A DNA stretch of 64,000 nucleotides from Paenibacillus kribbensis (GTDB lineage Bacteria > Bacillota > Bacilli > Paenibacillales > Paenibacillaceae). Both the position numbers and the translations under genes were made by a program. The notes below the pieces were generated by a model, which was not told the origin of the DNA, made no database searches, and saw nothing but the letters and a program-made list of their open reading frames with translations. The DNA lies in contig NZ_CP020028.1 in NCBI RefSeq assembly GCF_002240415.1, forward strand, positions 5,542,501-5,606,500. Direction: 5' to 3'. Positions 1-64,000 of this stretch are shown one piece after another; position 1 is the first letter of the stretch, and every line of letters begins with the position of its first letter.

Positions 1-3000
1 AGCATTTTGTCTTTGACTCGCTCCCTGTCAGCTGGATCGGCGAGGAATGATTTGTACTGGTCCCCAATGCTGTTCAGAACCACCTCGACAATCTCTTCAA
101 GCTGCTCTGGCGTCGATTCATCCTTGGATGTTTTTCTCATAGCATCCACCATTATGAGGTCGCTGACATGGTGACCTTGGCTTTCCATGGCTTTGGCCAC
201 CTCGAAGGCGAGATTTCCTCCGAGTGAGTACCCCAGGAAAACATATGGGCCCTCTGCTTGAATACCCGTGATGGCATCCACATATCGATCCAGCATATCT
301 TGACCTTGAACATGGTCGCCGATAAATTCGAACCCGTATACTTCACAATGTCCTTCCAGCTCTCTGGCCATCTCATAGTACCCCAGAGAGTAGCCGACCC
401 GAGGAGGGAAGCAAAACACTTTAAGCGTTCCTTTCCCTGGGAAGTGGATAATTTCCATTTCTTCTTCATCAGGAGCAGCTGTTGACCGAAGCTTGGAAAT
501 TTCATGTGCCATTTCCTCCACAGTCGGAAGATTGAACACGAGCTGGAGCGGGAGCTGTACGCCCATGCTGGAAGAGATTTTCTGGATCAATCCCAACACT
601 TTCAGGGAATGGCCCCCAAGCTCGAAGAAGTGATCCTTGACTCCGATTTCCTGCACGCCGAGTACCTCGGTCCAAATCTGCGCCAGTTCTACTTCTGTCG
701 GTGTACGCGGCGGGATATACTCCGCTGTGCTCCGTAGGAGTGCTTCCGGTGCCGGCAGCGCTTTGCGATCCAATTTGCCGTTCGGATTCAGCGGCATTTG
801 CGCCAACTGTACGAAAGCAGTCGGAATCATGTAGCTTGGCAGCTCGCTGGCCAGTGCCTCACGCAACACGCCCGCTGCTACTCCCTCCTCGGCCACAAAG
901 TATGCGCAAAGCTGAGTGCTTCCAGTGGCGTCAGCCAGTGCAAGGACGACTGCTTCCTGCACAGACGGCACTTTAAGAATTTGTGCTTCCACTTCTCCCA
1001 GTTCAATGCGGTAACCCCGGATTTTTACCTGGTGATCAATCCGCCCCAAATACTCAATATTCCCGTCTGGCAGCCATCGTGCCAAATCGCCTGTTCGGTA
1101 AATCCGTGCTCCCGGCTTGTACGGGTGAGGAATGAACTTCTCTGCCGTCAGGTCCGGCTGATTGAAGTACCCTCGCGCTACCCCTTCGCCTGCAATGCAG
1201 AGCTCTCCTGGCACACCTACAGGTGATACCTGAGAAGCACTGTCCATCATCCATACTTGGACGTTAGCGTACGGTTTACCGATAGGTACATGCGTTAGAG
1301 CAGCAGTCTCAGGGCTCGTTGTATACCGGGTTGCATATACGGCTGCTTCCGTAGGACCGTAGATGTTCTCCAGCACTGCGTATGGAGATACTTTGTAGTA
1401 CTCTTCCACAAGCTTGACAGGCAGCGTCTCGCCGCAGGCAAACAGGTATTTCAATGTAAGGAACCCTTGAGTGCCGCTTTCTTTCAAGTATTGAACGAGA
1501 ACACTGAGCATCGACGGCACCAGGTTGAGATGCGTGATCTGATTTGCATCCACGGCCTTCAGCAGTGCCACCGGGTCTTTGTCCGCGCCCTGCGGCAGGA
1601 TCACGAGAGCTCCCTGCCCAAAGAACCAGCAGAACAGCTCCGGTACGGAGAAGTCAAAGGTGAATGTCGTTTTGAGCAGGAATCGGTCGCCTTCCAACAT
1701 CGGATATTCAGCTTCCAACTGGCTCAGCGTATGAACGGCAGAGCGATGCTCAATCATTACACCTTTCGGCTTGCCGGTCGAACCTGACGTGTAAATGATA
1801 TACGCCAGATGCTCCGGCCCCGCAATTGGCTCCAGATTGGAGCTATCAGCATGATATGCCTGCGGATCATCAAGTGCCAGGAGCGTGCCGGTGAACGGAA
1901 AACGATCTTTGAGATGATTTTTCGTCAGCAGAAGCTTCGCCCCTGAATCCTCCAGCATGTGGCGAATACGATCTTCCGGGAACTCCGGATCAATCGGTAC
2001 ATAGGCCCCGCCAGCTTTTAGAATGGCATGAATGCCAATGATCATCTCAAGCGAGCGCTCAACCATGATGCCGACTGGTTGGTCCGGTTTGACCCCTTGA
2101 GCACGCAGCGTACGTGCAAGACGGTTCGCCTGCTGATGCAGCTCTCCGTAGGTAAGCTCCGTTTCACCGTAAATAAGGGCTGTTCGATCCGGTGTGAGCG
2201 CAGCCTTTTCCTCAAATATGCTGTGAAGGGTCTTCTCACGCGGATAAGGAGCTGCTGTATCTCCCCACACTTCGATAATCTGCGCCTTCTCCTGTGCCGT
2301 GATCATGTCCAGGTCGCCAACCGGGATGTGCGGGTTATCGAGCACTTGTTCAAGCAGACGCACCAAATGTCCCTGGAGCCGACGAATGGTTTCCGCTTCA
2401 AACACGAGCGCGTTGTATCTCATATGAAGCTCGAGCTGTGCACCCGGCTCAATGGTCAGAACAAAATCATAGTTCGTTTGTTCGAACGCTTCGATAACGG
2501 TAATCTCCATCTCACCCGAATCGTCTTGTCTCAACTGGCCGAGCCGCTCTTCCACCGGATAGTTTTCAAACACCATGACGTGGTTGATCAAGCTTTGCTT
2601 TTGTCCAGTTAGCGCCTGGATTTCATAAAGCGGATACGTATCGTAAGAATGAGAGGCCAAATACTGCTCTTGCAGCTTTTTCAGCAATTGCGCGAAGGTC
2701 TCCTCTTCCTCGGTTTGAACCCGAACGGGAATTGTATTGATAAACAGGCCGACCATATTCTCAATACCCGGTATTTCTGCAGGTCTTCCCGATACTACGT
2801 TTCCGAAAACGACATCCCGGCTGTTATTGTACCGTTGCAATAGAATTCCCCATACAGCCTGCATCAGCATGCTAACCGTTACTTGATGCTGCTTGGCCAA
2901 TAACTCAATCTGCTTGGCCATATCCTCACCGAGATCGCAGACAACATATTCCAGGCTATACCCTTCGACTTTGCCTTGGGCTTTCCCTTGCGGCAATAGC

Positions 3001-3614
3001 GTTTGTTGTTCATAGTCTTCCAGATACTTGCTCCAATAATCGGCAGCTTTCCCGGCATCCTGACGATCCAGCCACTCGATATAGGTGCTGTAGGACGGCA
3101 CTGGGGGAAGCTCTGGTTGCCTTTGCTCCAGAATCGCCGTATAGTGCTCGAATATTTCTTGCATCAGAAGCGGCACGCACCAGCCATCGATAATAATATG
3201 ATGGAAGCTCCAGATCAGGTTGTAGTTTTCTTCGCCGGTACGGAGGATCGAGATGCGCAGCAGCGCATCCTGGGTCAGATCAAACCCTTTCGCCCGATCT
3301 CGGGCATTAAAGCTTTCCGCATACGCATCGCGCTGCACCTGATCCATACCGCGCAAATCCTCATAATAAAATTCACCTTGCTTGCTGCGGAATACAATTT
3401 GTACAGGCTCGGCCAAACCATTGTAAAAATTGGTGCGCAGTGCGTCGTGGCGCTGCATTAAGGCATCCAGACTCTCGGAGAATACTTGGATGTCCAGACT
3501 TCCTTGAATGCCATAAGTCGATTGTTCGAAGTAAGAACCCGAATTCGACTCCAGCAGATTCAGGAACAGCATGCCCTTTTGCATCGGCGCCAGCTTATAT
3601 ACATTTTCGATCTT
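1..3614 (-). other. NRPS module 7 and thioesterase (truncated)
   Basis: The C domain begins [12 protein letters not shown] with HHIIIDG, the D-donor type. The A domain (about 2270-770) reads D-F-P-N-F-C-I-V-Y-K, which fits none of the standard codes I know. By position it corresponds to the last fusaricidin module, which was reported to activate D-Ala directly and has no E domain. There is none here either. The T domain has GGHSLKV near 620. The type I thioesterase starts near 490 and contains GYSLG with the nucleophilic Ser at 225-227; its Asp and His lie partly beyond the edge. Confidence 0.83.
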
Positions 3615-6600
3615 GCCGACATGCCGGGTTTGTTGCACAAGCTGCTCCAGTTCCTCCATGCTGAGATCCGAAAGCAGCAGATCGCTCGGCGTCAGTTCTG
3701 ACTGCTCTTTACTCGCGCAGTGTAGGATGATTGCCCGAAGGCTGCTCTGAATCAGCTCAGCCAACTTCTCCATCGTCTCCTTGCGGTAGTGGTTTCCGCA
3801 ATAGCTGATGGCTAGCTTCAACACACCTTCCGAAATCATACCGTTGATGTCCAGTACATAATTTCGCGTGCTGTTTTCGCTAATCGCGACGCCCGTTGAA
3901 TAAGGCGAAATGTGCAGCTTATTACTGTCCAAATCCTGGTCAAACTGCCCCAGATAGTTGAAGCTGATTTCCGGCTGAAGACGCAGAGCGTTATCCTCAT
4001 TCTCGCCGTTGCCGGACAGGTAGGTCAAAATGCCATACCCGATGCCCTTATTCGGAATGCGGCGAAGCCCTTCCTTCACACGCTTGATGCGACGCGAAAC
4101 GTCTTGTTCGGCCCCCATCTCCAACACAACCGGATATTGGCTCGTAAACCAGCCTACGGTCCGGGTGATGTCAGTATCCGGAATGATCGGTTCCCGGCCG
4201 TGTCCTTCCAGATTTACCAACACTTCTTCTGTTCCCGTCCAGGCATGAACCGCCATACCCAAAGCGGTCAGCAGCAAGTCGTTTACTTCTGTGTTGTAAG
4301 CGTGGTTAGCCTGCTTCAGCAGCAGCAGGGTCTCCTCCTCGCTCCACCCAGCTACTACCGTTTCGCTGTCACGAACCTGGGCTACAGGGTGAGCAAAATC
4401 CTTCGGCAGCGGTTCGGTGGCTGCTGCCGTCTGCACGATCTGTCGCCAGTACTCCCGCTCGCTTGCCATCGCTGGACTTGCCGCATACCGTGGCAATTGT
4501 TGCGCCCATGTGCGGAACGAGTCCGTTTTATGCGGCAGCCGGATTTCCTGACCACTTACTGCCTGCTCATAGCCTGTGGCGATATCCTCGAACAATATCC
4601 GCCAGGATACTCCGTCCACCGCCAGATGGTGGATGACGATCAGCAAATGGTCGCCGTCCGCGCAGTGGAACAGTCCCAGCTTCAGCAGCGGCCCTTCGCT
4701 CAGGTTTATGCTGCGCTGAATCTCGCTTGCTTTCGCTTCGATGGCGGCTGCGCAGTCGACCTCGCCTCGGAAGTCCGCGATGTCGAGTGTGTACAGATCG
4801 CCCTCGCTGGCGCCACGGTTCCACGCTTCATATCCTCGATCCGCCTGGCGGAACACGAGCCGCAGCGCATCGTGATGCTTGGAAATTTTGTCCATCGTTC
4901 GGCGTAGCGCCGTCAGCTCAAAGCCTTCTGCCCGATACAGCATGATCGCATGGTTATAGTGATGCGGATCAACAGGCGTCTGTTCGAAGAACCAGCGCTG
5001 AATCGGGAGCAGCGGTGTTTCGCCCGTCACTCCCCCTTGATCGGCGATGCGTTCGGCGGTTTGCGCATGCGGGCTAAGTTCTACGATGGTCGAATACTTG
5101 AACAAATGTTTCATATCCAGCTTGTAGCCAGCTTGCAGCAGTCTCGAGGACACCTGGATCGACTTGATCGAATCGCCCCCAAGGTCAAAGAAGTTGTCGT
5201 GAATGCCGATTCTTTCGACACCGAGCACGCCCTGCCAAACGGTAGTCAGCGCTTGCTCTACCGCTGTCCGCGGAGCCTCATAGACGGTTCCGGTCGGCAA
5301 GCTGCTTTCAGGCGCAGGCAGCGCTTTGCGATCGATTTTCCCGTTGGGCGTATATGGCAACCGCTCCAGCTGCACGAAGTACGACGGAATCATATAGCTT
5401 GGAAGCTCCTGCGCCAGCGCTCCACGGAGCTCGCTTGCCGTCAACGGACGGTCAGCAACCAAATACGCGCATAGCTGCTTTTGCCCGTCCTCACTCGTAC
5501 GAGCCGTTACGACGGCTTCTTGCACAGCCTCCACTTTCACCAGCTGCGCTTCCACCTCGCCTAGCTCGATTCGGTAGCCGCGTATTTTCACTTGCTCGTC
5601 GATTCGTCCTAAATATTCGATGTTTCCGTCCGCCTGCCAGCGGGCCAGATCCCCTGTCCGATACATCCGCCCGCCTGGCGCAAACGGATTGTCCACGAAT
5701 TTCTCCGCCGTCAGCTCAGGACGGTTCAGGTAGCCTAGAGCGACTCCGTCTCCGGCAATGTACATCTCTCCGGGTACGCCCGGCGGTACCAGATTGCGCT
5801 GCGAATCGAGCAAATAAATGTACACGTTGTCGGCCGGAACCCCAATCGATACGGACTCCTTCGTATCCCTGACAGGATCGTAGAGGTAAATCATGCATCC
5901 GACTACCGTTTCGGTCGGCCCGTATTCGTTGAAAATTTCGATGTTTCCGCCAAACAGATCAGAGATGTTTTTCGCCAAATGAGTGCTGAGGTTTTCTCCG
6001 CCTACGATCATTTTTCGAATTCTGGATTGTTCGGGCATCTTCATGTCTTTGATCAGGCTCAAATGCGTCGGCGTCAGCTTAAGAATGTCCACCTGATTGT
6101 CCTCGATGATCTGCTGGATTAACGTCCCCTTATCCGCTCCTTCGTAAATGATGATCGTATTGCCTGTGATAAGCGGCGTAAATATTGACGTAAGCGTCAA
6201 ATCGAAAGAAATCGATGAATACAGCGGAAAATCAAGCTTTTCCTCGCCTACATACATTTTTTTCGCCCACCAAATATAGTTGACCAAGCCTTGCTGCGTA
6301 ATCATGGTTCCCTTAGGCAGCCCTGTAGTACCAGAAGTGTAAATGAGATACATCAGATCCTTCGGCTTGACCGTGATGCCCGGATTGGAACGGTCTTCCG
6401 CATATGCCTGGCTGCTGTCCAAATCCATCATCTTGCCTTCGAAGCCCGCCAAGTCAGGCTTTTCCCGCCGTAAGTGACTTTGCGTAAGCAGCAGCTTTGC
6501 ACCCGAGTCTTTTAAAATATAGTGAATCCGCTCTTCCGGATATTCCGGGTCAATTGGCACATAAGCGCCACCGGCCTTCAAAATTCCGAAAATTCCGATC

Positions 6601-9600
6601 ACCATTTCCAGCGAACGTTCGACCATCAGGCCGACGAACTGCTCCGACCGAACGCCTTCGGCGCGCAACGCATGCGCCAGCTGGTTCACCCGATCGTTTA
6701 GCTCGCGATACGTTAGCCGGCTTTCCCCGAACACAACCGCCGTCTGCTCCGGCGTCCGCTCCACTTGCTCCTCGAACATCTGATGAATTGGTTTATCCAT
6801 CGGATAGTCAACCGCGGATGCGTTGAATTGCTCCAGAATCTGCGCTTGCTCCGGAGCCGTGATGATCGCTATCTCCGACAGCTTCATCTCAGGCGCACTC
6901 ACCACCGCATTGATCACCTGCACAAAATGATTCGCGATCCGTTCGGCCGTTTCCCGCCGGAACAGCGCGCTGGCGTACTCAAGGCTGCAGACGAGTTCCT
7001 CGCCTTGCTCCGCTATGAGGAGCGTCAGATCAAATTTGGCAGTTGGGTTCTCATACGCATACGGCTTGAATTGCAATCCGGCAATCTCCCGTTCGCTCTG
7101 CTCCGTATTTTGCAGCACAAACATCGTATCAAACAGCGGATTTCGACTCATATCCCGATTCACATTGAGCTTCGCAACCAATTCCTCGAACGGATAGTCC
7201 TGATGCTCGTACGCTTGCAGTGAAGTTTCTTTGACTTCCTGCAAATAGTCAAGAAACGTTTTCTCGCCAGACGGATAATTGCGGAGTGCAAGTGTGCCGA
7301 CAAACATCCCAATCATACCTTCCAGATCACTGTGCGGTCTTCCCGCAATCGGGCTGCCGACAATCACATCTTCCTGGCCGGTATATTTGTGTAAAAGCGT
7401 CGTATATGCGGACAGCAGCACCATATACAAGGTCGATCCGGTACTTGCCGCAAGCTGTTGTAAAGCACGGCTTTGAGCAGCGTCGATCACAAAATCGACC
7501 TGTTTTCCTGCAAAGCTTCGCTGCGCCGGACGAGTTTCATCCATCGGCAAATCAAGCATCGGCAGCTCGCCGCGGAATACGTCCAGCCAATAGGCTTCCT
7601 GCTTGTCAATCCGCTCGCTTTGCATCTCCATTTGCTGCCATACTGCATAATCTTTGTATTGAATCCGCAGCTCCGGCAGCTCGCTTCCCTCGTACATCTG
7701 AATAAATTCCTCGGTCAACACGCCCATCGAAGTACCATCGGAGATGATATGATGCATATCAAACAGCAACAGATGGCGATCTTGCTGCAGCTTGATCAAT
7801 CCGGCCCGCAGAAGCGGTGCCTGCTGCAAATCGAACGGGCGAATAAAGTCTCGAATGCGGACTTTTGCTTCATCTTCCCGGGCCTCGGCATATTCCACTG
7901 CAAAAGGCACTTCCTCATGCACCCGCTGCACCGGCTCGCCGTTCACGACATCGAAGCTCGTTCTTAGCGTCTCATGCCGGCTTATTAGTCGGCGGAACGC
8001 CGCTTCCAGCCGCGTGCGGTCCAGTTTCCCTTCTACCGTCATAACGCCCGGCATATTGTAGCTGATTTCTCCGCCTTCGAGCTGGCTCAGCACGTACAAT
8101 CGTTTCTGTGCCGAAGATGCCGGATAGTAGCTTCGTTCTCCGGCAGCCGGGATAGAGGCATAGGCTGCTTGATCCCGGCTTGCCATGAGCTCGGCCATCT
8201 CCGCAATGGTAGGAAATTGGAACACTTCCCGCAAGGAAAGAAGGCCGTTCATCTCTTTCTGGATGCGGGCAATCAGAAGCGTGGCACGCAAGGAGTGTCC
8301 TCCGATTTCAAAGAAGTTGTCCTTGATCCCTACACGCCCCACGCCAAGGACGCCCTTCCAGATCTGCGCCAGCCGCGTTTCCATAGGCGTTGTTGGCGCC
8401 TCGTACTTCGCGCCTGTCAACAGATTGCCTTCGGGCACAGGCAGCGCCTTGCGGTCAATTTTTCCATTCGGGCTCAGCGGCATATGCTCAAGCTGTACGA
8501 AGTACGATGGGATCATATAACTCGGAAGCTCCTGTGCCAGTGCTCCACGGAGCTCGCTTGCCGTCAGCTCTGCATTCGCCGTAAAGTACGCGCACATCTG
8601 CTTCTGACCGCTTTCGTCTTCCCGCGCTACGACGACCGTCTCCTGCACAGCCTCCACTTTCAACAGCTGTGTTTCCACTTCTCCGAGTTCAATCCGGTAG
8701 CCGCGTATTTTCACCTGATGGTCGATCCGTCCCAAATATTCGATATTCCCGTCCGCCTGCCAGCGGGCCAGGTCTCCCGTCCGGTACATCCGCTCGCCCG
8801 GTACGAACGGGTTGTCCACGAATTTCTCCGCCGTCAACTCAGGTCGGTTGAGATACCCTCGCGCGACCCCGTCTCCCGCGATGCACAGCTCGCCTGGCAC
8901 GCCAATCGGCTGCAGCTTTCCGCTTTCGCTAACGATATACAGCTGTATATTTGAGATCGGCTTACCGATCGGAACCGTCCGGTACGTTTCGTCCGCTTGC
9001 AAGTTAAAGTACGACACGTCCACCGTTGCTTCCGTCGGTCCATACAAATTCACCAGTTTCGCCTGGCTGACTGGCGCAACGTATTGCTGGAACCGCGCCG
9101 CCGCATTCGGTGTTAATGCTTCCCCGCTTGCAAATACTTGCTTCAGCGAAGCCAGCTTGCTTTGCGCTGGCTCTCCTTGACGCTCGATGTGCTCCAGGAA
9201 GGCGTTTAGCATTGCCGGTACGAAATGCATCGTGCTGATCTTTTGTGCAGCGATCGTCTCCACAATCACTTCCGGGTCTTTCTCCCCACCGACCGGAAGC
9301 AGACACATGCTCGCTCCTACGAACGACCACCAGAACAGCTCCCATACGGAAACGTCGAACGTGATCGCTGTTTTTTGCAGTATCATATCTCCCGCATCCA
9401 GCGGATACGCATCCTGCATCCAGGTCAAGCGGTTGATCACCGACCCGTGTTCGATCATGACGCCTTTCGGCTTGCCTGTTGATCCCGATGTATAAATGAC
9501 ATACGCGATGTCCCGAGGCCCGGCAATCGGCGCCAGATTCGAGCCGTCCTGCGCGTACGCTTGCGCTTCGTCCAGCTTCAAAGTCCGGCCCGCGAAGCTG

Positions 9601-12600
9601 ATGCGGCCCTGCAAATGGCTTTGCAACAGGAGCAGCTTCGCCCCCGAATCTTCCAGCATGTAACGGATGCGCTCTTCCGGGTAGTCTGGATCAATCGGTA
9701 CGTAGGCTCCTCCAGCTTTTAATATGGCGAAAATACCCACCATCATGTCCAGCGAACGCTCGGCCATCAACCCGACGAGCTGATCAGCCTGCACGCCTTC
9801 GGCCCGCAAGGTGCGCGCCAGCCGGTTCGCCCGCTCGTTCAACTCGCGATACGTTAAGCGGCTTTCCCCGAACACAACCGCCGTCTGCTCCGGTGTTCGC
9901 TCCGCTTGCTCCTCAAACATCTGATAGATCGTCTTATCCTTCGGATAGTCAGCCGCGGTCGCGTTGAATTGCTTCAGAATCTGCACCATTTCTTCCCGGG
10001 TAACCAGTTCAAGCTCACTCACAAGCAAGTTTGGATTGGCTGTAATTTGCTCCAGCACATGCACGAAATGCCCTTGCATTCGCTCAACACCCGCTTGCTT
10101 GTAAACAAGGCTATTGTATCGGAAGCTAATCCGAACGGCTTCGCCCGGGATGACGATCAGATTGAAATCGTAGCTCGTTTGATCGAACATGCTGACGTTC
10201 GTAATTTCAAAAGCATCCTCATCAGCGCTGGCCGACTGCTCGATTTGCTGTTCCATAGGATAGTTTTCAAATACCATAATATGGGAAATCAAGCTTTGCT
10301 TCTGTTCGGTTCGCGCCTGAATTTCATAGAGCGGATACGTATCGTAAGCGTTCGATGCCAGAGCCTGCTCCTGGGTTGCTTTCAGCACATCTGCGAAAGC
10401 TGCGCCTTCGTCAGCACAGACGCGAACCGGGATCGTATTGATAAACAGGCCGATCATCGTTTCGATTCCAGTTATTTCTGCAGGCCTTCCGGATACGACG
10501 CTGCCGAAAACAACATCCCTACTGCTGTTGTACCTTTGCAGAACAAGGCCCCAAGCGGTTTGCATCAACGTGTTGATTGTTACTTGATACTGTTTGGAGA
10601 TTGATTCCATTCGGCGAGTTAGTTCCTCGCCCAAGTCGCAAATGAGTTCTTCCGACACATAGCCCTCTGTTCTGCTTTGCGGGTTCTCCTGAATCTCTTG
10701 CGGCAGCTGCGTTTGCTGCTCGTAGCCCTCCAAATACTTGCTCCAGTATGTGGCCGCTTCTTCCAGGTTTTGCCGATCCAGCCATTCGATATATTGACTG
10801 TACGGCAGGACGACGGAAAGCTCCGGCTGCCGCTGCTCCTGGATTGCAGCATAATGCTCGAATACCTCCTGCATCATGATCGGCACGCACCAGCCATCCA
10901 TAATGATGTGATGGAAACTCCAATAGAATCGGTACGTCTGTTCTCCGGTTCGCAAAACCGAAACACGCAACAGCGCATCCTGTGCCAAATCGAATCCTGC
11001 CGTCATATCGTTAACACTGAACGCCTGAGCATACGTCTCGCGTGCGGCTTCCTCCAGTTCGCGTAGATCTTCGTAGTAAAATCCGCACGACTTGTGCCGA
11101 TAGACGACCTGTACGGGCTCAGCCAGCCCGCTGTAAAAGCTGGTGCGCAGCACGTCGTGCCGTTGCACAAGGGCATCCAGACTTTGGACAAAGACATCAA
11201 CGTCCAAGCTTCCTTGAAGGCTGAACACCGCTTGCTCGAAATAAGCTGTCGAACCCGGCTCCAGTTGACTGTGGAACAGCATGCCTTTCTGCATCGATGT
11301 GAGCTTGTACACATTTTCGACCTCACCGATATGCGCGGTTTGTTGCACAAGCTGCTCCAGTTCCTCCATGCTGAGATCCGAAAGCAGCAGATCGCTCGGC
11401 GTCAGCTCCGTCTGCTCTTTATCCGCGCAGTGCAGGATCACTTCCCGGAGACTCGTACGGAGGAGATCAGAAAGTTTTTCAACCGTTTCTTTGCGGTATT
11501 GCCGCCCATTGTAATCAATTGTCAGCGACAAGACACCCAGCGAGATCATGCCGTTAATATCCAGCGTATAGCGCTGTGCCATCTTCTCGCTTATGGAAGC
11601 TCCGACCGAATAAGGCGAAATGTGCAGCTTGTTACTATCCAAGTCCTGGTCGAACTGCCCCAGATAGTTGAAGCTGATTTCCGGCTGAAGACGCAGAGCG
11701 TTATCCTCATTCTCGCCGTTGCCGGACAGGTAGGTCAAAATGCCATACCCGATGCCTTTATTCGGAATGCGGCGAAGCCCTTCCTTCACACGCTTGATGC
11801 GACGCGAAACGTCTTGTTCGGCCCCCATCTCCAGCACAACCGGATATTGGCTCGTAAACCAGCCTACGGTCCGGGTGATGTCAGTATCCGGAATGATCGG
11901 TTCCCGTCCATGTCCCTCCAGACTTACCAGTACTTGCTCTGTTCCTGTCAAGGCATGAACCGCCATACCCAAAGCGGTCAGCAGCAAGTCGTTTACTTCT
12001 GTACTGTAGGCGTGGTTGGCCTGCTTCAGCAGCAGCGAGGTCTCCTCCTCGCTCCATTGCACGGTGACCGTTTCGCCCTCGATTCGGGTCGGGTTATCGT
12101 GCATTTCATCTTTCGGTAGCGGGTCAGTCGCTGCTGCCGTCTGCACGATCTGCCGCCAGTACTCCCGCTCGCTTGCCATCGCCGGACTTGCCGCATATTG
12201 TGGCAACTGCTGCGCCCATGTGCGGAACGAGTCCGTTTTATGTGGCAGCCGGATTTCCCGACCGCTTGCCGCCTGCTCATAGCCTGTGGCGATATCCTCG
12301 AACAATATTCGCCAGGATACCCCGTCCACCGCCAGATGGTGAATGACGATCAGCAAATGGTCGCCGTCCGCGCAGTGGAACAGTCCCAGCTTCAGCAGCG
12401 GCCCTTCGCTCAGGCTTATGCTGCGCTGAATCTCGCTTGCTCTCGCTTCGATGGCGGCTGCGCAATCGGCCTCGCCTCGGAAGTCCGCGATGTCGAGCGT
12501 ATACAGCTCGCCCTCGCTGGCGCCGCGGTTCCACGCTTCGTATCCGCGATCCGCCTGACGGAACACGAGCCGCAGCGCATCGTGATGCTCGGCAATCCTA

Positions 12601-15600
12601 GTCATCGTCTGGTGCAGCGCCCCCAGTTCAAAGCCTTCCGCCCGATACAGCATAACCGCGTGATTAAAGTGATGCAGGTCAACAGGCGCCTGTTCGAAGT
12701 ACCAGCGCTGAATCGGGAGCAGCGGCGTCTCGCCCGTCACTTCCCCTTGATCGGCGATGCGTTCGGCGGTTTGCACATGCGGGCTGAGCTCGGCAATGGT
12801 CGGATACTTGAACAAATGTTTCATGTCCATTTTGTAGCCGGCTTGCAACAGTCTTGAGGACACCTGGATCGACTTGATCGAATCGCCCCCAAGGTCAAAG
12901 AAGTTGTCGTGAATGCCGACCCTGCCGACACCAAGTGCACCCTGCCAAACGTCGGCCAGCGCTTGCTCTACCGCTGTCCGCGGAGCCTCATAAGCGGTTC
13001 CGGCCGATAGGCTGCTTTCCGGCGCGGGCAGCGCTTTGCGATCAATTTTGCCATTCGGGCTTAGCGGCATATGCTCAAGCTGCACGAAGTGTGACGGGAT
13101 CATATAACTCGGAAGCTCCTGCGCCAGTGCTCCGCGGAGCTCGCTTGCTGTCAGCTCTGCATTCGCTATAAAGTACGCGCACATCTGCTTCTGACCGCTT
13201 TCGTCTTCCCGTGCTACAACGACCGCTTCCTGCACAGCCTTCACCTTCAACAGCTGCGTTTCCACTTCTCCGAGTTCGATCCGGTAGCCGCGTATTTTCA
13301 CCTGATGGTCGATCCGTCCCAAATATTCGATGTTTCCATCCGCCTGCCAGCGAACCAGGTCTCCCGTCCGGTACATCCGCTCTCCCGGCACAAACGGGTC
13401 ATCCACGAATTTCTCCGCCGTCAGCTCGGGCCGATTTAGATATCCTCGCGCGACTCCGTCTCCCGCAATGCACAGCTCGCCCGGCACGCCAATCGGCTGC
13501 AGCTTTCCGCCTTCGCTGACGATATACAGCCGTATATTCGAGATCGGCTTACCGATTGGAACTGTTCGGTACGTTTCGTCCGCTTGCAAGTTAAAGTACG
13601 AAACTTCGACCGTCGCTTCTGTCGGTCCGTACAAATTCACTAACTTCGCCTGGCTGATCGGGGCAAAGAATTGCTGGAACCGCGCCACTGCGATCGGCGT
13701 TAATGCTTCCCCACTCGTAGACACTTGCTTCAATGAGGTCAGCTTGCTTTGTGCTGGCTCCCCTTGACGCTCGATGTATTCCAGGAAGACGTTTAACATC
13801 GCCGGCACAAAATGAATCCTGCTGATTCTTTGCACTTCGATCGTCTCCAGAATCACTTCCGGATCTTTCTCCCCGCCGACTGGAAGCAGGCACAAGGTCG
13901 CTCCTACAGACGACCATCCGAACAGCTCCCATACGGAAACGTCGAACGTGATCGCCGTTTTTTGCATAATTGTTTCTCCCGCATCAAACGGATACACCCT
14001 CTGCATCCAGGTCAGGCGGTTGATCACCGACCCGTGTTCGACCATGACGCCTTTCGGCTTGCCGGTTGATCCTGACGTATAAATAACATACGCCATGTCC
14101 CGAGGCCCGGCGATCGGCGCCAGATTCGAGCCGTCCTCCACGTACGCTTGCGCTTCGTCCAGCTTCAAAGTCCGGCCCGCGAAGCTGATGCGGTCCTGCA
14201 AATGGCTTTGCAGCAGGAGCAGCTTTGCCCCCGAATCCTCTAGCATGTAGCGGATGCGCTCTTCCGGGTAGTCCGGATCGATTGGCACGTAAGCTCCTCC
14301 AGCTTTTAATATGGCGAAAATGCCCACCATCATGTCCAGCGAACGTTCGGCCATCAAGCCAACGCGTTGATCGGCCTGTACGCCCCGCTCCCGCAGCGTG
14401 CGGGCCAAACGGTTTGCCCGCTCGTTCAGTTCGAGGTACGTAAGCCGGCTTTCCCCGAGCACAACCGCCGTCTGCTCCGGCGTCCGCTCCACTTGCTCCT
14501 CGAACATCTGATGGATCGTCTTATCCTTCGGATAGTCAGCCGCGGTCGCATTGAATTGCTCCAGAATCTGCGCTTGCTCCGTTGCCGTGATGATCGCAAT
14601 CTCCGACAGCTTCGTCTCAGGCGCATTCACCACCGCATCGATCACCTGCACAAAATGATTCGTGATCCGTTTGGCCGTTTCCCGCTTAAACAGTACACTG
14701 GCATATTCGAGACTGCACGCAAGCTCGCTTCCCTGCTCGGTCACATTGAACATCAGATCAAATTTGGCGGACCTATGCTCATGCGGGTAAGGCTTGAACT
14801 GCAGACCGGCAATTTGCCGCTGCCCTTGCTCCAAATTGTGCAGGGCAAACATCGTATCGAACAACGGGTTACGGCTCAAATCCCGCTTCACATTGAGCTT
14901 CGCAACCAATTCCTCAAGCGGATAGTCCTGATGCTCGTATGCTTGCAGTGAGGTTTCTTTGACTTCCTGCAAATAGTCAAGGAACGTTTTCTCACCAGAA
15001 GGATAATTGCGGAGGGCAAGTGTGCCGACAAACATCCCGATCAGACCTTCCAACTCCCCATGAGGTCTGCCCGCAATCGGGGTACCGACAATCACATCTT
15101 CCTGGCCGGTATATTTGTGCAGGAGCGTCGTATATGCGGACAGCAACACCATATACAAGGTCGATCCGGTGCTTGCCGCAAGCCGTTTTAAAGCCTCGCT
15201 TCTGGAGGCATCGATCACGAATTCAATCTGATCCCCTTCGAAGCTTTGCAGCGCCGGTCTAACCCCGTCTGTCGGAAGATCGAGCACCGGAAGCTCCCCG
15301 CGGAATGTATCCAGCCAATAGGCTTCCTGCTTGCCGATCCGTTCGCTTTGCACCTCCAGTTGCTGCCATACTGCATAATCCTTGTACTGAATCCGCAGTT
15401 CTGGCAGTTCGGCGCCTTCGTACAGCCCGATGAACTCCTCAACCAAAATATTCATCGACGCGCCGTCGGAGACGATATGATGCATGTCGAACAACAGCAA
15501 ATGGCGATCTTTTTGCAACCGGAGCAGCCCGACTCGCAGAAGTGGAGCCTGCCGGAGATCGAACGGACGAATAAACTCACGAACGTGTTCTCTTGCTTCT

Positions 15601-18600
15601 TCTTCCCGGACTTCTGCATATTCCACCGCAAAAGGCACTTCCTCATGCACCTGCTGTACCGGCTCGCCGTTCACGACATCGAAGCTCGTTCTCAACGTCT
15701 CGTGCCGATGTATCAGCTGGCGGAACGCGCCTTCCAGCCGCGTGCGGTCCAGTTCCCCTTCCACCGTCATAACGCCCGGCATATTGTAGCTGATTTCTCC
15801 GCCTTCGATCTGGCTGAGCACGTATAAACGCTTCTGTGCCGAAGATACCGGGTAGTAGCTTCGTTCCCCGACGACCGGAATGGAAGCATAAGCCGCTTGA
15901 TCCCGGCTTTCGATTATTTCGGCCATCTGTTCGATGGTCGGGAATTGAAATACCTCCCGGAGGGCGATATGGCCGTTCAGCTCTTTGTGAATACGGGACA
16001 CGAGAAGCGTAGCCCGCAAAGAGTGTCCTCCGATATCAAAGAAGTTGTCTTTAATCCCAACGCTTTGCAGCCCCAGCACTTCCTGCCAAATGTTCGCCAG
16101 ACTCACTTCTATCGGCGTTCTTGGCGCCTCATGCCGCGACCCGGCTGTTTCGCTTTCCTGCGGCGCCGGCAGTGCTTTGCGGTCAACTTTCCCGTTGGGG
16201 GTCAGCGGCAGCCGATCTACTTGAACAAAATAGGCCGGAAGCATGTAAGCCGGAAGCTCCTGCGCAAGCGCAGCTTTAAGCTCGCTGACTGACAGGGTTT
16301 TATCCGCAGCGAAGTAGGCTGCCAGTTGCTTCTGTCCGGTCTGGTCCTCGCGTGCGATGACAACGGCTTCCTGTACGGACTCGACCTGTAAAAGGTGTGC
16401 CTCCACTTCGCCCAGCTCGATTCGATAGCCGCGAATCTTCACCTGCGCGTCGATTCTGTCCATATACTCGATGTGACCGTCTTCCCGCATCTTCACCAGA
16501 TCGCCGGTCCGGTAAAGCCTACCTCCCGCTGCAAATGGGGAATAAATGAACTTCTCCTCTGTCAACTCCGGCCGGTTCAAATAACCTTGAGCCAATCCGT
16601 CGCCACCGATATACAGTTCTCCTGGAATACCCGCAGGCAGAGGGTGTTGATCATGATCCATCACGTATACCGACGTATTGCTGATCGGTTTGCCGATCGG
16701 CACGGTATGCGCTGACTCTTCCAAATGATTCACCGCATAGTAAGTCGCAAATACGGTACTTTCAGTCGGTCCGTACACATGAATGATCCGGTTCGGGCCA
16801 AGATTCGCAAATGCTTTCCGCACATGGCTAATCGAAACCTTCTCCCCGCCGAACAGCAGCGTATCAAGCGTTTCAAAGCAGCCTACGTCAATATCTGTCA
16901 GTGTATTAAACAGAGCGGTTGTCATAAAGCATTTTGTGATCCGCTGAGTCTGCAGCACATGCGCCAGCTCGCGTGCATCCAGCACTTGGTCACGGGTGAT
17001 CAGCACGAGCGAGGCTCCGTTCAACAGTGCGCCGTAAATATCGAATGTAGAGCCGTCGAACGAAAAGCTGGACAACTGCAAAACACGATCCTGCGTTGAA
17101 AAACGGATATAGTTTGTCTCTTTGACGACGCGACTGATGTTAAAATGCATCGTCAAGTTGCCTTTCGGCTTGCCTGTCGAACCGGAGGTATATATGATGC
17201 ATGCCAGCGAATCCGAGCCGTTCACGGGCTGAAGATCGCTCGTTTCTTGCTGATAATGACTCTTATCCGTCAGATCCACCACAAGTCCTGCGAACTCCAC
17301 TTTATCCCGTACTTGGGGCTGAGTGAGCAGTACCTTGGCGTCCGAATCCTCCAGGATATAGCGAATACGTTCCTCCGGATATTGCGGGTCGATCGGCACA
17401 TAGGCTCCGCCAGCTTTTAAAATACCGAATATCCCGACGATCATTTCAAGGGAACGCTCGGCCATGAGTCCGACCGGCTGATTCGGTTGAACACCGCTAT
17501 TGCGGAGCGTGCGCGCCAGTCCATTGGCCTGTTCGTTAAGCTCCCTGTAAGTCAACCGCTCGTCTCCGAAAACGAGAGCCGTTGCGTCCGGCGTGCGTTC
17601 CGCCTGTTCTTCGAACAGCCGATGAAGTGTCTTCTCCTTTGGATAAGAAGTTGTCGCACTGCCTCCCAGAAGCAGCATCTGCGCCTCCTCTTGCGGCGTC
17701 GCCAGCTTCAGCTCGTTCACACGAATGTTCGGGCGGCTTACCACCTGTTCCAACATATGAATCAGCTGTCCCTGAATCTGTTCGATGCCAGACTGTTCAT
17801 AGACGAGCTCGTTATAGCGGAATACGATTTTAAATTCTTCGCCCGGCAAAACAATCAGATTGAAATCGTAATTTGTCTGTTCAAACAGCTCGGCATCCGT
17901 AATCTCAAAAGCCGCTTGCTCCCCGCCCAACAGCTCGATTTGCTGTTCTACAGGATAGTTTTCAAATACCATGATATGTGTGATCAAATGCTGTTGTCCG
18001 GTTTGCGTCTGAATCTCATAAAGAGGGTACGTATCGTAGGCATGGGAAGCCAGGTACTGTTGCTGCTGCCGTTTGACCATATCTGCGAAACCGATGGTTT
18101 CGTCTGATCGTACACGTACTGGAATCGTGTTGATAAACAGTCCGATCATGCTTTCAATCCCCGGTATTTCCGCAGGTCTTCCCGATACAACACTGCCGAA
18201 AACAACGTCCCTGCTGCTATTGTATTTTTGCAGTACGATTCCCCAAACGGTTTGCATCAATGTGCTGACTGTCACCTGGTGCCGTTTTGCCGCCTGTTCG
18301 ATTCGCCCGGTCAGATCCTTGCCCAGCCCGCAAACGATCTGTTTTGAAACGTAAGCTTCCGGCTTGTTTTGGGCTTTCGCTTGAGGAATCTGCGTATGCT
18401 GTTCGTAATCTGCCAAATAGTCGCTCCAGTATCCGGCTGCCGCCTGATCATCCTGCCGATCCAGCCATTCGATATAACGACTGTACGGCAAAGCTGGGAG
18501 AGACTCAGGTTCTCTCTGCTGGCTGATCGCGAAATAGGTTTCGAACACCTCCCGTGTAATGAGAGGCACGCACCAGCCGTCCATAATGATATGATGGAAG

Positions 18601-21600
18601 CTCCACATAAGCAGATAATCCGCTTCGCCCTTGTGCAGAACGGAAACACGAAGCAGTGCGTCCTGCGTCAAATCAAACCCTCTGTTTCTGTCATCATCTA
18701 TATAATTCCGGATATACGCCTCGCGCTGCAATTCCTCCATCCCGCGCAGGTCTTCATAATTGAATTCACTCCGTTTGGTTCGATAAACGATTTGTACCGG
18801 GTCGCCCCATCCGTTATAAAAATTGGTGCGGAGCGCAGCATGTCTTTGTACCAAAGCATTCAGGCTTTGCGCGAAGCTTGACGCGTCAAAATGGCCATGC
18901 CATTCGAACGTCGCTTGCTCGAAGTACGAAAGTGAATGCGGCTCCAGCAGGCTGTGGAAAAACATGCCCTTTTGCATCGGCGTCAGCTTGTACACATTTT
19001 CGATTTCGCCAACGTGCTGGTGATGTGCCGCCAGTTGATCGAGCTGTTCTATGGTCAATCCCTTCAGCAATATGTCGCTTGGCGTCAATTCGGCCGTTTC
19101 TTTGCTTGTGCAGTGCCGGATGACTTTTTGCAAGGATGTCCGGATGAGCTCGGATAGCCGCTCCACCGTTTCTCTGCGGTATTGTTTGCTGCTGTAAGTG
19201 ATAGCAAGCGACAGCGTTCCCTCGGAAATCATCCCGTTCATATCCAAAGTATAAGCTTGCGCTGCATGTTCGCTTATCGCACTGCCTGTCGAATAGGAAG
19301 ATAGCTGCAACGAACTGTTGTCCAAGTCTTGATCGAATTGGCCCAAGTAATTAAAGCTGATTTCCGGCTTGAGCTCACGTACAACACCTTCCAGATTTGC
19401 AGACCCATATTTCAGGAGGCCGAAGCCAATGCCTTTATGCGGAATGCTGCGCATACTTTCTTTGATCCGCTTAATTTGGCCCGACAAGTCGTTGTTGCTT
19501 CCCATTTCCAAGGCAACCGGGAATTGGCTTGTGAACCAGCCTACGGTACGGGTGATGTCGAGATCCGGGATAATCGGCTCCCGGCCGTGTCCTTCCAGAT
19601 TGACCAGCACTCGCCCGATACCGCTCCAGGTCTGAACGGCCAGCCCCAGTGCCGTTAAAAGCAAGTCGTTCGTCTCCGTATTGTAAGTGCGGTTCGCCTG
19701 CTTGAGCAGCAGCTCCGTTTCCTCTTCGGTCCATTGAACCGTGATGGTTTCGCTGTCGAGAACCAGCGGGCAGGCCTGTGCCTCGTCCTTCGGCAACGGC
19801 TCTGCAGCTATCCGTCCGAGCTGTTCCCAATAAGCCCGCTCCTGTTCCATCGCCGGACTTTCCGCGTACAGCGACAACTGCTGTGCCCATGTCCGGTAGG
19901 AATCCGTTTTTTGCGGAAGCTGAATCTCCTGGCCGTTTATCGCCTGCTCGTAGCCTGCCGCAATATCTTCGAACAAAATTCGCCACGACACACCGTCTAC
20001 GGCCAAATGGTGAATGACAATCAGCAGATGATCCCCTTCCGCGCACCGGAACAATCCCAGCTTCATCAAAGGACCATGAATCAGATCGATGCCGCGTTGG
20101 ATTTCGCTTGCTTTCGCTTGGATGGCTGCCTCGGGGGCAACCTGTTCTTTGAAATCGACAATTTCCAAAGTATACAGTTCGCCTTCCACCATGCCGCGAT
20201 TCCACGCCTCATATCCATGTTCCGTCTGGCGGAACACCAGCCGCAGTGCATCGTGATGTTCGGCGATCCTCTTCATCGTTTGATGAAGCGCCGCTTCCTC
20301 AAAACCATTCTCCCGATACAGCATGACAGCCTGGTTAAAGTGGTGCGGACTTACGGAATGCTGCTCGAAAAACCAGTGCTGAACCGGGAGCAGCTTGGTC
20401 GCACCACTGACTTCCCCTTGCTCCGCTATGCGACTGACCGTTTGGACATACGGGCTCAGTCCCGCAATGGTCGGATGCTTGAACATATCTTTCATTTCCA
20501 GCTTGTAGCCAGCTTGGAACAGCCTTGAAGACACCTGGATCGATTTGATCGAATCGCCCCCAAGGTCGAAGAAGCTGTCGTGAATGCCGATATTGCGTAC
20601 ACCGAGCACGCTTTGCCAAACGGAAGCCAGAGCTTGCTCCACAGCTGTCCGCGGTGCAGCGTACTCAGTTCCCGTGTGAACATTCTCCTCTGGAGCTGGC
20701 AGCGCTCTACGATCCACCTTCCCGTTGGCCGTCAGCGGAAGCTGCTCGAGTTGGACAAAGTAGGACGGAATCATGTAATTGGGTAGTTCTTTTGCCAATG
20801 CGCTTCTGATCTCGCCCGCGCTCAGCCGGTTGCTGGCTGCAAAATAGGCACAAAGCTGTTTTTGTCCGCTTTCGTCCGCCCGCGCAATCACGACGGCTTC
20901 CTGAATCGCTTCTATCTTGGCAAGCTGAGCCTCCACTTCGCCCAGCTCAATGCGGAAACCACGGATTTTCACCTGCTCATCAATCCGTCCCTTGATCTCA
21001 AGGTTTCCATCAGCACGCCAACGAACCAAATCACCTGTCCGGTAACAGATCTCTCCTGGCTTTACCGGGTCTTGAACAAACTTCTCCATCGTCAGTTCCG
21101 GGCGGTTCAAATATCCGCGTGCAACTCCATCCCCGCCGACAATCAGCTCGCCCCATGCCCCAATTGGCAGCAGCTTCATCGAGCTGTCCACGACATAAGC
21201 CGTTGAGTTGCGGATCGGCCGACCGATTGGCGCCGATTCCGTGAGTTCGCCGGGAATCGCATAGGTCGTCGAGAACGTCGTATTTTCCGTCGGGCCGTAA
21301 CCGTTCACGATACCGAGGCCCGGATTGTCCCGCAGCACCCGGTTGATATGCGGCGCTGAGAGCATGTCGCCCCCGACGATCAGCGTCTTGATCGCGCCAA
21401 ACAGCTTGCTGTCCTGCTGCGACAGCTGGTTGAACAGCGGAGAGGTCAGCCACATGGTTGTAATGCCGTATTGTTCGACAGCCTGCCTAAGCTTCTGGGC
21501 ATCCAGAATGACATCGTTGCTAGCCAGATAGAGCTGACCGCCATTCAGCAACGCTCCCCAAATTTCGAATGTGGACGCGTCGAACACCACTGCACCTGTT

Positions 21601-24600
21601 TGCAAAATTCGCGTCGTTTCATCTAATTGGGCATAGTCGGTATGCTTCACCAAACGCACAACGTTCCGGTGTTCAACCATTACGCCTTTTGGTCTGCCTG
21701 TCGTTCCCGACGTATAAATCACATAAGCCAGATCGCCGGGAGCGCCGGTCAAGCCGAGATTCGACCCGTCTTCGGCATATGCCGCGTCATCGTCCAGATC
21801 GATGACGCTCCCGGCAAAGCCGATATCGGCCACGTCGTCCCGCCGGATGAGTAAGAGCTTCGCTCCCGAATCCTCCAGCATATATCCGATGCGCTCCGCC
21901 GGATAATCCGGGTCAATCGGCACGTAAGCTCCGCCGGCCTTGAGGATCGCCAACACGCCAACGACCAGCTCGATCGACCGATGGGCGGCAATCGCCACGG
22001 GCTGATCCTGAACGACCCCCTTGTCGCGGAGTGTCCGTGCCAGCCGGTTTGCCCGCTCGTTCAGTTCGCGGTACGTCAGGTGCGCGTCTTCGAATACGAC
22101 GGCCACATGTGCCAACGACCCTGCCGCTTGCTCCTCAAACAACTGATGAATCGTCTTCTCACGCGGATAATCCGCTGCCGTCGCGTTGAATTGCTCCACG
22201 ATCCGCGCCTTTTCCTGCGGCGTAATGATCTCGATCGACGATAGCTTTGTCTCGGGTTTCTCCAGAATAACGTCAATCAATTGCAGCAGGTGCTTCGTCA
22301 TCCGTTCCACGGTTTCCCGTTGGAACAGCGCAGTCGCGTACTCCAGGCTGCATGCCAGTTCTTCCTCGTTCTCGGTTACATGGAACGTCAAGTCGAATTT
22401 TGCCGTCTGATGAGGGTGAGCATAAGGTTTAAACTGCAATCCGTCGATTTCCTGATCCCTTTGTTCTGTGTTTTGCAATACAAATAAGGTGTCAAATATC
22501 GGATTGCGGCTTAAATCTCGTCTGAGATCAAGCTTTTCGACCAGTTCTTCGAACGGAAAATCCTGATTTTCATACGCTTTTAACGCCGATTCCTTGACTT
22601 CCAGCACATACTGATAGAAAGTCTTGTCTGCAGCCGGAAAGTTTCGGAGCGCGAGCGTATTAACAAACATTCCGATCATGCCCTCCAGATCAGCGTGCGG
22701 TCTGCCGGCGATCGGGGTTCCCACGATAATGTCTTCCTGCCTTGTATATTTGTGAAGCAATGCAGTGTAAGCGGAGAGCAGCACCATAAACAAGGTGGAA
22801 CCGGTTTCGGCGGCAAGCTGCTGTAAAGCATGGGTTTGTCGCTGATTAACGACAAATTCAATCGAGCTTCCCGCGAAGCTCTGTACGGGCGGTCTAGCAT
22901 AATCGGTCGGCAATTCGAGCACGGGCAGCTCGTCGCGATAGACATCCAGCCAGTATGCTGCCTGCTTGCTCAGCCGTTCGGATCGAGCTTCAGCCAGCTG
23001 CCAAGCCGCATAGTCCTTGTATTGAATCCGCAGCTTCGGCAGTTCTTCCCCTTCATAAAACCGGTTGAATTCTTCAACCAAAATGTTGATGGACGCGCCG
23101 TCGGAAACGATATGATGCATATCGAACAACAAAAGATGACGCTCCGCCTCCAGTTCGATCAATCCCACTCGCAGAAGTGGCGCCTGCCGAAGATCGAATG
23201 CCCGTACAAAACGGCGAATGTGAGCTGGCGCTTCCTCCTCCTTGGCTTGAATGTACTCTACCGCAAAGGGAACCTCCGGCTGCACGCGCTGCACCGGTTC
23301 ACCGTTCACCACGTCAAAGCTCGTTCTCAGCGTCTCGTGCCGACGGATCAATTGACGGAACGCCTCTTCTACTCGCGAGCGATCCAGACTCCCTTCCACC
23401 ATTAGCACGCCCGGCATGTTATAGCTGGTTTCCCCACCTTCGAGCTGGCTCAGCAAGTACAGCCGCTTTTGAGCCGAAGAGACAGGATAATACGCTTGTC
23501 CCTCGACACTTGGTATGGATGCATAGTCAACATGCTCCCTTCCATCCAGCAACTGTGCCATTTGCTCAATGGTCGGCGCTTGAAACACTTCCCGCAGGGA
23601 TATGCCGACATTCATTTCTTTTTGAATCCGGGCCGTTACGATTGTGGCCCGCAAGGAATGCCCTCCGATCTCAAAGAAGTTGTCCTTGATCCCGACGGTT
23701 TGCAGTCCCAGCACTTCCTGCCATATTCGCGCAAGCTGCGCTTCCCGCTCGCTTCTGGGCGCTACATACTCTTGTCCGGTATTCATATGTCCTTCCGGCG
23801 CAGGCAGCGCCTTGCGATCAATTTTGCCATTCGGGCTCAGCGGCATATGCTCAAGCTGTACGAAGTACGATGGGATCATATAACTCGGAAGCTCCTGTGC
23901 CAGTGCTCCACGGAGCTCGCTTGCCGTCAGCTCTGCATTCGCCGTAAAGTACGCGCACATCTGCTTCTGACCGCTTTCGTCTTCCCGCGCTACGACGACC
24001 GTCTCCTGCACAGCCTCCACTTTCAACAGCTGTGTTTCCACTTCTCCGAGTTCAATCCGGTAGCCGCGTATTTTCACCTGATGGTCGATCCGTCCCAAAT
24101 ATTCGATATTCCCGTCCGCCTGCCAGCGGGCCAGGTCTCCTGTTCGGTACATCCGCTCGCCCGGTACGAACGGGTTGTCCACGAATTTCTCCGCCGTCAA
24201 CTCAGGTCGGTTGAGATACCCTCGCGCGACCCCGTCTCCCGCGATGCACAGCTCGCCCGGCATGCCGATCGGCTGCAGCTTTCCGCTTTCGCTAACGATA
24301 TACAGCCGTATATTCGAGATCGGCTTACCGATCGGAACCGTCCGGTACGTTTCGTCCGCTTGCAAGTTAAAGTACGACACGTCCACCGTTGCTTCCGTCG
24401 GTCCATACAAATTCACCAGTTTCGCCTGGCTGACTGGCGCGACGTATTGCTGGAACCGCACCGCCGTATTCGGTGTTAATGCTTCCCCGCTTGCAAATAC
24501 TTGCTTCAGCGAAGCCAGCTTGCTTTGCGCTCGCTCTCCTTGACGCTCGATGTGCTCCAGGAAGGCGTTTAGCATCGCCGGTACGAAATGCATCGTGCTG

Positions 24601-26681
24601 ACCTTTTGTGCAGCGATCGTCTCCACAATCACTTCCGGGTCTTTCTCCCCGCCGACCGGAAGCAGACACATGCTCGCTCCCACAAACGACCACCAAAACA
24701 GCTCCCATACAGAAACGTCGAACGTGATCGCTGTTTTTTGCAGTATCATATCTCCCGCATCCAGCGGATACGCATCCTGCATCCAGATTAAGCGGTTGAT
24801 CACCGACCGATGCTCGATCATGACGCCTTTCGGCTTGCCCGTCGTTCCCGACGTATAGATCACGTAAGCAAGATCGGCCGATGCGTTGATGCTCTCCAAA
24901 TTCGCGCCGTCCTCGCTGTAAATGACCGGATCGTCCAGCAGCATGACCCTGCCCGCAAAGTGGACGTGATCCTGCAAATGGCTTGGCAGCAGGAGCAGCT
25001 TCGCCCCCGAATCCTCCAGCATGTAACGGATGCGCTCTTCCGGGTAGTCTGGATCAATCGGTACGTAGGCTCCTCCAGCTTTTAATATGGCGAAAATGCC
25101 CACCATCATGTCCAGCGAACGCTCGGCCATCAACCCGACCAGTTGATCACCCTGTACGCCTTCGGCCCGCAAGGTGCGCGCCAGCCGGTTCGCCCGCTCG
25201 TTCAACTCGCGATACGTTAAGCGGCTTTCCCCGAACACAACCGCCGTCTGCTCCGGTGTTCGCTCCGCTTGCTCCTCGAACATCTGATGGATCGTTTTAT
25301 CCTTCGGATAGTCAGCCTTTGTATCATTGAACACGGCCAAAATCTCATTTTTTTCCTGTTCATTGATCAGAGATATCTCCGATATTTTTTGTTCGGGATT
25401 TTCGGCTATATGTTCCGTTATTACAAGGAGATGTCGAATAATTCTCGCGATCTCACCTGCATCGAACAGGCGGGAACGGTAATCGACATGCAGCACCAAT
25501 TGATCTTCATCCAGCAACTCAGCAATATGAAGCACCAAATCATTGACTTCATCGCCGCCAAAATCATAATCCGTATGAACGCGAACGTCATCCAAATCCA
25601 CCCAGCTTACCGGACGATATTCCATCGAAATGCCGAACAGCCGCTGGATATCCTTGCTGCGGTTGGTTTCCCTTAAATCCTGAATCAATTGATTATATGG
25701 ATACTTTTGATGCCGTAAAATCGTGGTTTGATCTTTGGCTACGCTCAGCAAAAAGCTCATCAAATCAGCGTCAGAGTCAACAAAAGACCTGGCTGCTATT
25801 GTGCTGACGAACATGCCCACCGTATTTTTTTCTTTCTTGGTCGAACGGTTGGCAAACGAGGTGCCGATTGCAATATCCTGCTCGCCGGTCGCTTTGTGCA
25901 TATAAATGTACATTGCCGCCATAAAAAATTGAAACAAGCTGACTTTATGATCTTGGCAAAATTGTTTTATTACCTTGTACAAACCGCCGTCTACTGTAAA
26001 ATGCGCTCTTTGGGCAGCCGTACTCAACAGCAACGGATCATACGGTTTCAATCCGGTCACGTCGGGCAGCCCGGCAAATTTATCGTTCCAGAACTCCTTG
26101 TCCTTTGCAAACCGCTCGGACTGTACATAGGCTTCTTCCGTTTGGATATATTCGATATAAGAATATTCTTCGCCCAGTTGGGGTTCTATTCCCCGAATGA
26201 TATCAATGTAATATTCCGTTAACTGGTTTCCGAAAAGAACCATGGAAATGCCGTCGGAAATAATGTGATGCGTTTTAACACTCAGCCAATACTCGTCATC
26301 GCTGATTCTAATAAACAAAAATTGAAAAAGCTCATTGTTGAGCAGTTCAAGAGGCGTTTGGTTATGACGCTCCAACCAGGCTTTCAATTCATCTATACTT
26401 TTGAAATCCGCTGCATCCAGGCAAGTGAACTCCTTGTCCTCAAAAGGAACCACGTATTGCCGGGGAATGCCGTTCTCGGCCATGATGCGAATGCGAAAAG
26501 CATCGTATTGCTTAATGACCATATTGATGGAGCGCTTTAAGGCATCTATGTTCATTTTCCCTTTAAACTTTACTGTCCCGAGGAGCAGTGATACGGACGT
26601 ATTCGGGTAAAGCAGCTCAGTGTACCAAATCCGCTGTTGTGCATTCGTTAAAGGAAAAAATCGCTGTACGTTGTTATTCAT
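1..26681 (-). CDS. fusA: Seven-module nonribosomal peptide synthetase, fusaricidin-type (3' end outside window)
   Basis: The reading frame is open from an ATG at 26681, preceded by a purine-rich ribosome site (AGAGGAAT), to the window edge: 8,893 codons. It should assemble a cyclic lipopeptide in the cytoplasm. Domain order is Cstarter-A-T, C-A-T-E, C-A-T, C-A-T-E, C-A-T, C-A-T-E, C-A-T-TE. All seven C domains keep HHxxxDG, all three E domains keep HHLAVDG, and every T domain keeps its GGxS serine. The terminal thioesterase has GYSLG with Ser8819. It starts about 61 bp after the FabZ-like gene, as last gene of the operon. Described fusaricidin synthetases have six modules and about 7,900 residues; this one is about one C-A-T unit longer. 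The symbol is used by locus analogy and is not elongation factor G. Modules are listed separately. Confidence 0.95.
3615..8149 (-). other. NRPS module 6: C - A (Asn code) - T - E, gives D-Asn
   Basis: The C domain starts [15 protein letters not shown] with HHIISDG, the L-donor type, consistent with the preceding non-epimerising module. The A domain (about 6800-5320) reads D-L-T-K-I-G-E-V-G-K, the asparagine code. The T domain is GGDSIKS (near 5170) and the E domain (about 5070-3690) keeps HHLAVDG. This corresponds to D-Asn5 of fusaricidin. Confidence 0.86.
3890..5330. repeat. T6-E6 repeat (pairs with about 11600-13040)
   Basis: The T-E portion of module 6 matches that of module 4 at a constant offset of 7,710 bp, with long identical runs such as around 3930-4180 versus 11640-11890. 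A further matching block spans the E-to-C junction (about 3590-3735 versus 11300-11445), separated by about 150 bp that has diverged. Confidence 0.85.
8150..11324 (-). other. NRPS module 5: C - A (Ser code) - T, extra relative to six-module fusaricidin synthetase
   Basis: The C domain begins [12 protein letters not shown] with HHIIMDG, the post-epimerase type, and so matches the upstream E domain. The A domain (about 9960-8440) reads D-V-W-H-F-S-L-V-D-K, identical to module 1. No E domain follows, and the next C domain is of the L-donor type, so an L-Ser is expected. In fusaricidin synthetase a single epimerising module lies between residue 4 and the last module. Here there are two, and this non-epimerising one is the added unit. 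Confidence 0.83.
8456..9477. repeat. Near-identical copy of the A1 domain core (pairs with 23819-24840)
   Basis: About 1.0 kb of the module 5 adenylation domain matches 23819-24840 of module 1 at a constant offset of 15,363 bp. I count roughly 20 to 25 mismatches by eye, including a stretch of more than 300 bp (about 8465-8790) without a difference. The block covers the substrate-binding residues through the catalytic-lysine region. Upstream of the YTSG motif the copies diverge for about 140 bp and then become similar again. Confidence 0.88.
11325..15889 (-). other. NRPS module 4: C - A (atypical Ser-like code) - T - E
   Basis: The C domain starts [15 protein letters not shown] with HHIVSDG. 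The A domain (about 14530-13020) reads D-V-W-H-S-S-L-V-E-K. It shares the serine framework of modules 1 and 5 but has S for F at position 299 and E for D at position 331. The T domain is GGDSIKS (near 12870) and the E domain (about 12770-11390) keeps HHLAVDG. Fusaricidin has D-allo-Thr at residue 4. I predict D-Ser, or a related hydroxy amino acid, with moderate certainty. Confidence 0.78.
11600..13040. repeat. T4-E4 repeat (pairs with about 3890-5330)
   Basis: Partner of the T6-E6 repeat. The C4 and C6 domains also match over several hundred bases (for example 14880-15180 versus 7150-7450, offset about 7,728). Together these give a repeating unit of about 7.7 kb corresponding to two modules, C-A-T-E-C-A-T. 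Confidence 0.85.
15890..19009 (-). other. NRPS module 3: C - A (Ile/Val-type code) - T
   Basis: The C domain begins [11 protein letters not shown] with HHIIMDG, the type found after epimerases (D donor, L acceptor). The A domain (about 17650-16170) reads D-G-F-F-L-G-V-V-F-K, one residue from the common isoleucine code. The corresponding fusaricidin position varies between Val, Ile, Phe and Tyr, so relaxed selection among branched residues is likely. T domain GGHSLRA near 16020. Confidence 0.83.
19010..23529 (-). other. NRPS module 2: C - A (Val code) - T - E, gives D-Val
   Basis: The C domain starts YPVSSAQKR and has HHIVSDG, as in condensation domains that accept an L-configured donor. The A domain (about 22190-20690) reads D-A-F-W-I-G-G-T-F-K, the textbook valine code, matching D-Val2 of fusaricidin. 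The T domain has GGDSIKS (near 20550), the form found before epimerases. The E domain (about 20440-19060) keeps HHLAVDG, so the residue should be handed on as D-Val. Confidence 0.87.
23530..26681 (-). other. NRPS module 1: starter C - A (Ser code) - T
   Basis: The first C domain (about 26660-25350) begins [10 protein letters not shown] and has HHIISDG. It precedes any T domain, so it should transfer the fatty acyl group to the first amino acid. The A domain (about 25330-23800) has the ten specificity positions D-V-W-H-F-S-L-V-D-K (the Lys from the NGKIDRK motif), the classical serine code. Fusaricidin carries threonine at this position, whose hydroxyl closes the ring, so Ser1 is the expected lactone nucleophile here. 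The T domain (GGHSLRA, near 23660) is the non-epimerising type. Confidence 0.85.
23819..24840. repeat. Near-identical copy of the A5 domain core (pairs with 8456-9477)
   Basis: Module 1 partner of the repeat at 8456-9477. The flanking C1 and C2 domains do not share this identity with their module 5 counterparts, so the block looks like a subdomain exchange inside an A domain. Confidence 0.88.
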
Positions 26682-26742
26682 AACCTATTCCTCTTCCCTT
26701 CTTGTGATTGCGATGACCCTATTTCCTTAATGCAGGTTCACG

Positions 26743-27159
26743 TTATACTTGTTTCGGAGTAAACGATACGATTTCTTCCGCCTTGACAATAATCCGATCT
26801 CCTACAGTAGCCAAACCTTTGCCGATGAGAAAACCTCTTTTCCTCTTCGTTACTTCAAAATAAAGATCCAGCCGATCTCCAGGCTGAGCCCGTTCATGCA
26901 TCTCGACCTGATTCAATGAACTCAAATAGGAGATGCCCGTTTCGTCCATAGTCGCAAAGCCGCCTAACTGAGCCAATGCTTCAACGACCATCATATGGGG
27001 CATAAACGGATTCGCTTCGGAAATAAACCAATCGTTCCAGGTTACATTCTTGTATCCTCTGGCCCATTTTGAATGCTCAAAACCCGTTACCTTATCGATC
27101 ATAATGAACGGATAGCGGTGAGGAAGCACATCAAGAATACGTATGTCATCAACGTTCAC
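26743..27159 (-). CDS. fusB: FabZ-like 3-hydroxyacyl-ACP dehydratase homologue of the fus operon
   Basis: 138 residues of the hotdog dehydratase family, predicted to remove water from 3-hydroxyacyl intermediates while the lipid tail is elongated. The LPHRYPF motif carries His14, and VEALAQ carries Glu60, the usual catalytic pair. The intervening conserved GHFP segment is missing and replaced by a shorter SEANPF stretch, so activity may be altered. I chose the GTG at 27159: it has GGAGG about 9 bp upstream and starts 4 bp after the FabF-like stop. The longer open frame reaching 27273 is only overlap with the neighbour. Symbol by position in the fus gene order. Confidence 0.85.
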   Translation of the reverse strand: MNVDDIRILDVLPHRYPFIMIDKVTGFEHSKWARGYKNVTWNDWFISEANPFMPHMMVVEALAQLGGFATMDETGISYLSSLNQVEMHERAQPGDRLDLYFEVTKRKRGFLIGKGLATVGDRIIVKAEEIVSFTPKQV

Positions 27160-27163
27160 GATG

Positions 27164-28405
27164 TTATTCCTCCTGCCATTTGCGTACAGCCAGACAAACG
27201 TTATGACCGCCGAAGCCGAACGAATTACTAATCGCTGCACGGACTTCGCGTTCCTGGTATACGTGCGGCACAAAATTCAGCTCAGGGGCTTCAGGATTGT
27301 CGCAATTGAGTGTCGGTGGTACCTTGTTGTGGATCAAACTCTGTACAGTCGCGATTAATTCAACTGCCCCTGCACCGCCCATTAAATGGCCTGTCATCGA
27401 TTTGATAGATGATATCGCCAGACGGGGGGCATGCTCTCCGAATACGCGCTGAATCGCATTGATCTCCATACGGTCGTTGAATGGCGTACTCGTACCATGA
27501 GCATTCACATAGTCGATGTCCTGTGGTGTCAAGCCACCATCCTGCAGGGCGATGTTAATCGCTTCTGCCGGACCGGAGCCCGAGGGATCAGGAGCTGTGA
27601 TATGATAGGCATCGGTTGTGCAGCCGTAACCCACAACTTCGGCCAAAATGGTAGCTCCCCGGTTCAATGCATGTCCCAGTTCCTCCAGCACCAAGACTCC
27701 TGCTCCTCCGCCGATGACGAATCCATCGCGGTCCACATCGAACGGGCGGCTGGCCTTCTGCGGCTCTTCATTTCGTCTGGAGAGCGCATGAATATTCGCA
27801 AAGGAGGCCAAATCGAGCTGACTAAAATTCGCTTCTGCCCCTCCGGCGACCACCACATCAGCCGTGCCATACTGGATCGTGCGCAATGCTTCACCGATGG
27901 CATTACTTCCGGTAGCACAAGCTGTGACCACAGCAAACGAAGGTCCCTTGGCTCCGATCGCAATGGAGATTTCGCCCGGCGCAGAATTAATCATCATGGA
28001 GGAAACAAAATATGGAGAAACCCTTTTGGGACCAAGCTCGGTTAGCTTCCTGTAGTTCTCCTCTACTACGTCGAGGCCGCCTGCTCCAGATCCGACAATT
28101 ACCCCCACACGTCTTGCATTCCGCTCATCAATCACTAATTTGGATTGCTCGACTGCCTGCCGGGCAGCCGCCAAGGCAAATTGAGTGAACTGTGCGACTT
28201 TTTGCGCTTCCTTCTTGCTCATATACTGCAACGGATCAAAACCCATAACCTGTGCGCCAATTTTTGTCGGTATATTGGTTGTATCAAATACAGTGACAGG
28301 TCCAATTCCACTCTTTCCTTCCAACAGTGAATTCCAAAAATCGGTAAGATTATGCCCGACCGGCGTTACGACTCCCTGTCCTGTTACTACAACACGTCTT
28401 CTCAC
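27164..28405 (-). CDS. fusC: 3-oxoacyl-ACP synthase II (FabF-like) of the fus operon
   Basis: Condensing enzyme of about 413 residues that extends acyl chains by two carbons from malonyl-ACP. The active-site Cys lies in TACATG, and the two His residues in NAHGTST and MTGHLMG, so the Cys-His-His triad is complete. Most FabF proteins start close to RRVVVTG. The GTG at 28405 gives that start and has AAGGA about 10 bp upstream; a GTG at 28423 in the same frame has no clear ribosome site. The gene follows the ThDP enzyme by a few bases. A role in lengthening the fusaricidin-type hydroxy fatty acid is inferred from context. No dedicated acyl carrier protein is encoded in the window, so it must use the housekeeping ACP. 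Confidence 0.88.
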   Translation of the reverse strand: MRRRVVVTGQGVVTPVGHNLTDFWNSLLEGKSGIGPVTVFDTTNIPTKIGAQVMGFDPLQYMSKKEAQKVAQFTQFALAAARQAVEQSKLVIDERNARRVGVIVGSGAGGLDVVEENYRKLTELGPKRVSPYFVSSMMINSAPGEISIAIGAKGPSFAVVTACATGSNAIGEALRTIQYGTADVVVAGGAEANFSQLDLASFANIHALSRRNEEPQKASRPFDVDRDGFVIGGGAGVLVLEELGHALNRGATILAEVVGYGCTTDAYHITAPDPSGSGPAEAINIALQDGGLTPQDIDYVNAHGTSTPFNDRMEINAIQRVFGEHAPRLAISSIKSMTGHLMGGAGAVELIATVQSLIHNKVPPTLNCDNPEAPELNFVPHVYQEREVRAAISNSFGFGGHNVCLAVRKWQEE

Positions 28406-28428
28406 TGTACCCACGTCCTTCACTGAAA

Positions 28429-30129
28429 TTAATTCTTGGAAGCCTGTTGCTCGTAAAGAGGAAAGTCGCCATATACATGACTGATTTTCTCATGCACATC
28501 TGCAAGGTCAGCATATACCTCGACGACCACAAGCTTGTTCTCCTGATACTTTTCCCAAGCAAGCTGAAGCTGTCCCCGGGCCTCCTCCTTGCTCCGGATC
28601 ACAAGGCTTTCGACGAACTCATACTGTGGAATTTGCATTCCTGTCTTGGCGGTCTCAGAGACAAATGGGAAGGACTGCCCTGAGAGGTGCTTGTAATTCA
28701 TTTGATTTTGCAACCAGCCGTAGCCGCCATTATTCAGCACGAGATAGATTACCGGTATCCGGTACTGTACCGCCGTAATAAAATCCGGGGAAAAGAGATT
28801 GAACGCACCATCACCGACAAGTGCTACTACTGGACATTCAGTTGCCACACTTGCTCCCAAAGCAGCGGCCGCACCGAATCCAAGGCTCGTTTGATCACTG
28901 GGAACAATCGAAAGAGAACCTGCGGCAAAACGAAAATACGGATAAAAGTAGGACCACATATCCTGCAATCCATTCTCTTGAAGAAGCACCAGATTCTCAG
29001 GCAGCTCTGTCTGAATCATTTCCAACAGCTCCGGCACGTGAATTCCAGGAGTCTTTTTCAACTTTTCCAGATAAACGGCCCGTTGAGAAAAAGCCTTCTC
29101 TTTACAGCTCTTGATCATTTCAAGCCATTCTCCATCAGGCTTCTGCCCTAGCCGATCATGCCATTGCTCCACTGCGGCATATCCATCTCCCAGCACCTTG
29201 ACACCCTTGTATTCATGTGCAAAATCCTCCAGCTCGACATTGACCTGAATTAAAGGTGTATCCTGCAGCAAAATATCCCACTCGAACGTAGCTGTTTCTT
29301 CCAGACGGCTGCCCAGCGTGATCACGACATCGGATTCCTCCCAGATTCGTCTCAAGCTGATATCCGTGTAGAGCCCGGCAACACCACAGAAAAGTTCATG
29401 CTCTTCATCAACTGCGCTCCGTCCCGAGGCGGTTGCGAACAAGGCCGCTCCATGCTGATTAGCGAACCGCTCTATTACATCGCTGTTCCCTGACTTCATT
29501 CCGCCTCCAACTAGAATAAGAGGCTTGCGGGCCGTCTCTATGATTCCCCATGCTGCATCCAGCTCCCGTAGAGACGGAGAGCATGAAAGTCTTTCGGGCG
29601 GGGCTGGCTGAAATCCAATCGGCACAGACTGATCCATCAGGTTTTCGGGCAGTTCAATGTAGACCGGACCTGGGGCTCCATTGATGGCCAAAAAAGCCGC
29701 CCGCTCCATCGCCCATACCAGCCGATCCACATGCTCAACACGATAAGCCCATTTTACGAGCGGCTTTACGAGTGAGATTTGGTCCGCTTCCTGAAAGGAA
29801 CGGGTTCCCAGCTTGTCTCCTCCGGTGCCAAGTGCCAAAAGTAGAAGCGGAGCACCAAGGTTCTTCGCTTCCAACAGCCCCGTGAGTGTATTGCTGAGTG
29901 CTGGCCCTTTACCCACAACACAGACGGACATCTGGTTAGTTGTGAGCGCATAGCCTGCTGCCATAAACACAGCATTGCGCTGGTCTTTGCATAGAATAAA
30001 ATCCATACCAGACGAGGGGAGTGACGATATGATTTGGAGATCATCACTTGGTAATCCAAAGAGATGCCGGACCCCAGCCGATTTTAAGTAGCCAATGATG
30101 GCATCCCAGGGGGATAAGCTTACAGTCAT
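28429..30129 (-). CDS. fusD: Thiamine-diphosphate enzyme, acetolactate synthase / 2-oxoacid decarboxylase-like
   Basis: 566 residues with the three-domain layout of the acetolactate synthase and decarboxylase family. The ThDP/Mg motif is GDG at 439-441 with the downstream NNGGYG. The cofactor-activating glutamate of this family is replaced by Asp: KDQ at 48-50 where HEQ is usual. The start codon overlaps the stop of the aldehyde-dehydrogenase gene (ATGA), so they are translationally coupled. In this operon it could decarboxylate a 2-oxo acid made from a basic amino acid to supply an aldehyde starter for the omega-guanidino fatty acid. That role is inference; true acetolactate synthesis is unlikely given the context. 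Confidence 0.82.
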   Translation of the reverse strand: MTVSLSPWDAIIGYLKSAGVRHLFGLPSDDLQIISSLPSSGMDFILCKDQRNAVFMAAGYALTTNQMSVCVVGKGPALSNTLTGLLEAKNLGAPLLLLALGTGGDKLGTRSFQEADQISLVKPLVKWAYRVEHVDRLVWAMERAAFLAINGAPGPVYIELPENLMDQSVPIGFQPAPPERLSCSPSLRELDAAWGIIETARKPLILVGGGMKSGNSDVIERFANQHGAALFATASGRSAVDEEHELFCGVAGLYTDISLRRIWEESDVVITLGSRLEETATFEWDILLQDTPLIQVNVELEDFAHEYKGVKVLGDGYAAVEQWHDRLGQKPDGEWLEMIKSCKEKAFSQRAVYLEKLKKTPGIHVPELLEMIQTELPENLVLLQENGLQDMWSYFYPYFRFAAGSLSIVPSDQTSLGFGAAAALGASVATECPVVALVGDGAFNLFSPDFITAVQYRIPVIYLVLNNGGYGWLQNQMNYKHLSGQSFPFVSETAKTGMQIPQYEFVESLVIRSKEEARGQLQLAWEKYQENKLVVVEVYADLADVHEKISHVYGDFPLYEQQASKN

Positions 30130-31349
30130 ACCAGACTCCTCTTTTCCGACAAGTATTCTGCGACGATTTCAGAAATCAAAATCGGCTTCGAAACAAGCTT
30201 GTAATCGTGATAAATATAGTTCGACATCGTGCCATAGCCACCAAAGGGTTTATTTCCCTGATCCACATCCTCAAGTGTCTGATTAATGGTCAATGTGTGT
30301 TTCTTTCGAAGAACGTCCGCCAAGTGCTCAGACCCGTACAGACTGCAGCCCATTGCACGTTCGCTAAAATAACTGGAGGAAATACGCTTGGTCAGCTGCT
30401 CGTCGTCACGATAGATAACCACGTTGAAGACTGGTGAAAAATACTCGATAATTTCCAAATCCTCATCCAATTCGCTATATACAACCGTTGGCTCCATCTT
30501 TTTCGTACGGAAATCAATGCCGCCACCGTAAATAATAAACTTATCGTTTGTATTAAAATATTCAGATACCGAATACAGCGTATCTTTATAAAAAATAGGC
30601 GAATAGTTTGCGTTCGGATCATTGTTTCCTCCAAACACGAGTTGGTCAAGCCGCTTAATCAGCAAATCTTTAAAGCTCTCCCTCACATCCTGATGCACCA
30701 GAATGATGTCAGGTCCCAGGCAATCCTGTCCAGAGTTGTACAATCTCATTCGAATTACGTCCGTAACCGCTAATTCCAGATCGGCATCGGGTCCGATGAT
30801 GAAAGGATTGATTCCTTGTCCGTAGAAAATGTAGAGCTGCTCTTTACGGATTTGTTTTTTAATCTTCTCCGCGTTGGTATAGCTCCCCGTAAACACTACA
30901 ACATCAGCGGGCATCACGGAATTTTCCATGAACACCTTCTGGCTGACTTTACGAATATAGATGGGTAATCCGTGTACAGCCTGGAGCTTTTCATGCAGTA
31001 AGCTAACATACTCGTTTACATGAGAGGAAGGGCGAAAGTCTATATTCTCAACGTAGAGGGACGGAATCAAAAGGTATAATGCATAGGAGTATAAAATGAC
31101 GTTAGAAGGCATGAATACAGCCATAGATCGTTGCCAGTCTGGCTGATAGGTTTGCACTTCTTGCAAAGCGCCGTGAAGTGTGGAGATCGTGGAATCCATT
31201 TCTGCATTGGCGGCCCGATAGGATGAAAATTGCGTGAGAATATCCATCACTTCCTGCCGATTTTCAATCAAATAATTGAGGCATTTCAGAATAGATTCAT
31301 GCCTTTCCAAAAATAACGTGTTTTTTGCCAGTTCCGAATTCATACTCAT
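30126..31349 (-). CDS. fusE: Short aldehyde-dehydrogenase-superfamily protein (acyl reductase-like)
   Basis: 407 residues, shorter than the usual 480-500 of aldehyde dehydrogenases. The catalytic Cys210 lies in NSGQDC and a FTGS nucleotide-binding motif is at 153-156. The general-base glutamate is absent: YGQG (176-179) stands where ELGG is normal. This is typical of acylating enzymes that work with CoA or enzyme-bound thioesters. It may convert an aldehyde from the neighbouring ThDP enzyme to an acyl thioester, or the reverse. ATG at 31349 has GGGAG 8 bp upstream. It is separated from the ligase gene by 97 bp, which hold a small GTCTTTC/GAAAGAC palindrome but no obvious promoter. Confidence 0.78.
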   Translation of the reverse strand: MSMNSELAKNTLFLERHESILKCLNYLIENRQEVMDILTQFSSYRAANAEMDSTISTLHGALQEVQTYQPDWQRSMAVFMPSNVILYSYALYLLIPSLYVENIDFRPSSHVNEYVSLLHEKLQAVHGLPIYIRKVSQKVFMENSVMPADVVVFTGSYTNAEKIKKQIRKEQLYIFYGQGINPFIIGPDADLELAVTDVIRMRLYNSGQDCLGPDIILVHQDVRESFKDLLIKRLDQLVFGGNNDPNANYSPIFYKDTLYSVSEYFNTNDKFIIYGGGIDFRTKKMEPTVVYSELDEDLEIIEYFSPVFNVVIYRDDEQLTKRISSSYFSERAMGCSLYGSEHLADVLRKKHTLTINQTLEDVDQGNKPFGGYGTMSNYIYHDYKLVSKPILISEIVAEYLSEKRSLV

Positions 31350-31446
31350 AGTGAATTCTCCCTTTCCTTCATCGGTTTGTGGTAAATATCTTGTCTTTCC
31401 GAAAGACTACACTTTATAAACCAGACAGGGTCTCAGCTTTCAACAC

Positions 31447-32907
31447 TTACCCTTTGCGAGTAGCAGCTTTCTGCAGGGCAACGCGCTCCATCTCCAGCCG
31501 ATCTACTTTTCCATTGCGATTTAAAGGAAAATGGGCGAGCGGAAGCAAAAGATCGGGAAACATGTATGAAGGAAGTACCCGATTCATCTCTTTGCGGAGT
31601 ATAGACAAGGACTGTGGGGATTCGCCTTCGATGAATGCAATAAGCAGCGTTCCTTTAGCCTCGTCTTCCAAGGTGATCACGCAGGATCGGTAACCTAGCG
31701 AACCCATCCGGTCCTCGATATAGACTGGAGATACCATATAGCCCATCCGGTTGACCGTCTTACCGTTGCGGCCAATGACATACAGCATTTCGTCATCCAG
31801 ATAGCCCAGATCGCCCGTCTTGAACCAGCCGTCTTGTAGAACAGACTTCGTCAGGTCTGGACGATTCAGGTAACCTTCCATGCATCCGGCACTGTGTATC
31901 CACACTTCGCCTACATTGCCGTCCGCCTGCTGGTTGCCAGCAGTATCCAGTATTTTCAGGTTCACACCAGGCAACGGTTTGCCGCAACCCTTCGGACATT
32001 CCAGCGTCCCTAGTGTAACGTTGCCTAATTCAGAAAGGCCGTAACCATTCAGCAGGGGTTGTCCAAATATGTTGTTAAATTTCTCTTCGAGGTCTTGGGT
32101 AAGTGGGGAACCGCCTACGCACCACATGCGCACTGGAGATTCCTTGACCATTTCCAGTTGTTCGGGTTTTCGGTTTAGCATACGCAACAAGGTGTAAAAA
32201 GCAGAGGGGTTAGCGTCTACGACCGTCGCCCGGTCTTTCGTAATACTTGCAATGACGCTCCAGAGGTTTTTATGATTACAGATGATGAGAGAACATGAGG
32301 TTAACCACCAGGAGAAAATAAGTGAAATACCATAGAAGTGAGAAAACGGTACAACAGGGAGCATATGGTCAGACGGCAGGTAGTTCATGGCGTGTATGGA
32401 ATGCCGGATATTGTCCATGAAGGCTGATCCAGCTTTCACGATTCCCTTGGGTTTTCCCGTCGTACCTGAAGAATACAAAATGAGGGCATCCGATCTCTCG
32501 CACCACTTGTTAAAGTCGATGCCATGGATCTCCGGTTCTCCAACCCAATGTGGGTGTACTGCTTTTTCTTGGATTAGATCCTGAATCAGAATAACAGATG
32601 CATGAGAAAGTCCTGGATCGCAATCGGTCAGGATGCAGCAGGCACCTGCTTCGTCGTAAATTTGAGCTATTTCATCAAGTACAGTCTGCTCGTCCACTAC
32701 AGTCACCGAAACAGCAATGTTGCACAAGGAGAACAGAGACACAACAAACCAGTAGGAATTGGCCGCTTTCAGTATCACTCTGCCATCTTCCGGAATTCCT
32801 CTGAGAGCCAGCATTCGGGAGAAGATCGCAACATCCCGCTCCAGGCGCTCCTTGGTCATAATTCCTTCAGGTGATATGATACGGCAATCCGTATGCGTAA
32901 CAAGCAC
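31447..32907 (-). CDS. fusF: AMP-dependent acyl-CoA/acyl-ACP ligase
   Basis: 486-residue member of the adenylating (ANL) superfamily, expected to activate a carboxylic acid as acyl-AMP and load it on CoA or ACP. Visible motifs are [11 protein letters not shown] (145-155), TGDLG, and NRNGKVDR with the C-terminal catalytic Lys. There is no attached carrier domain. GTG start at 32907 with an excellent site (TAAGGAGGG, 7 bp spacing), 12 bp after the FabI-like gene. In the fus context it most likely activates either the starter acid or the finished hydroxy fatty acid for the starter C domain; the sequence does not decide between them. Confidence 0.85.
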   Translation of the reverse strand: MLVTHTDCRIISPEGIMTKERLERDVAIFSRMLALRGIPEDGRVILKAANSYWFVVSLFSLCNIAVSVTVVDEQTVLDEIAQIYDEAGACCILTDCDPGLSHASVILIQDLIQEKAVHPHWVGEPEIHGIDFNKWCERSDALILYSSGTTGKPKGIVKAGSAFMDNIRHSIHAMNYLPSDHMLPVVPFSHFYGISLIFSWWLTSCSLIICNHKNLWSVIASITKDRATVVDANPSAFYTLLRMLNRKPEQLEMVKESPVRMWCVGGSPLTQDLEEKFNNIFGQPLLNGYGLSELGNVTLGTLECPKGCGKPLPGVNLKILDTAGNQQADGNVGEVWIHSAGCMEGYLNRPDLTKSVLQDGWFKTGDLGYLDDEMLYVIGRNGKTVNRMGYMVSPVYIEDRMGSLGYRSCVITLEDEAKGTLLIAFIEGESPQSLSILRKEMNRVLPSYMFPDLLLPLAHFPLNRNGKVDRLEMERVALQKAATRKG

Positions 32908-32919
32908 AGCGTTCCCTCC

Positions 32920-33690
32920 TTACATCCCCGTAATATGGTAACCGGCATCCACATGAATAACTTCACCCGTAATGCCTCTTGATAAATGGGAAAATAAGAA
33001 CAACGCGGTATCTCCGACTTCAGACGTATCGACCGTCTTGCGTAAAGGCGTAATCTCTTCAATATGCTTGAGCATCGTGCTAAAATCCTTAATACCATAG
33101 GCGGCCAAGGTCCGTATGGGGCCAGCCGAAATCGCATTTACACGAATGCCGTAAGTCCCCAAATCGTTCGACAAATAGCGCATGCTGGCTTCCAGTGAAG
33201 CCTTTGCCACACCCATAACATTGTAATTTTGGATCGCTCGTTCTGCGCCAATATACGTCATGGTGACAATACTCCCACCCTCCGTCATCAGCGGGTAAAT
33301 CCGCCTGGAAACCGCAGCCAGAGAGTAGGCGCTGATATCCTGGGCAATGGAGAATCCCTCACGAGAGGTGTCGACGAACAGGCCATCCAAGTCCTCAGCC
33401 TTAGCATAGGCAACACTATGAAAATAACCATGCAGGACGCCAACCTTCTCCTTTAGAAAATCCGCCAGAGCATCAAGCTCTTCATCGCTCTGTACATTGC
33501 AGGGACAGACCATGGACCCCGGAATCGTTTCAACGAGCTTTAGCACCCGATCTGCAACTCTCTCATTTTCGTAGGTGAAAATGAGCTTTGCCCCTTCAGC
33601 CGCTAAAGATTGGGCTGCCCCCCAGGCAATACTCCTGTTATTAGCCACGCCCATAATCAAAATGTTCTTACCGCTCAGCAGTACTGCCAC
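32920..33690 (-). CDS. fusG: Enoyl-ACP reductase, FabI-like, first gene of the lipopeptide operon
   Basis: Short-chain dehydrogenase of 256 residues with the divergent FabI nucleotide-binding N-terminus (GVANNRSIAWG) and the Tyr-x6-Lys catalytic pair in YNVMGVAK. It performs the NADH-dependent reduction that ends each fatty-acid elongation cycle. Together with the FabF- and FabZ-like genes it supplies most of a private elongation cycle; a ketoreductase and ACP are absent and must come from primary metabolism. I prefer GTG at 33690, which has AAGGTGG upstream, over GTG at 33699. Two palindromes lie 31-75 bp ahead of it. Confidence 0.88.
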   Translation of the reverse strand: MAVLLSGKNILIMGVANNRSIAWGAAQSLAAEGAKLIFTYENERVADRVLKLVETIPGSMVCPCNVQSDEELDALADFLKEKVGVLHGYFHSVAYAKAEDLDGLFVDTSREGFSIAQDISAYSLAAVSRRIYPLMTEGGSIVTMTYIGAERAIQNYNVMGVAKASLEASMRYLSNDLGTYGIRVNAISAGPIRTLAAYGIKDFSTMLKHIEEITPLRKTVDTSEVGDTALFLFSHLSRGITGEVIHVDAGYHITGM

Positions 33691-33720
33691 ATAAACCACC
33701 TTTCTTTTTTTACATTTTTC

Positions 33721-33764
33721 AACAAATAAGATATTTGTTTTTTATGTCTACATTCATAGACATA
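33721..33764. promoter_or_regulatory. Two adjacent perfect inverted repeats upstream of the lipopeptide operon
   Basis: AACAAATA-AGA-TATTTGTT (33721-33739) and TATGTCTA-cattca-TAGACATA (33743-33764) are both perfect, with 8-bp arms, and lie 3 bp apart in the 5' leader of the first operon gene. The geometry suggests binding sites for dimeric regulators or leader hairpins. AbrB has been reported to repress the fus operon in P. polymyxa, but AbrB has no strict consensus, so I do not assign these sites to it. Confidence 0.6.
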
Positions 33765-33783
33765 TGTAATGTTTTCTGGCATT

Positions 33784-33813
33784 ATTATCATGTTAGTTGC
33801 CAAAGTTAAACAA
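33784..33813 (-). promoter_or_regulatory. Possible sigma-A promoter of the lipopeptide operon
   Basis: A GATAAT hexamer (33784-33789) is preceded, with 18 bp spacing, by TTGTTT (33808-33813). A perfect TTGACA lies slightly further up (33824-33829) but has no good -10 at a normal distance. The site is plausible and weak. Confidence 0.35.
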
Positions 33814-33829
33814 CCGCCATTTTTGTCAA

Positions 33830-34270
33830 ATACAAGGATTCATTGAAACTTCATGAAGATTAAAAAATGCTATTTTTCGAATGAGTTCGACTGTAATCAC
33901 GAACCCCTTTCTTTCGGGGATTCAAGCGCCTTTTATCCGATAGCTTGTCCTGCCAACTAGCAAAAACATGCGCTTGGACCCTATGTAATTCGCGCAAAGG
34001 TGACCGTAGTCATAACCGTGCTGATTCTATTTTGTCTGTGTTCAAATCGGAAGGAATCGATAGGAGTAAAAAAATGGAAGTATACATAAGGTGACTGTCA
34101 AAGCGGGTCCAATATATAATCTGCATATTCTATATATCTGCAATAGCAGCAGGTCTACCAACTAACGGAAGTGACAACTTCATTTTTCACCCTCAACGTT
34201 CCTCCCGATTTGAACATCCTGAGTGATTGTCCCTTATTTCATCAAGAATGAAACCTGTTCTCTCTTTAGG
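33830..34270. other. Intergenic region between membrane-protein gene and lipopeptide operon
   Basis: About 440 bp without a convincing gene. It holds a weak CCCC/GGGG hairpin near 33904-33919, a plus-strand mini-frame MEVYIR with a good ribosome site (34074-34094), a GAAGT-gaca-ACTTC hairpin followed by T5 (34168-34187) and an AT-rich stretch. I see no tRNA, insertion sequence or long open frame. Confidence 0.6.
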
Positions 34271-34798
34271 CTATCTCTTATTTTTCCTAGGAGCAAAAGT
34301 ATAGCTAAAGGAAACAATAAAGTCGATTGCCAGAACAACTGCCCATGTTCTCATAAGGCCATCCAAGGCAGCCGTACGCTGTGGATCACCTACATACACA
34401 ATGATCGCGAGCAACAGAGCGTTGCCAATAGCCCAGCCCAAGAGGTGAAGCAGCCAAACCGTCCGTTCCTCTTTGGCATGCACGGCACCATATTTAGGTT
34501 TAGGCTTCGGTCCCTTGCCGAACCAATAAGAGAACCGCACATCCGCCCATTTAATCATCCTATGACCAAATGCCACCGTGATACCGAGATAGCAGGCCGC
34601 CAAGCCAGTAGCGGTCGTAATCTCCATCCCGCTGCTCACCGTAATGAACACCGCAATCAGCAGCAGGATATCAATGACTGGAGTGCACAGTAAAAGAAGG
34701 CCGCCTAATTTCTTTTTGCCAAACATATATCTTGTGATCAACCCTAAAACAACAAAAACCCAGAACAGAACTTCAGCAAAAATAATAAACAAATACAT
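34271..34798 (-). CDS. Unrecognised integral membrane protein
   Basis: 175 residues with about five hydrophobic segments (roughly 1-23, 33-58, 63-80, 112-135 and 145-168) and a basic loop between the third and fourth. I do not recognise the family and see no enzymatic motif. The ATG has AAAGGA at 9 bp spacing, and a TAGACA...TATGAT pair upstream (about 34865-34905) could be its promoter. It stands between ktrB and the lipopeptide operon, with more than 500 bp on the operon side. A link to transport of or immunity to the lipopeptide is possible but unsupported. Confidence 0.75.
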   Translation of the reverse strand: MYLFIIFAEVLFWVFVVLGLITRYMFGKKKLGGLLLLCTPVIDILLLIAVFITVSSGMEITTATGLAACYLGITVAFGHRMIKWADVRFSYWFGKGPKPKPKYGAVHAKEERTVWLLHLLGWAIGNALLLAIIVYVGDPQRTAALDGLMRTWAVVLAIDFIVSFSYTFAPRKNKR

Positions 34799-35026
34799 AA
34801 TGAATGATTCCTTTCAGCTTAGAGTTTAGTAATTACCTCAGCTACCCCCCTTTCCCGCCCATTATCATACAATATCATACATAAAATTCCTAGTATTCTG
34901 TCTAAAATTACATAAAAGGAAGTAAATAGACTTTTTTCTGCAAAAAGTTATCTGTTTAGGCGGTTGCTGTCGCTTATTCAAGTAGGACACTTTTCATGAT
35001 ATGCTGCACATTAGATGATGTTAATG

Positions 35027-35070
35027 AAAAAAAAGATGCACCCGTGCCAATCAGCACGGATGCATCTTTT
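35027..35070 (-). terminator. Terminator of ktrB
   Basis: A long hairpin (AAAAGATGCA with TGCATCTTTT outside, CCGTGC with GCACGG inside) is followed on the minus strand by a run of eight T, starting 12 bp after the ktrB stop. Confidence 0.9.
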
Positions 35071-35082
35071 CTTGCTATTAAG

Positions 35083-36420
35083 CTATCCAATTACGATATG
35101 CCCTTCGGGACGACGGTACAGCGTCTTGGTCGAACGTGGACGAAGAGCATAAGCAATCGTAAGAGGACCAATTCGACCAATGAACATGGTCACACAAATG
35201 ATCAGCTTGCCTGCGTCAGACAATCCCGGCGTCACTCCTACGGACAACCCTACCGTTCCGATGGCGGAAGCCGCCTCAAATGCGAGGGAGAGAAAAGGTG
35301 CATCCTCTGTCATTAAGAGCAGCATAACGACAATCGAGAATATAAAAAGCGCCAGTATAATAATGGTCAGCGCCCGCATCATGATATCGTTGGGAACCCT
35401 ATGGCGGAAGAACACAATTTCCTTCTGACCTCGCATGACGGCCAACAATGCACCAATCATCAGCAGGAATGTGGTTGTTTTGATTCCGCCCCCGGTAGAG
35501 CCCGGCGAAGCTCCGATAATCATCAGCAGCATGATAAAGAACTGACTGGCCTGCCTCAAGCCACTGATATCTACTGTGCTTGTTCCCGAGGATCGTGTAG
35601 ATACGGATTGAAAAACAGAAGCGTACAATTTCCCCTCCCAATTCAACGAGCCCAGGGTACGAGCATTGGTAAACTCAAAAATGAATATAACAAGTGCTCC
35701 GATCACAATAAGCGCACCCGACACACTTAGCACCATTTTGGAATGAAGACTCAGTCTCCGGGTGCGGCGAAAATCGAACAGATCACTCAGTACAAGGAAA
35801 CCCAATCCCCCTGAAATGACAAGCACAGATGCAATCATATTGAATACAAAATCTCCAGCATACTGTTGGAAGCTGCTCCCAAACAAATCAAAGCCCCCGT
35901 TATTAAAAAGAGATACCGAGTGGAATATTCCGTAGTATATCGCTTGTCCGACAGGCATCTCCCTCATCCACCGCAAAGCCATGACTATGGCAGCTATCGC
36001 CTCAATGGTAAAAGAGAAGATCAGCACCTTGCGAATAATGCGCACAATTCCTTCCATGCTGTCGGCATTAATCGCTTCCTTCAGCAGCAGTCGGTCCTTC
36101 AGCGACAATCGTCGCCCCAGCAACAATGCAAACAAGGTCGCCAAGGTCATAAAACCCAACCCGCCCAACTGCATCAGCACCATAATGACGGTTTCTCCAA
36201 ACATCGTATAGGTTGAATTCACGTCCACCACGACCAATCCGGTAACACAAGCAGCCGAAACAGACGTAAACAACGAATCAATCCAATGCGGAGCATGTCC
36301 ACTATGATTGGAAATAGGAAGCATCAGCAGCAAAGTGCCTAATGCAATAATCAGCAAATATCCGATGACCAATATAAAAGGAGGCGATGCAAACCGGGCA
36401 AGCTTGACGCTGCGTTTCAT
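35083..36420 (-). CDS. ktrB: KtrB/TrkH-type potassium uptake channel subunit
   Basis: About 445 residues, polytopic, with the four P-loop repeats of the TrkH/KtrB superfamily. The filter glycine regions are seen as SAACVTGL, SLFNNGGFD, STRSSGTS and AIGTVGLS. It would form the membrane pore for K+ (with Na+) uptake and normally needs the cytosolic RCK subunit KtrA, which is not adjacent, so the partner must be elsewhere. I chose the ATG at 36420, which has GGAGAG 8-10 bp upstream; an in-frame ATG at 36438 has none. It follows the lysS terminator and ends in its own terminator, so it appears monocistronic. Confidence 0.9.
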   Translation of the reverse strand: MKRSVKLARFASPPFILVIGYLLIIALGTLLLMLPISNHSGHAPHWIDSLFTSVSAACVTGLVVVDVNSTYTMFGETVIMVLMQLGGLGFMTLATLFALLLGRRLSLKDRLLLKEAINADSMEGIVRIIRKVLIFSFTIEAIAAIVMALRWMREMPVGQAIYYGIFHSVSLFNNGGFDLFGSSFQQYAGDFVFNMIASVLVISGGLGFLVLSDLFDFRRTRRLSLHSKMVLSVSGALIVIGALVIFIFEFTNARTLGSLNWEGKLYASVFQSVSTRSSGTSTVDISGLRQASQFFIMLLMIIGASPGSTGGGIKTTTFLLMIGALLAVMRGQKEIVFFRHRVPNDIMMRALTIIILALFIFSIVVMLLLMTEDAPFLSLAFEAASAIGTVGLSVGVTPGLSDAGKLIICVTMFIGRIGPLTIAYALRPRSTKTLYRRPEGHIVIG

Positions 36421-36448
36421 TAGAAATACTCTCTCCATCCATTCTTAT

Positions 36449-36493
36449 GAAAAAGAGGAACAAGACACGGGAAAGAAGCCCGGCTGATCCTCT
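36449..36493 (-). terminator. Terminator of lysS
   Basis: Inverted repeat with outer arms AGAGGA/TCCTCT and inner arms CGGG/CCCG, followed by TTTTT on the minus strand, about 23 bp after the lysS stop. Confidence 0.75.
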
Positions 36494-36515
36494 ATATTCA
36501 TAATGTTATGTTATT

Positions 36516-38045
<1,530 letters not shown>

Positions 38046-38094
38046 TCAGCTCCTTCATTATGAGTAAACGGGCCGGGGTCCGTCCGGGTGTAGA

Positions 38095-38124
38095 GAAAAA
38101 AAGCTTCCTTGTGGAAGCTTTTGC
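38095..38124 (-). terminator. Terminator of greA
   Basis: AAAAGCTTCC-ttgt-GGAAGCTTTT forms a 10-bp perfect stem followed by a T run on the minus strand. Confidence 0.92.
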
Positions 38125-38146
38125 ATTTAATTCCAAGGTCCGTTTC

Positions 38147-38623
38147 TTATTTCTTGATATCCACAATTTTATATTGAATAACACCTGCTGGAACGGTTAC
38201 ATCCACAACAGTTCCTTTTTTCTTGCCAAGAATTGCCTTGCCAACCGGACTTTCATTGGAAATTTTGTTCTGAAGCGGGTCCGATTCAGCGGAACCGACG
38301 ATCGCATATTCTGTTATATCTCCAAATTCCAAATCTTCAACGGTTACAGTTGCGCCTACTCCCACAACATCGGTGTCAATTTCATCACTATTGATAATGC
38401 GGGCATTGCGTAGCATTTTTTCCAGTGTAATGATACGGCCTTCAATAAAAGCCTGCTCGTTCTTTGCATCCTCATACTCGGAGTTCTCACTGATATCCCC
38501 GTATCCGATGGCTACCTTAATCCGTTCCGCCACTTCGCGGCGTTTGACAGACTTTAAGTTCTCAAGCTCATCTTCGAGCTTTCTAAGGCCTTCCTGTGTC
38601 AGAATGACTTCTTTATCGCTCAT
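38147..38623 (-). CDS. greA: Transcript cleavage factor GreA
   Basis: 158 residues from the ATG at 38623, which has AGGAG 11 bp upstream; an earlier in-frame ATG at 38644 lacks a ribosome site and would add seven residues atypical of the family. The N-terminal coiled coil carries the acidic tip ([13 protein letters not shown]) that stimulates RNA polymerase to cleave backtracked RNA, and the C-terminal FKBP-like domain follows. A 190-bp gap to dusB may hold its promoter. Confidence 0.96.
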
Positions 38624-38837
38624 CTTAACCGATTCTCCTGTCATGGGAAAAGTTTAAAAGTGCATCGGAATGCACGCTTTCAAAACATCATATGCCACTC
38701 TGAGGGAATGAGAACATTTCCTGCCGTTGTCTTAAAAGCTGCATACGATTAGTAGCATACATCAAGATTTTATACTGAACGATTATAGGGCAAGCAATTG
38801 GAAAAGTCAATCGTTCACAAAGGGAGCAACGACTTCA

Positions 38838-39866
38838 TTATTGCGCAACAGCGGCAGGAGAAGCAGCGCCTGTAGAAGGCTCATCGTTTTCTACCATGTG
38901 CAATTGAGATACAAATTGATCCAAAATACGCACCATATCATCACGTTTGGTTTCTTCCATAATGACGTCCTTAATGCGCGCAGAGCCTTTTAGTCCTTTA
39001 AGGTACCACGCCAGATGCTTGCGCATTTCGCGGACGGCCACGGCTTCACCTTTCAGTGACACCAGACGATCCATGTGCAGAATAGCAATACGGATTTTTT
39101 CTTCCGGTGATGGATCAGGCAAAAGCTTACCTGTTTGCAAATATTCAATCGTACGGTACAGCATCCACGGGTTCCCCAGAGCGCCGCGTCCGATCATCAC
39201 GCCATCACAATTGGTCAGATCCAGCATGCGGCGGGCATCTTCCGGTGATGCCACGTCACCATTCCCAATTACAGGGATGGAAACTGCTTCTTTAACCTCT
39301 TTTATAATATCCCAGTTCGCATGCCCCGTATACAGCTGTTCCCGTGTGCGGCCATGCACGCTAACGGCCTGACCTCCAGCCCGTTCTACGGCGCGGGCGT
39401 TCTCTACGGCATAAATATGCTCGCTATCCCAACCGATGCGCATTTTCACCGTCACCGGCTTGCTTACGGACTCCACGACAGCAGATACCATTTCATAAAT
39501 CTTATTTGGATCAAGCAGCCAACGGGCACCTGCATCACATTTGGTCACCTTGGGAACCGGGCAGCCCATATTAATGTCAATAATATCCGCGTTCGTCTCC
39601 TGATCTACGACCTTCGCTGCCTCCACCAAGGACTCACGGTCTCCCCCGAAAATTTGCAGGCTAAGCGGCTTCTCACGCTCATCCACAAACAGCATCTCAC
39701 GCGTACGTTTATTCCCGTGAATAATCGCCTTATCACTAACCATTTCCGCACATACCAGACCTGTGCCGAATTCCTTGGCAATCAGGCGAAAGGCAGGGTT
39801 GCACACGCCCGCCATCGGAGCCAGCACAACCTGGTTTTTCATTTCAATACCGCCGATTTTCAACAT
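38838..39866 (-). CDS. dusB: tRNA-dihydrouridine synthase B
   Basis: FMN-dependent TIM-barrel enzyme of 342 residues that reduces uridines in tRNA. The LAPMAGVCNPAFR N-terminus and the active-site Cys in INMGCPVPK are typical. The C-terminus ends in an Ala/Pro/Thr-rich tail that is not conserved in the family. ATG at 39866 has AAGGAG 8 bp upstream. It ends the pab/fol operon, as in B. subtilis (yacF). Confidence 0.95.
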   Translation of the reverse strand: MLKIGGIEMKNQVVLAPMAGVCNPAFRLIAKEFGTGLVCAEMVSDKAIIHGNKRTREMLFVDEREKPLSLQIFGGDRESLVEAAKVVDQETNADIIDINMGCPVPKVTKCDAGARWLLDPNKIYEMVSAVVESVSKPVTVKMRIGWDSEHIYAVENARAVERAGGQAVSVHGRTREQLYTGHANWDIIKEVKEAVSIPVIGNGDVASPEDARRMLDLTNCDGVMIGRGALGNPWMLYRTIEYLQTGKLLPDPSPEEKIRIAILHMDRLVSLKGEAVAVREMRKHLAWYLKGLKGSARIKDVIMEETKRDDMVRILDQFVSQLHMVENDEPSTGAASPAAVAQ

Positions 39867-39912
39867 ATCTGTTCACTCCTTTATGCCTTCTATATATATC
39901 GTACACTTATCG

Positions 39913-40113
39913 TTATTCCGTCAGTTCCCGGACTTCAATTTCTAGCGTTTGGGCAATAATGCTCAACATGTCAGGCTCCAACGAACGATTGCCTCGCTCC
40001 ACAGCACCCAATACGGCCAAGGATATGCCGGTTCGTTTAGCCAACTCCTGCTGTGTCAATCCTTTAAGCTTTCGGAAGGCGCGGAGCCGTTGCGCCAGCT
40101 GCATGTTTTCCAA
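39913..40113 (-). CDS. yazB: Small XRE-family helix-turn-helix protein (YazB-like)
   Basis: 66 residues, essentially one Cro/C1-type helix-turn-helix (QQELAKRTGISLAVLGAVERG). It starts at TTG 40113 with GGATGG 9 bp upstream and overlaps the end of folK by 58 bp in another frame; ATG at 40104 is an alternative. The same gene sits between folK and dusB in B. subtilis. Its target is unknown; control of the folate operon is only a possibility. Confidence 0.85.
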   Translation of the reverse strand: MENMQLAQRLRAFRKLKGLTQQELAKRTGISLAVLGAVERGNRSLEPDMLSIIAQTLEIEVRELTE

Positions 40114-40613
40114 AGTTGTATGCCATCCTTTCCATCCAATGAATTCAATGCAGTATGCACGATACTGTACAGACCGGATGGATCTTGGTTCGGAACGATG
40201 TCAGCCAATGGCACAAGCACAAAAGCACGCTCCAACATGCGGGGATGAGGAAGTTCCAAATCCGGTGTAACCAGCTGTGCGGCTTCCATCCATAACAAGT
40301 CCAGATCAATCGTACGCGGACCGTTAGGAATATGCCTTACTCTACCCAGACGACTTTCCACCTCCAGCATAAAAGCCAGAAGCTCCTCGGGAGCAAGTGT
40401 TGTAGCTACGGCTGCCGTCATATTCAAAAAAGAAGGCTGATCCAGATACCCGACAGGTTCTGTCTCGTACAAGCTGGAGCAGCGCAGCACCCGTATACCC
40501 GGATGTTCGTCCAGCGCCGTGATGGCTTCATACAGGGTATGCTCGCGCTCCCCCAAATTAGCCCCTAAAGCAATATAAGCCTCTGATGCCTCAGAGGTCG
40601 AATGTGCGTTCAT
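40056..40613 (-). CDS. folK: 6-hydroxymethyl-7,8-dihydropterin pyrophosphokinase
   Basis: 185 residues. It transfers pyrophosphate from ATP to the pterin just before dihydropteroate synthase acts. The family signatures ETEPVGYLDQPSFLNM and GPRTIDLDLL are intact. The last 20 or so residues extend beyond the usual end and overlap yazB. ATG at 40613 has AGGAA upstream and lies 8 bp after folB. Confidence 0.95.
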   Translation of the reverse strand: MNAHSTSEASEAYIALGANLGEREHTLYEAITALDEHPGIRVLRCSSLYETEPVGYLDQPSFLNMTAAVATTLAPEELLAFMLEVESRLGRVRHIPNGPRTIDLDLLWMEAAQLVTPDLELPHPRMLERAFVLVPLADIVPNQDPSGLYSIVHTALNSLDGKDGIQLWKTCSWRNGSAPSESLKD

Positions 40614-40621
40614 GTACGTTC

Positions 40622-40984
40622 CTACTTTCTTGCGCGATAAAGCTCAACCGTCACGCCCTCAAAATGAATATCAAACGGCGGATGCGGCTTTGTGACTTTG
40701 ACAGTCAGTGCATTTACACTAGTATAAGTGTCCAGTAGAGAAGATGCAATACGTTCGCCCAAAGCTTCAATCAATTGGTAAGATTCCTTTTCTACAATAT
40801 CTTTAACGGTGTAATGCACCTCAGCGTAATTTACCGTTTTGTCCAATGCATCCTGCTCGCCCGCCTCACGCAGATCAAGCTCCAATTCCAAATCAATGTA
40901 GAAACGCTGTCCCAGCTTACGTTCCTCGGGAAAAACGCCGTGATATCCGTAATACTCCATACGATGCAAAACCATTTTATCCAT
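40622..40984 (-). CDS. folB: Dihydroneopterin aldolase
   Basis: 120 residues from ATG 40984 (AGGGGGA about 10 bp upstream), the normal family length, with the YYGYHGVFPEE start and the conserved Glu and Lys of the aldolase. It converts dihydroneopterin to hydroxymethyl-dihydropterin. The frame stays open upstream for another 49 codons to an ATG at 41131 that overlaps the folP stop; this could be chance or a longer coupled form. Confidence 0.92.
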   Translation of the reverse strand: MDKMVLHRMEYYGYHGVFPEERKLGQRFYIDLELELDLREAGEQDALDKTVNYAEVHYTVKDIVEKESYQLIEALGERIASSLLDTYTSVNALTVKVTKPHPPFDIHFEGVTVELYRARK

Positions 40985-41120
40985 TCGTGGGTAGTCCCCC
41001 TGCTTATATAATAAATTCTTTTCTGAAAATACAGTGACTTTATGCTGGTAGTAGCGTAATGAAGGATTTGAATCCCGTTGCAACAGCGATCGCAGGATCA
41101 AATCATTCATGAAGCGGGCT

Positions 41121-41987
41121 TTACCCGTCATAACTCAGTGGATTTTTAGACCCGTACACCATCGCATCACACATACGTACCGTGCGCTTGATTTGCGCCA
41201 CATCGTGTACACGCACCATCTGGCAACCTTGAGCAATGCCAAAGGCAACCGTAGCCGCTGTACCCTCCACCACATCATCCACAGGCAAATCGAGTGCTGT
41301 ACGGATAAATCTTTTGCGCGACGTAGCCAACAATAGCGGAAAGCCTAGCTGACTCAATGTATCGAGAGAAGTCATGGCATGAATATTTTCATCGTAATCC
41401 TTGGCAAAGCCGATGCCTGGGTCCAAAATGATCTGTTCCTCGCGTACACCTGCATCCAGTGCCAAGCTGATGCTTTCTTTTAAATCAGCCAGCATATCGG
41501 ATACCAAATCGCTATAGTTGCGATCATGACGATTGTGCATCAAAATGACTGGACAATCGAACTCTGCAGCGACACGTGCCATGTCAGGGTCTGCCTTAAA
41601 CCCCCACACATCATTAATGATATGGGCCCCCGCTTCAAGTGCCTGCCGGGCGACCTCGGCTTTGTAAGTATCCACAGACAACGGAATGTGCGGTGCGGTG
41701 CGATGGATTGCCTGGATGACCGGAATGACCCGGGCCAGCTCCTCTTCCACACCTACCGGTTCATGACCCGGACGTGTAGATTCTCCGCCAATGTCAATCA
41801 CATCGGCTCCATCCTCCACCAGCTTTAAGGCATGTGAAACAGCCAGCTCCGGACTATGATACTTTCCCCCATCGGAAAATGAATCCGGCGTCACGTTCAG
41901 TATACCCATGATCTGTGTGGCTTGTCCGAGCGTAAGCTCAGCATTCCCCATGCGATAGCTGCGTTGATAAAGAGTTGGTATGTTCAC
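41121..41987 (-). CDS. folP: Dihydropteroate synthase
   Basis: 288 residues, TIM barrel, joining p-aminobenzoate to the pterin pyrophosphate; the target of sulfonamides. Signatures are GILNVTPDSFSDGG and the DIGGESTRPG loop. GTG start at 41987 overlaps the pabC stop (GTGA), so translation is coupled. Confidence 0.96.
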   Translation of the reverse strand: MNIPTLYQRSYRMGNAELTLGQATQIMGILNVTPDSFSDGGKYHSPELAVSHALKLVEDGADVIDIGGESTRPGHEPVGVEEELARVIPVIQAIHRTAPHIPLSVDTYKAEVARQALEAGAHIINDVWGFKADPDMARVAAEFDCPVILMHNRHDRNYSDLVSDMLADLKESISLALDAGVREEQIILDPGIGFAKDYDENIHAMTSLDTLSQLGFPLLLATSRKRFIRTALDLPVDDVVEGTAATVAFGIAQGCQMVRVHDVAQIKRTVRMCDAMVYGSKNPLSYDG

Positions 41988-42880
41988 TTGATCCCTGCTT
42001 TCTGTCTATAATCGCGCAACAGCAAGCCTGTTATGGACCCGCTCTGTGCCAAGGAATCCGGTACGTGGTGCATCGTTCCGTCCGGCTCCAGCAGCAGATG
42101 GACAGGCCGTATTTCCTGTATGGAGTTGGTCATAAAAATTTCATCAGCCTGCTGCAACTCATCCCAGCGGTATAATCCTTGCTCATAGGGAATGCCTTGT
42201 GCTTCTGCCAGCTCCAAAATAAGCTCGCGTGTAATGCCTGGCAGAATGCCTGTAGACAGGTCCGGCGTATACAGCGTACCATGTTGCACAAAAAACAGGT
42301 TGCTGACCATCCCCTCTGCCAGAAAACCATTGGCTGCAAGCATCATGCCTTCGGCCTTATACTGGACGGCTGCGGCGTACTGCTGAAGCTCACGTTTTGC
42401 AAGAATATTGTTCATATAATGGAGTGATTTTAAACGAATCTCACCCTCTGGTGTGTTTCTCGGGGTTCGCAGCAGTTGAAGCGCCGATGGGGGGGCCGAT
42501 CCCCCGACCTGTGTATTTGCAGAAGGCAATGGCTTGGCGAACAAAATATGGTTAGGCCGCGTGTAGTCACCGGATGGCAAGCCTAGCACCTCTTCACCCG
42601 CCGATACGGTGTAGCGGATATAGGCTTCGCCCAGTCCATTTGCCACCATCAGACCCTGGATTTGTCTCGTAAGCCGCTCCTCGTCCGGTTGAAAAGGAAT
42701 GCCGAGCATGCGGCACCCTTCCGCCAGTCTATGCAGGTGCCGATCCAGTAAAAATGGAACACCTTTGTAGGTGCGAAACGTTTCAAACAAGCCCATCCCG
42801 TATAAAAAGCCGTGATCACTTACGTGAATCACGGCTTTTGCGGCTTCCGTGAGGACGCCGTTGACTCCGATATATTTCAT
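41984..42880 (-). CDS. pabC: 4-amino-4-deoxychorismate lyase
   Basis: 298 residues, fold-type IV PLP enzyme releasing pyruvate from aminodeoxychorismate to give p-aminobenzoate. The N-terminal DHGFLYGMGLFETFR motif, the catalytic Lys region (RLKSLHYMNNI) and the EGMVSNLFF loop are all present. It starts 3 bp after pabA. D-amino-acid transaminases share this fold, but the operon decides for pabC. Confidence 0.93.
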   Translation of the reverse strand: MKYIGVNGVLTEAAKAVIHVSDHGFLYGMGLFETFRTYKGVPFLLDRHLHRLAEGCRMLGIPFQPDEERLTRQIQGLMVANGLGEAYIRYTVSAGEEVLGLPSGDYTRPNHILFAKPLPSANTQVGGSAPPSALQLLRTPRNTPEGEIRLKSLHYMNNILAKRELQQYAAAVQYKAEGMMLAANGFLAEGMVSNLFFVQHGTLYTPDLSTGILPGITRELILELAEAQGIPYEQGLYRWDELQQADEIFMTNSIQEIRPVHLLLEPDGTMHHVPDSLAQSGSITGLLLRDYRQKAGIK

Positions 42881-42883
42881 GAA

Positions 42884-43459
42884 TCAGACGCCTACCTTAC
42901 GTTTTAGGAAATTGCGCAACAGTTGATGCCCGTAGTCGGTAATAATGGATTCGGGATGGAACTGGACTCCTTCTACGGCGAATTCTTTATGCCGCAAACC
43001 CATAATTTCACCTTCTGCGGTTTCAGCGGTAATCTCTAGACATTCAGGCAGGCTCTCGCGCTCCACCAGCAGCGAATGATACCGGGTCGCTGTGAACGGG
43101 GATGGCAAGCCTTCGAATACCGAATTATTGTGATGGAGAATTGGTGATGTTTTACCGTGCATGAGCCGTTCAGCCCGGATCACCTTACCACCAAAAGCCT
43201 GTCCAATGGCCTGGTGGCCGAGGCATACGCCGAAAATCGGGATACGACCTTTAAAATGACGGATCACATCCAATGATATTCCCGCCTCGTTCGGTGTGCA
43301 TGGACCCGGCGAGATCAAAATATGCTCTGGTGCCAGCTCTTCTATGCCTTTCACATCAATCTCATCATTCCGCTTTACGGTTACTTCTTCGCCGAGCTCA
43401 CCCAAATATTGAACAAGATTGTACGTAAACGAATCATAATTATCAATCACCAAAATCAT
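42884..43459 (-). CDS. pabA: Aminodeoxychorismate/anthranilate synthase glutamine amidotransferase subunit
   Basis: 191 residues, class I amidotransferase supplying ammonia to PabB. The nucleophile is in GVCLGHQ, and HPES carries the catalytic His and Glu. I chose ATG 43459, preceded by AGGAGG at 9 bp; a GTG at 43468 overlaps the pabB stop but sits directly on that ribosome site. In B. subtilis the homologue also serves tryptophan synthesis, which may hold here. Confidence 0.95.
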
Positions 43460-43464
43460 ACGAC

Positions 43465-45084
43465 TCACCCTCCTAGGATACCGCTCTTGTTCAAAGCAGC
43501 TTCTTCTTCACCACATTGTACCGCCTTCATGACAGCTCTGGCCTTGTTCCGACATTCCCGATATTCCCTGTACGGGTCTGAATCAATAACGATACCCGCG
43601 CCTGTCTGTAAATAGGCAGTGCTGCCTTTGACAGCTAGTGTTCTTATTATAATATTTAATTCCATATTCCCGTTATAGTCAATCCATCCAAGCGATCCTG
43701 TATAAGGACCTCGACGGACAGGCTCTAATTCTTCAATGATTTCCATCGTGCGCACCTTGGGTGCTCCGGTAATGGTCCCGCCCGGGAAGGTAGCGGCAAT
43801 CACATCTATAGCCGTACGACCGGGGGCTAATTTGCCTTCAACCTGAGAAACCAGGTGCATCACATGCGAATAATATTCGACAGTCAGCAGCTCAGGTACA
43901 TGTACCGAGCCATATTCGGCAATCCGTCCGATATCGTTACGTTCCAAATCAACGAGCATAATGTGCTCGGCACGTTCTTTTTCACTCGACAACAATTCGG
44001 CAGCCATAGCGGCATCCTCATCCGGTGTCAGCCCTCTTCTCCTCGTACCTGCAATAGGTCGTGCGCTGACACGTCCATCCTCCAGCTTCACCAGCAGCTC
44101 TGGAGAGCCACTGACGATCTGTAAATCCAGCATACGCAGCATCCCCATATAAGGAGAAGGATTCAATAGACGCAGCCATTCATATATATCTTCAGGGCTG
44201 GCTGCAAGCGTACGTTGCTGGCGAATCGACAGGTTAACCTGAAATACGTCACCCTGTGCGATATATTCCTGTACACGTTTCACGGCATGTTCAAAATCGG
44301 TTTGGTTGAATGCGGTTTCCCAACCTTCGGATTCTTGATGAACAGCTGACAGCTCCGCTTCGGCAAGCCTTGTACAACGACGAGAATACGCTGGATCAGC
44401 CTCTCCGGCATCCATGATTTTCTCCCACTGAGTCAACATCCGTTCTGCTCGACGAACAGCTTCCGCATAATACTCGCAAATTATGTTATTTTGCTCAGCT
44501 AGCGCAACCTGATCAGCAAGATCGGCCTTGCTATCAGCTTCAGCAGGGACAGGAGTGGGCAAGTGAACGGCACAATATACGCAAGATTTTTCATGATCAT
44601 AAATCCATAGCTCATTCACTCTCATCCACACATAATCAGGGATGTCTGTATCATCCGCGGCCCGAATAGGCAAACGCTCCAGCGAGCGAGCTACATCGTA
44701 GCCCAGATAACCCGCGAATCCTCCAGTGAAAAAAGGCAGGCCAGGTATATGAGGCGCGCGGTAGGGGGCGATCCAGTCGTTCATAACGGTCAGAGGTTGA
44801 CCATATATATCGCCATGCTCCCCATTTTGCAGGTCCGTCCAAACTGCATGTTCTCCCTTGCCTTCCAATATGGCAACCGGATTTAGGCCCAGATAGGTAT
44901 ATCTCCCGCCTTTACCGCTCTCCAGCAAGAAGGCATATGGCGATGCATCCTCCCATGCCTTGCGCCATGATAACGGCAAACCGCCTACGGGCAACTGATA
45001 CTCGGCAATATAAGGAAGTATACTCCAGCCTTCTTCCTGCCAAACCTCCCACTGCGCGGCCGTCACTCTAGCTGTCGATTTCAT
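43465..45084 (-). CDS. pabB: Aminodeoxychorismate synthase component I
   Basis: About 539 residues of the chorismate-utilising family. The catalytic core carries [17 protein letters not shown] and GGTITGAPK. The PIAGTR form (rather than the PIKGT of E. coli PabB) makes it look TrpE-like, but the following pabA, pabC and folP genes place it in p-aminobenzoate synthesis. I start at ATG 45084 (MKSTARV), where the family similarity begins; the frame is open a further 39 codons upstream without good support. Confidence 0.92.
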
Positions 45085-45135
45085 CCGTGTGCGCTTCCCC
45101 TTCCATTCCTTTGTGAAAAGTCTGTATTCTCTCCT

Positions 45136-45176
45136 TAAAAACAAACCCCCACCCCCCTGGCAACAGGGAAATGAGG
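45136..45176 (-). terminator. Possible terminator or attenuator between cysK and pabB
   Basis: CCCTG-gcaa-CAGGG hairpin extended by G/C-rich flanks and followed on the minus strand by GTTTGTTTTT, 36 bp after the cysK stop. A TATACT hexamer lies just upstream of it, so it could also be in the pab leader. Confidence 0.5.
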
Positions 45177-45212
45177 GATTCCTTACATATAGTATACACA
45201 ATTGCGGCGTAA

Positions 45213-46151
45213 TTACAGCTCAAAATTGTATAGTGGTGTACTCAGGTAACGCTCACCATTACTTGGAATAATGACAACAATTCGTTTACCCTTGCCCAAT
45301 TGCTTAGCCAGCTTCAAAGCCGCGTGAACAGCTGCACCGGAGGAAATACCCGACAAGATACCTTCTTCCTTGGCTACTTTACGCGCTACCTCGAAGGCTT
45401 CATCGTTTTCTACATGAATAATTTCATCGTAGATGTCACGGTTCAAAATTTCAGGAATAAAGTTGGCGCCCAGTCCCTGAATTTTGTGAGGACCTGGCTT
45501 GCCGCCAGCTAATAGTGGAGAAGAAGCCGGCTCTACAGCGACAATTTTAATTTCCGGGAATTCTTTCTTAAGCACTTCTCCGGCACCAGAGATGGTTCCG
45601 CCCGTACCTATGCCTGCTACAAAAGCATCCAGCGTTCCGCCGATGGAGCGAATCGCTTCCACAATCTCAGGACCCGTTGTTTCACGGTGAATTTTGACGT
45701 TAGCTTTATTTTTGAATTGCTCTGCAGCAAAATAATCCGGATTTTCACTCAGCAGCTCTTCCATTTTCTTAACGGAACCGTTCATACCTTCCGATCCAGG
45801 TGTCAACACCAGATCAGCTCCGTAAGCACGCAGCAGGTTACGGCGTTCTATACTCATCGTTTCTGGCATAACGATTACCGCCTTGTAGCCCTTCGCAGCA
45901 GCAACCATAGCCAAACCGATTCCTGTATTACCGCTAGTCGCTTCAATAATTGTACCGCCTGGTTTAAGCAGCCCTTCACGTTCAGCTTCCTCAACCATGC
46001 TAATCGCGATACGGTCCTTTACACTAGAGCCGGGGTTCTGATATTCCAGCTTCAGATAAATTTCAGCACTATCCTCCGGTACGAGTCGATTCAGGCGAAC
46101 AAGGGGAGTGCCCCCAATAAGTTCGGTGATGTTATTAACGACTTTAGCCAT
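45213..46151 (-). CDS. cysK: Cysteine synthase A (O-acetylserine sulfhydrylase)
   Basis: 312 residues, fold-type II PLP enzyme making cysteine from O-acetylserine and sulfide. The PLP Lys is in SSVKDR, with the TSGNTG substrate loop and the GTGGT phosphate loop. ATG 46151 has GGGAGG 9 bp upstream. The 220 bp upstream are AT-rich and may hold a sulfur-regulated promoter; I could not identify a reliable CymR site. Confidence 0.97.
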
Positions 46152-46309
46152 AATAAGTTCCTCCCTGACTGTGATGTTATATTAAAAATTACGAAATCAC
46201 ATTTGTAGATCATTCTTGTTTTTAGGGTGGTTATTTAATTTCCGATAAAAATAGTTGGTTTTGTACGCTAATCATAACAATCTTCAATTCCAATGTCAAT
46301 ACAAGCGCT

Positions 46310-46347
46310 AAAAACACGATGCTGCTGACCCTCGTCTTCAGCACCGT
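46310..46347 (-). terminator. Terminator of the PPIase gene
   Basis: Imperfect hairpin (CACGGTGCTGA with TCAGCAGCATCGTG) followed by TTTTT on the minus strand, about 30 bp after the stop codon. Confidence 0.65.
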
Positions 46348-46378
46348 GGTTCCTCAATCCAGTAACTTTGGACCATGC

Positions 46379-47323
46379 TCATAGAGAAGCAGATGGCACC
46401 CCTTTATCGGATAAAATACGCGCTCCATATTTATCACGCAAGCTTTTCTCGACATCTTCCAAAGGAGCCGCTTGGGCAAGCGCTAGAGAGCGACGGATTT
46501 GCTGCCGAATCTGTTCTTTGTCTGGAGAAGCTTTCAGGCGGATATCCTGTACATAGATAACGGCATAACCATCGTTAACAGAGATGGGACCAGCAACATC
46601 CCCAGAGCTTAGTTCTCTCGCCGCCTTCATAATCGCCTCCGGTTGAAATGGATCATACTCATCCACCCATCCTAGCTGTCCACTGGTATTCTTCCCAAAG
46701 GGCTGACCTGAAAATTCTTGAACCAGCGCATCAAACCTTTCTCCTTGTTTGACCCGTTCAAGCAACGCCTCTGCTTCCTCGACCTTAGGGACATAAAGGG
46801 CTGCCAGTTTGATCTGCTTACCGGCAGTAAATTCCTCAGGATGCTGCTTCCAATACTCGTCAATTTCCGCTTCCTTAATTTGAATTCCCTGCGTAGCTAT
46901 TTTCTCCAGACCAATCCGGTATTCCGCTTCATTCCGCAAATCAACCGGACCTAGACCAAACTGCTGCTGCATTTCCTCAAAATAGGCTTGAGCCGAAGCA
47001 TACCCTCTACTCTCCTGCTCCAGCACCTGCTGCAGATCATCTTGGGTGACTTTAATACCGAGACGCTTGGTTTCAGCTTGTACGGCTTTACGATTCAGCA
47101 TTTGCAACAGCGTATTGGCTCCGTATCGCTTCTTCAGCTCTGCAACCCATTGTTCCTCCGATATGCCTTCCTGACCGATCTCCGCCACAGTATGATCGCC
47201 GTCATCCTTGCTTATATCACCCGGCTTTGCCAGCCCCCGAAGCATGATCAGACCACCCAAGGCGGTGACGCTAACGGTCAGGATAATGACGGCAGCCCAT
47301 AATCCTTTCTCCCGTGTAGTCAT
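46379..47323 (-). CDS. yacD: Membrane-anchored parvulin-type peptidyl-prolyl isomerase (YacD-like)
   Basis: 314 residues. An N-terminal hydrophobic helix (about 9-30) has no lipobox cysteine, so it is probably a membrane anchor with the rest outside the cell. A SurA-like N-terminal chaperone region and a C-terminal parvulin domain (about 175-280, FGKNTSGQLGWVD) follow. It likely assists folding of secreted proteins. It sits between hslO and cysK as in B. subtilis. ATG 47323 has AGGCGG about 8 bp upstream; GTG 47332 is possible. Confidence 0.88.
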   Translation of the reverse strand: MTTREKGLWAAVIILTVSVTALGGLIMLRGLAKPGDISKDDGDHTVAEIGQEGISEEQWVAELKKRYGANTLLQMLNRKAVQAETKRLGIKVTQDDLQQVLEQESRGYASAQAYFEEMQQQFGLGPVDLRNEAEYRIGLEKIATQGIQIKEAEIDEYWKQHPEEFTAGKQIKLAALYVPKVEEAEALLERVKQGERFDALVQEFSGQPFGKNTSGQLGWVDEYDPFQPEAIMKAARELSSGDVAGPISVNDGYAVIYVQDIRLKASPDKEQIRQQIRRSLALAQAAPLEDVEKSLRDKYGARILSDKGVPSASL

Positions 47324-47343
47324 CGCTCGCACCGCCTATCCAG

Positions 47344-48228
47344 TTAGGCTTTGGCCTGATTCAACAGATTTTGCAAATCATCCTTATTAAACTGATAAGC
47401 CTCATTACAGAAGTGGCACACAACTTCGGCCTGTCCCTCTTCCTCAATTAATTGTGTCAACTCGCTTTCTCCCAAGCTGATCAATGTTTTTTCCACACGC
47501 TCCCGTGAGCATTCACATTGAAAACGAATTTCCGTCTCGTCGAGAACCCGAACGTCCGGCAGCATCCAGCGCAGCATTTCATCAAGCTCCAGGCCTTGAT
47601 CCAGCAGAGCTGTAACGGGTGGAAGTGAGCCAACCGCATTTTCAATGGCTGTGATCTCGTCATCATTCAGGCCGGGTAGCAACTGAATAATGAATCCGCC
47701 TGCCACAATAACGGAGTTATCGGTATCCACCAATACACCTAAGCCCACTGCGGACGGTGTCTGCTCCGACTTGGCAAAATAATAGGTGAAGTCCTCACCC
47801 AGTTCACCCGAAATAATCGGAATACTACCGCGATAAGGTTCTTTTAACCCCAGATCCTTAATAATATGAATAAAGCCTTCTGTACCTACGGCACCTGCTA
47901 CATCCAGCTTACCCATGCTGTTGCTTGGCAAATGTACATGCGGTTCGGCAACATAGCCGCGTACCTCACCTGCAGCATTGGCATCCACGACGATTTGCCC
48001 AATCGGCCCGTCACCTTTAACTTGGATGGTCAGTCGCTCGTTGCCTTTTAGCATAGAACCCATAATGGCACCCGCTGTGAGTGTGCGTCCCAAAGCAGCG
48101 GTAGCGGTAGGATACGTATCATGTCTTCTCCGCAATTCCTCTGCCAACTGTGTTGTGCGAACAGCAAAAGCTCTAACCCTTCCATCCATGGCTGTTCCGC
48201 GAATAAGCCGATCCTGTTTCTTTTCCAT
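47344..48228 (-). CDS. hslO: Redox-regulated chaperone Hsp33
   Basis: 294 residues. This holdase is activated by oxidation when its four-cysteine zinc centre opens; CxC (CEC) and CxxC (CHFC) are both visible near the C-terminus. The ATG at 48228 has GGGAGG 8 bp upstream, better than an in-frame start at 48252. It lies downstream of the coaX terminator and so probably has a separate promoter. Confidence 0.96.
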   Translation of the reverse strand: MEKKQDRLIRGTAMDGRVRAFAVRTTQLAEELRRRHDTYPTATAALGRTLTAGAIMGSMLKGNERLTIQVKGDGPIGQIVVDANAAGEVRGYVAEPHVHLPSNSMGKLDVAGAVGTEGFIHIIKDLGLKEPYRGSIPIISGELGEDFTYYFAKSEQTPSAVGLGVLVDTDNSVIVAGGFIIQLLPGLNDDEITAIENAVGSLPPVTALLDQGLELDEMLRWMLPDVRVLDETEIRFQCECSRERVEKTLISLGESELTQLIEEEGQAEVVCHFCNEAYQFNKDDLQNLLNQAKA

Positions 48229-48379
48229 ATTGATATCCTCCCTATGCTCCAAGGCAGCTACGCTGCTTATTTTTGTTCGTGTTTGCGCTAAATTAAAGCA
48301 TGATTTCCTGCTATATAAACAACCTGCATTGACAGATCACGCGAATCGTTCAAAAACGTAACATATTTCAGTATAGACG

Positions 48380-48431
48380 AAAAACGCCGCTAATCCAAAC
48401 CGATAAAATCATCGGCTGGCCTCAGCGGCAG
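48380..48431 (-). terminator. Terminator of coaX
   Basis: Hairpin with GCCGCT/AGCGGC outer arms and a central CCGATGATTTTATCGG stem-loop, then GTTTTT on the minus strand. Confidence 0.88.
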
Positions 48432-48446
48432 CTTATATCCACTTTT

Positions 48447-49214
48447 TTATTCAGCGTTACGCTGGTAAATGATGCGCAAGCCTTCGAGCGTCAACATCGG
48501 CAGCACCTTCTGAATGCTCTGTGTCTCGGATGCGATGAGCTCAGCAAGACCTCCAGTAGCAATAACCGTAGGCTCCGCCTGCATTTCTTCCTTAATGCGT
48601 CTCACAATGCCATCCACTTGCCCCGCATAGCCGAAAATAATCCCGGCCTGCATGGCATGAACGGTATTACGACCAATAACTTTTTTGGGTTTCTCCAGCT
48701 CGATACGGGGCAGCTTGGAAGCTCGTTGATACAATGCCTCCGTCGAAATTCCGATACCAGGCACAATCACTCCGCCCAGGTAATTCCCCTTATCATCAAT
48801 ACAGTCAAACGTCGTTGCTGTCCCAAAATCCACCACAACCAGCGGCCCGCCAAACCGCTCGACAGCAGCAACTGCGTTCACGATCCGGTCTGCCCCTACT
48901 TCACGCGGATTTTCATAACGCAGGTTAAGACCGGTTTTGATGCCCGGTCCGACGATTAACGGCGTTCTGCCTATGTATTTATCGCACATGTCCTCTAATA
49001 CACGAACCAACGGCGGAACAACAGAGGAAATAATAACCCCTTGAATATCATCCTTTAATACGCCACCCATACCAAAAAGATTATGTATAAGTACGCCGTA
49101 TTCATCTGCGGTTGCCTGTCTGGAGGTACTGATCCGATAATGATGCAGCAGCTCGGTCCCCTCGTACATCCCCAGAACAATATTGGTATTACCTACATCC
49201 ACTACAAGAATCAA
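48447..49214 (-). CDS. coaX: Type III pantothenate kinase
   Basis: 255 residues, ASKHA-fold kinase catalysing the first step of coenzyme A synthesis. The [10 protein letters not shown] phosphate loop, GADRIVN and DFGTATT motifs identify the type III family. It starts with TTG at 49214 with AGGTG 7 bp upstream, directly after nadC (4-bp gap). Confidence 0.95.
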
Positions 49215-49220
49215 AGGGTG

Positions 49221-50111
49221 TCACCTAACTTTCTTTGCGTTAAGGTCAAGGCTGATATCCAGGTTATGAAAAGAGTATGTCAGCCTGCCTACAGAAATCA
49301 CATCTACGCCGCTCTCAGCCATCGCACGTACTGTATCCAGCGATACATTGCCTGAGGCTTCTGTTTTGACATGTGGAGCCCGTTCACGAATGAAACGAAC
49401 TGCTTCCTTCATATCCTGGACAGACATGTTGTCCAGCATAATAATATCCGCCCCGGCATCCAGAGCTTCCCGAACCTGCTCCATGTTCTCCGTCTCAACT
49501 TCAATGGTCATGGTGTGCGGTATATGAGTACGTGCTCGACTTACTGCCTGTGCAATCCCGCCAGCGCCCTTGATATGATTATCCTTAATCATAACCGCAT
49601 CGTAGAGACCAAAGCGATGATTGGAGCCGCCGCCCACACGAACAGCGTATTTCTCCAGCAGTCGATGTCCCGGTGTTGTTTTGCGTGTGTCCACCAAGCG
49701 GGTGGTAAGTCCGTGCAATTGATCCACAAAAGATTGAGTCCGCGTTGCAATGCCGGACATCCGCTGAAGCAAATTGAGCGCAAGTCGCTCCCCGGTCAAA
49801 ATCGAATGGGTGCTTCCACTCACTTCCGCCAGAATGCTACCCTTTTCGATCGCCTGCCCATCCGTCACCAACGGAGTGAATGACAAGGAAGGATCGACTA
49901 CCTGAAATACAAGCGCAGCTACAGGCAAACCCGCAACGATGCCAGGCTCCTTGGCATGAATCACAGCCTTCGACTGGTGGCCCTGCTCAATCGTCCAGCG
50001 CGTGGTTACATCGCCAGAACCGGTATCCTCCCGCAGCCAGCCGCGAATCTGTGCCAACAGCTCTTCCTGATATCCGCTAAACTCTCCATAATGCTCGCTG
50101 TTAGATGTCAT
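49221..50111 (-). CDS. nadC: Nicotinate-nucleotide pyrophosphorylase (carboxylating)
   Basis: 296 residues. It converts quinolinate and PRPP to nicotinate mononucleotide. TRKTTPG(H)R, KYAVRVGGGSNHR and MIKDNHI are the PRPP and quinolinate-binding signatures. It overlaps the end of nadB by 11 bp. ATG 50111 has GGAGG 9 bp upstream and is preferred over GTG 50117. Confidence 0.96.
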   Translation of the reverse strand: MTSNSEHYGEFSGYQEELLAQIRGWLREDTGSGDVTTRWTIEQGHQSKAVIHAKEPGIVAGLPVAALVFQVVDPSLSFTPLVTDGQAIEKGSILAEVSGSTHSILTGERLALNLLQRMSGIATRTQSFVDQLHGLTTRLVDTRKTTPGHRLLEKYAVRVGGGSNHRFGLYDAVMIKDNHIKGAGGIAQAVSRARTHIPHTMTIEVETENMEQVREALDAGADIIMLDNMSVQDMKEAVRFIRERAPHVKTEASGNVSLDTVRAMAESGVDVISVGRLTYSFHNLDISLDLNAKKVR

Positions 50112-51714
50112 GAACACACTCCTCCGTTATGCCTTGCTCACGTCGCTGCTGAACATGCTTGTGCCATACGCTATCATCTGTCTTAGGAAAATCCTCGCGA
50201 TAATGCGCTCCCCGGCTCTCTTCGCGTAGCAGCGCACCGTCTGTAACTAATAAAGCACAGGTGAGTAAATTGGCAAATTCGATCTCTTCCCGGCTAGTAA
50301 CCGCAGCCTTAAATATAGGCATTTGGCCTTGCAGCTCATCTAACGCTGCTTGCAGCCCTTCCCCATGCCGACGAACTCCAGCATAACGAACCATTGTTTC
50401 TTGCAGCCTGTGCCGCTCCTCCACAACAGATGAAGCCAGGAGCTCTGCACGGTTATCGCCGTAAGCTAATAACGTATGACCGGCCAGCGGTGGCAATGAA
50501 TGCAGCCGATCAATAATTCTGCTGCCAAATACGATAGCTTCAGATAGCGAATTGCTCGCCAGACGATTAGCTCCGTGAACACCTGTGGAAGAAACCTCCC
50601 CGCAGGCGAACAAACGCGCAATAGAGCTTTCCCCATACAAGTTGGTCTGAACGCCACCCATCATATAATGCGCGGCAGGTGCAATCGGAATCCAGTCTGT
50701 GGTCATATCTAGGCCAAAGGACAGACATGTCCGATAAATCGTAGGAAAACGCTGCTTAACCCGCTCGGGCGGCTCATGTGTAATATCCAGGTATACAAAT
50801 GTAGCCTGGGTACGTTCCATTTCATGTACGATAGCACGGGCTACGATATCTCTGGGTGCAAGCTCTTGCCGGGAATCATACTGCTCCATGAACCGTTCTC
50901 CATGAATATTGCGCAGCATGGCCCCTTCCCCCCGTACGGCTTCAGAAATTAGAAACCTCGGAGCACCCGGATAGCACAACGCCGTCGGATGAAACTGTAC
51001 GAACTCCATATCCCGCACAGCCGCTCCCGCACGATACGCCATAGCGATACCATCACCGGTTGCGATATCCGGGTTGGTGGTATAGCGGAATAATTGCCCG
51101 CTTCCGCCTGAGCATAAAATCGTTGCATTGGCAGTTACGTACAATCTTTCGCCATCCGGCCTTTGGACGAGAGCCCCAATACATTCGCCATGCTCAGTCA
51201 ACAGGTCGATGACCATACACTCTTCCCACACTTCGATAGCGGGATGAGCAGCAACCTGCTCTGACAGCGCACGAACAACTTCATACCCGGTAGCATCTCC
51301 GTTCGCATGCAAAATGCGCCGATGACTATGTGCGCCTTCCCGTGTCAGGGCAAGTTCGCCATCCTCCCTGTCAAAGGCTGTCCCCAATCGTATTAGCTCC
51401 TGTATGCCCTCCGGCCCCTCATGAACAAGCGCTCTCACGGCCTCTGGTTCACACAAGCCTGCACCAGCAATCAAGGTATCCTGCATATGAGAAGCAGGTG
51501 TATCCTCGTCCGATGTGACAGCGGCGATGCCGCCTTGCGCATAACGCGTGTTGCTTTCCATCAAAGCCTTCTTGGTAATCAGCAACACGTTCCGATCTTC
51601 CGCGGCCTTAATCGCCGTATATAAGCCTGCAATGCCCGAGCCGATAATTAACACGTCGGCTTCCAATTTAGTCAATTCCGCTACATCAAAATCAACTAGA
51701 TATCTTGGAATCAT
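50101..51714 (-). CDS. nadB: L-aspartate oxidase
   Basis: 537 residues, FAD-dependent, oxidising aspartate to iminoaspartate for NAD synthesis. The dinucleotide-binding GSGIAGL and the flavin-region motifs (NTRYAQGGIAA, GAHSHRRILH) are intact. ATG 51714 has AGGTGA close upstream. Quinolinate synthase nadA, its usual partner, is not adjacent: only 280 bp containing the ftsH terminator separate it from ftsH. Confidence 0.95.
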   Translation of the reverse strand: MIPRYLVDFDVAELTKLEADVLIIGSGIAGLYTAIKAAEDRNVLLITKKALMESNTRYAQGGIAAVTSDEDTPASHMQDTLIAGAGLCEPEAVRALVHEGPEGIQELIRLGTAFDREDGELALTREGAHSHRRILHANGDATGYEVVRALSEQVAAHPAIEVWEECMVIDLLTEHGECIGALVQRPDGERLYVTANATILCSGGSGQLFRYTTNPDIATGDGIAMAYRAGAAVRDMEFVQFHPTALCYPGAPRFLISEAVRGEGAMLRNIHGERFMEQYDSRQELAPRDIVARAIVHEMERTQATFVYLDITHEPPERVKQRFPTIYRTCLSFGLDMTTDWIPIAPAAHYMMGGVQTNLYGESSIARLFACGEVSSTGVHGANRLASNSLSEAIVFGSRIIDRLHSLPPLAGHTLLAYGDNRAELLASSVVEERHRLQETMVRYAGVRRHGEGLQAALDELQGQMPIFKAAVTSREEIEFANLLTCALLVTDGALLREESRGAHYREDFPKTDDSVWHKHVQQRREQGITEECVHDI

Positions 51715-51916
51715 GCCTTCACCTGATTTCACAGAGAATAGCGCACACCATAGATTGTACAGTATGCGCTCACGGTATAAGTTCTAAAGGATAGAAAGTC
51801 AATTGCAGCGGCTGTTGGCTTGTATATGTCAAGAACACGACAGCCGTTTATTTAACAATAAATGTACACAACGTTCCTCTGTCTGTCAAATCACGTCAGC
51901 AATCTTCTGCCATATT

Positions 51917-51961
51917 TTAAAAAGCTCCGGAAAACCAAAAGTTACTGGTTCCCCGGAGCTT
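51917..51961 (-). terminator. Terminator of ftsH
   Basis: AAGCTCCGG paired with CCGGAGCTT, with further AACCA/TGGTT pairing inside, followed by a T-rich run on the minus strand, 35 bp after the ftsH stop. Confidence 0.9.
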
Positions 51962-51995
51962 ATATATGCGCTTATTCAACGATCCAACCTGAAAA

Positions 51996-54035
51996 TCAGG
52001 TTGTTGTCGGTGGAGTACCACCGGAGTTGCCCGAATTGTTATCATCCTCTGGCTTCTGCAGATTAGGGATATCATTCGGTTGATCCGTCGTATTCTTAGG
52101 CTCGTCATCCTTGCCTTGAATACGTACACGAACGTCTCCAATGTTATCGATCACAGGTTCACCTTTTTCCGGTGTTCCTTCACCCTCATTCGTGCTGCCG
52201 TCCAAAGAACCTGTCTCGATCAAACGTTTAATTTGTTCAAGTTCCAGGGTTTCTTCTTGCAGCAGGGTTTGAGCGATCAGATGAACCTCTTTGGAATGCT
52301 TGGTCAGGAGCTCTTTGGCACGCTCATAAGAGTCAGTGATGAAGCGATTCATCTCTTGGTCAATCTGATAAGCGATCTGATCACTGTAATTCTGCTCATG
52401 ACCGATATCCCGTCCAAGGAAAACCTGACCTTGCGAAGTACCAAACTGCATTGGGCCGAGCTTCTCACTCATACCGTATTCCACAATCATGCTGCGTGCG
52501 ATGCTTGTTGCTTGCTGGAAGTCACTGTAGGCTCCCGTACCGATTTCGCCGATAAACAGTTCCTCGGATACGCGTCCACCCAGCAAACCAGTAATTTTGT
52601 CCAGCAATTCCTGCTTGGTTGTCAGCATGCGATCTTCCTTCGGAAGCATGATGACATACCCGCCTGCACGTCCACGTGGAATGATCGTTACCTTGTGAAC
52701 CATGTCGGCGTTTTCCAGGAAATAGCCGATAATCGTATGGCCTGCTTCATGGTAGGCAACAATTCGTTTCTCGCGGTCACTGATTACGCGGCTGCGTTTT
52801 TCTGTACCTACGATTACACGGTCGATAGCTTCATCTACTTCGCGCATCGAAATATCTCTGCGGTTACGACGGGCTGCCAGCAAAGCAGCTTCGTTCAGCA
52901 GATTTTCCAGATCAGCACCTGTAAAACCTGTTGTGCGTTTCGCGATTACATCCAATTTAACATCCTTCGTCAACGGCTTGTTGCGTGCGTGTACATGCAA
53001 TACAGCTTCGCGGCCTTTAACGTCTGGACGGTCAACTGTAATTTGACGGTCAAAACGTCCCGGACGAAGCAATGCCGGGTCCAGAATATCCGGACGGTTG
53101 GTAGCCGCTACGATAATGATACCTTCGTTCGCGCCGAATCCATCCATCTCTACGAGCAATTGGTTGAGCGTTTGCTCACGTTCATCGTGTCCGCCACCCA
53201 ATCCGGCGCCACGTTGACGTCCAACCGCATCAATCTCATCGATGAAAATGATACATGGTGCGTTCTTCTTCGCATTTTCAAACAAATCGCGAACACGGGA
53301 AGCACCGACACCGACGAACATTTCTACAAAGTCAGAACCCGAAATGCTGAAAAAAGGAACTCCTGCTTCGCCTGCAACGGCTCTGGCCAAGAGTGTTTTA
53401 CCCGTTCCCGGAGGGCCCACTAATAGGACACCCTTTGGAATACGAGCGCCCACAGCAGCGAACTTACGCGGGTCCTTCAAGAATTCTACGACTTCGACAA
53501 GCTCCTGCTTCTCTTCGTCAGCCCCTGCCACGTCCTCGAAGGTAACCTTCTTCTTCTCTTCGTTGTACAGACGGGCCTTGCTCTTGCCAAAGTTCATAAC
53601 TTTGCCGCCGCCGCCCTGTGCCTGATTAAACAGGAAGAAGAACAGCAGGAACATGATCACCAAAGGAATGATAGAAGTCAAAAACGTCAACCAGATGCTT
53701 TCGCCTTCCATCTTCTTCTGCACGTATTCAAACCCATTCGTTTCGCTGGCATTGACCAGTTCACTCAGTGCTTGATCCGTTGGCGGAACATATACGGAAA
53801 AATTAATGGATTTGGCATCAGCCGGCTGCTTCTTATATGCACCGGTTACAAGATAGGCGTAACCGTCAAATTGGACCGTTACTTTAGAGATGTTATTCGC
53901 TTTAACCTCTTGCCGTAATTGGTCATATCTAGGGAGATCGGAGGCTTCGTTACTGTTGCTAACAAACTGAACGATACCCACCACAACTAAAAAAAGAATC
54001 AAATAAAAACCAGAATTCCGGATGAACCGATTCAT
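51996..54035 (-). CDS. ftsH: ATP-dependent membrane protease FtsH
   Basis: 679 residues. Two transmembrane helices (about 9-24 and 115-136) flank an extracytoplasmic domain. The AAA domain follows with Walker A GPPGTGKT at 207-214, then the zinc-protease motif HEAGH at 429-433. It degrades misfolded membrane proteins and short-lived regulators and affects sporulation in Bacillus. The acidic, Pro/Asn-rich tail after about residue 630 is unstructured. GGAGG site before ATG 54035. Confidence 0.98.
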
Positions 54036-54132
54036 CCCCTACCTCCTCTCGAGACACTTAAGTTATTTTACCATAGCCTGTAAGTCCTTCTCAACAAAGG
54101 GCCTTATTTAGTCCTAGGACTGGAGGCTGAGA

Positions 54133-54672
54133 TTAGCTGGTGTAGATTTCCGGCTTCAAAATCCCTATGTATGGGAGGTTCCGGTAGTGCTCGGCATAAT
54201 CCAGACCATAACCGACAACAAATGCATCCGGAAGCGTAAATCCGGTATAATCCGCTTCAAGATCAACGGCTCGGCGTGCAGGCTTGTCGAACAAGGTTAC
54301 GACACATACCGAATTGGCATTACGGTTCTTAAGCAGTTCAATTAAATGTGTCAGCGTCAGACCGCTGTCGATAATATCTTCGACAATCAGAACGTCGCGT
54401 CCTTCAACCGATGCGTCCAAATCTTTAATGATTTTAACGACACCTGAGGATTTGGTGGACACTCCGTAACTTGATACAGCCATGAAATCAAGCTCCAATG
54501 GCACTGTAATGGATTTAACCAAATCAGCCATAAAGATAAACGCACCCTTCAGCACGCAAATCACCAATGGATTCTTTCCTTCATATTTTACGCTAAGCTG
54601 TGCGCCCAATTCCTTAATTTTACTCTGAATTTCTTCTTCGCTGATCAATACTTCCTGAATATCATTCTGCAA
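54133..54672 (-). CDS. hpt: Hypoxanthine phosphoribosyltransferase
   Basis: 179 residues, purine salvage enzyme. The PRPP motif is seen as [17 protein letters not shown] start at 54672 is fixed by GGAGG 9 bp upstream. It follows tilS by 47 bp; in B. subtilis the two products also form a regulatory complex at the ftsH promoter. Confidence 0.96.
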
Positions 54673-54719
54673 CGGTGTAAACCTCCTAAGTTTATACTAT
54701 GAAAGCCGTTCCTGTGCGA

Positions 54720-56168
54720 CTATCGGTGCCCCGGACTCTTCCGTCTTTGCCATGACATGTATATAACCGAAGACGTGTGCTTTTGCACTGCGGCATGTAC
54801 AGAACGCCGCACGCCCGGAATCCAGAGAATAGCTCCGGATTGGTCACAGACGATGGGAATAACGGAACGCAGTGAAGGAGGAATTTTTCCATCAATGAAA
54901 ATATCTTTAACCTTTTTTCTTCCGTTTAATCCCATGACATGCATGGCATCTCCAGGTAATCGTGAGCGTATGGTCAACGGCAAACTCAATTCATCTGCGT
55001 CAAACCATGCTTCCTCCTCATTCGCCGGATAGGGTCCATCCGAATAGGAGATTCTCCGCCACCGAAGTACACCACCCGCCTCAGGCAATTCAAGCTCGCC
55101 AGACATAGGCAATACGTCTAGTCCATAACACCATTCGCCCATAGGTCCTTGCGTTCGGTCAAACAACCCCGCTTGGTCATATTCGCGGACTCCAACCGCA
55201 CCGCCACCCAAGTCCAAACTCCACGTGGACGGTTGTTCCTGTAGAAGTCTCAGTCGAACGGTCTCAATTTTACGAAAATCAAAATTATCACTGTCCGAAG
55301 GCAGATAATTTAATATTAGTTTAATCAACCTCCGTTGTAAAGCAACGGGTAGCTTGCGATAGGAAGCAATGGAAAACATGTATCTCCCGTTATCCAAGCG
55401 TACCAATTCCTCGTATACCGACAGCGTAGATGCTTCCATAAAATCATTCTCTTCAGCCATCGTTTCGGCCAGTCGGTTGAGGGATGGAGTCAGTTGCTCA
55501 TTATATTGCCCCAAAAAAGGAAGCACATCCATGCGAATAGCGTTGCGGCGGTATTTGGAGGTCAGATTAGTGCTGTCCGTCACATAGGAAAGGCTATAAA
55601 ACCTGCAGAACTCAATCAGGTCAGCCTTGTACATACGCAGCAACGGGCGAATGAGTTGCACATTTTTTTCCGTGCGTGCCAGACGCATACCGGCCAAACC
55701 CGCTGGACCGCTGCCGCGCAGCAGATGCAGAAGGACTGTTTCGGCCTGATCGTCGCCATGGTGGGCCATCGCAATACGCTGCGCTCCCCATTTTGCAGCT
55801 GTATCATGCAAAAAGGAATAGCGCAGCTCACGGGCCGCTTCCTGCGGGCCTTTTCCGCTTTCCTTCATATAGACGGGTACATCAACCCGAATCATTTCAA
55901 ACGGAATTTCCAGCTTTCGGGCTATGCTGCGTACCTCTTCAGCCTCCGCATCCGATTCCTCTGGCCTGAAGCCATGATGGACGTGAGCACAGATGAGCTG
56001 CAAAGGCATATGTATAACGGATATTTCATGTAAAATGTGCAAAAGGGCCACCGAATCCGGCCCACCGGATACAGCAACCACAATGCGGTCTCCGGGGCTC
56101 CACAGTGAATGATCTCGCGCGAGGGCGAGCACTTCCTGTACAACACCGGTCGGTTTGGTTGTTCCCAT
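54720..56168 (-). CDS. tilS: tRNA(Ile)-lysidine synthase
   Basis: 482 residues. It attaches lysine to C34 of the AUA-reading tRNA-Ile. The PP-loop SGGPDS is at 34-39; the C-terminal tRNA-binding domain (about 370-470) carries the GRKKVKDIFID motif. ATG at 56168 has GAGAGGG upstream. Confidence 0.96.
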   Translation of the reverse strand: MGTTKPTGVVQEVLALARDHSLWSPGDRIVVAVSGGPDSVALLHILHEISVIHMPLQLICAHVHHGFRPEESDAEAEEVRSIARKLEIPFEMIRVDVPVYMKESGKGPQEAARELRYSFLHDTAAKWGAQRIAMAHHGDDQAETVLLHLLRGSGPAGLAGMRLARTEKNVQLIRPLLRMYKADLIEFCRFYSLSYVTDSTNLTSKYRRNAIRMDVLPFLGQYNEQLTPSLNRLAETMAEENDFMEASTLSVYEELVRLDNGRYMFSIASYRKLPVALQRRLIKLILNYLPSDSDNFDFRKIETVRLRLLQEQPSTWSLDLGGGAVGVREYDQAGLFDRTQGPMGEWCYGLDVLPMSGELELPEAGGVLRWRRISYSDGPYPANEEEAWFDADELSLPLTIRSRLPGDAMHVMGLNGRKKVKDIFIDGKIPPSLRSVIPIVCDQSGAILWIPGVRRSVHAAVQKHTSSVIYMSWQRRKSPGHR

Positions 56169-56234
56169 TGACGACCCTCTCTTCTCCCGACCGTAACAAT
56201 GATGATCATCTGTAATCTTATGTAAGTCATGCCG

Positions 56235-57173
56235 CTACCGCAACGCTATCCAGAGCGCCCCAGCCAGCAGCAAAAGTGAAACCGTGAAAGCATATCCCAG
56301 CCAGCGTGGATTCCCTCGTTTGGCCGACGATTGCCTGACATGTGTTGAAGCCAGATGCGACCAGGATCGGGCCGCTGCACGAGTATCGGAATATTCTCCG
56401 CGCACTGCACCGAGCAGCCATTCGGCATAGGGACGCAATACGCGGCTGCGGCGAATGATAACCGTCAATTCTGCCGTATTGCGTAGCTGCGGCAACCTGC
56501 TCGCAGCAGCCTTTAACTGTTCGCCCTCCAATATATGAATGGTTAGAAGAGCAAAGGCAAACAGGTCATACTGGGGATCGGCGTTTCGGTTGCCAGCATT
56601 CCAGAATCCTCTGTCATACCATTCTGTAAATTGTTTTACACTCCTGCCTGCAAGAGATACTCCGCCATAATCAATTAATTCGGCTTCTCCATAGGCATTA
56701 ACCAAAATATTTTGCGGCTTCAGGTCACCAAACACCCATCCCGCCTGATGCAGCTCCGCCAAACGATTAAGGATTCCGGTTCCAGCTACACCGTACCATT
56801 CCGCCCCTTTGGCTGCAACAAAACGATGAAGCGGATCGCCCTTGACGTATCGCATGACATAAAAGGGAATCTCTCCACTGCGTAAAACCACATCGTCTAC
56901 TTCAAACAAAAAGGGAGGACTCCCATTTTTTTGGAATACCGCCTTGGTTCCCCGAGACTGCAATGTAGTCAGCACATTAATCTCTGATTGCAGATCCAGC
57001 GTGTTTCTTCCCATTTTCAGAGCAAAATGCCGATCGGCCTGTGCTTCTTTTACCAAATATACAGTTCCGTTCGCTCCCCGGCCCAGCAGGCGCTGAATGA
57101 CATAGCTGCTCCGCTTCCACTTGCCCTTGATGACCGTTCCGGGTGCAAGAACGGGATCAGACGACGTAGTCAC
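56235..57173 (-). CDS. yabT: Membrane-anchored Ser/Thr protein kinase, YabT-like
   Basis: About 312 residues: a Hanks-type kinase domain (G-loop GRGANGTV, ATP Lys in FALKMG, catalytic GDLKPQN, DYGG in place of DFG) and a single C-terminal transmembrane helix. In B. subtilis YabT is DNA-activated and acts on RecA early in sporulation. The HRD motif here is F-G-D, as in some atypical kinases, but the catalytic Asp, Lys and Asn are present. Start at GTG 57173 (GGAGAAGGG upstream) or ATG 57197; both overlap yabS. Confidence 0.88.
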   Translation of the reverse strand: MTTSSDPVLAPGTVIKGKWKRSSYVIQRLLGRGANGTVYLVKEAQADRHFALKMGRNTLDLQSEINVLTTLQSRGTKAVFQKNGSPPFLFEVDDVVLRSGEIPFYVMRYVKGDPLHRFVAAKGAEWYGVAGTGILNRLAELHQAGWVFGDLKPQNILVNAYGEAELIDYGGVSLAGRSVKQFTEWYDRGFWNAGNRNADPQYDLFAFALLTIHILEGEQLKAAASRLPQLRNTAELTVIIRRSRVLRPYAEWLLGAVRGEYSDTRAAARSWSHLASTHVRQSSAKRGNPRWLGYAFTVSLLLLAGALWIALR

Positions 57174-57906
57174 CGAGCATCCCTTCTCCTTTATCATAGG
57201 ATTCTTCCATATCTTTCTGTTCTCCTAGTGTAACATATCGGTAGTAATCAATCACTTGTAAAATGGCTGGACCTGTCGGCGTCGCTCCTTTCATCCGCAG
57301 ACGTCCGAACAGCGATTTGATCTGGCTCAGCTCAGAGGTCCAGCCGATATCCATGACCGCGTCTTCACCCATTCGACCCCCTGGAAAATGAAATACAGAT
57401 ATGCGGCTGAGTCCACTCCTGGACTGCAAGCTGAGCAACAAATCGCGAATGCTGTCCTCTACAGCAGGAAGTTTGGGCTTCATGCTCGCACTGGCATCAA
57501 TGAGCAAAGCAATTTCCAGGGTGCTGGTCTCTGTCAGCTCGTCCATCACCTCCACCACCTGAGCCCGTTTGGCCGGAGGCAGCTCACCGATATTCCGGGC
57601 TCCGCCCTCACCCAAAATATGCGTTAACTCTCTATTAACCGCCTGCTGAATCGTTTGAACCACCGTTTTACGCGTCATCATCTGCATGGTCTGTGCCAGC
57701 TGCTTCGTGCCTACGATTTGGCTGAATCCTCCCCCAGCTTTAGCAATTTCACGAATCTCCGTACTGCCAAGCTCGCCTATGGTTCCATAATCTATGACTC
57801 CGGCGACATTCACTGTAATGCCTTCCTGTAAAGCCTGAGCAGCCGCTATGACCGGACTTACACCTACATTGGAACATCCATCTGTAATGATCAAAATTTG
57901 CTTCAT
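57157..57906 (-). CDS. yabS: von Willebrand factor A-domain protein, YabS-like
   Basis: 249 residues from ATG 57906 (GGAGGTC upstream). A metal-ion-dependent adhesion site is visible as DASASM in the second half, and the N-terminus begins with a similar ITDGCSN segment. The function is unknown; its coupling to the kinase gene, here and in B. subtilis between spoIIE and tilS, suggests a shared role in sporulation. Confidence 0.85.
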   Translation of the reverse strand: MKQILIITDGCSNVGVSPVIAAAQALQEGITVNVAGVIDYGTIGELGSTEIREIAKAGGGFSQIVGTKQLAQTMQMMTRKTVVQTIQQAVNRELTHILGEGGARNIGELPPAKRAQVVEVMDELTETSTLEIALLIDASASMKPKLPAVEDSIRDLLLSLQSRSGLSRISVFHFPGGRMGEDAVMDIGWTSELSQIKSLFGRLRMKGATPTGPAILQVIDYYRYVTLGEQKDMEESYDKGEGMLGDYVV

Positions 57907-58032
57907 CGCTTTTTGACCTCCGCTTCCTCTTAATCTATCCCGATAGATTCTATCTTTGCCTATTCCGGAACGATTCAAACGAAGAATGCGGATTTTTAAA
58001 AGCGAGAAGGTAATTTCCCGGGCAATGTCGGT

Positions 58033-60540
58033 TTAACTCACCGTCCGTGGCCGCTCCGCCCAGCTCATACCAGGTACATGAAGGGTCGCCCACTCTGGAC
58101 GGTAATGATCTATTTTACTAACAACAACCGTCATATCATCATAGATTTGATTTTGTTGGTAACGAATAACTCGTTCCAACAAGCAATCGGCCAGCTGCTG
58201 CGGGTCATCACTTTCAATTTCCTGGATCATGCGCTTCATCCATATTTCCTTATTGACCGCATAACCAGGCGAATCGTATATACCGTCTGTAATCATGATG
58301 AGAATATCACCCGGCTGTAGCTGAAGCGACACCAAATCCACCTCAATATCCTGTATAATGCCAATTGGCAAATTACTGGCAGATACAGGAATGACCTCCT
58401 CCCCCCTTTTAATAAAGCTCGGCGTAGACCCAATCTTCATGAAGGTCGTTCGGGCCGTGTACTGGTCAATCAGCGCCATATCGACGGTGGCATACATTTC
58501 CTCGGGTGATCGCAGCATTAGGACAGAGTTAACCGACTTGATCGCCAATTTTTCATCCATCCCCGATTGCAGCAATTCCTCCAAAATATTTAGGGCCGCG
58601 CTGCTCTCCTGCTGCGCACGCTCCCCATTCCCCATCCCATCGCTCAAGGAGACTGCAAAGGTTCCGTTCCCCAGCTCCATGGTGCTATAGCTGTCCCCTG
58701 AGAAAAAATCTCCTCCCTTGGCGGCGCTTGCTACTCCTGTAGCCACCTCATACGTCTTGGCAGAGCCAAACATGACGGTGGCCAAGCCTTGGCGGCGATC
58801 TGCCGCCGTTTCGCGCATCACGGCAATATGCTCGTCCAATATGTCCGACAGCAGTGGAGCAATGATTTTCCGACATTCATCGAATCCCCTTGTATAGGCA
58901 TGGACAATCTCGATTTCTACCTGGCCTGCGTCCAGATTAATAATCTCAATCGATTGGATGGACAAGCCGAGCCGCTCAAGCGCCTCCCGTATTTGCTCCT
59001 CCTGCCGATGCATGGTCTGTCCTTCCCGCTGAATTTCCCGCGCCAAATCCTCCATAATCTGTGATACACCCGATAGCTGGTCAGCAACAAGCTGACGACT
59101 GTCGTATACTTGGCGCTTCCATTGCATATTATGCTGATAGAGACTATATTGCTGCTTCATCACCTGCAGTACAGCGCCCGTTTTGGCGCAAGCTTTGCTC
59201 CATTGCGGCGGCATCTGCTCCGGCTCCAAATTGGGGTTATCCTCGATGGCGCTCATCATTTCCGTCATATACTGATGAGTTTGCATAAACTTGCTGTCCC
59301 AGCACTGCTCGCACTTGAAGCAGGAGGCGCACGTGCCTTCCGCTACGGCATTCATAAAATGCTCAATTTCTCCGTCCGGCTTCCCGCCCTCGCTCGCAGA
59401 TATCTGATGAAAGCTGCGGGATAGCTGGCTGAATACGCGGGAAAATTTTGTCACCCGCTCTGCGGTGAGGTCGCGAACCCTTTTGGCGTATTCATGCTGG
59501 GACTTGGCGTGATCCTGTGTACCGGGAACATAGGTAGAAATCGCTTTAAAGAAACTTTTTGGAGTTATTAGAAATAATAAAATGGCTGCACAACTCTCCC
59601 AGGTCGATATCAGCACATCTCCGGTCCCATCCAGATAGATCGTTAAAATGGAAGAGCCCAGCAGCATCCCAAGTGCAACAGCACCCTTTCGTCCTTCACG
59701 CAGCATCCCTGCCAGCAAGCCTGCAAAAGCAAGCAAGCTCATCTGCACAATCGCAGACATATTGGCCAAGCTTAATATCAGACCGGTAATCACACCAACC
59801 GAAGCACCTAGTGAAGCGCCCCCAACCAAAGCAAACACCAAGACCAAATATCGTGACAGGACATGATCGACAGACAGTGATTGAATGGTCCATCCTACCG
59901 CTCCTGTCATAACAGAGGCCAGTAAAATAATGAGACACAAAATTTCCTCATTTTTGAGCTGGCTTGTCTTTTTTCGGTACGTAAATAATGGAATCGCTTG
60001 CGTGAACACCAGTGTAAGCATAAAGCTGAGAACCGCATCCGTTCCCACAATGACAAGATCATACCATGTGAACGATGGAGCCATCACAGCGTTAAATAAA
60101 TTGACCATGAACACAGACAGGAAAACCATCAGCGGGGCATAGGATAATTCCAGACGATCAAAGGCTCGCAGCCCGCGAAACAAGAGATAAAATACAATCA
60201 GCTCACCTCCAATCATGAACAACGATGGATAGGGAGCCAGTAAACTGCCCAGCAATACCGATACAGCGACAGGCAGCATCAGATCACGGCGCAGGAATGT
60301 AATGACCGCAAAATAAGCGAGGGCAAAAGGAGAAAGCTCGTCCAAAATCATGGCGCGCCCCAGTAAAAGTCCCATAGCCGACAATAGCAGCATCCATCTT
60401 TGCGCCACTACCCATTGCACCGCTTTATGTGAATCCAGCCGCTTCTTGAGTCTGGAAGTCCAACCTTCCGTACGTTCTTTGGATCTGGACTTTCTAGATT
60501 TCAAACCCGGAAATTGTACCACGTTCCATTTCTCCATCAT
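58033..60540 (-). CDS. spoIIE: Stage II sporulation protein E, PP2C phosphatase
   Basis: 835 residues. About ten transmembrane helices (roughly 45-330) are followed by a central FtsZ-interacting region and a C-terminal PP2C phosphatase domain (about 600-815) with DGMGNG and ITDG metal-binding motifs. It dephosphorylates SpoIIAA at the polar septum and so activates sigma-F in the forespore. An unusual cysteine cluster (CASCFKCEQC, about 405-415) lies in the central region. Its promoter is described separately. Confidence 0.97.
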   Translation of the reverse strand: MMEKWNVVQFPGLKSRKSRSKERTEGWTSRLKKRLDSHKAVQWVVAQRWMLLLSAMGLLLGRAMILDELSPFALAYFAVITFLRRDLMLPVAVSVLLGSLLAPYPSLFMIGGELIVFYLLFRGLRAFDRLELSYAPLMVFLSVFMVNLFNAVMAPSFTWYDLVIVGTDAVLSFMLTLVFTQAIPLFTYRKKTSQLKNEEILCLIILLASVMTGAVGWTIQSLSVDHVLSRYLVLVFALVGGASLGASVGVITGLILSLANMSAIVQMSLLAFAGLLAGMLREGRKGAVALGMLLGSSILTIYLDGTGDVLISTWESCAAILLFLITPKSFFKAISTYVPGTQDHAKSQHEYAKRVRDLTAERVTKFSRVFSQLSRSFHQISASEGGKPDGEIEHFMNAVAEGTCASCFKCEQCWDSKFMQTHQYMTEMMSAIEDNPNLEPEQMPPQWSKACAKTGAVLQVMKQQYSLYQHNMQWKRQVYDSRQLVADQLSGVSQIMEDLAREIQREGQTMHRQEEQIREALERLGLSIQSIEIINLDAGQVEIEIVHAYTRGFDECRKIIAPLLSDILDEHIAVMRETAADRRQGLATVMFGSAKTYEVATGVASAAKGGDFFSGDSYSTMELGNGTFAVSLSDGMGNGERAQQESSAALNILEELLQSGMDEKLAIKSVNSVLMLRSPEEMYATVDMALIDQYTARTTFMKIGSTPSFIKRGEEVIPVSASNLPIGIIQDIEVDLVSLQLQPGDILIMITDGIYDSPGYAVNKEIWMKRMIQEIESDDPQQLADCLLERVIRYQQNQIYDDMTVVVSKIDHYRPEWATLHVPGMSWAERPRTVS

Positions 60541-60575
60541 GCGTCAGGCACCCCATTCATCAATTTGATGTTCCC

Positions 60576-60644
60576 ATCTTAAACCGGAACGATTGAGAAA
60601 GTTTGTCAGAACCTCACGCCTTATTCCAAGAAATTTCCGACAAA
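60576..60644 (-). promoter_or_regulatory. Spo0A-dependent promoter of spoIIE
   Basis: TAAGAT (60576-60581) and CTGACA (60604-60609) are separated by 22 bp, the over-long spacing known from Spo0A-activated sigma-A promoters such as B. subtilis spoIIE. Two sequences close to the 0A box are present: TTTGTCAGAA on the plus strand overlapping the -35 (60602-60611) and TTTGTCGGAA on the minus strand (60635-60644). Confidence 0.7.
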
Positions 60645-60977
60645 AAAACGTTCTGCGCGAAAGGACAGAGCATCGGCCTGAAAATCAAGCTACACGCGTA
60701 TGGAAGCGGATGGAAGTTGCACCAATCCTTCACCTGCGTAGCCTCTCCCTGTCGTCCATTACTACGTCCATACTAGCGATTTGCACAGAAGATAGACGGA
60801 AAACCGTTGGAGTTTGTCGGACGATTAGGTAGACACGACAAAAAAAACATACACTTTCCAGTACAATTGTTCTTCGATTGTTCAACAAATCATGATTCTC
60901 ATCATATGCTCGCAGACTGACAGCTATCTGTATCTCTCTGCAGCGCTTGCCTGCCTCATGTGCTGTCGGTAAAACGC
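60645..60977. other. Intergenic region upstream of the spoIIE promoter
   Basis: About 330 bp between yabR and spoIIE. B. subtilis has tRNA genes at this place; I see no cloverleaf here. A further TTTGTCGGAC (60814-60823) resembles a 0A box on the plus strand. No open frame is convincing. Confidence 0.55.
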
Positions 60978-61013
60978 AAAAAAACCGTAGCAGTCTTTCG
61001 ACTGTACGGTTTT
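60978..61013 (-). terminator. Terminator of yabR
   Basis: AAAACCGTA-g-CAGTC-tttc-GACTG-TACGGTTTT hairpin followed by a seven-T run on the minus strand. Confidence 0.9.
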
Positions 61014-61045
61014 CCGTGTATGGTTGATACGGTTGTCAAAGTGAA

Positions 61046-61558
61046 TTAAACACGCTTCGCGCCGCGTCCTCCGCGTTTACCCTCGGTGTTCTTTTTCAGC
61101 GACGAAATGCGTTCCTCACTATCTTTCAGGAAGCGTGACATTTTATCCTCAAATGAAGTTTTACCCGGTGCAGGCTTAAAAGAACGGCCTCCACGATCGC
61201 GGTTGAAACCACCACGTCCCTGACTTGGACCTGAACCTCCACCGCCGAAACGGTCTCCTCCACCTGTTCCTCCTGTACGCTCCGGTCTTGGAGCTCTTGG
61301 CGGACGGGCTTCACTTGCCGGCTTGTCAATCGTTTGCTTAATGGAAAGTCCAATTTTGCCATCTTTGTCAACATTAATGACTTTCACCGTCACGACATCA
61401 TTAATCTTCAGGTGATCGTTAACATCCTTAACGTAGTTATCGGCGATTTCCGAGATGTGAACGAGACCCGTGACACCTCCAGACAAATCCACAAATGCTC
61501 CAAAATGCGTGATGCCTGTCACTTTGCCCTCTAACTTGGTGCCCACTTCAATTGCCAT
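61046..61558 (-). CDS. yabR: S1-domain RNA-binding protein with RGG-rich tail (YabR-like)
   Basis: 170 residues. One S1 domain (1-75, with GVTGLVHISEIA) is followed by a low-complexity Arg/Gly/Pro-rich linker and a basic C-terminus, consistent with RNA binding. ATG 61558 has GGGAGG about 13 bp upstream; the open frame extends 26 codons further without support. It lies between divIC and spoIIE as in B. subtilis. Confidence 0.9.
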   Translation of the reverse strand: MAIEVGTKLEGKVTGITHFGAFVDLSGGVTGLVHISEIADNYVKDVNDHLKINDVVTVKVINVDKDGKIGLSIKQTIDKPASEARPPRAPRPERTGGTGGGDRFGGGGSGPSQGRGGFNRDRGGRSFKPAPGKTSFEDKMSRFLKDSEERISSLKKNTEGKRGGRGAKRV

Positions 61559-61680
61559 AGAATAAAATGATCCTCCCTTAAAATATACAACCGATTTTTT
61601 GCAAAAAAATCCCGCTGTGGTGATTTGATTATACAAAATGGCGGAACTAAGGTCAACTAAGCATTGGCCCGATAATGCTC

Positions 61681-62010
61681 CTATTTCTGATCTCCGATGA
61701 TCGGCGTCTCTTCCGGTTTGTAGAGACCATATTTGCTTCTGGCAATCTCTCCAATGTATTCGGGGTCCTTGAGACGATTCACTTCGGTTTGAAGCTGTTG
61801 TTCTGTTTGTGTAGCAGCTTGCTTCTGCTTTTCCTTCTGGGTGAGCTGTTCACTTCGATCAGCCATAGTCATCTCTTGAGAAAAAAAGGTGAAAATGGCC
61901 CAACTACCAAAGGCGGCAAGCGATAGCAACCAAATCATGATTCGCCTGCGCCCGCCCGCGTTGGACTTGGACGTAGGAGATGAATGGCGATCTACAGACG
62001 AATTACGCAT
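61681..62010 (-). CDS. divIC: Cell-division protein DivIC (FtsB-type)
   Basis: 109 residues: a basic cytoplasmic N-terminus, one transmembrane helix (about 24-44), an extracytoplasmic coiled coil and the conserved YIGEIARSKYGL segment. It belongs to the divisome complex with FtsL and DivIB. ATG 62010 has GGAGG lying inside the last codons of yabQ, so the two are coupled. Confidence 0.93.
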   Translation of the reverse strand: MRNSSVDRHSSPTSKSNAGGRRRIMIWLLSLAAFGSWAIFTFFSQEMTMADRSEQLTQKEKQKQAATQTEQQLQTEVNRLKDPEYIGEIARSKYGLYKPEETPIIGDQK

Positions 62011-62014
62011 GATA

Positions 62015-62593
62015 CTACCTCCTTCCAAACCATTCTTTTGCTATGTTTTTCAATCTGATGCCGAGCTTCACGAGTCGCTCTGGAGTTTTCCAGCGCGCTT
62101 TGAGCGGACCGATTAGCCATAGAATCGGCTTCCAAACTGGCATCAAGATGTATATCAGCATCCTTCCCAGGAACACGATAAGTGCCCATGTCCATCCGAC
62201 CAGCTTGCGTACCAGCCGATACAGCGCCAACACCGGAAGAACAATCAGGATGCGCAGTATGCTGTTCACGATCAACGTCAGTCTGCGGACGATCTCTAAT
62301 AACATTACCACAAAACGTTGGGTTGTAACACTAAAGGCCCAAAAATAGAGCCAAACCCCCAAAAGTAGTCCTAAAAAGACATAAAACCGCAGCTCACCGC
62401 GATTACTCGCGTACAGCACACGGAAAATAAACAGCGCCGAGGCCACCCAGTACAGCACGTCCAACATATGAACGCTCCAACGGGCAAAATGAAAGCGGAT
62501 GGACAGCACCCGGTAGCTGTCAAACACCACTCCCATGGCTATGCCCGACAGCAGCATCCACGTCAACGTCAGCCATTGTGTGTGAGGGTTCAT
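62015..62593 (-). CDS. yabQ: Spore cortex biosynthesis protein YabQ
   Basis: 192 residues with four to five hydrophobic helices; required for cortex formation in B. subtilis and located in the outer forespore membrane. It begins in an ATGA overlap with yabP and ends 4 bp before divIC. Confidence 0.92.
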   Translation of the reverse strand: MNPHTQWLTLTWMLLSGIAMGVVFDSYRVLSIRFHFARWSVHMLDVLYWVASALFIFRVLYASNRGELRFYVFLGLLLGVWLYFWAFSVTTQRFVVMLLEIVRRLTLIVNSILRILIVLPVLALYRLVRKLVGWTWALIVFLGRMLIYILMPVWKPILWLIGPLKARWKTPERLVKLGIRLKNIAKEWFGRR

Positions 62594-62874
62594 TTGAAGA
62601 GCTTGCCGAATAGGCTTTTTCCATTTTTGGCTGGGGCCCCGGGCTCCAGGTAAACGAGGGAATGAATCTGACCTTCTATGGACAGCAGCCCCTCTTCCAG
62701 ACTGAGATTTTTGATATGTAAATGTTGTCCGCGAATGGTGAGATGGCCCAGCTCGGTCTGAAGCAGAAACTCTTCACTGTCAAAGCTCTCCACATTGCTG
62801 ACGCCTGAGATATCGAGCTGTTTGCGGCTTTGCATGCGCAAATCATGATGCTTGGGCTTCCCTTGTTCAATCAT
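62590..62874 (-). CDS. yabP: Sporulation protein YabP
   Basis: 94 residues, YabP/YqfC family, expressed in the mother cell in Bacillus and associated with spore coat and cortex assembly. ATG 62874 has AAGGAGGGG 8 bp upstream. A CATAAGCT hexamer region (around 62897) could be a sigma-E -10, but the -35 is poor. Confidence 0.93.
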   Translation of the reverse strand: MIEQGKPKHHDLRMQSRKQLDISGVSNVESFDSEEFLLQTELGHLTIRGQHLHIKNLSLEEGLLSIEGQIHSLVYLEPGAPAKNGKSLFGKLFK

Positions 62875-62946
62875 GGCATGTACCCCTCCTTCTGTTCTTA
62901 GCTTATGAGAGGGGCCATATGATTTAGAACTGCTTTTGCTCTACAG

Positions 62947-62982
62947 AAAAAAAACACCCCTTCATCAAATGATGAAGAAGTG
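62947..62982 (-). terminator. Terminator of hup-rqcP
   Basis: CACTTCTTCATC-attt-GATGAAGGGGTG hairpin followed by eight T on the minus strand, about 40 bp after rqcP. Confidence 0.9.
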
Positions 62983-63020
62983 CTTTCATGTACAACGTGA
63001 TGAGAAAATCCGATGCCTGC

Positions 63021-63299
63021 TTACCAGTTCAAACCGTTCTCCCTGGCGATAGGCTCTTCTTTCACCAAAGTGTACATACTTGCAGCCTCGTCCTTGCGTG
63101 TGGTGTCGGCGAGCCGTTCCACTCGCACAGTCACCAGCTTTTGGCCAAATTGGACGGTGATCTCATCGCCTACTTTGACCGCACTGCTCGGCTTGGCTTC
63201 GCGTCCGTTCACCACCACTCTCCCCTGTTCGGAGACATCCTTGGCTACAGTACGCCGCTTGATCAGCCGCGAGACTTTCAAGAATTTATCAAGACGCAT
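63021..63299 (-). CDS. rqcP: Ribosome quality-control S4-domain protein RqcP
   Basis: 92 residues with one S4 RNA-binding domain (1-60, RLDKFLKVSRLIKRRTVA). In B. subtilis (yabO) it binds obstructed 50S subunits and supports alanine tailing by RqcH. Its ATG overlaps the hup stop by one base (TAATG), so translation is coupled. Confidence 0.94.
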   Translation of the reverse strand: MRLDKFLKVSRLIKRRTVAKDVSEQGRVVVNGREAKPSSAVKVGDEITVQFGQKLVTVRVERLADTTRKDEAASMYTLVKEEPIARENGLNW

Positions 63300-63571
63300 T
63301 AGTTAACGGCTTCTTTAAGCTTATTACCAGCTTTAAAAGCAGGAACGGTCGATTCTGGAATTTCAATCGTGTTGCCGGTTTGTGGGTTGCGACCTGTACG
63401 GCTGGAACGCTTGCGCGTTTCGAAAGTACCGAAGCCGATCAGTTGCACTTTGTCGCCACTAGCGAGTGCATCTGTAATTTCACCAAGAACGCCATTCAAT
63501 ACAGCTTCAACGTCACGTTTGCTCAAACCGCTTTTGCTGGAAATATTGTTGATCAAATCTGTCTTGTTCAT
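63299..63571 (-). CDS. hup: DNA-binding protein HU
   Basis: 90 residues, histone-like protein with the minor-groove arm RTGRNPQTG and its intercalating Pro. ATG 63571 has GGGAGG about 9 bp upstream; the frame open to 63682 lacks a ribosome site. Confidence 0.97.
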   Translation of the reverse strand: MNKTDLINNISSKSGLSKRDVEAVLNGVLGEITDALASGDKVQLIGFGTFETRKRSSRTGRNPQTGNTIEIPESTVPAFKAGNKLKEAVN

Positions 63572-63934
63572 AGATAAAAGCCTCCCAAATGTCAAAAAAT
63601 AATCATCACGCTGCATGTCCATATATGGAGCAGACGTGAGGTCAAGCTGCGGCCGAAGCCTCTCTGAATTCAACTGCAGCACGTTTGTCTGTAAGCTACA
63701 GTTATTTTCAGAATTACTACAAGTTATTCTGGCTTGTCCCTAAAAATCCTGCAATGGCAGGTGTTTTTTTATTGGACCCCAGTTAAGCCAACATCCTACT
63801 ACAAAACGCTCCCCATTGGCAAGTCTTCCAAACCTGCGTGCTTTTAAACCGGGATGCCTCCAAATCAGTATGCCTTCAAGCCGGATATATTTTCAACCCC
63901 ATGAACCGGACCATGGTGCAAAGGAACGGCATAG
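63572..63934. other. Leader and intergenic region of hup
   Basis: About 360 bp between the MazG-type stop and hup, including the terminator-like hairpin at 63743-63772. It should contain the hup promoter, but I could not single out one pair of hexamers. No gene or repeat seen. Confidence 0.5.
63743..63772. terminator. Small bidirectional terminator-like hairpin
   Basis: CCTGC-aatg-GCAGG with a seven-T run on the plus strand and a five-T run on the minus strand. In this setting it most likely ends the upstream MazG-type transcript on the minus strand. Confidence 0.55.
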
Positions 63935-64000
63935 CTAAACACTGTCAGGGAGCTTTTTTGCCTCTTGCCAGTAGATTTCCATTTCTTCTACGCTGCTGTC
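63935..64000 (-). CDS. mazG: C-terminal end of a MazG-type protein (partial)
   Basis: Only the last 21 codons and stop are inside the window. The ending EEMEIYWQEAKKL resembles the C-terminus of MazG/YabN nucleotide pyrophosphohydrolases, which precede hup/rqcP in this block. Assignment rests mainly on gene order. Confidence 0.6.
   Translation of the reverse strand, partial: DSSVEEMEIYWQEAKKLPDSV

Follow-up and report, generated by a model that had tools for sequence, protein, structure and literature searches.

A bracidin-type seven-module synthetase in the fusaricidin operon of Paenibacillus kribbensis and the mosaic structure of its locus

FusA, the fusaricidin synthetase of the Paenibacillus polymyxa group, is a six-module enzyme (PMC8621861), and in P. 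polymyxa WLY78 every one of the genes fusB to fusG was required for anti-Fusarium activity (PMC6829208). For P. polymyxa DSM 32871, ions at m/z 869.53 and 855.51 have been proposed to be fusaricidins with Ser in place of Thr1, or of both Thr1 and Thr4 (PMC8621861). A seven-residue compound, bracidin, was described by Kim et al. in 2024 from cluster BGC5 of P. brasilensis KACC 13842, which carries the antiSMASH label fusaricidin B and has E domains in modules 2, 4 and 6; the predicted peptide is Ser-DVal-Val-DSer-Ser-DAsn-Ala, whereas NMR gave Ser-DVal-Val-DAla-Ser-DAsn-Ala with a MW of 926 (PMC11210098). A strain in which BGC5 was the sole remaining cluster of five gave the LC/MS peak and inhibited Micrococcus luteus; deletion of BGC5 abolished both and made the antifungal activity weaker (PMC11210098). 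With the bracidin peptide and a C15 guanidino-hydroxy acid, a tail that is assumed here and that the available text of Kim et al. does not name (PMC11210098), the computed average mass is 926.11, fitting the published value. Besides its bracidin locus, P. brasilensis holds a second, degraded canonical fusaricidin locus (G007:C1 at ~4637840, L127/L128), described as a pseudogene of which 55% is deleted (PMC11210098). Paenilipoheptins are lipoheptapeptides too, with a beta-amino fatty acid, and the synthetase of the paenidepsins, a twelve-residue family, was set aside as a counterpart since it consists of two NRPS proteins as against the one seven-module protein found here (PMC13036774).

The locus considered here lies in a window of 64,000 nt (the whole stretch of DNA that was analysed), bases 5542501-5606500 of a 5.78 Mb genome in a single contig. 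On the minus strand a frame opens with an ATG at 26681 and reaches base 3 with zero stops; the ORF is incomplete within the window, and the orthologous frame of P. brasilensis has 8985 codons, TE included. Substrate codes were read by alignment of the A domains at the positions of the GrsA scheme, with the customary substrate readings of the codes and the customary names of the C-domain types. The parts of the synthetase are as follows.

3..26681, minus strand: fusA orthologue, seven-module bracidin-type synthetase, 8893 codons, overrunning the window start (ORF list, Pfam and motifs)
25380..26681, minus strand: C1, starter condensation domain (motifs, homology)
23823..25307, minus strand: A1, code DVWHFSLVDK (Ser)
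20682..22166, minus strand: A2, code DAFWIGGTFK (Val)
19983..20012, minus strand: active-site motif of E2
16158..17642, minus strand: A3, code DGFFLGVVFK (Ile-type; Val-type in P. brasilensis)
13047..14531, minus strand: A4, code DVWHSSLVEK (identical in P. brasilensis, whose product has D-Ala at this position)
12312..12341, minus strand: active-site motif of E4
8460..9944, minus strand: A5, code DVWHFSLVDK (Ser)
5307..6791, minus strand: A6, code DLTKIGEVGK (Asn)
4602..4631, minus strand: active-site motif of E6
759..2243, minus strand: A7, code DFPNFCIVYK (Ala); the canonical-like tail starts at ~2291
3..422, minus strand: initial part of the thioesterase (TE) domain, the Pfam match being cut by the window edge

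Pfam, with the protein searched as two halves, returned 4+3 A domains, 4+3 T domains, one TE and 6+5 condensation-family stretches; these 11 stretches represent seven C and three E domains because the split of the protein bisected E4. The order resolved by motifs is C-A-T, C-A-T-E, C-A-T, C-A-T-E, C-A-T, C-A-T-E, C-A-T-TE, with E domains after T2, T4 and T6 and nowhere else. An earlier note on this DNA had placed E domains in modules 2, 4 and 6, which the motifs bear out, and had counted seven A, seven C, seven T and three E domains and a TE in one frame; the counts hold, with the reservation that the frame is not complete in the window and that the TE is partial there (profile positions 2-136 out of 226).

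An assembly duplication is an unlikely source of the seventh module, because the genome is one contig and the longest identical stretch between A1 and A5 is only 314 bases; seven modules are likewise found in P. brasilensis, in a single open frame, and in P. farraposensis, in two open frames with a 10-N assembly gap between them. Module skipping occurs in some other synthetases. That the seven-module frame would yield a hexapeptide in this way, or be silent in the strain, is nonetheless highly improbable, as the core motifs of A5, T5 and C6 are intact and in P. brasilensis an enzyme with this module order makes a heptapeptide (PMC11210098).

Upstream of the synthetase, and all in a single orientation, are six genes in the order fusG-F-E-D-C-B.

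26743..27153, minus strand: fusB, FabA-like dehydratase (start set by analogy with P. polymyxa fusB, which has 408 bp; the mechanical ORF is 26743-27273)
27164..28423, minus strand: fusC, beta-ketoacyl synthase
28429..30129, minus strand: fusD, thiamine-diphosphate (TPP) enzyme
30126..31349, minus strand: fusE, aldehyde dehydrogenase family
31447..32907, minus strand: fusF, acyl-activating enzyme
32920..33699, minus strand: fusG, enoyl reductase

By order and predicted function these correspond to fusB to fusG of P. polymyxa WLY78, where fusD, fusE and fusF have equal lengths and fusG and fusC differ by at most 18 bases (PMC6829208). The genes further upstream are ordered as in G026, the only canonical fusaricidin genome compared for neighbours, with trkH, lysS and greA at 95-99% identity and eight more at 83-98%, so the locus occupies the same chromosomal place. 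The earlier recognition of a fusaricidin locus with genes for a guanidino fatty acid is therefore confirmed, all six genes being found in order and in the neighbourhood seen in canonical G026. A 23S rRNA gene is present beyond the window start in the strain's own genome (L009:6000-7500), and the fus locus is thus close to an rRNA operon. A promoter scan returned 5 promoter-like sites against 2.9 expected, a result that was left unused, and found no terminator-like sites.

The window and the bracidin cluster BGC5 are alike in their seven modules, in E domains in modules 2, 4 and 6, in lipid genes, in chromosomal neighbourhood and in two breakpoints described below. Their C1 domains are 92% identical and their A codes identical in six of seven modules; the sole difference is in A3, which reads DGFFLGVVFK (Ile-type) in the window as against DAFWIGATFK (Val-type) in BGC5. 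In a tree of the core, the window, P. brasilensis and P. farraposensis form one clade (100/100), and the window core is orthologous to that of the bracidin synthetase, not a case of convergent architecture. The compound class is consequently already known as bracidin and the architecture is not new; a seven-residue type of fusaricidin, thought to be undescribed when the locus was first read, had been published in 2024 with the same module and E-domain layout (PMC11210098). What had been predicted as a new antibiotic is thereby dereplicated, and what is new here is the prediction of Ile3, the make-up of the inserted unit and the mosaic. In the literature searched, the name bracidin otherwise turned up only where that work is cited. 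No description of a seven-module fusaricidin synthetase was found in the available text of PMC7017464, PMC8324883 and PMC10938842; in a protein database search none of the 85 proteins listed exceeded 7933 residues, and the absence of bracidin-sized proteins from that search is uninformative.

The residue most in need of reconsideration is the fourth. The A4 code agrees with the Ser code at 8 of 10 positions; A4 of P. brasilensis shares all ten code residues (92% identity overall) and A4 of P. farraposensis also has the identical code (97%). Because the code equals that of P. brasilensis A4, for which NMR gave Ala, residue 4 of the window product is most likely D-Ala, and DVWHSSLVEK, which prediction misreads as Ser, is now tied to an NMR structure. 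A Ser4 heptapeptide, in which A4 loads Ser as its code suggests, is an unlikely alternative: A domains can be promiscuous, the code is close to that for Ser and antiSMASH also predicted Ser for the P. brasilensis enzyme, yet bracidin has D-Ala by NMR at exactly this predicted-Ser position and the window code is identical (PMC11210098). Neither DVWHSSLVEK nor DVWHASLVEK was found in a literature text search. The latter is the A4 code of the six-module synthetase of P. massiliensis, related to window A4 and near the Ser code, and from this relation the odd A4 code probably predates the seventh module; the six-module synthetase of P. tyrfis has a Thr code at A4.

With D-Ala at position 4 and the Ile-type A3, the likeliest predicted product is [Ile3]bracidin, C43H77N11O12, with a computed [M+H]+ of 940.583 (926.567 with Val3), where Ser4 would give 956.578 (942.562 with Val3). 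FusB-G would make and activate a 15-guanidino-3-hydroxypentadecanoyl tail, which C1 would put onto Ser1; D-residues would be formed at positions 2, 4 and 6, and the TE would release the product with the ring closed by an ester to the Ser1 hydroxyl. The enzyme would thus work in the manner of fusaricidin synthetase and add one more residue; we infer this tail, and by analogy with the family the closure on Ser1. The last fusaricidin module prefers D-Ala, and as A7-T7-TE is the fusaricidin end, D-Ala would also be expected at position 7. In bracidin this residue is given as Ala, without the D (PMC11210098). The backbone in the earlier note, Ser-D-Val-Ile-D-Ser-Ser-D-Asn-Ala, agrees with the codes for Ser1, Val2, an Ile-type A3, Ser5, Asn6 and Ala7, and departs from the present reading at Ser4, probably D-Ala; the ion near 956.58 that it proposed presumes Ser4 and gives way to 940.583, which corrects the expected mass for anyone testing the strain. 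Nor is Ser at positions 1 and 4, then believed to be undescribed, unheard of, given the fusaricidins with Ser for Thr1 and Thr4 already proposed (PMC8621861).

In comparison with FusA of the P. polymyxa group, the window has the same fusG-F-E-D-C-B-A operon at the same locus, with lipid genes at 87-96%, and its A7-T7-TE is the counterpart of the last FusA module (84-96% identical). The last two modules carry the Asn and Ala codes DLTKIGEVGK and DFPNFCIVYK and are followed by a terminal TE as in canonical G026, the TE of the window being cut. The two differ in module number, six against seven, and in the window's Ser codes at A1 and A5 and odd code at A4: G026 has DFWNIGMVHK (Thr) at both A1 and A4, where the window has DVWHFSLVDK and DVWHSSLVEK, and fusB and most of the synthetase are only 55-67% identical. 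This divergence is confined to one block.

2291..27215, minus strand: divergent core, comprising the fusC 3' end, fusB, modules 1-6 and C7, its ends being the breakpoints

The core (~25 kb) has ~60% nucleotide identity to canonical fusaricidin loci and is nearest to P. massiliensis. The canonical set comprised 11 loci from 11 genomes, one of them the degraded P. brasilensis locus, whose C2 and C4 values (26, 27) were disregarded because those domains are missing. All 11 showed the same pattern against the window at the amino acid level, with fusC-G at 87-96%, A7 at 95-96% and T7-TE at 84-92%, and within the core fusB at 59-64%, C1 at 59-61% and the remaining domains at 55-67%; the value for C7 is that of the best C domain per locus, because the best canonical match to C7 seems to be the C domain of another module. 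P. massiliensis, whose synthetase is the nearest relative of the window core, shows the reverse pattern, with fusB at 84%, C1 at 81% and the remaining core domains at 70-78%, as against A7 at 71%, TE at 58% and lipid genes at 59-81%. Its A2 and A3 codes are the same as those of the window and its A4 code is related, while it is unlike the window in having six modules and a Thr code at A1.

The edges of the block are sharp. Near the fusC 3' end, at window position 27215, DNA identity goes from 80-94% through 76-80% to ~60% (four canonical loci), and in the C7-A7 linker, at residue 8131 (~window 2291, mapped from the A7 anchor), it goes from 52-58% to 85-92% (seven canonical loci). Against eight canonical loci, both breakpoints are common within one tile to all four bracidin-type loci, namely the window, P. 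brasilensis, P. farraposensis and P. terrae PIC167; the last (G062) is like the window in both breakpoints as well as in fusB, C1 and the A domain for Asn, but has N gaps inside the gene, and neither the core tree nor the core test includes it. AU tests rejected three arrangements: the core as a single P. polymyxa-group clade (3.8e-40), and a grouping with P. massiliensis of either the bracidin flanks (8.6e-67) or the bracidin tails (2.3e-5). The tail tree was built without P. tyrfis, P. tianmuensis, P. sp. A3 and panacisoli, whose loci were available in part, and the P. sp. A3 contig (L061) is absent from every tree. The synthetase is thus chimeric and the locus a sharp mosaic. No statement of such a mosaic was found in a limited literature search, in which Kim et al. 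was available as part of its text, nor in the literature on fusaricidin synthetase and recombination as judged by titles and the starts of abstracts. The C-A linker breakpoint, common to four genomes, exemplifies the natural swapping of a very large synthetase core, with a working enzyme in P. brasilensis at least, and is useful to those who recombine such enzymes.

Within the core, the domains have different histories. Affinities were assigned with 60-residue tiles compared against six-module enzymes.

6897..10049, minus strand: A5-T5-C6, gained relative to six-module synthetases; ends approximate, near C-A linkers

Tiles of C5 are mostly nearest to P. massiliensis C5, those of A5 to A1 and A4, and those of T5-C6 to T3-C4, and the core of A6 is nearest to the Asn A domain (A5) of six-module enzymes; in the C tree, C6 groups with C4 (99/97). 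From these tile affinities and the C tree, the gain is best viewed as an A-T-C unit that lies between C5 and the A domain for Asn, with junctions near the C-A linkers, and not as the C-A-T unit before the Asn module that had been suggested, since C5 matches that of the six-module P. massiliensis enzyme. The same tree separates C3, C5 and C7 from C2, C4 and C6, each trio being a clade, as expected of C domains located after an E domain and those located elsewhere. C6 falls outside the set containing P. massiliensis C4 (90/87), and the seventh module may for this reason predate the split from P. massiliensis and have been lost there. A1 and A5 are 91-100% identical in DNA in 11 of the 13 tiles, the remaining two having 88 and 59, and A4 and A5 are 81-95% identical; the near-identity of A1 and A5, together with their 314-base exact stretch, suggests a recent conversion between them. 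The A3 core of P. brasilensis falls among A2 domains, and the Ile-type A3 of the window is also present in P. massiliensis and P. tyrfis.

The order and direction of the exchange events are ones that we infer from these patterns. The most economical account has a single founding double crossover, at the fusC 3' end and the C-A linker of the last module, by which ~25 kb (fusC 3' end, fusB, modules 1-6 and C7) would have been swapped into a fusaricidin operon by homologous recombination, turning a fusaricidin line into a bracidin line; the locus would afterwards have spread, or been sorted, among related species. The donor core would be of P. massiliensis-like ancestry, with A-T-C already gained between C5 and the Asn A domain. 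The bracidin core is favoured as the newcomer because it is rarer, a C1 at 92% or more to that of the window occurring in 4 of 394 family genomes, and because in the flank tree its carriers are found amid canonical ones. In that tree the bracidin label needs three changes, and one bracidin clade appears in 0% of 200 bootstrap trees and is weakly rejected by the AU test (p 0.04); the tree is poorly resolved, 7 of its 18 inner branches being open, and 108 out of 500 shuffles perform equally well.

A reverse history, in which the bracidin core is older at the locus and the canonical core was imported into other P. polymyxa-group species, is less probable, though it deserves some weight: identity of the core to P. 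massiliensis (70-84%) is similar to that of fusC and fusG (80-81%), about the vertical expectation, so that the newcomer could instead be the canonical core. Against it, the canonical core is far commoner, with 11 loci among those examined, and bracidin carriers are interspersed with canonical ones in the flank tree. The biochemistry is unchanged by either direction. Overall, the locus is very probably best explained by a bracidin-type synthetase that would produce [Ile3]bracidin and whose 25-kb core was exchanged in a fusaricidin operon. A broader proposal, for which the chances appear about even, is that the fus operon is a natural exchange platform for cores of ~25 kb, in which the cores would be interchangeable, bounded at one end by conserved genes for the tail and at the other by a conserved A-T-TE for release, one double crossover having made the heptapeptide line, which then passed between species.

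Two further synthetases were noted in addition to these loci. In P. tianmuensis (G395:C44, L152/L153, P0013) a four-module synthetase of 4895 aa, ordered C-A-T, C-A-T-E, C-A-T, C-A-T-TE, adjoins fusB-G-like genes and has a C-starter 65% identical to that of the window. Its codes are DFWNIGMVHK, DAWVIGAICK, DGFFLGVVYK and DMKDVGVVDK, and a four-residue relative of fusaricidin is a possible product. In the strain's own genome, at ~3.05-3.11 Mb (G000:C1), an NRPS frame of 14082 codons has a C-starter that shares 49% identity with that of the window.
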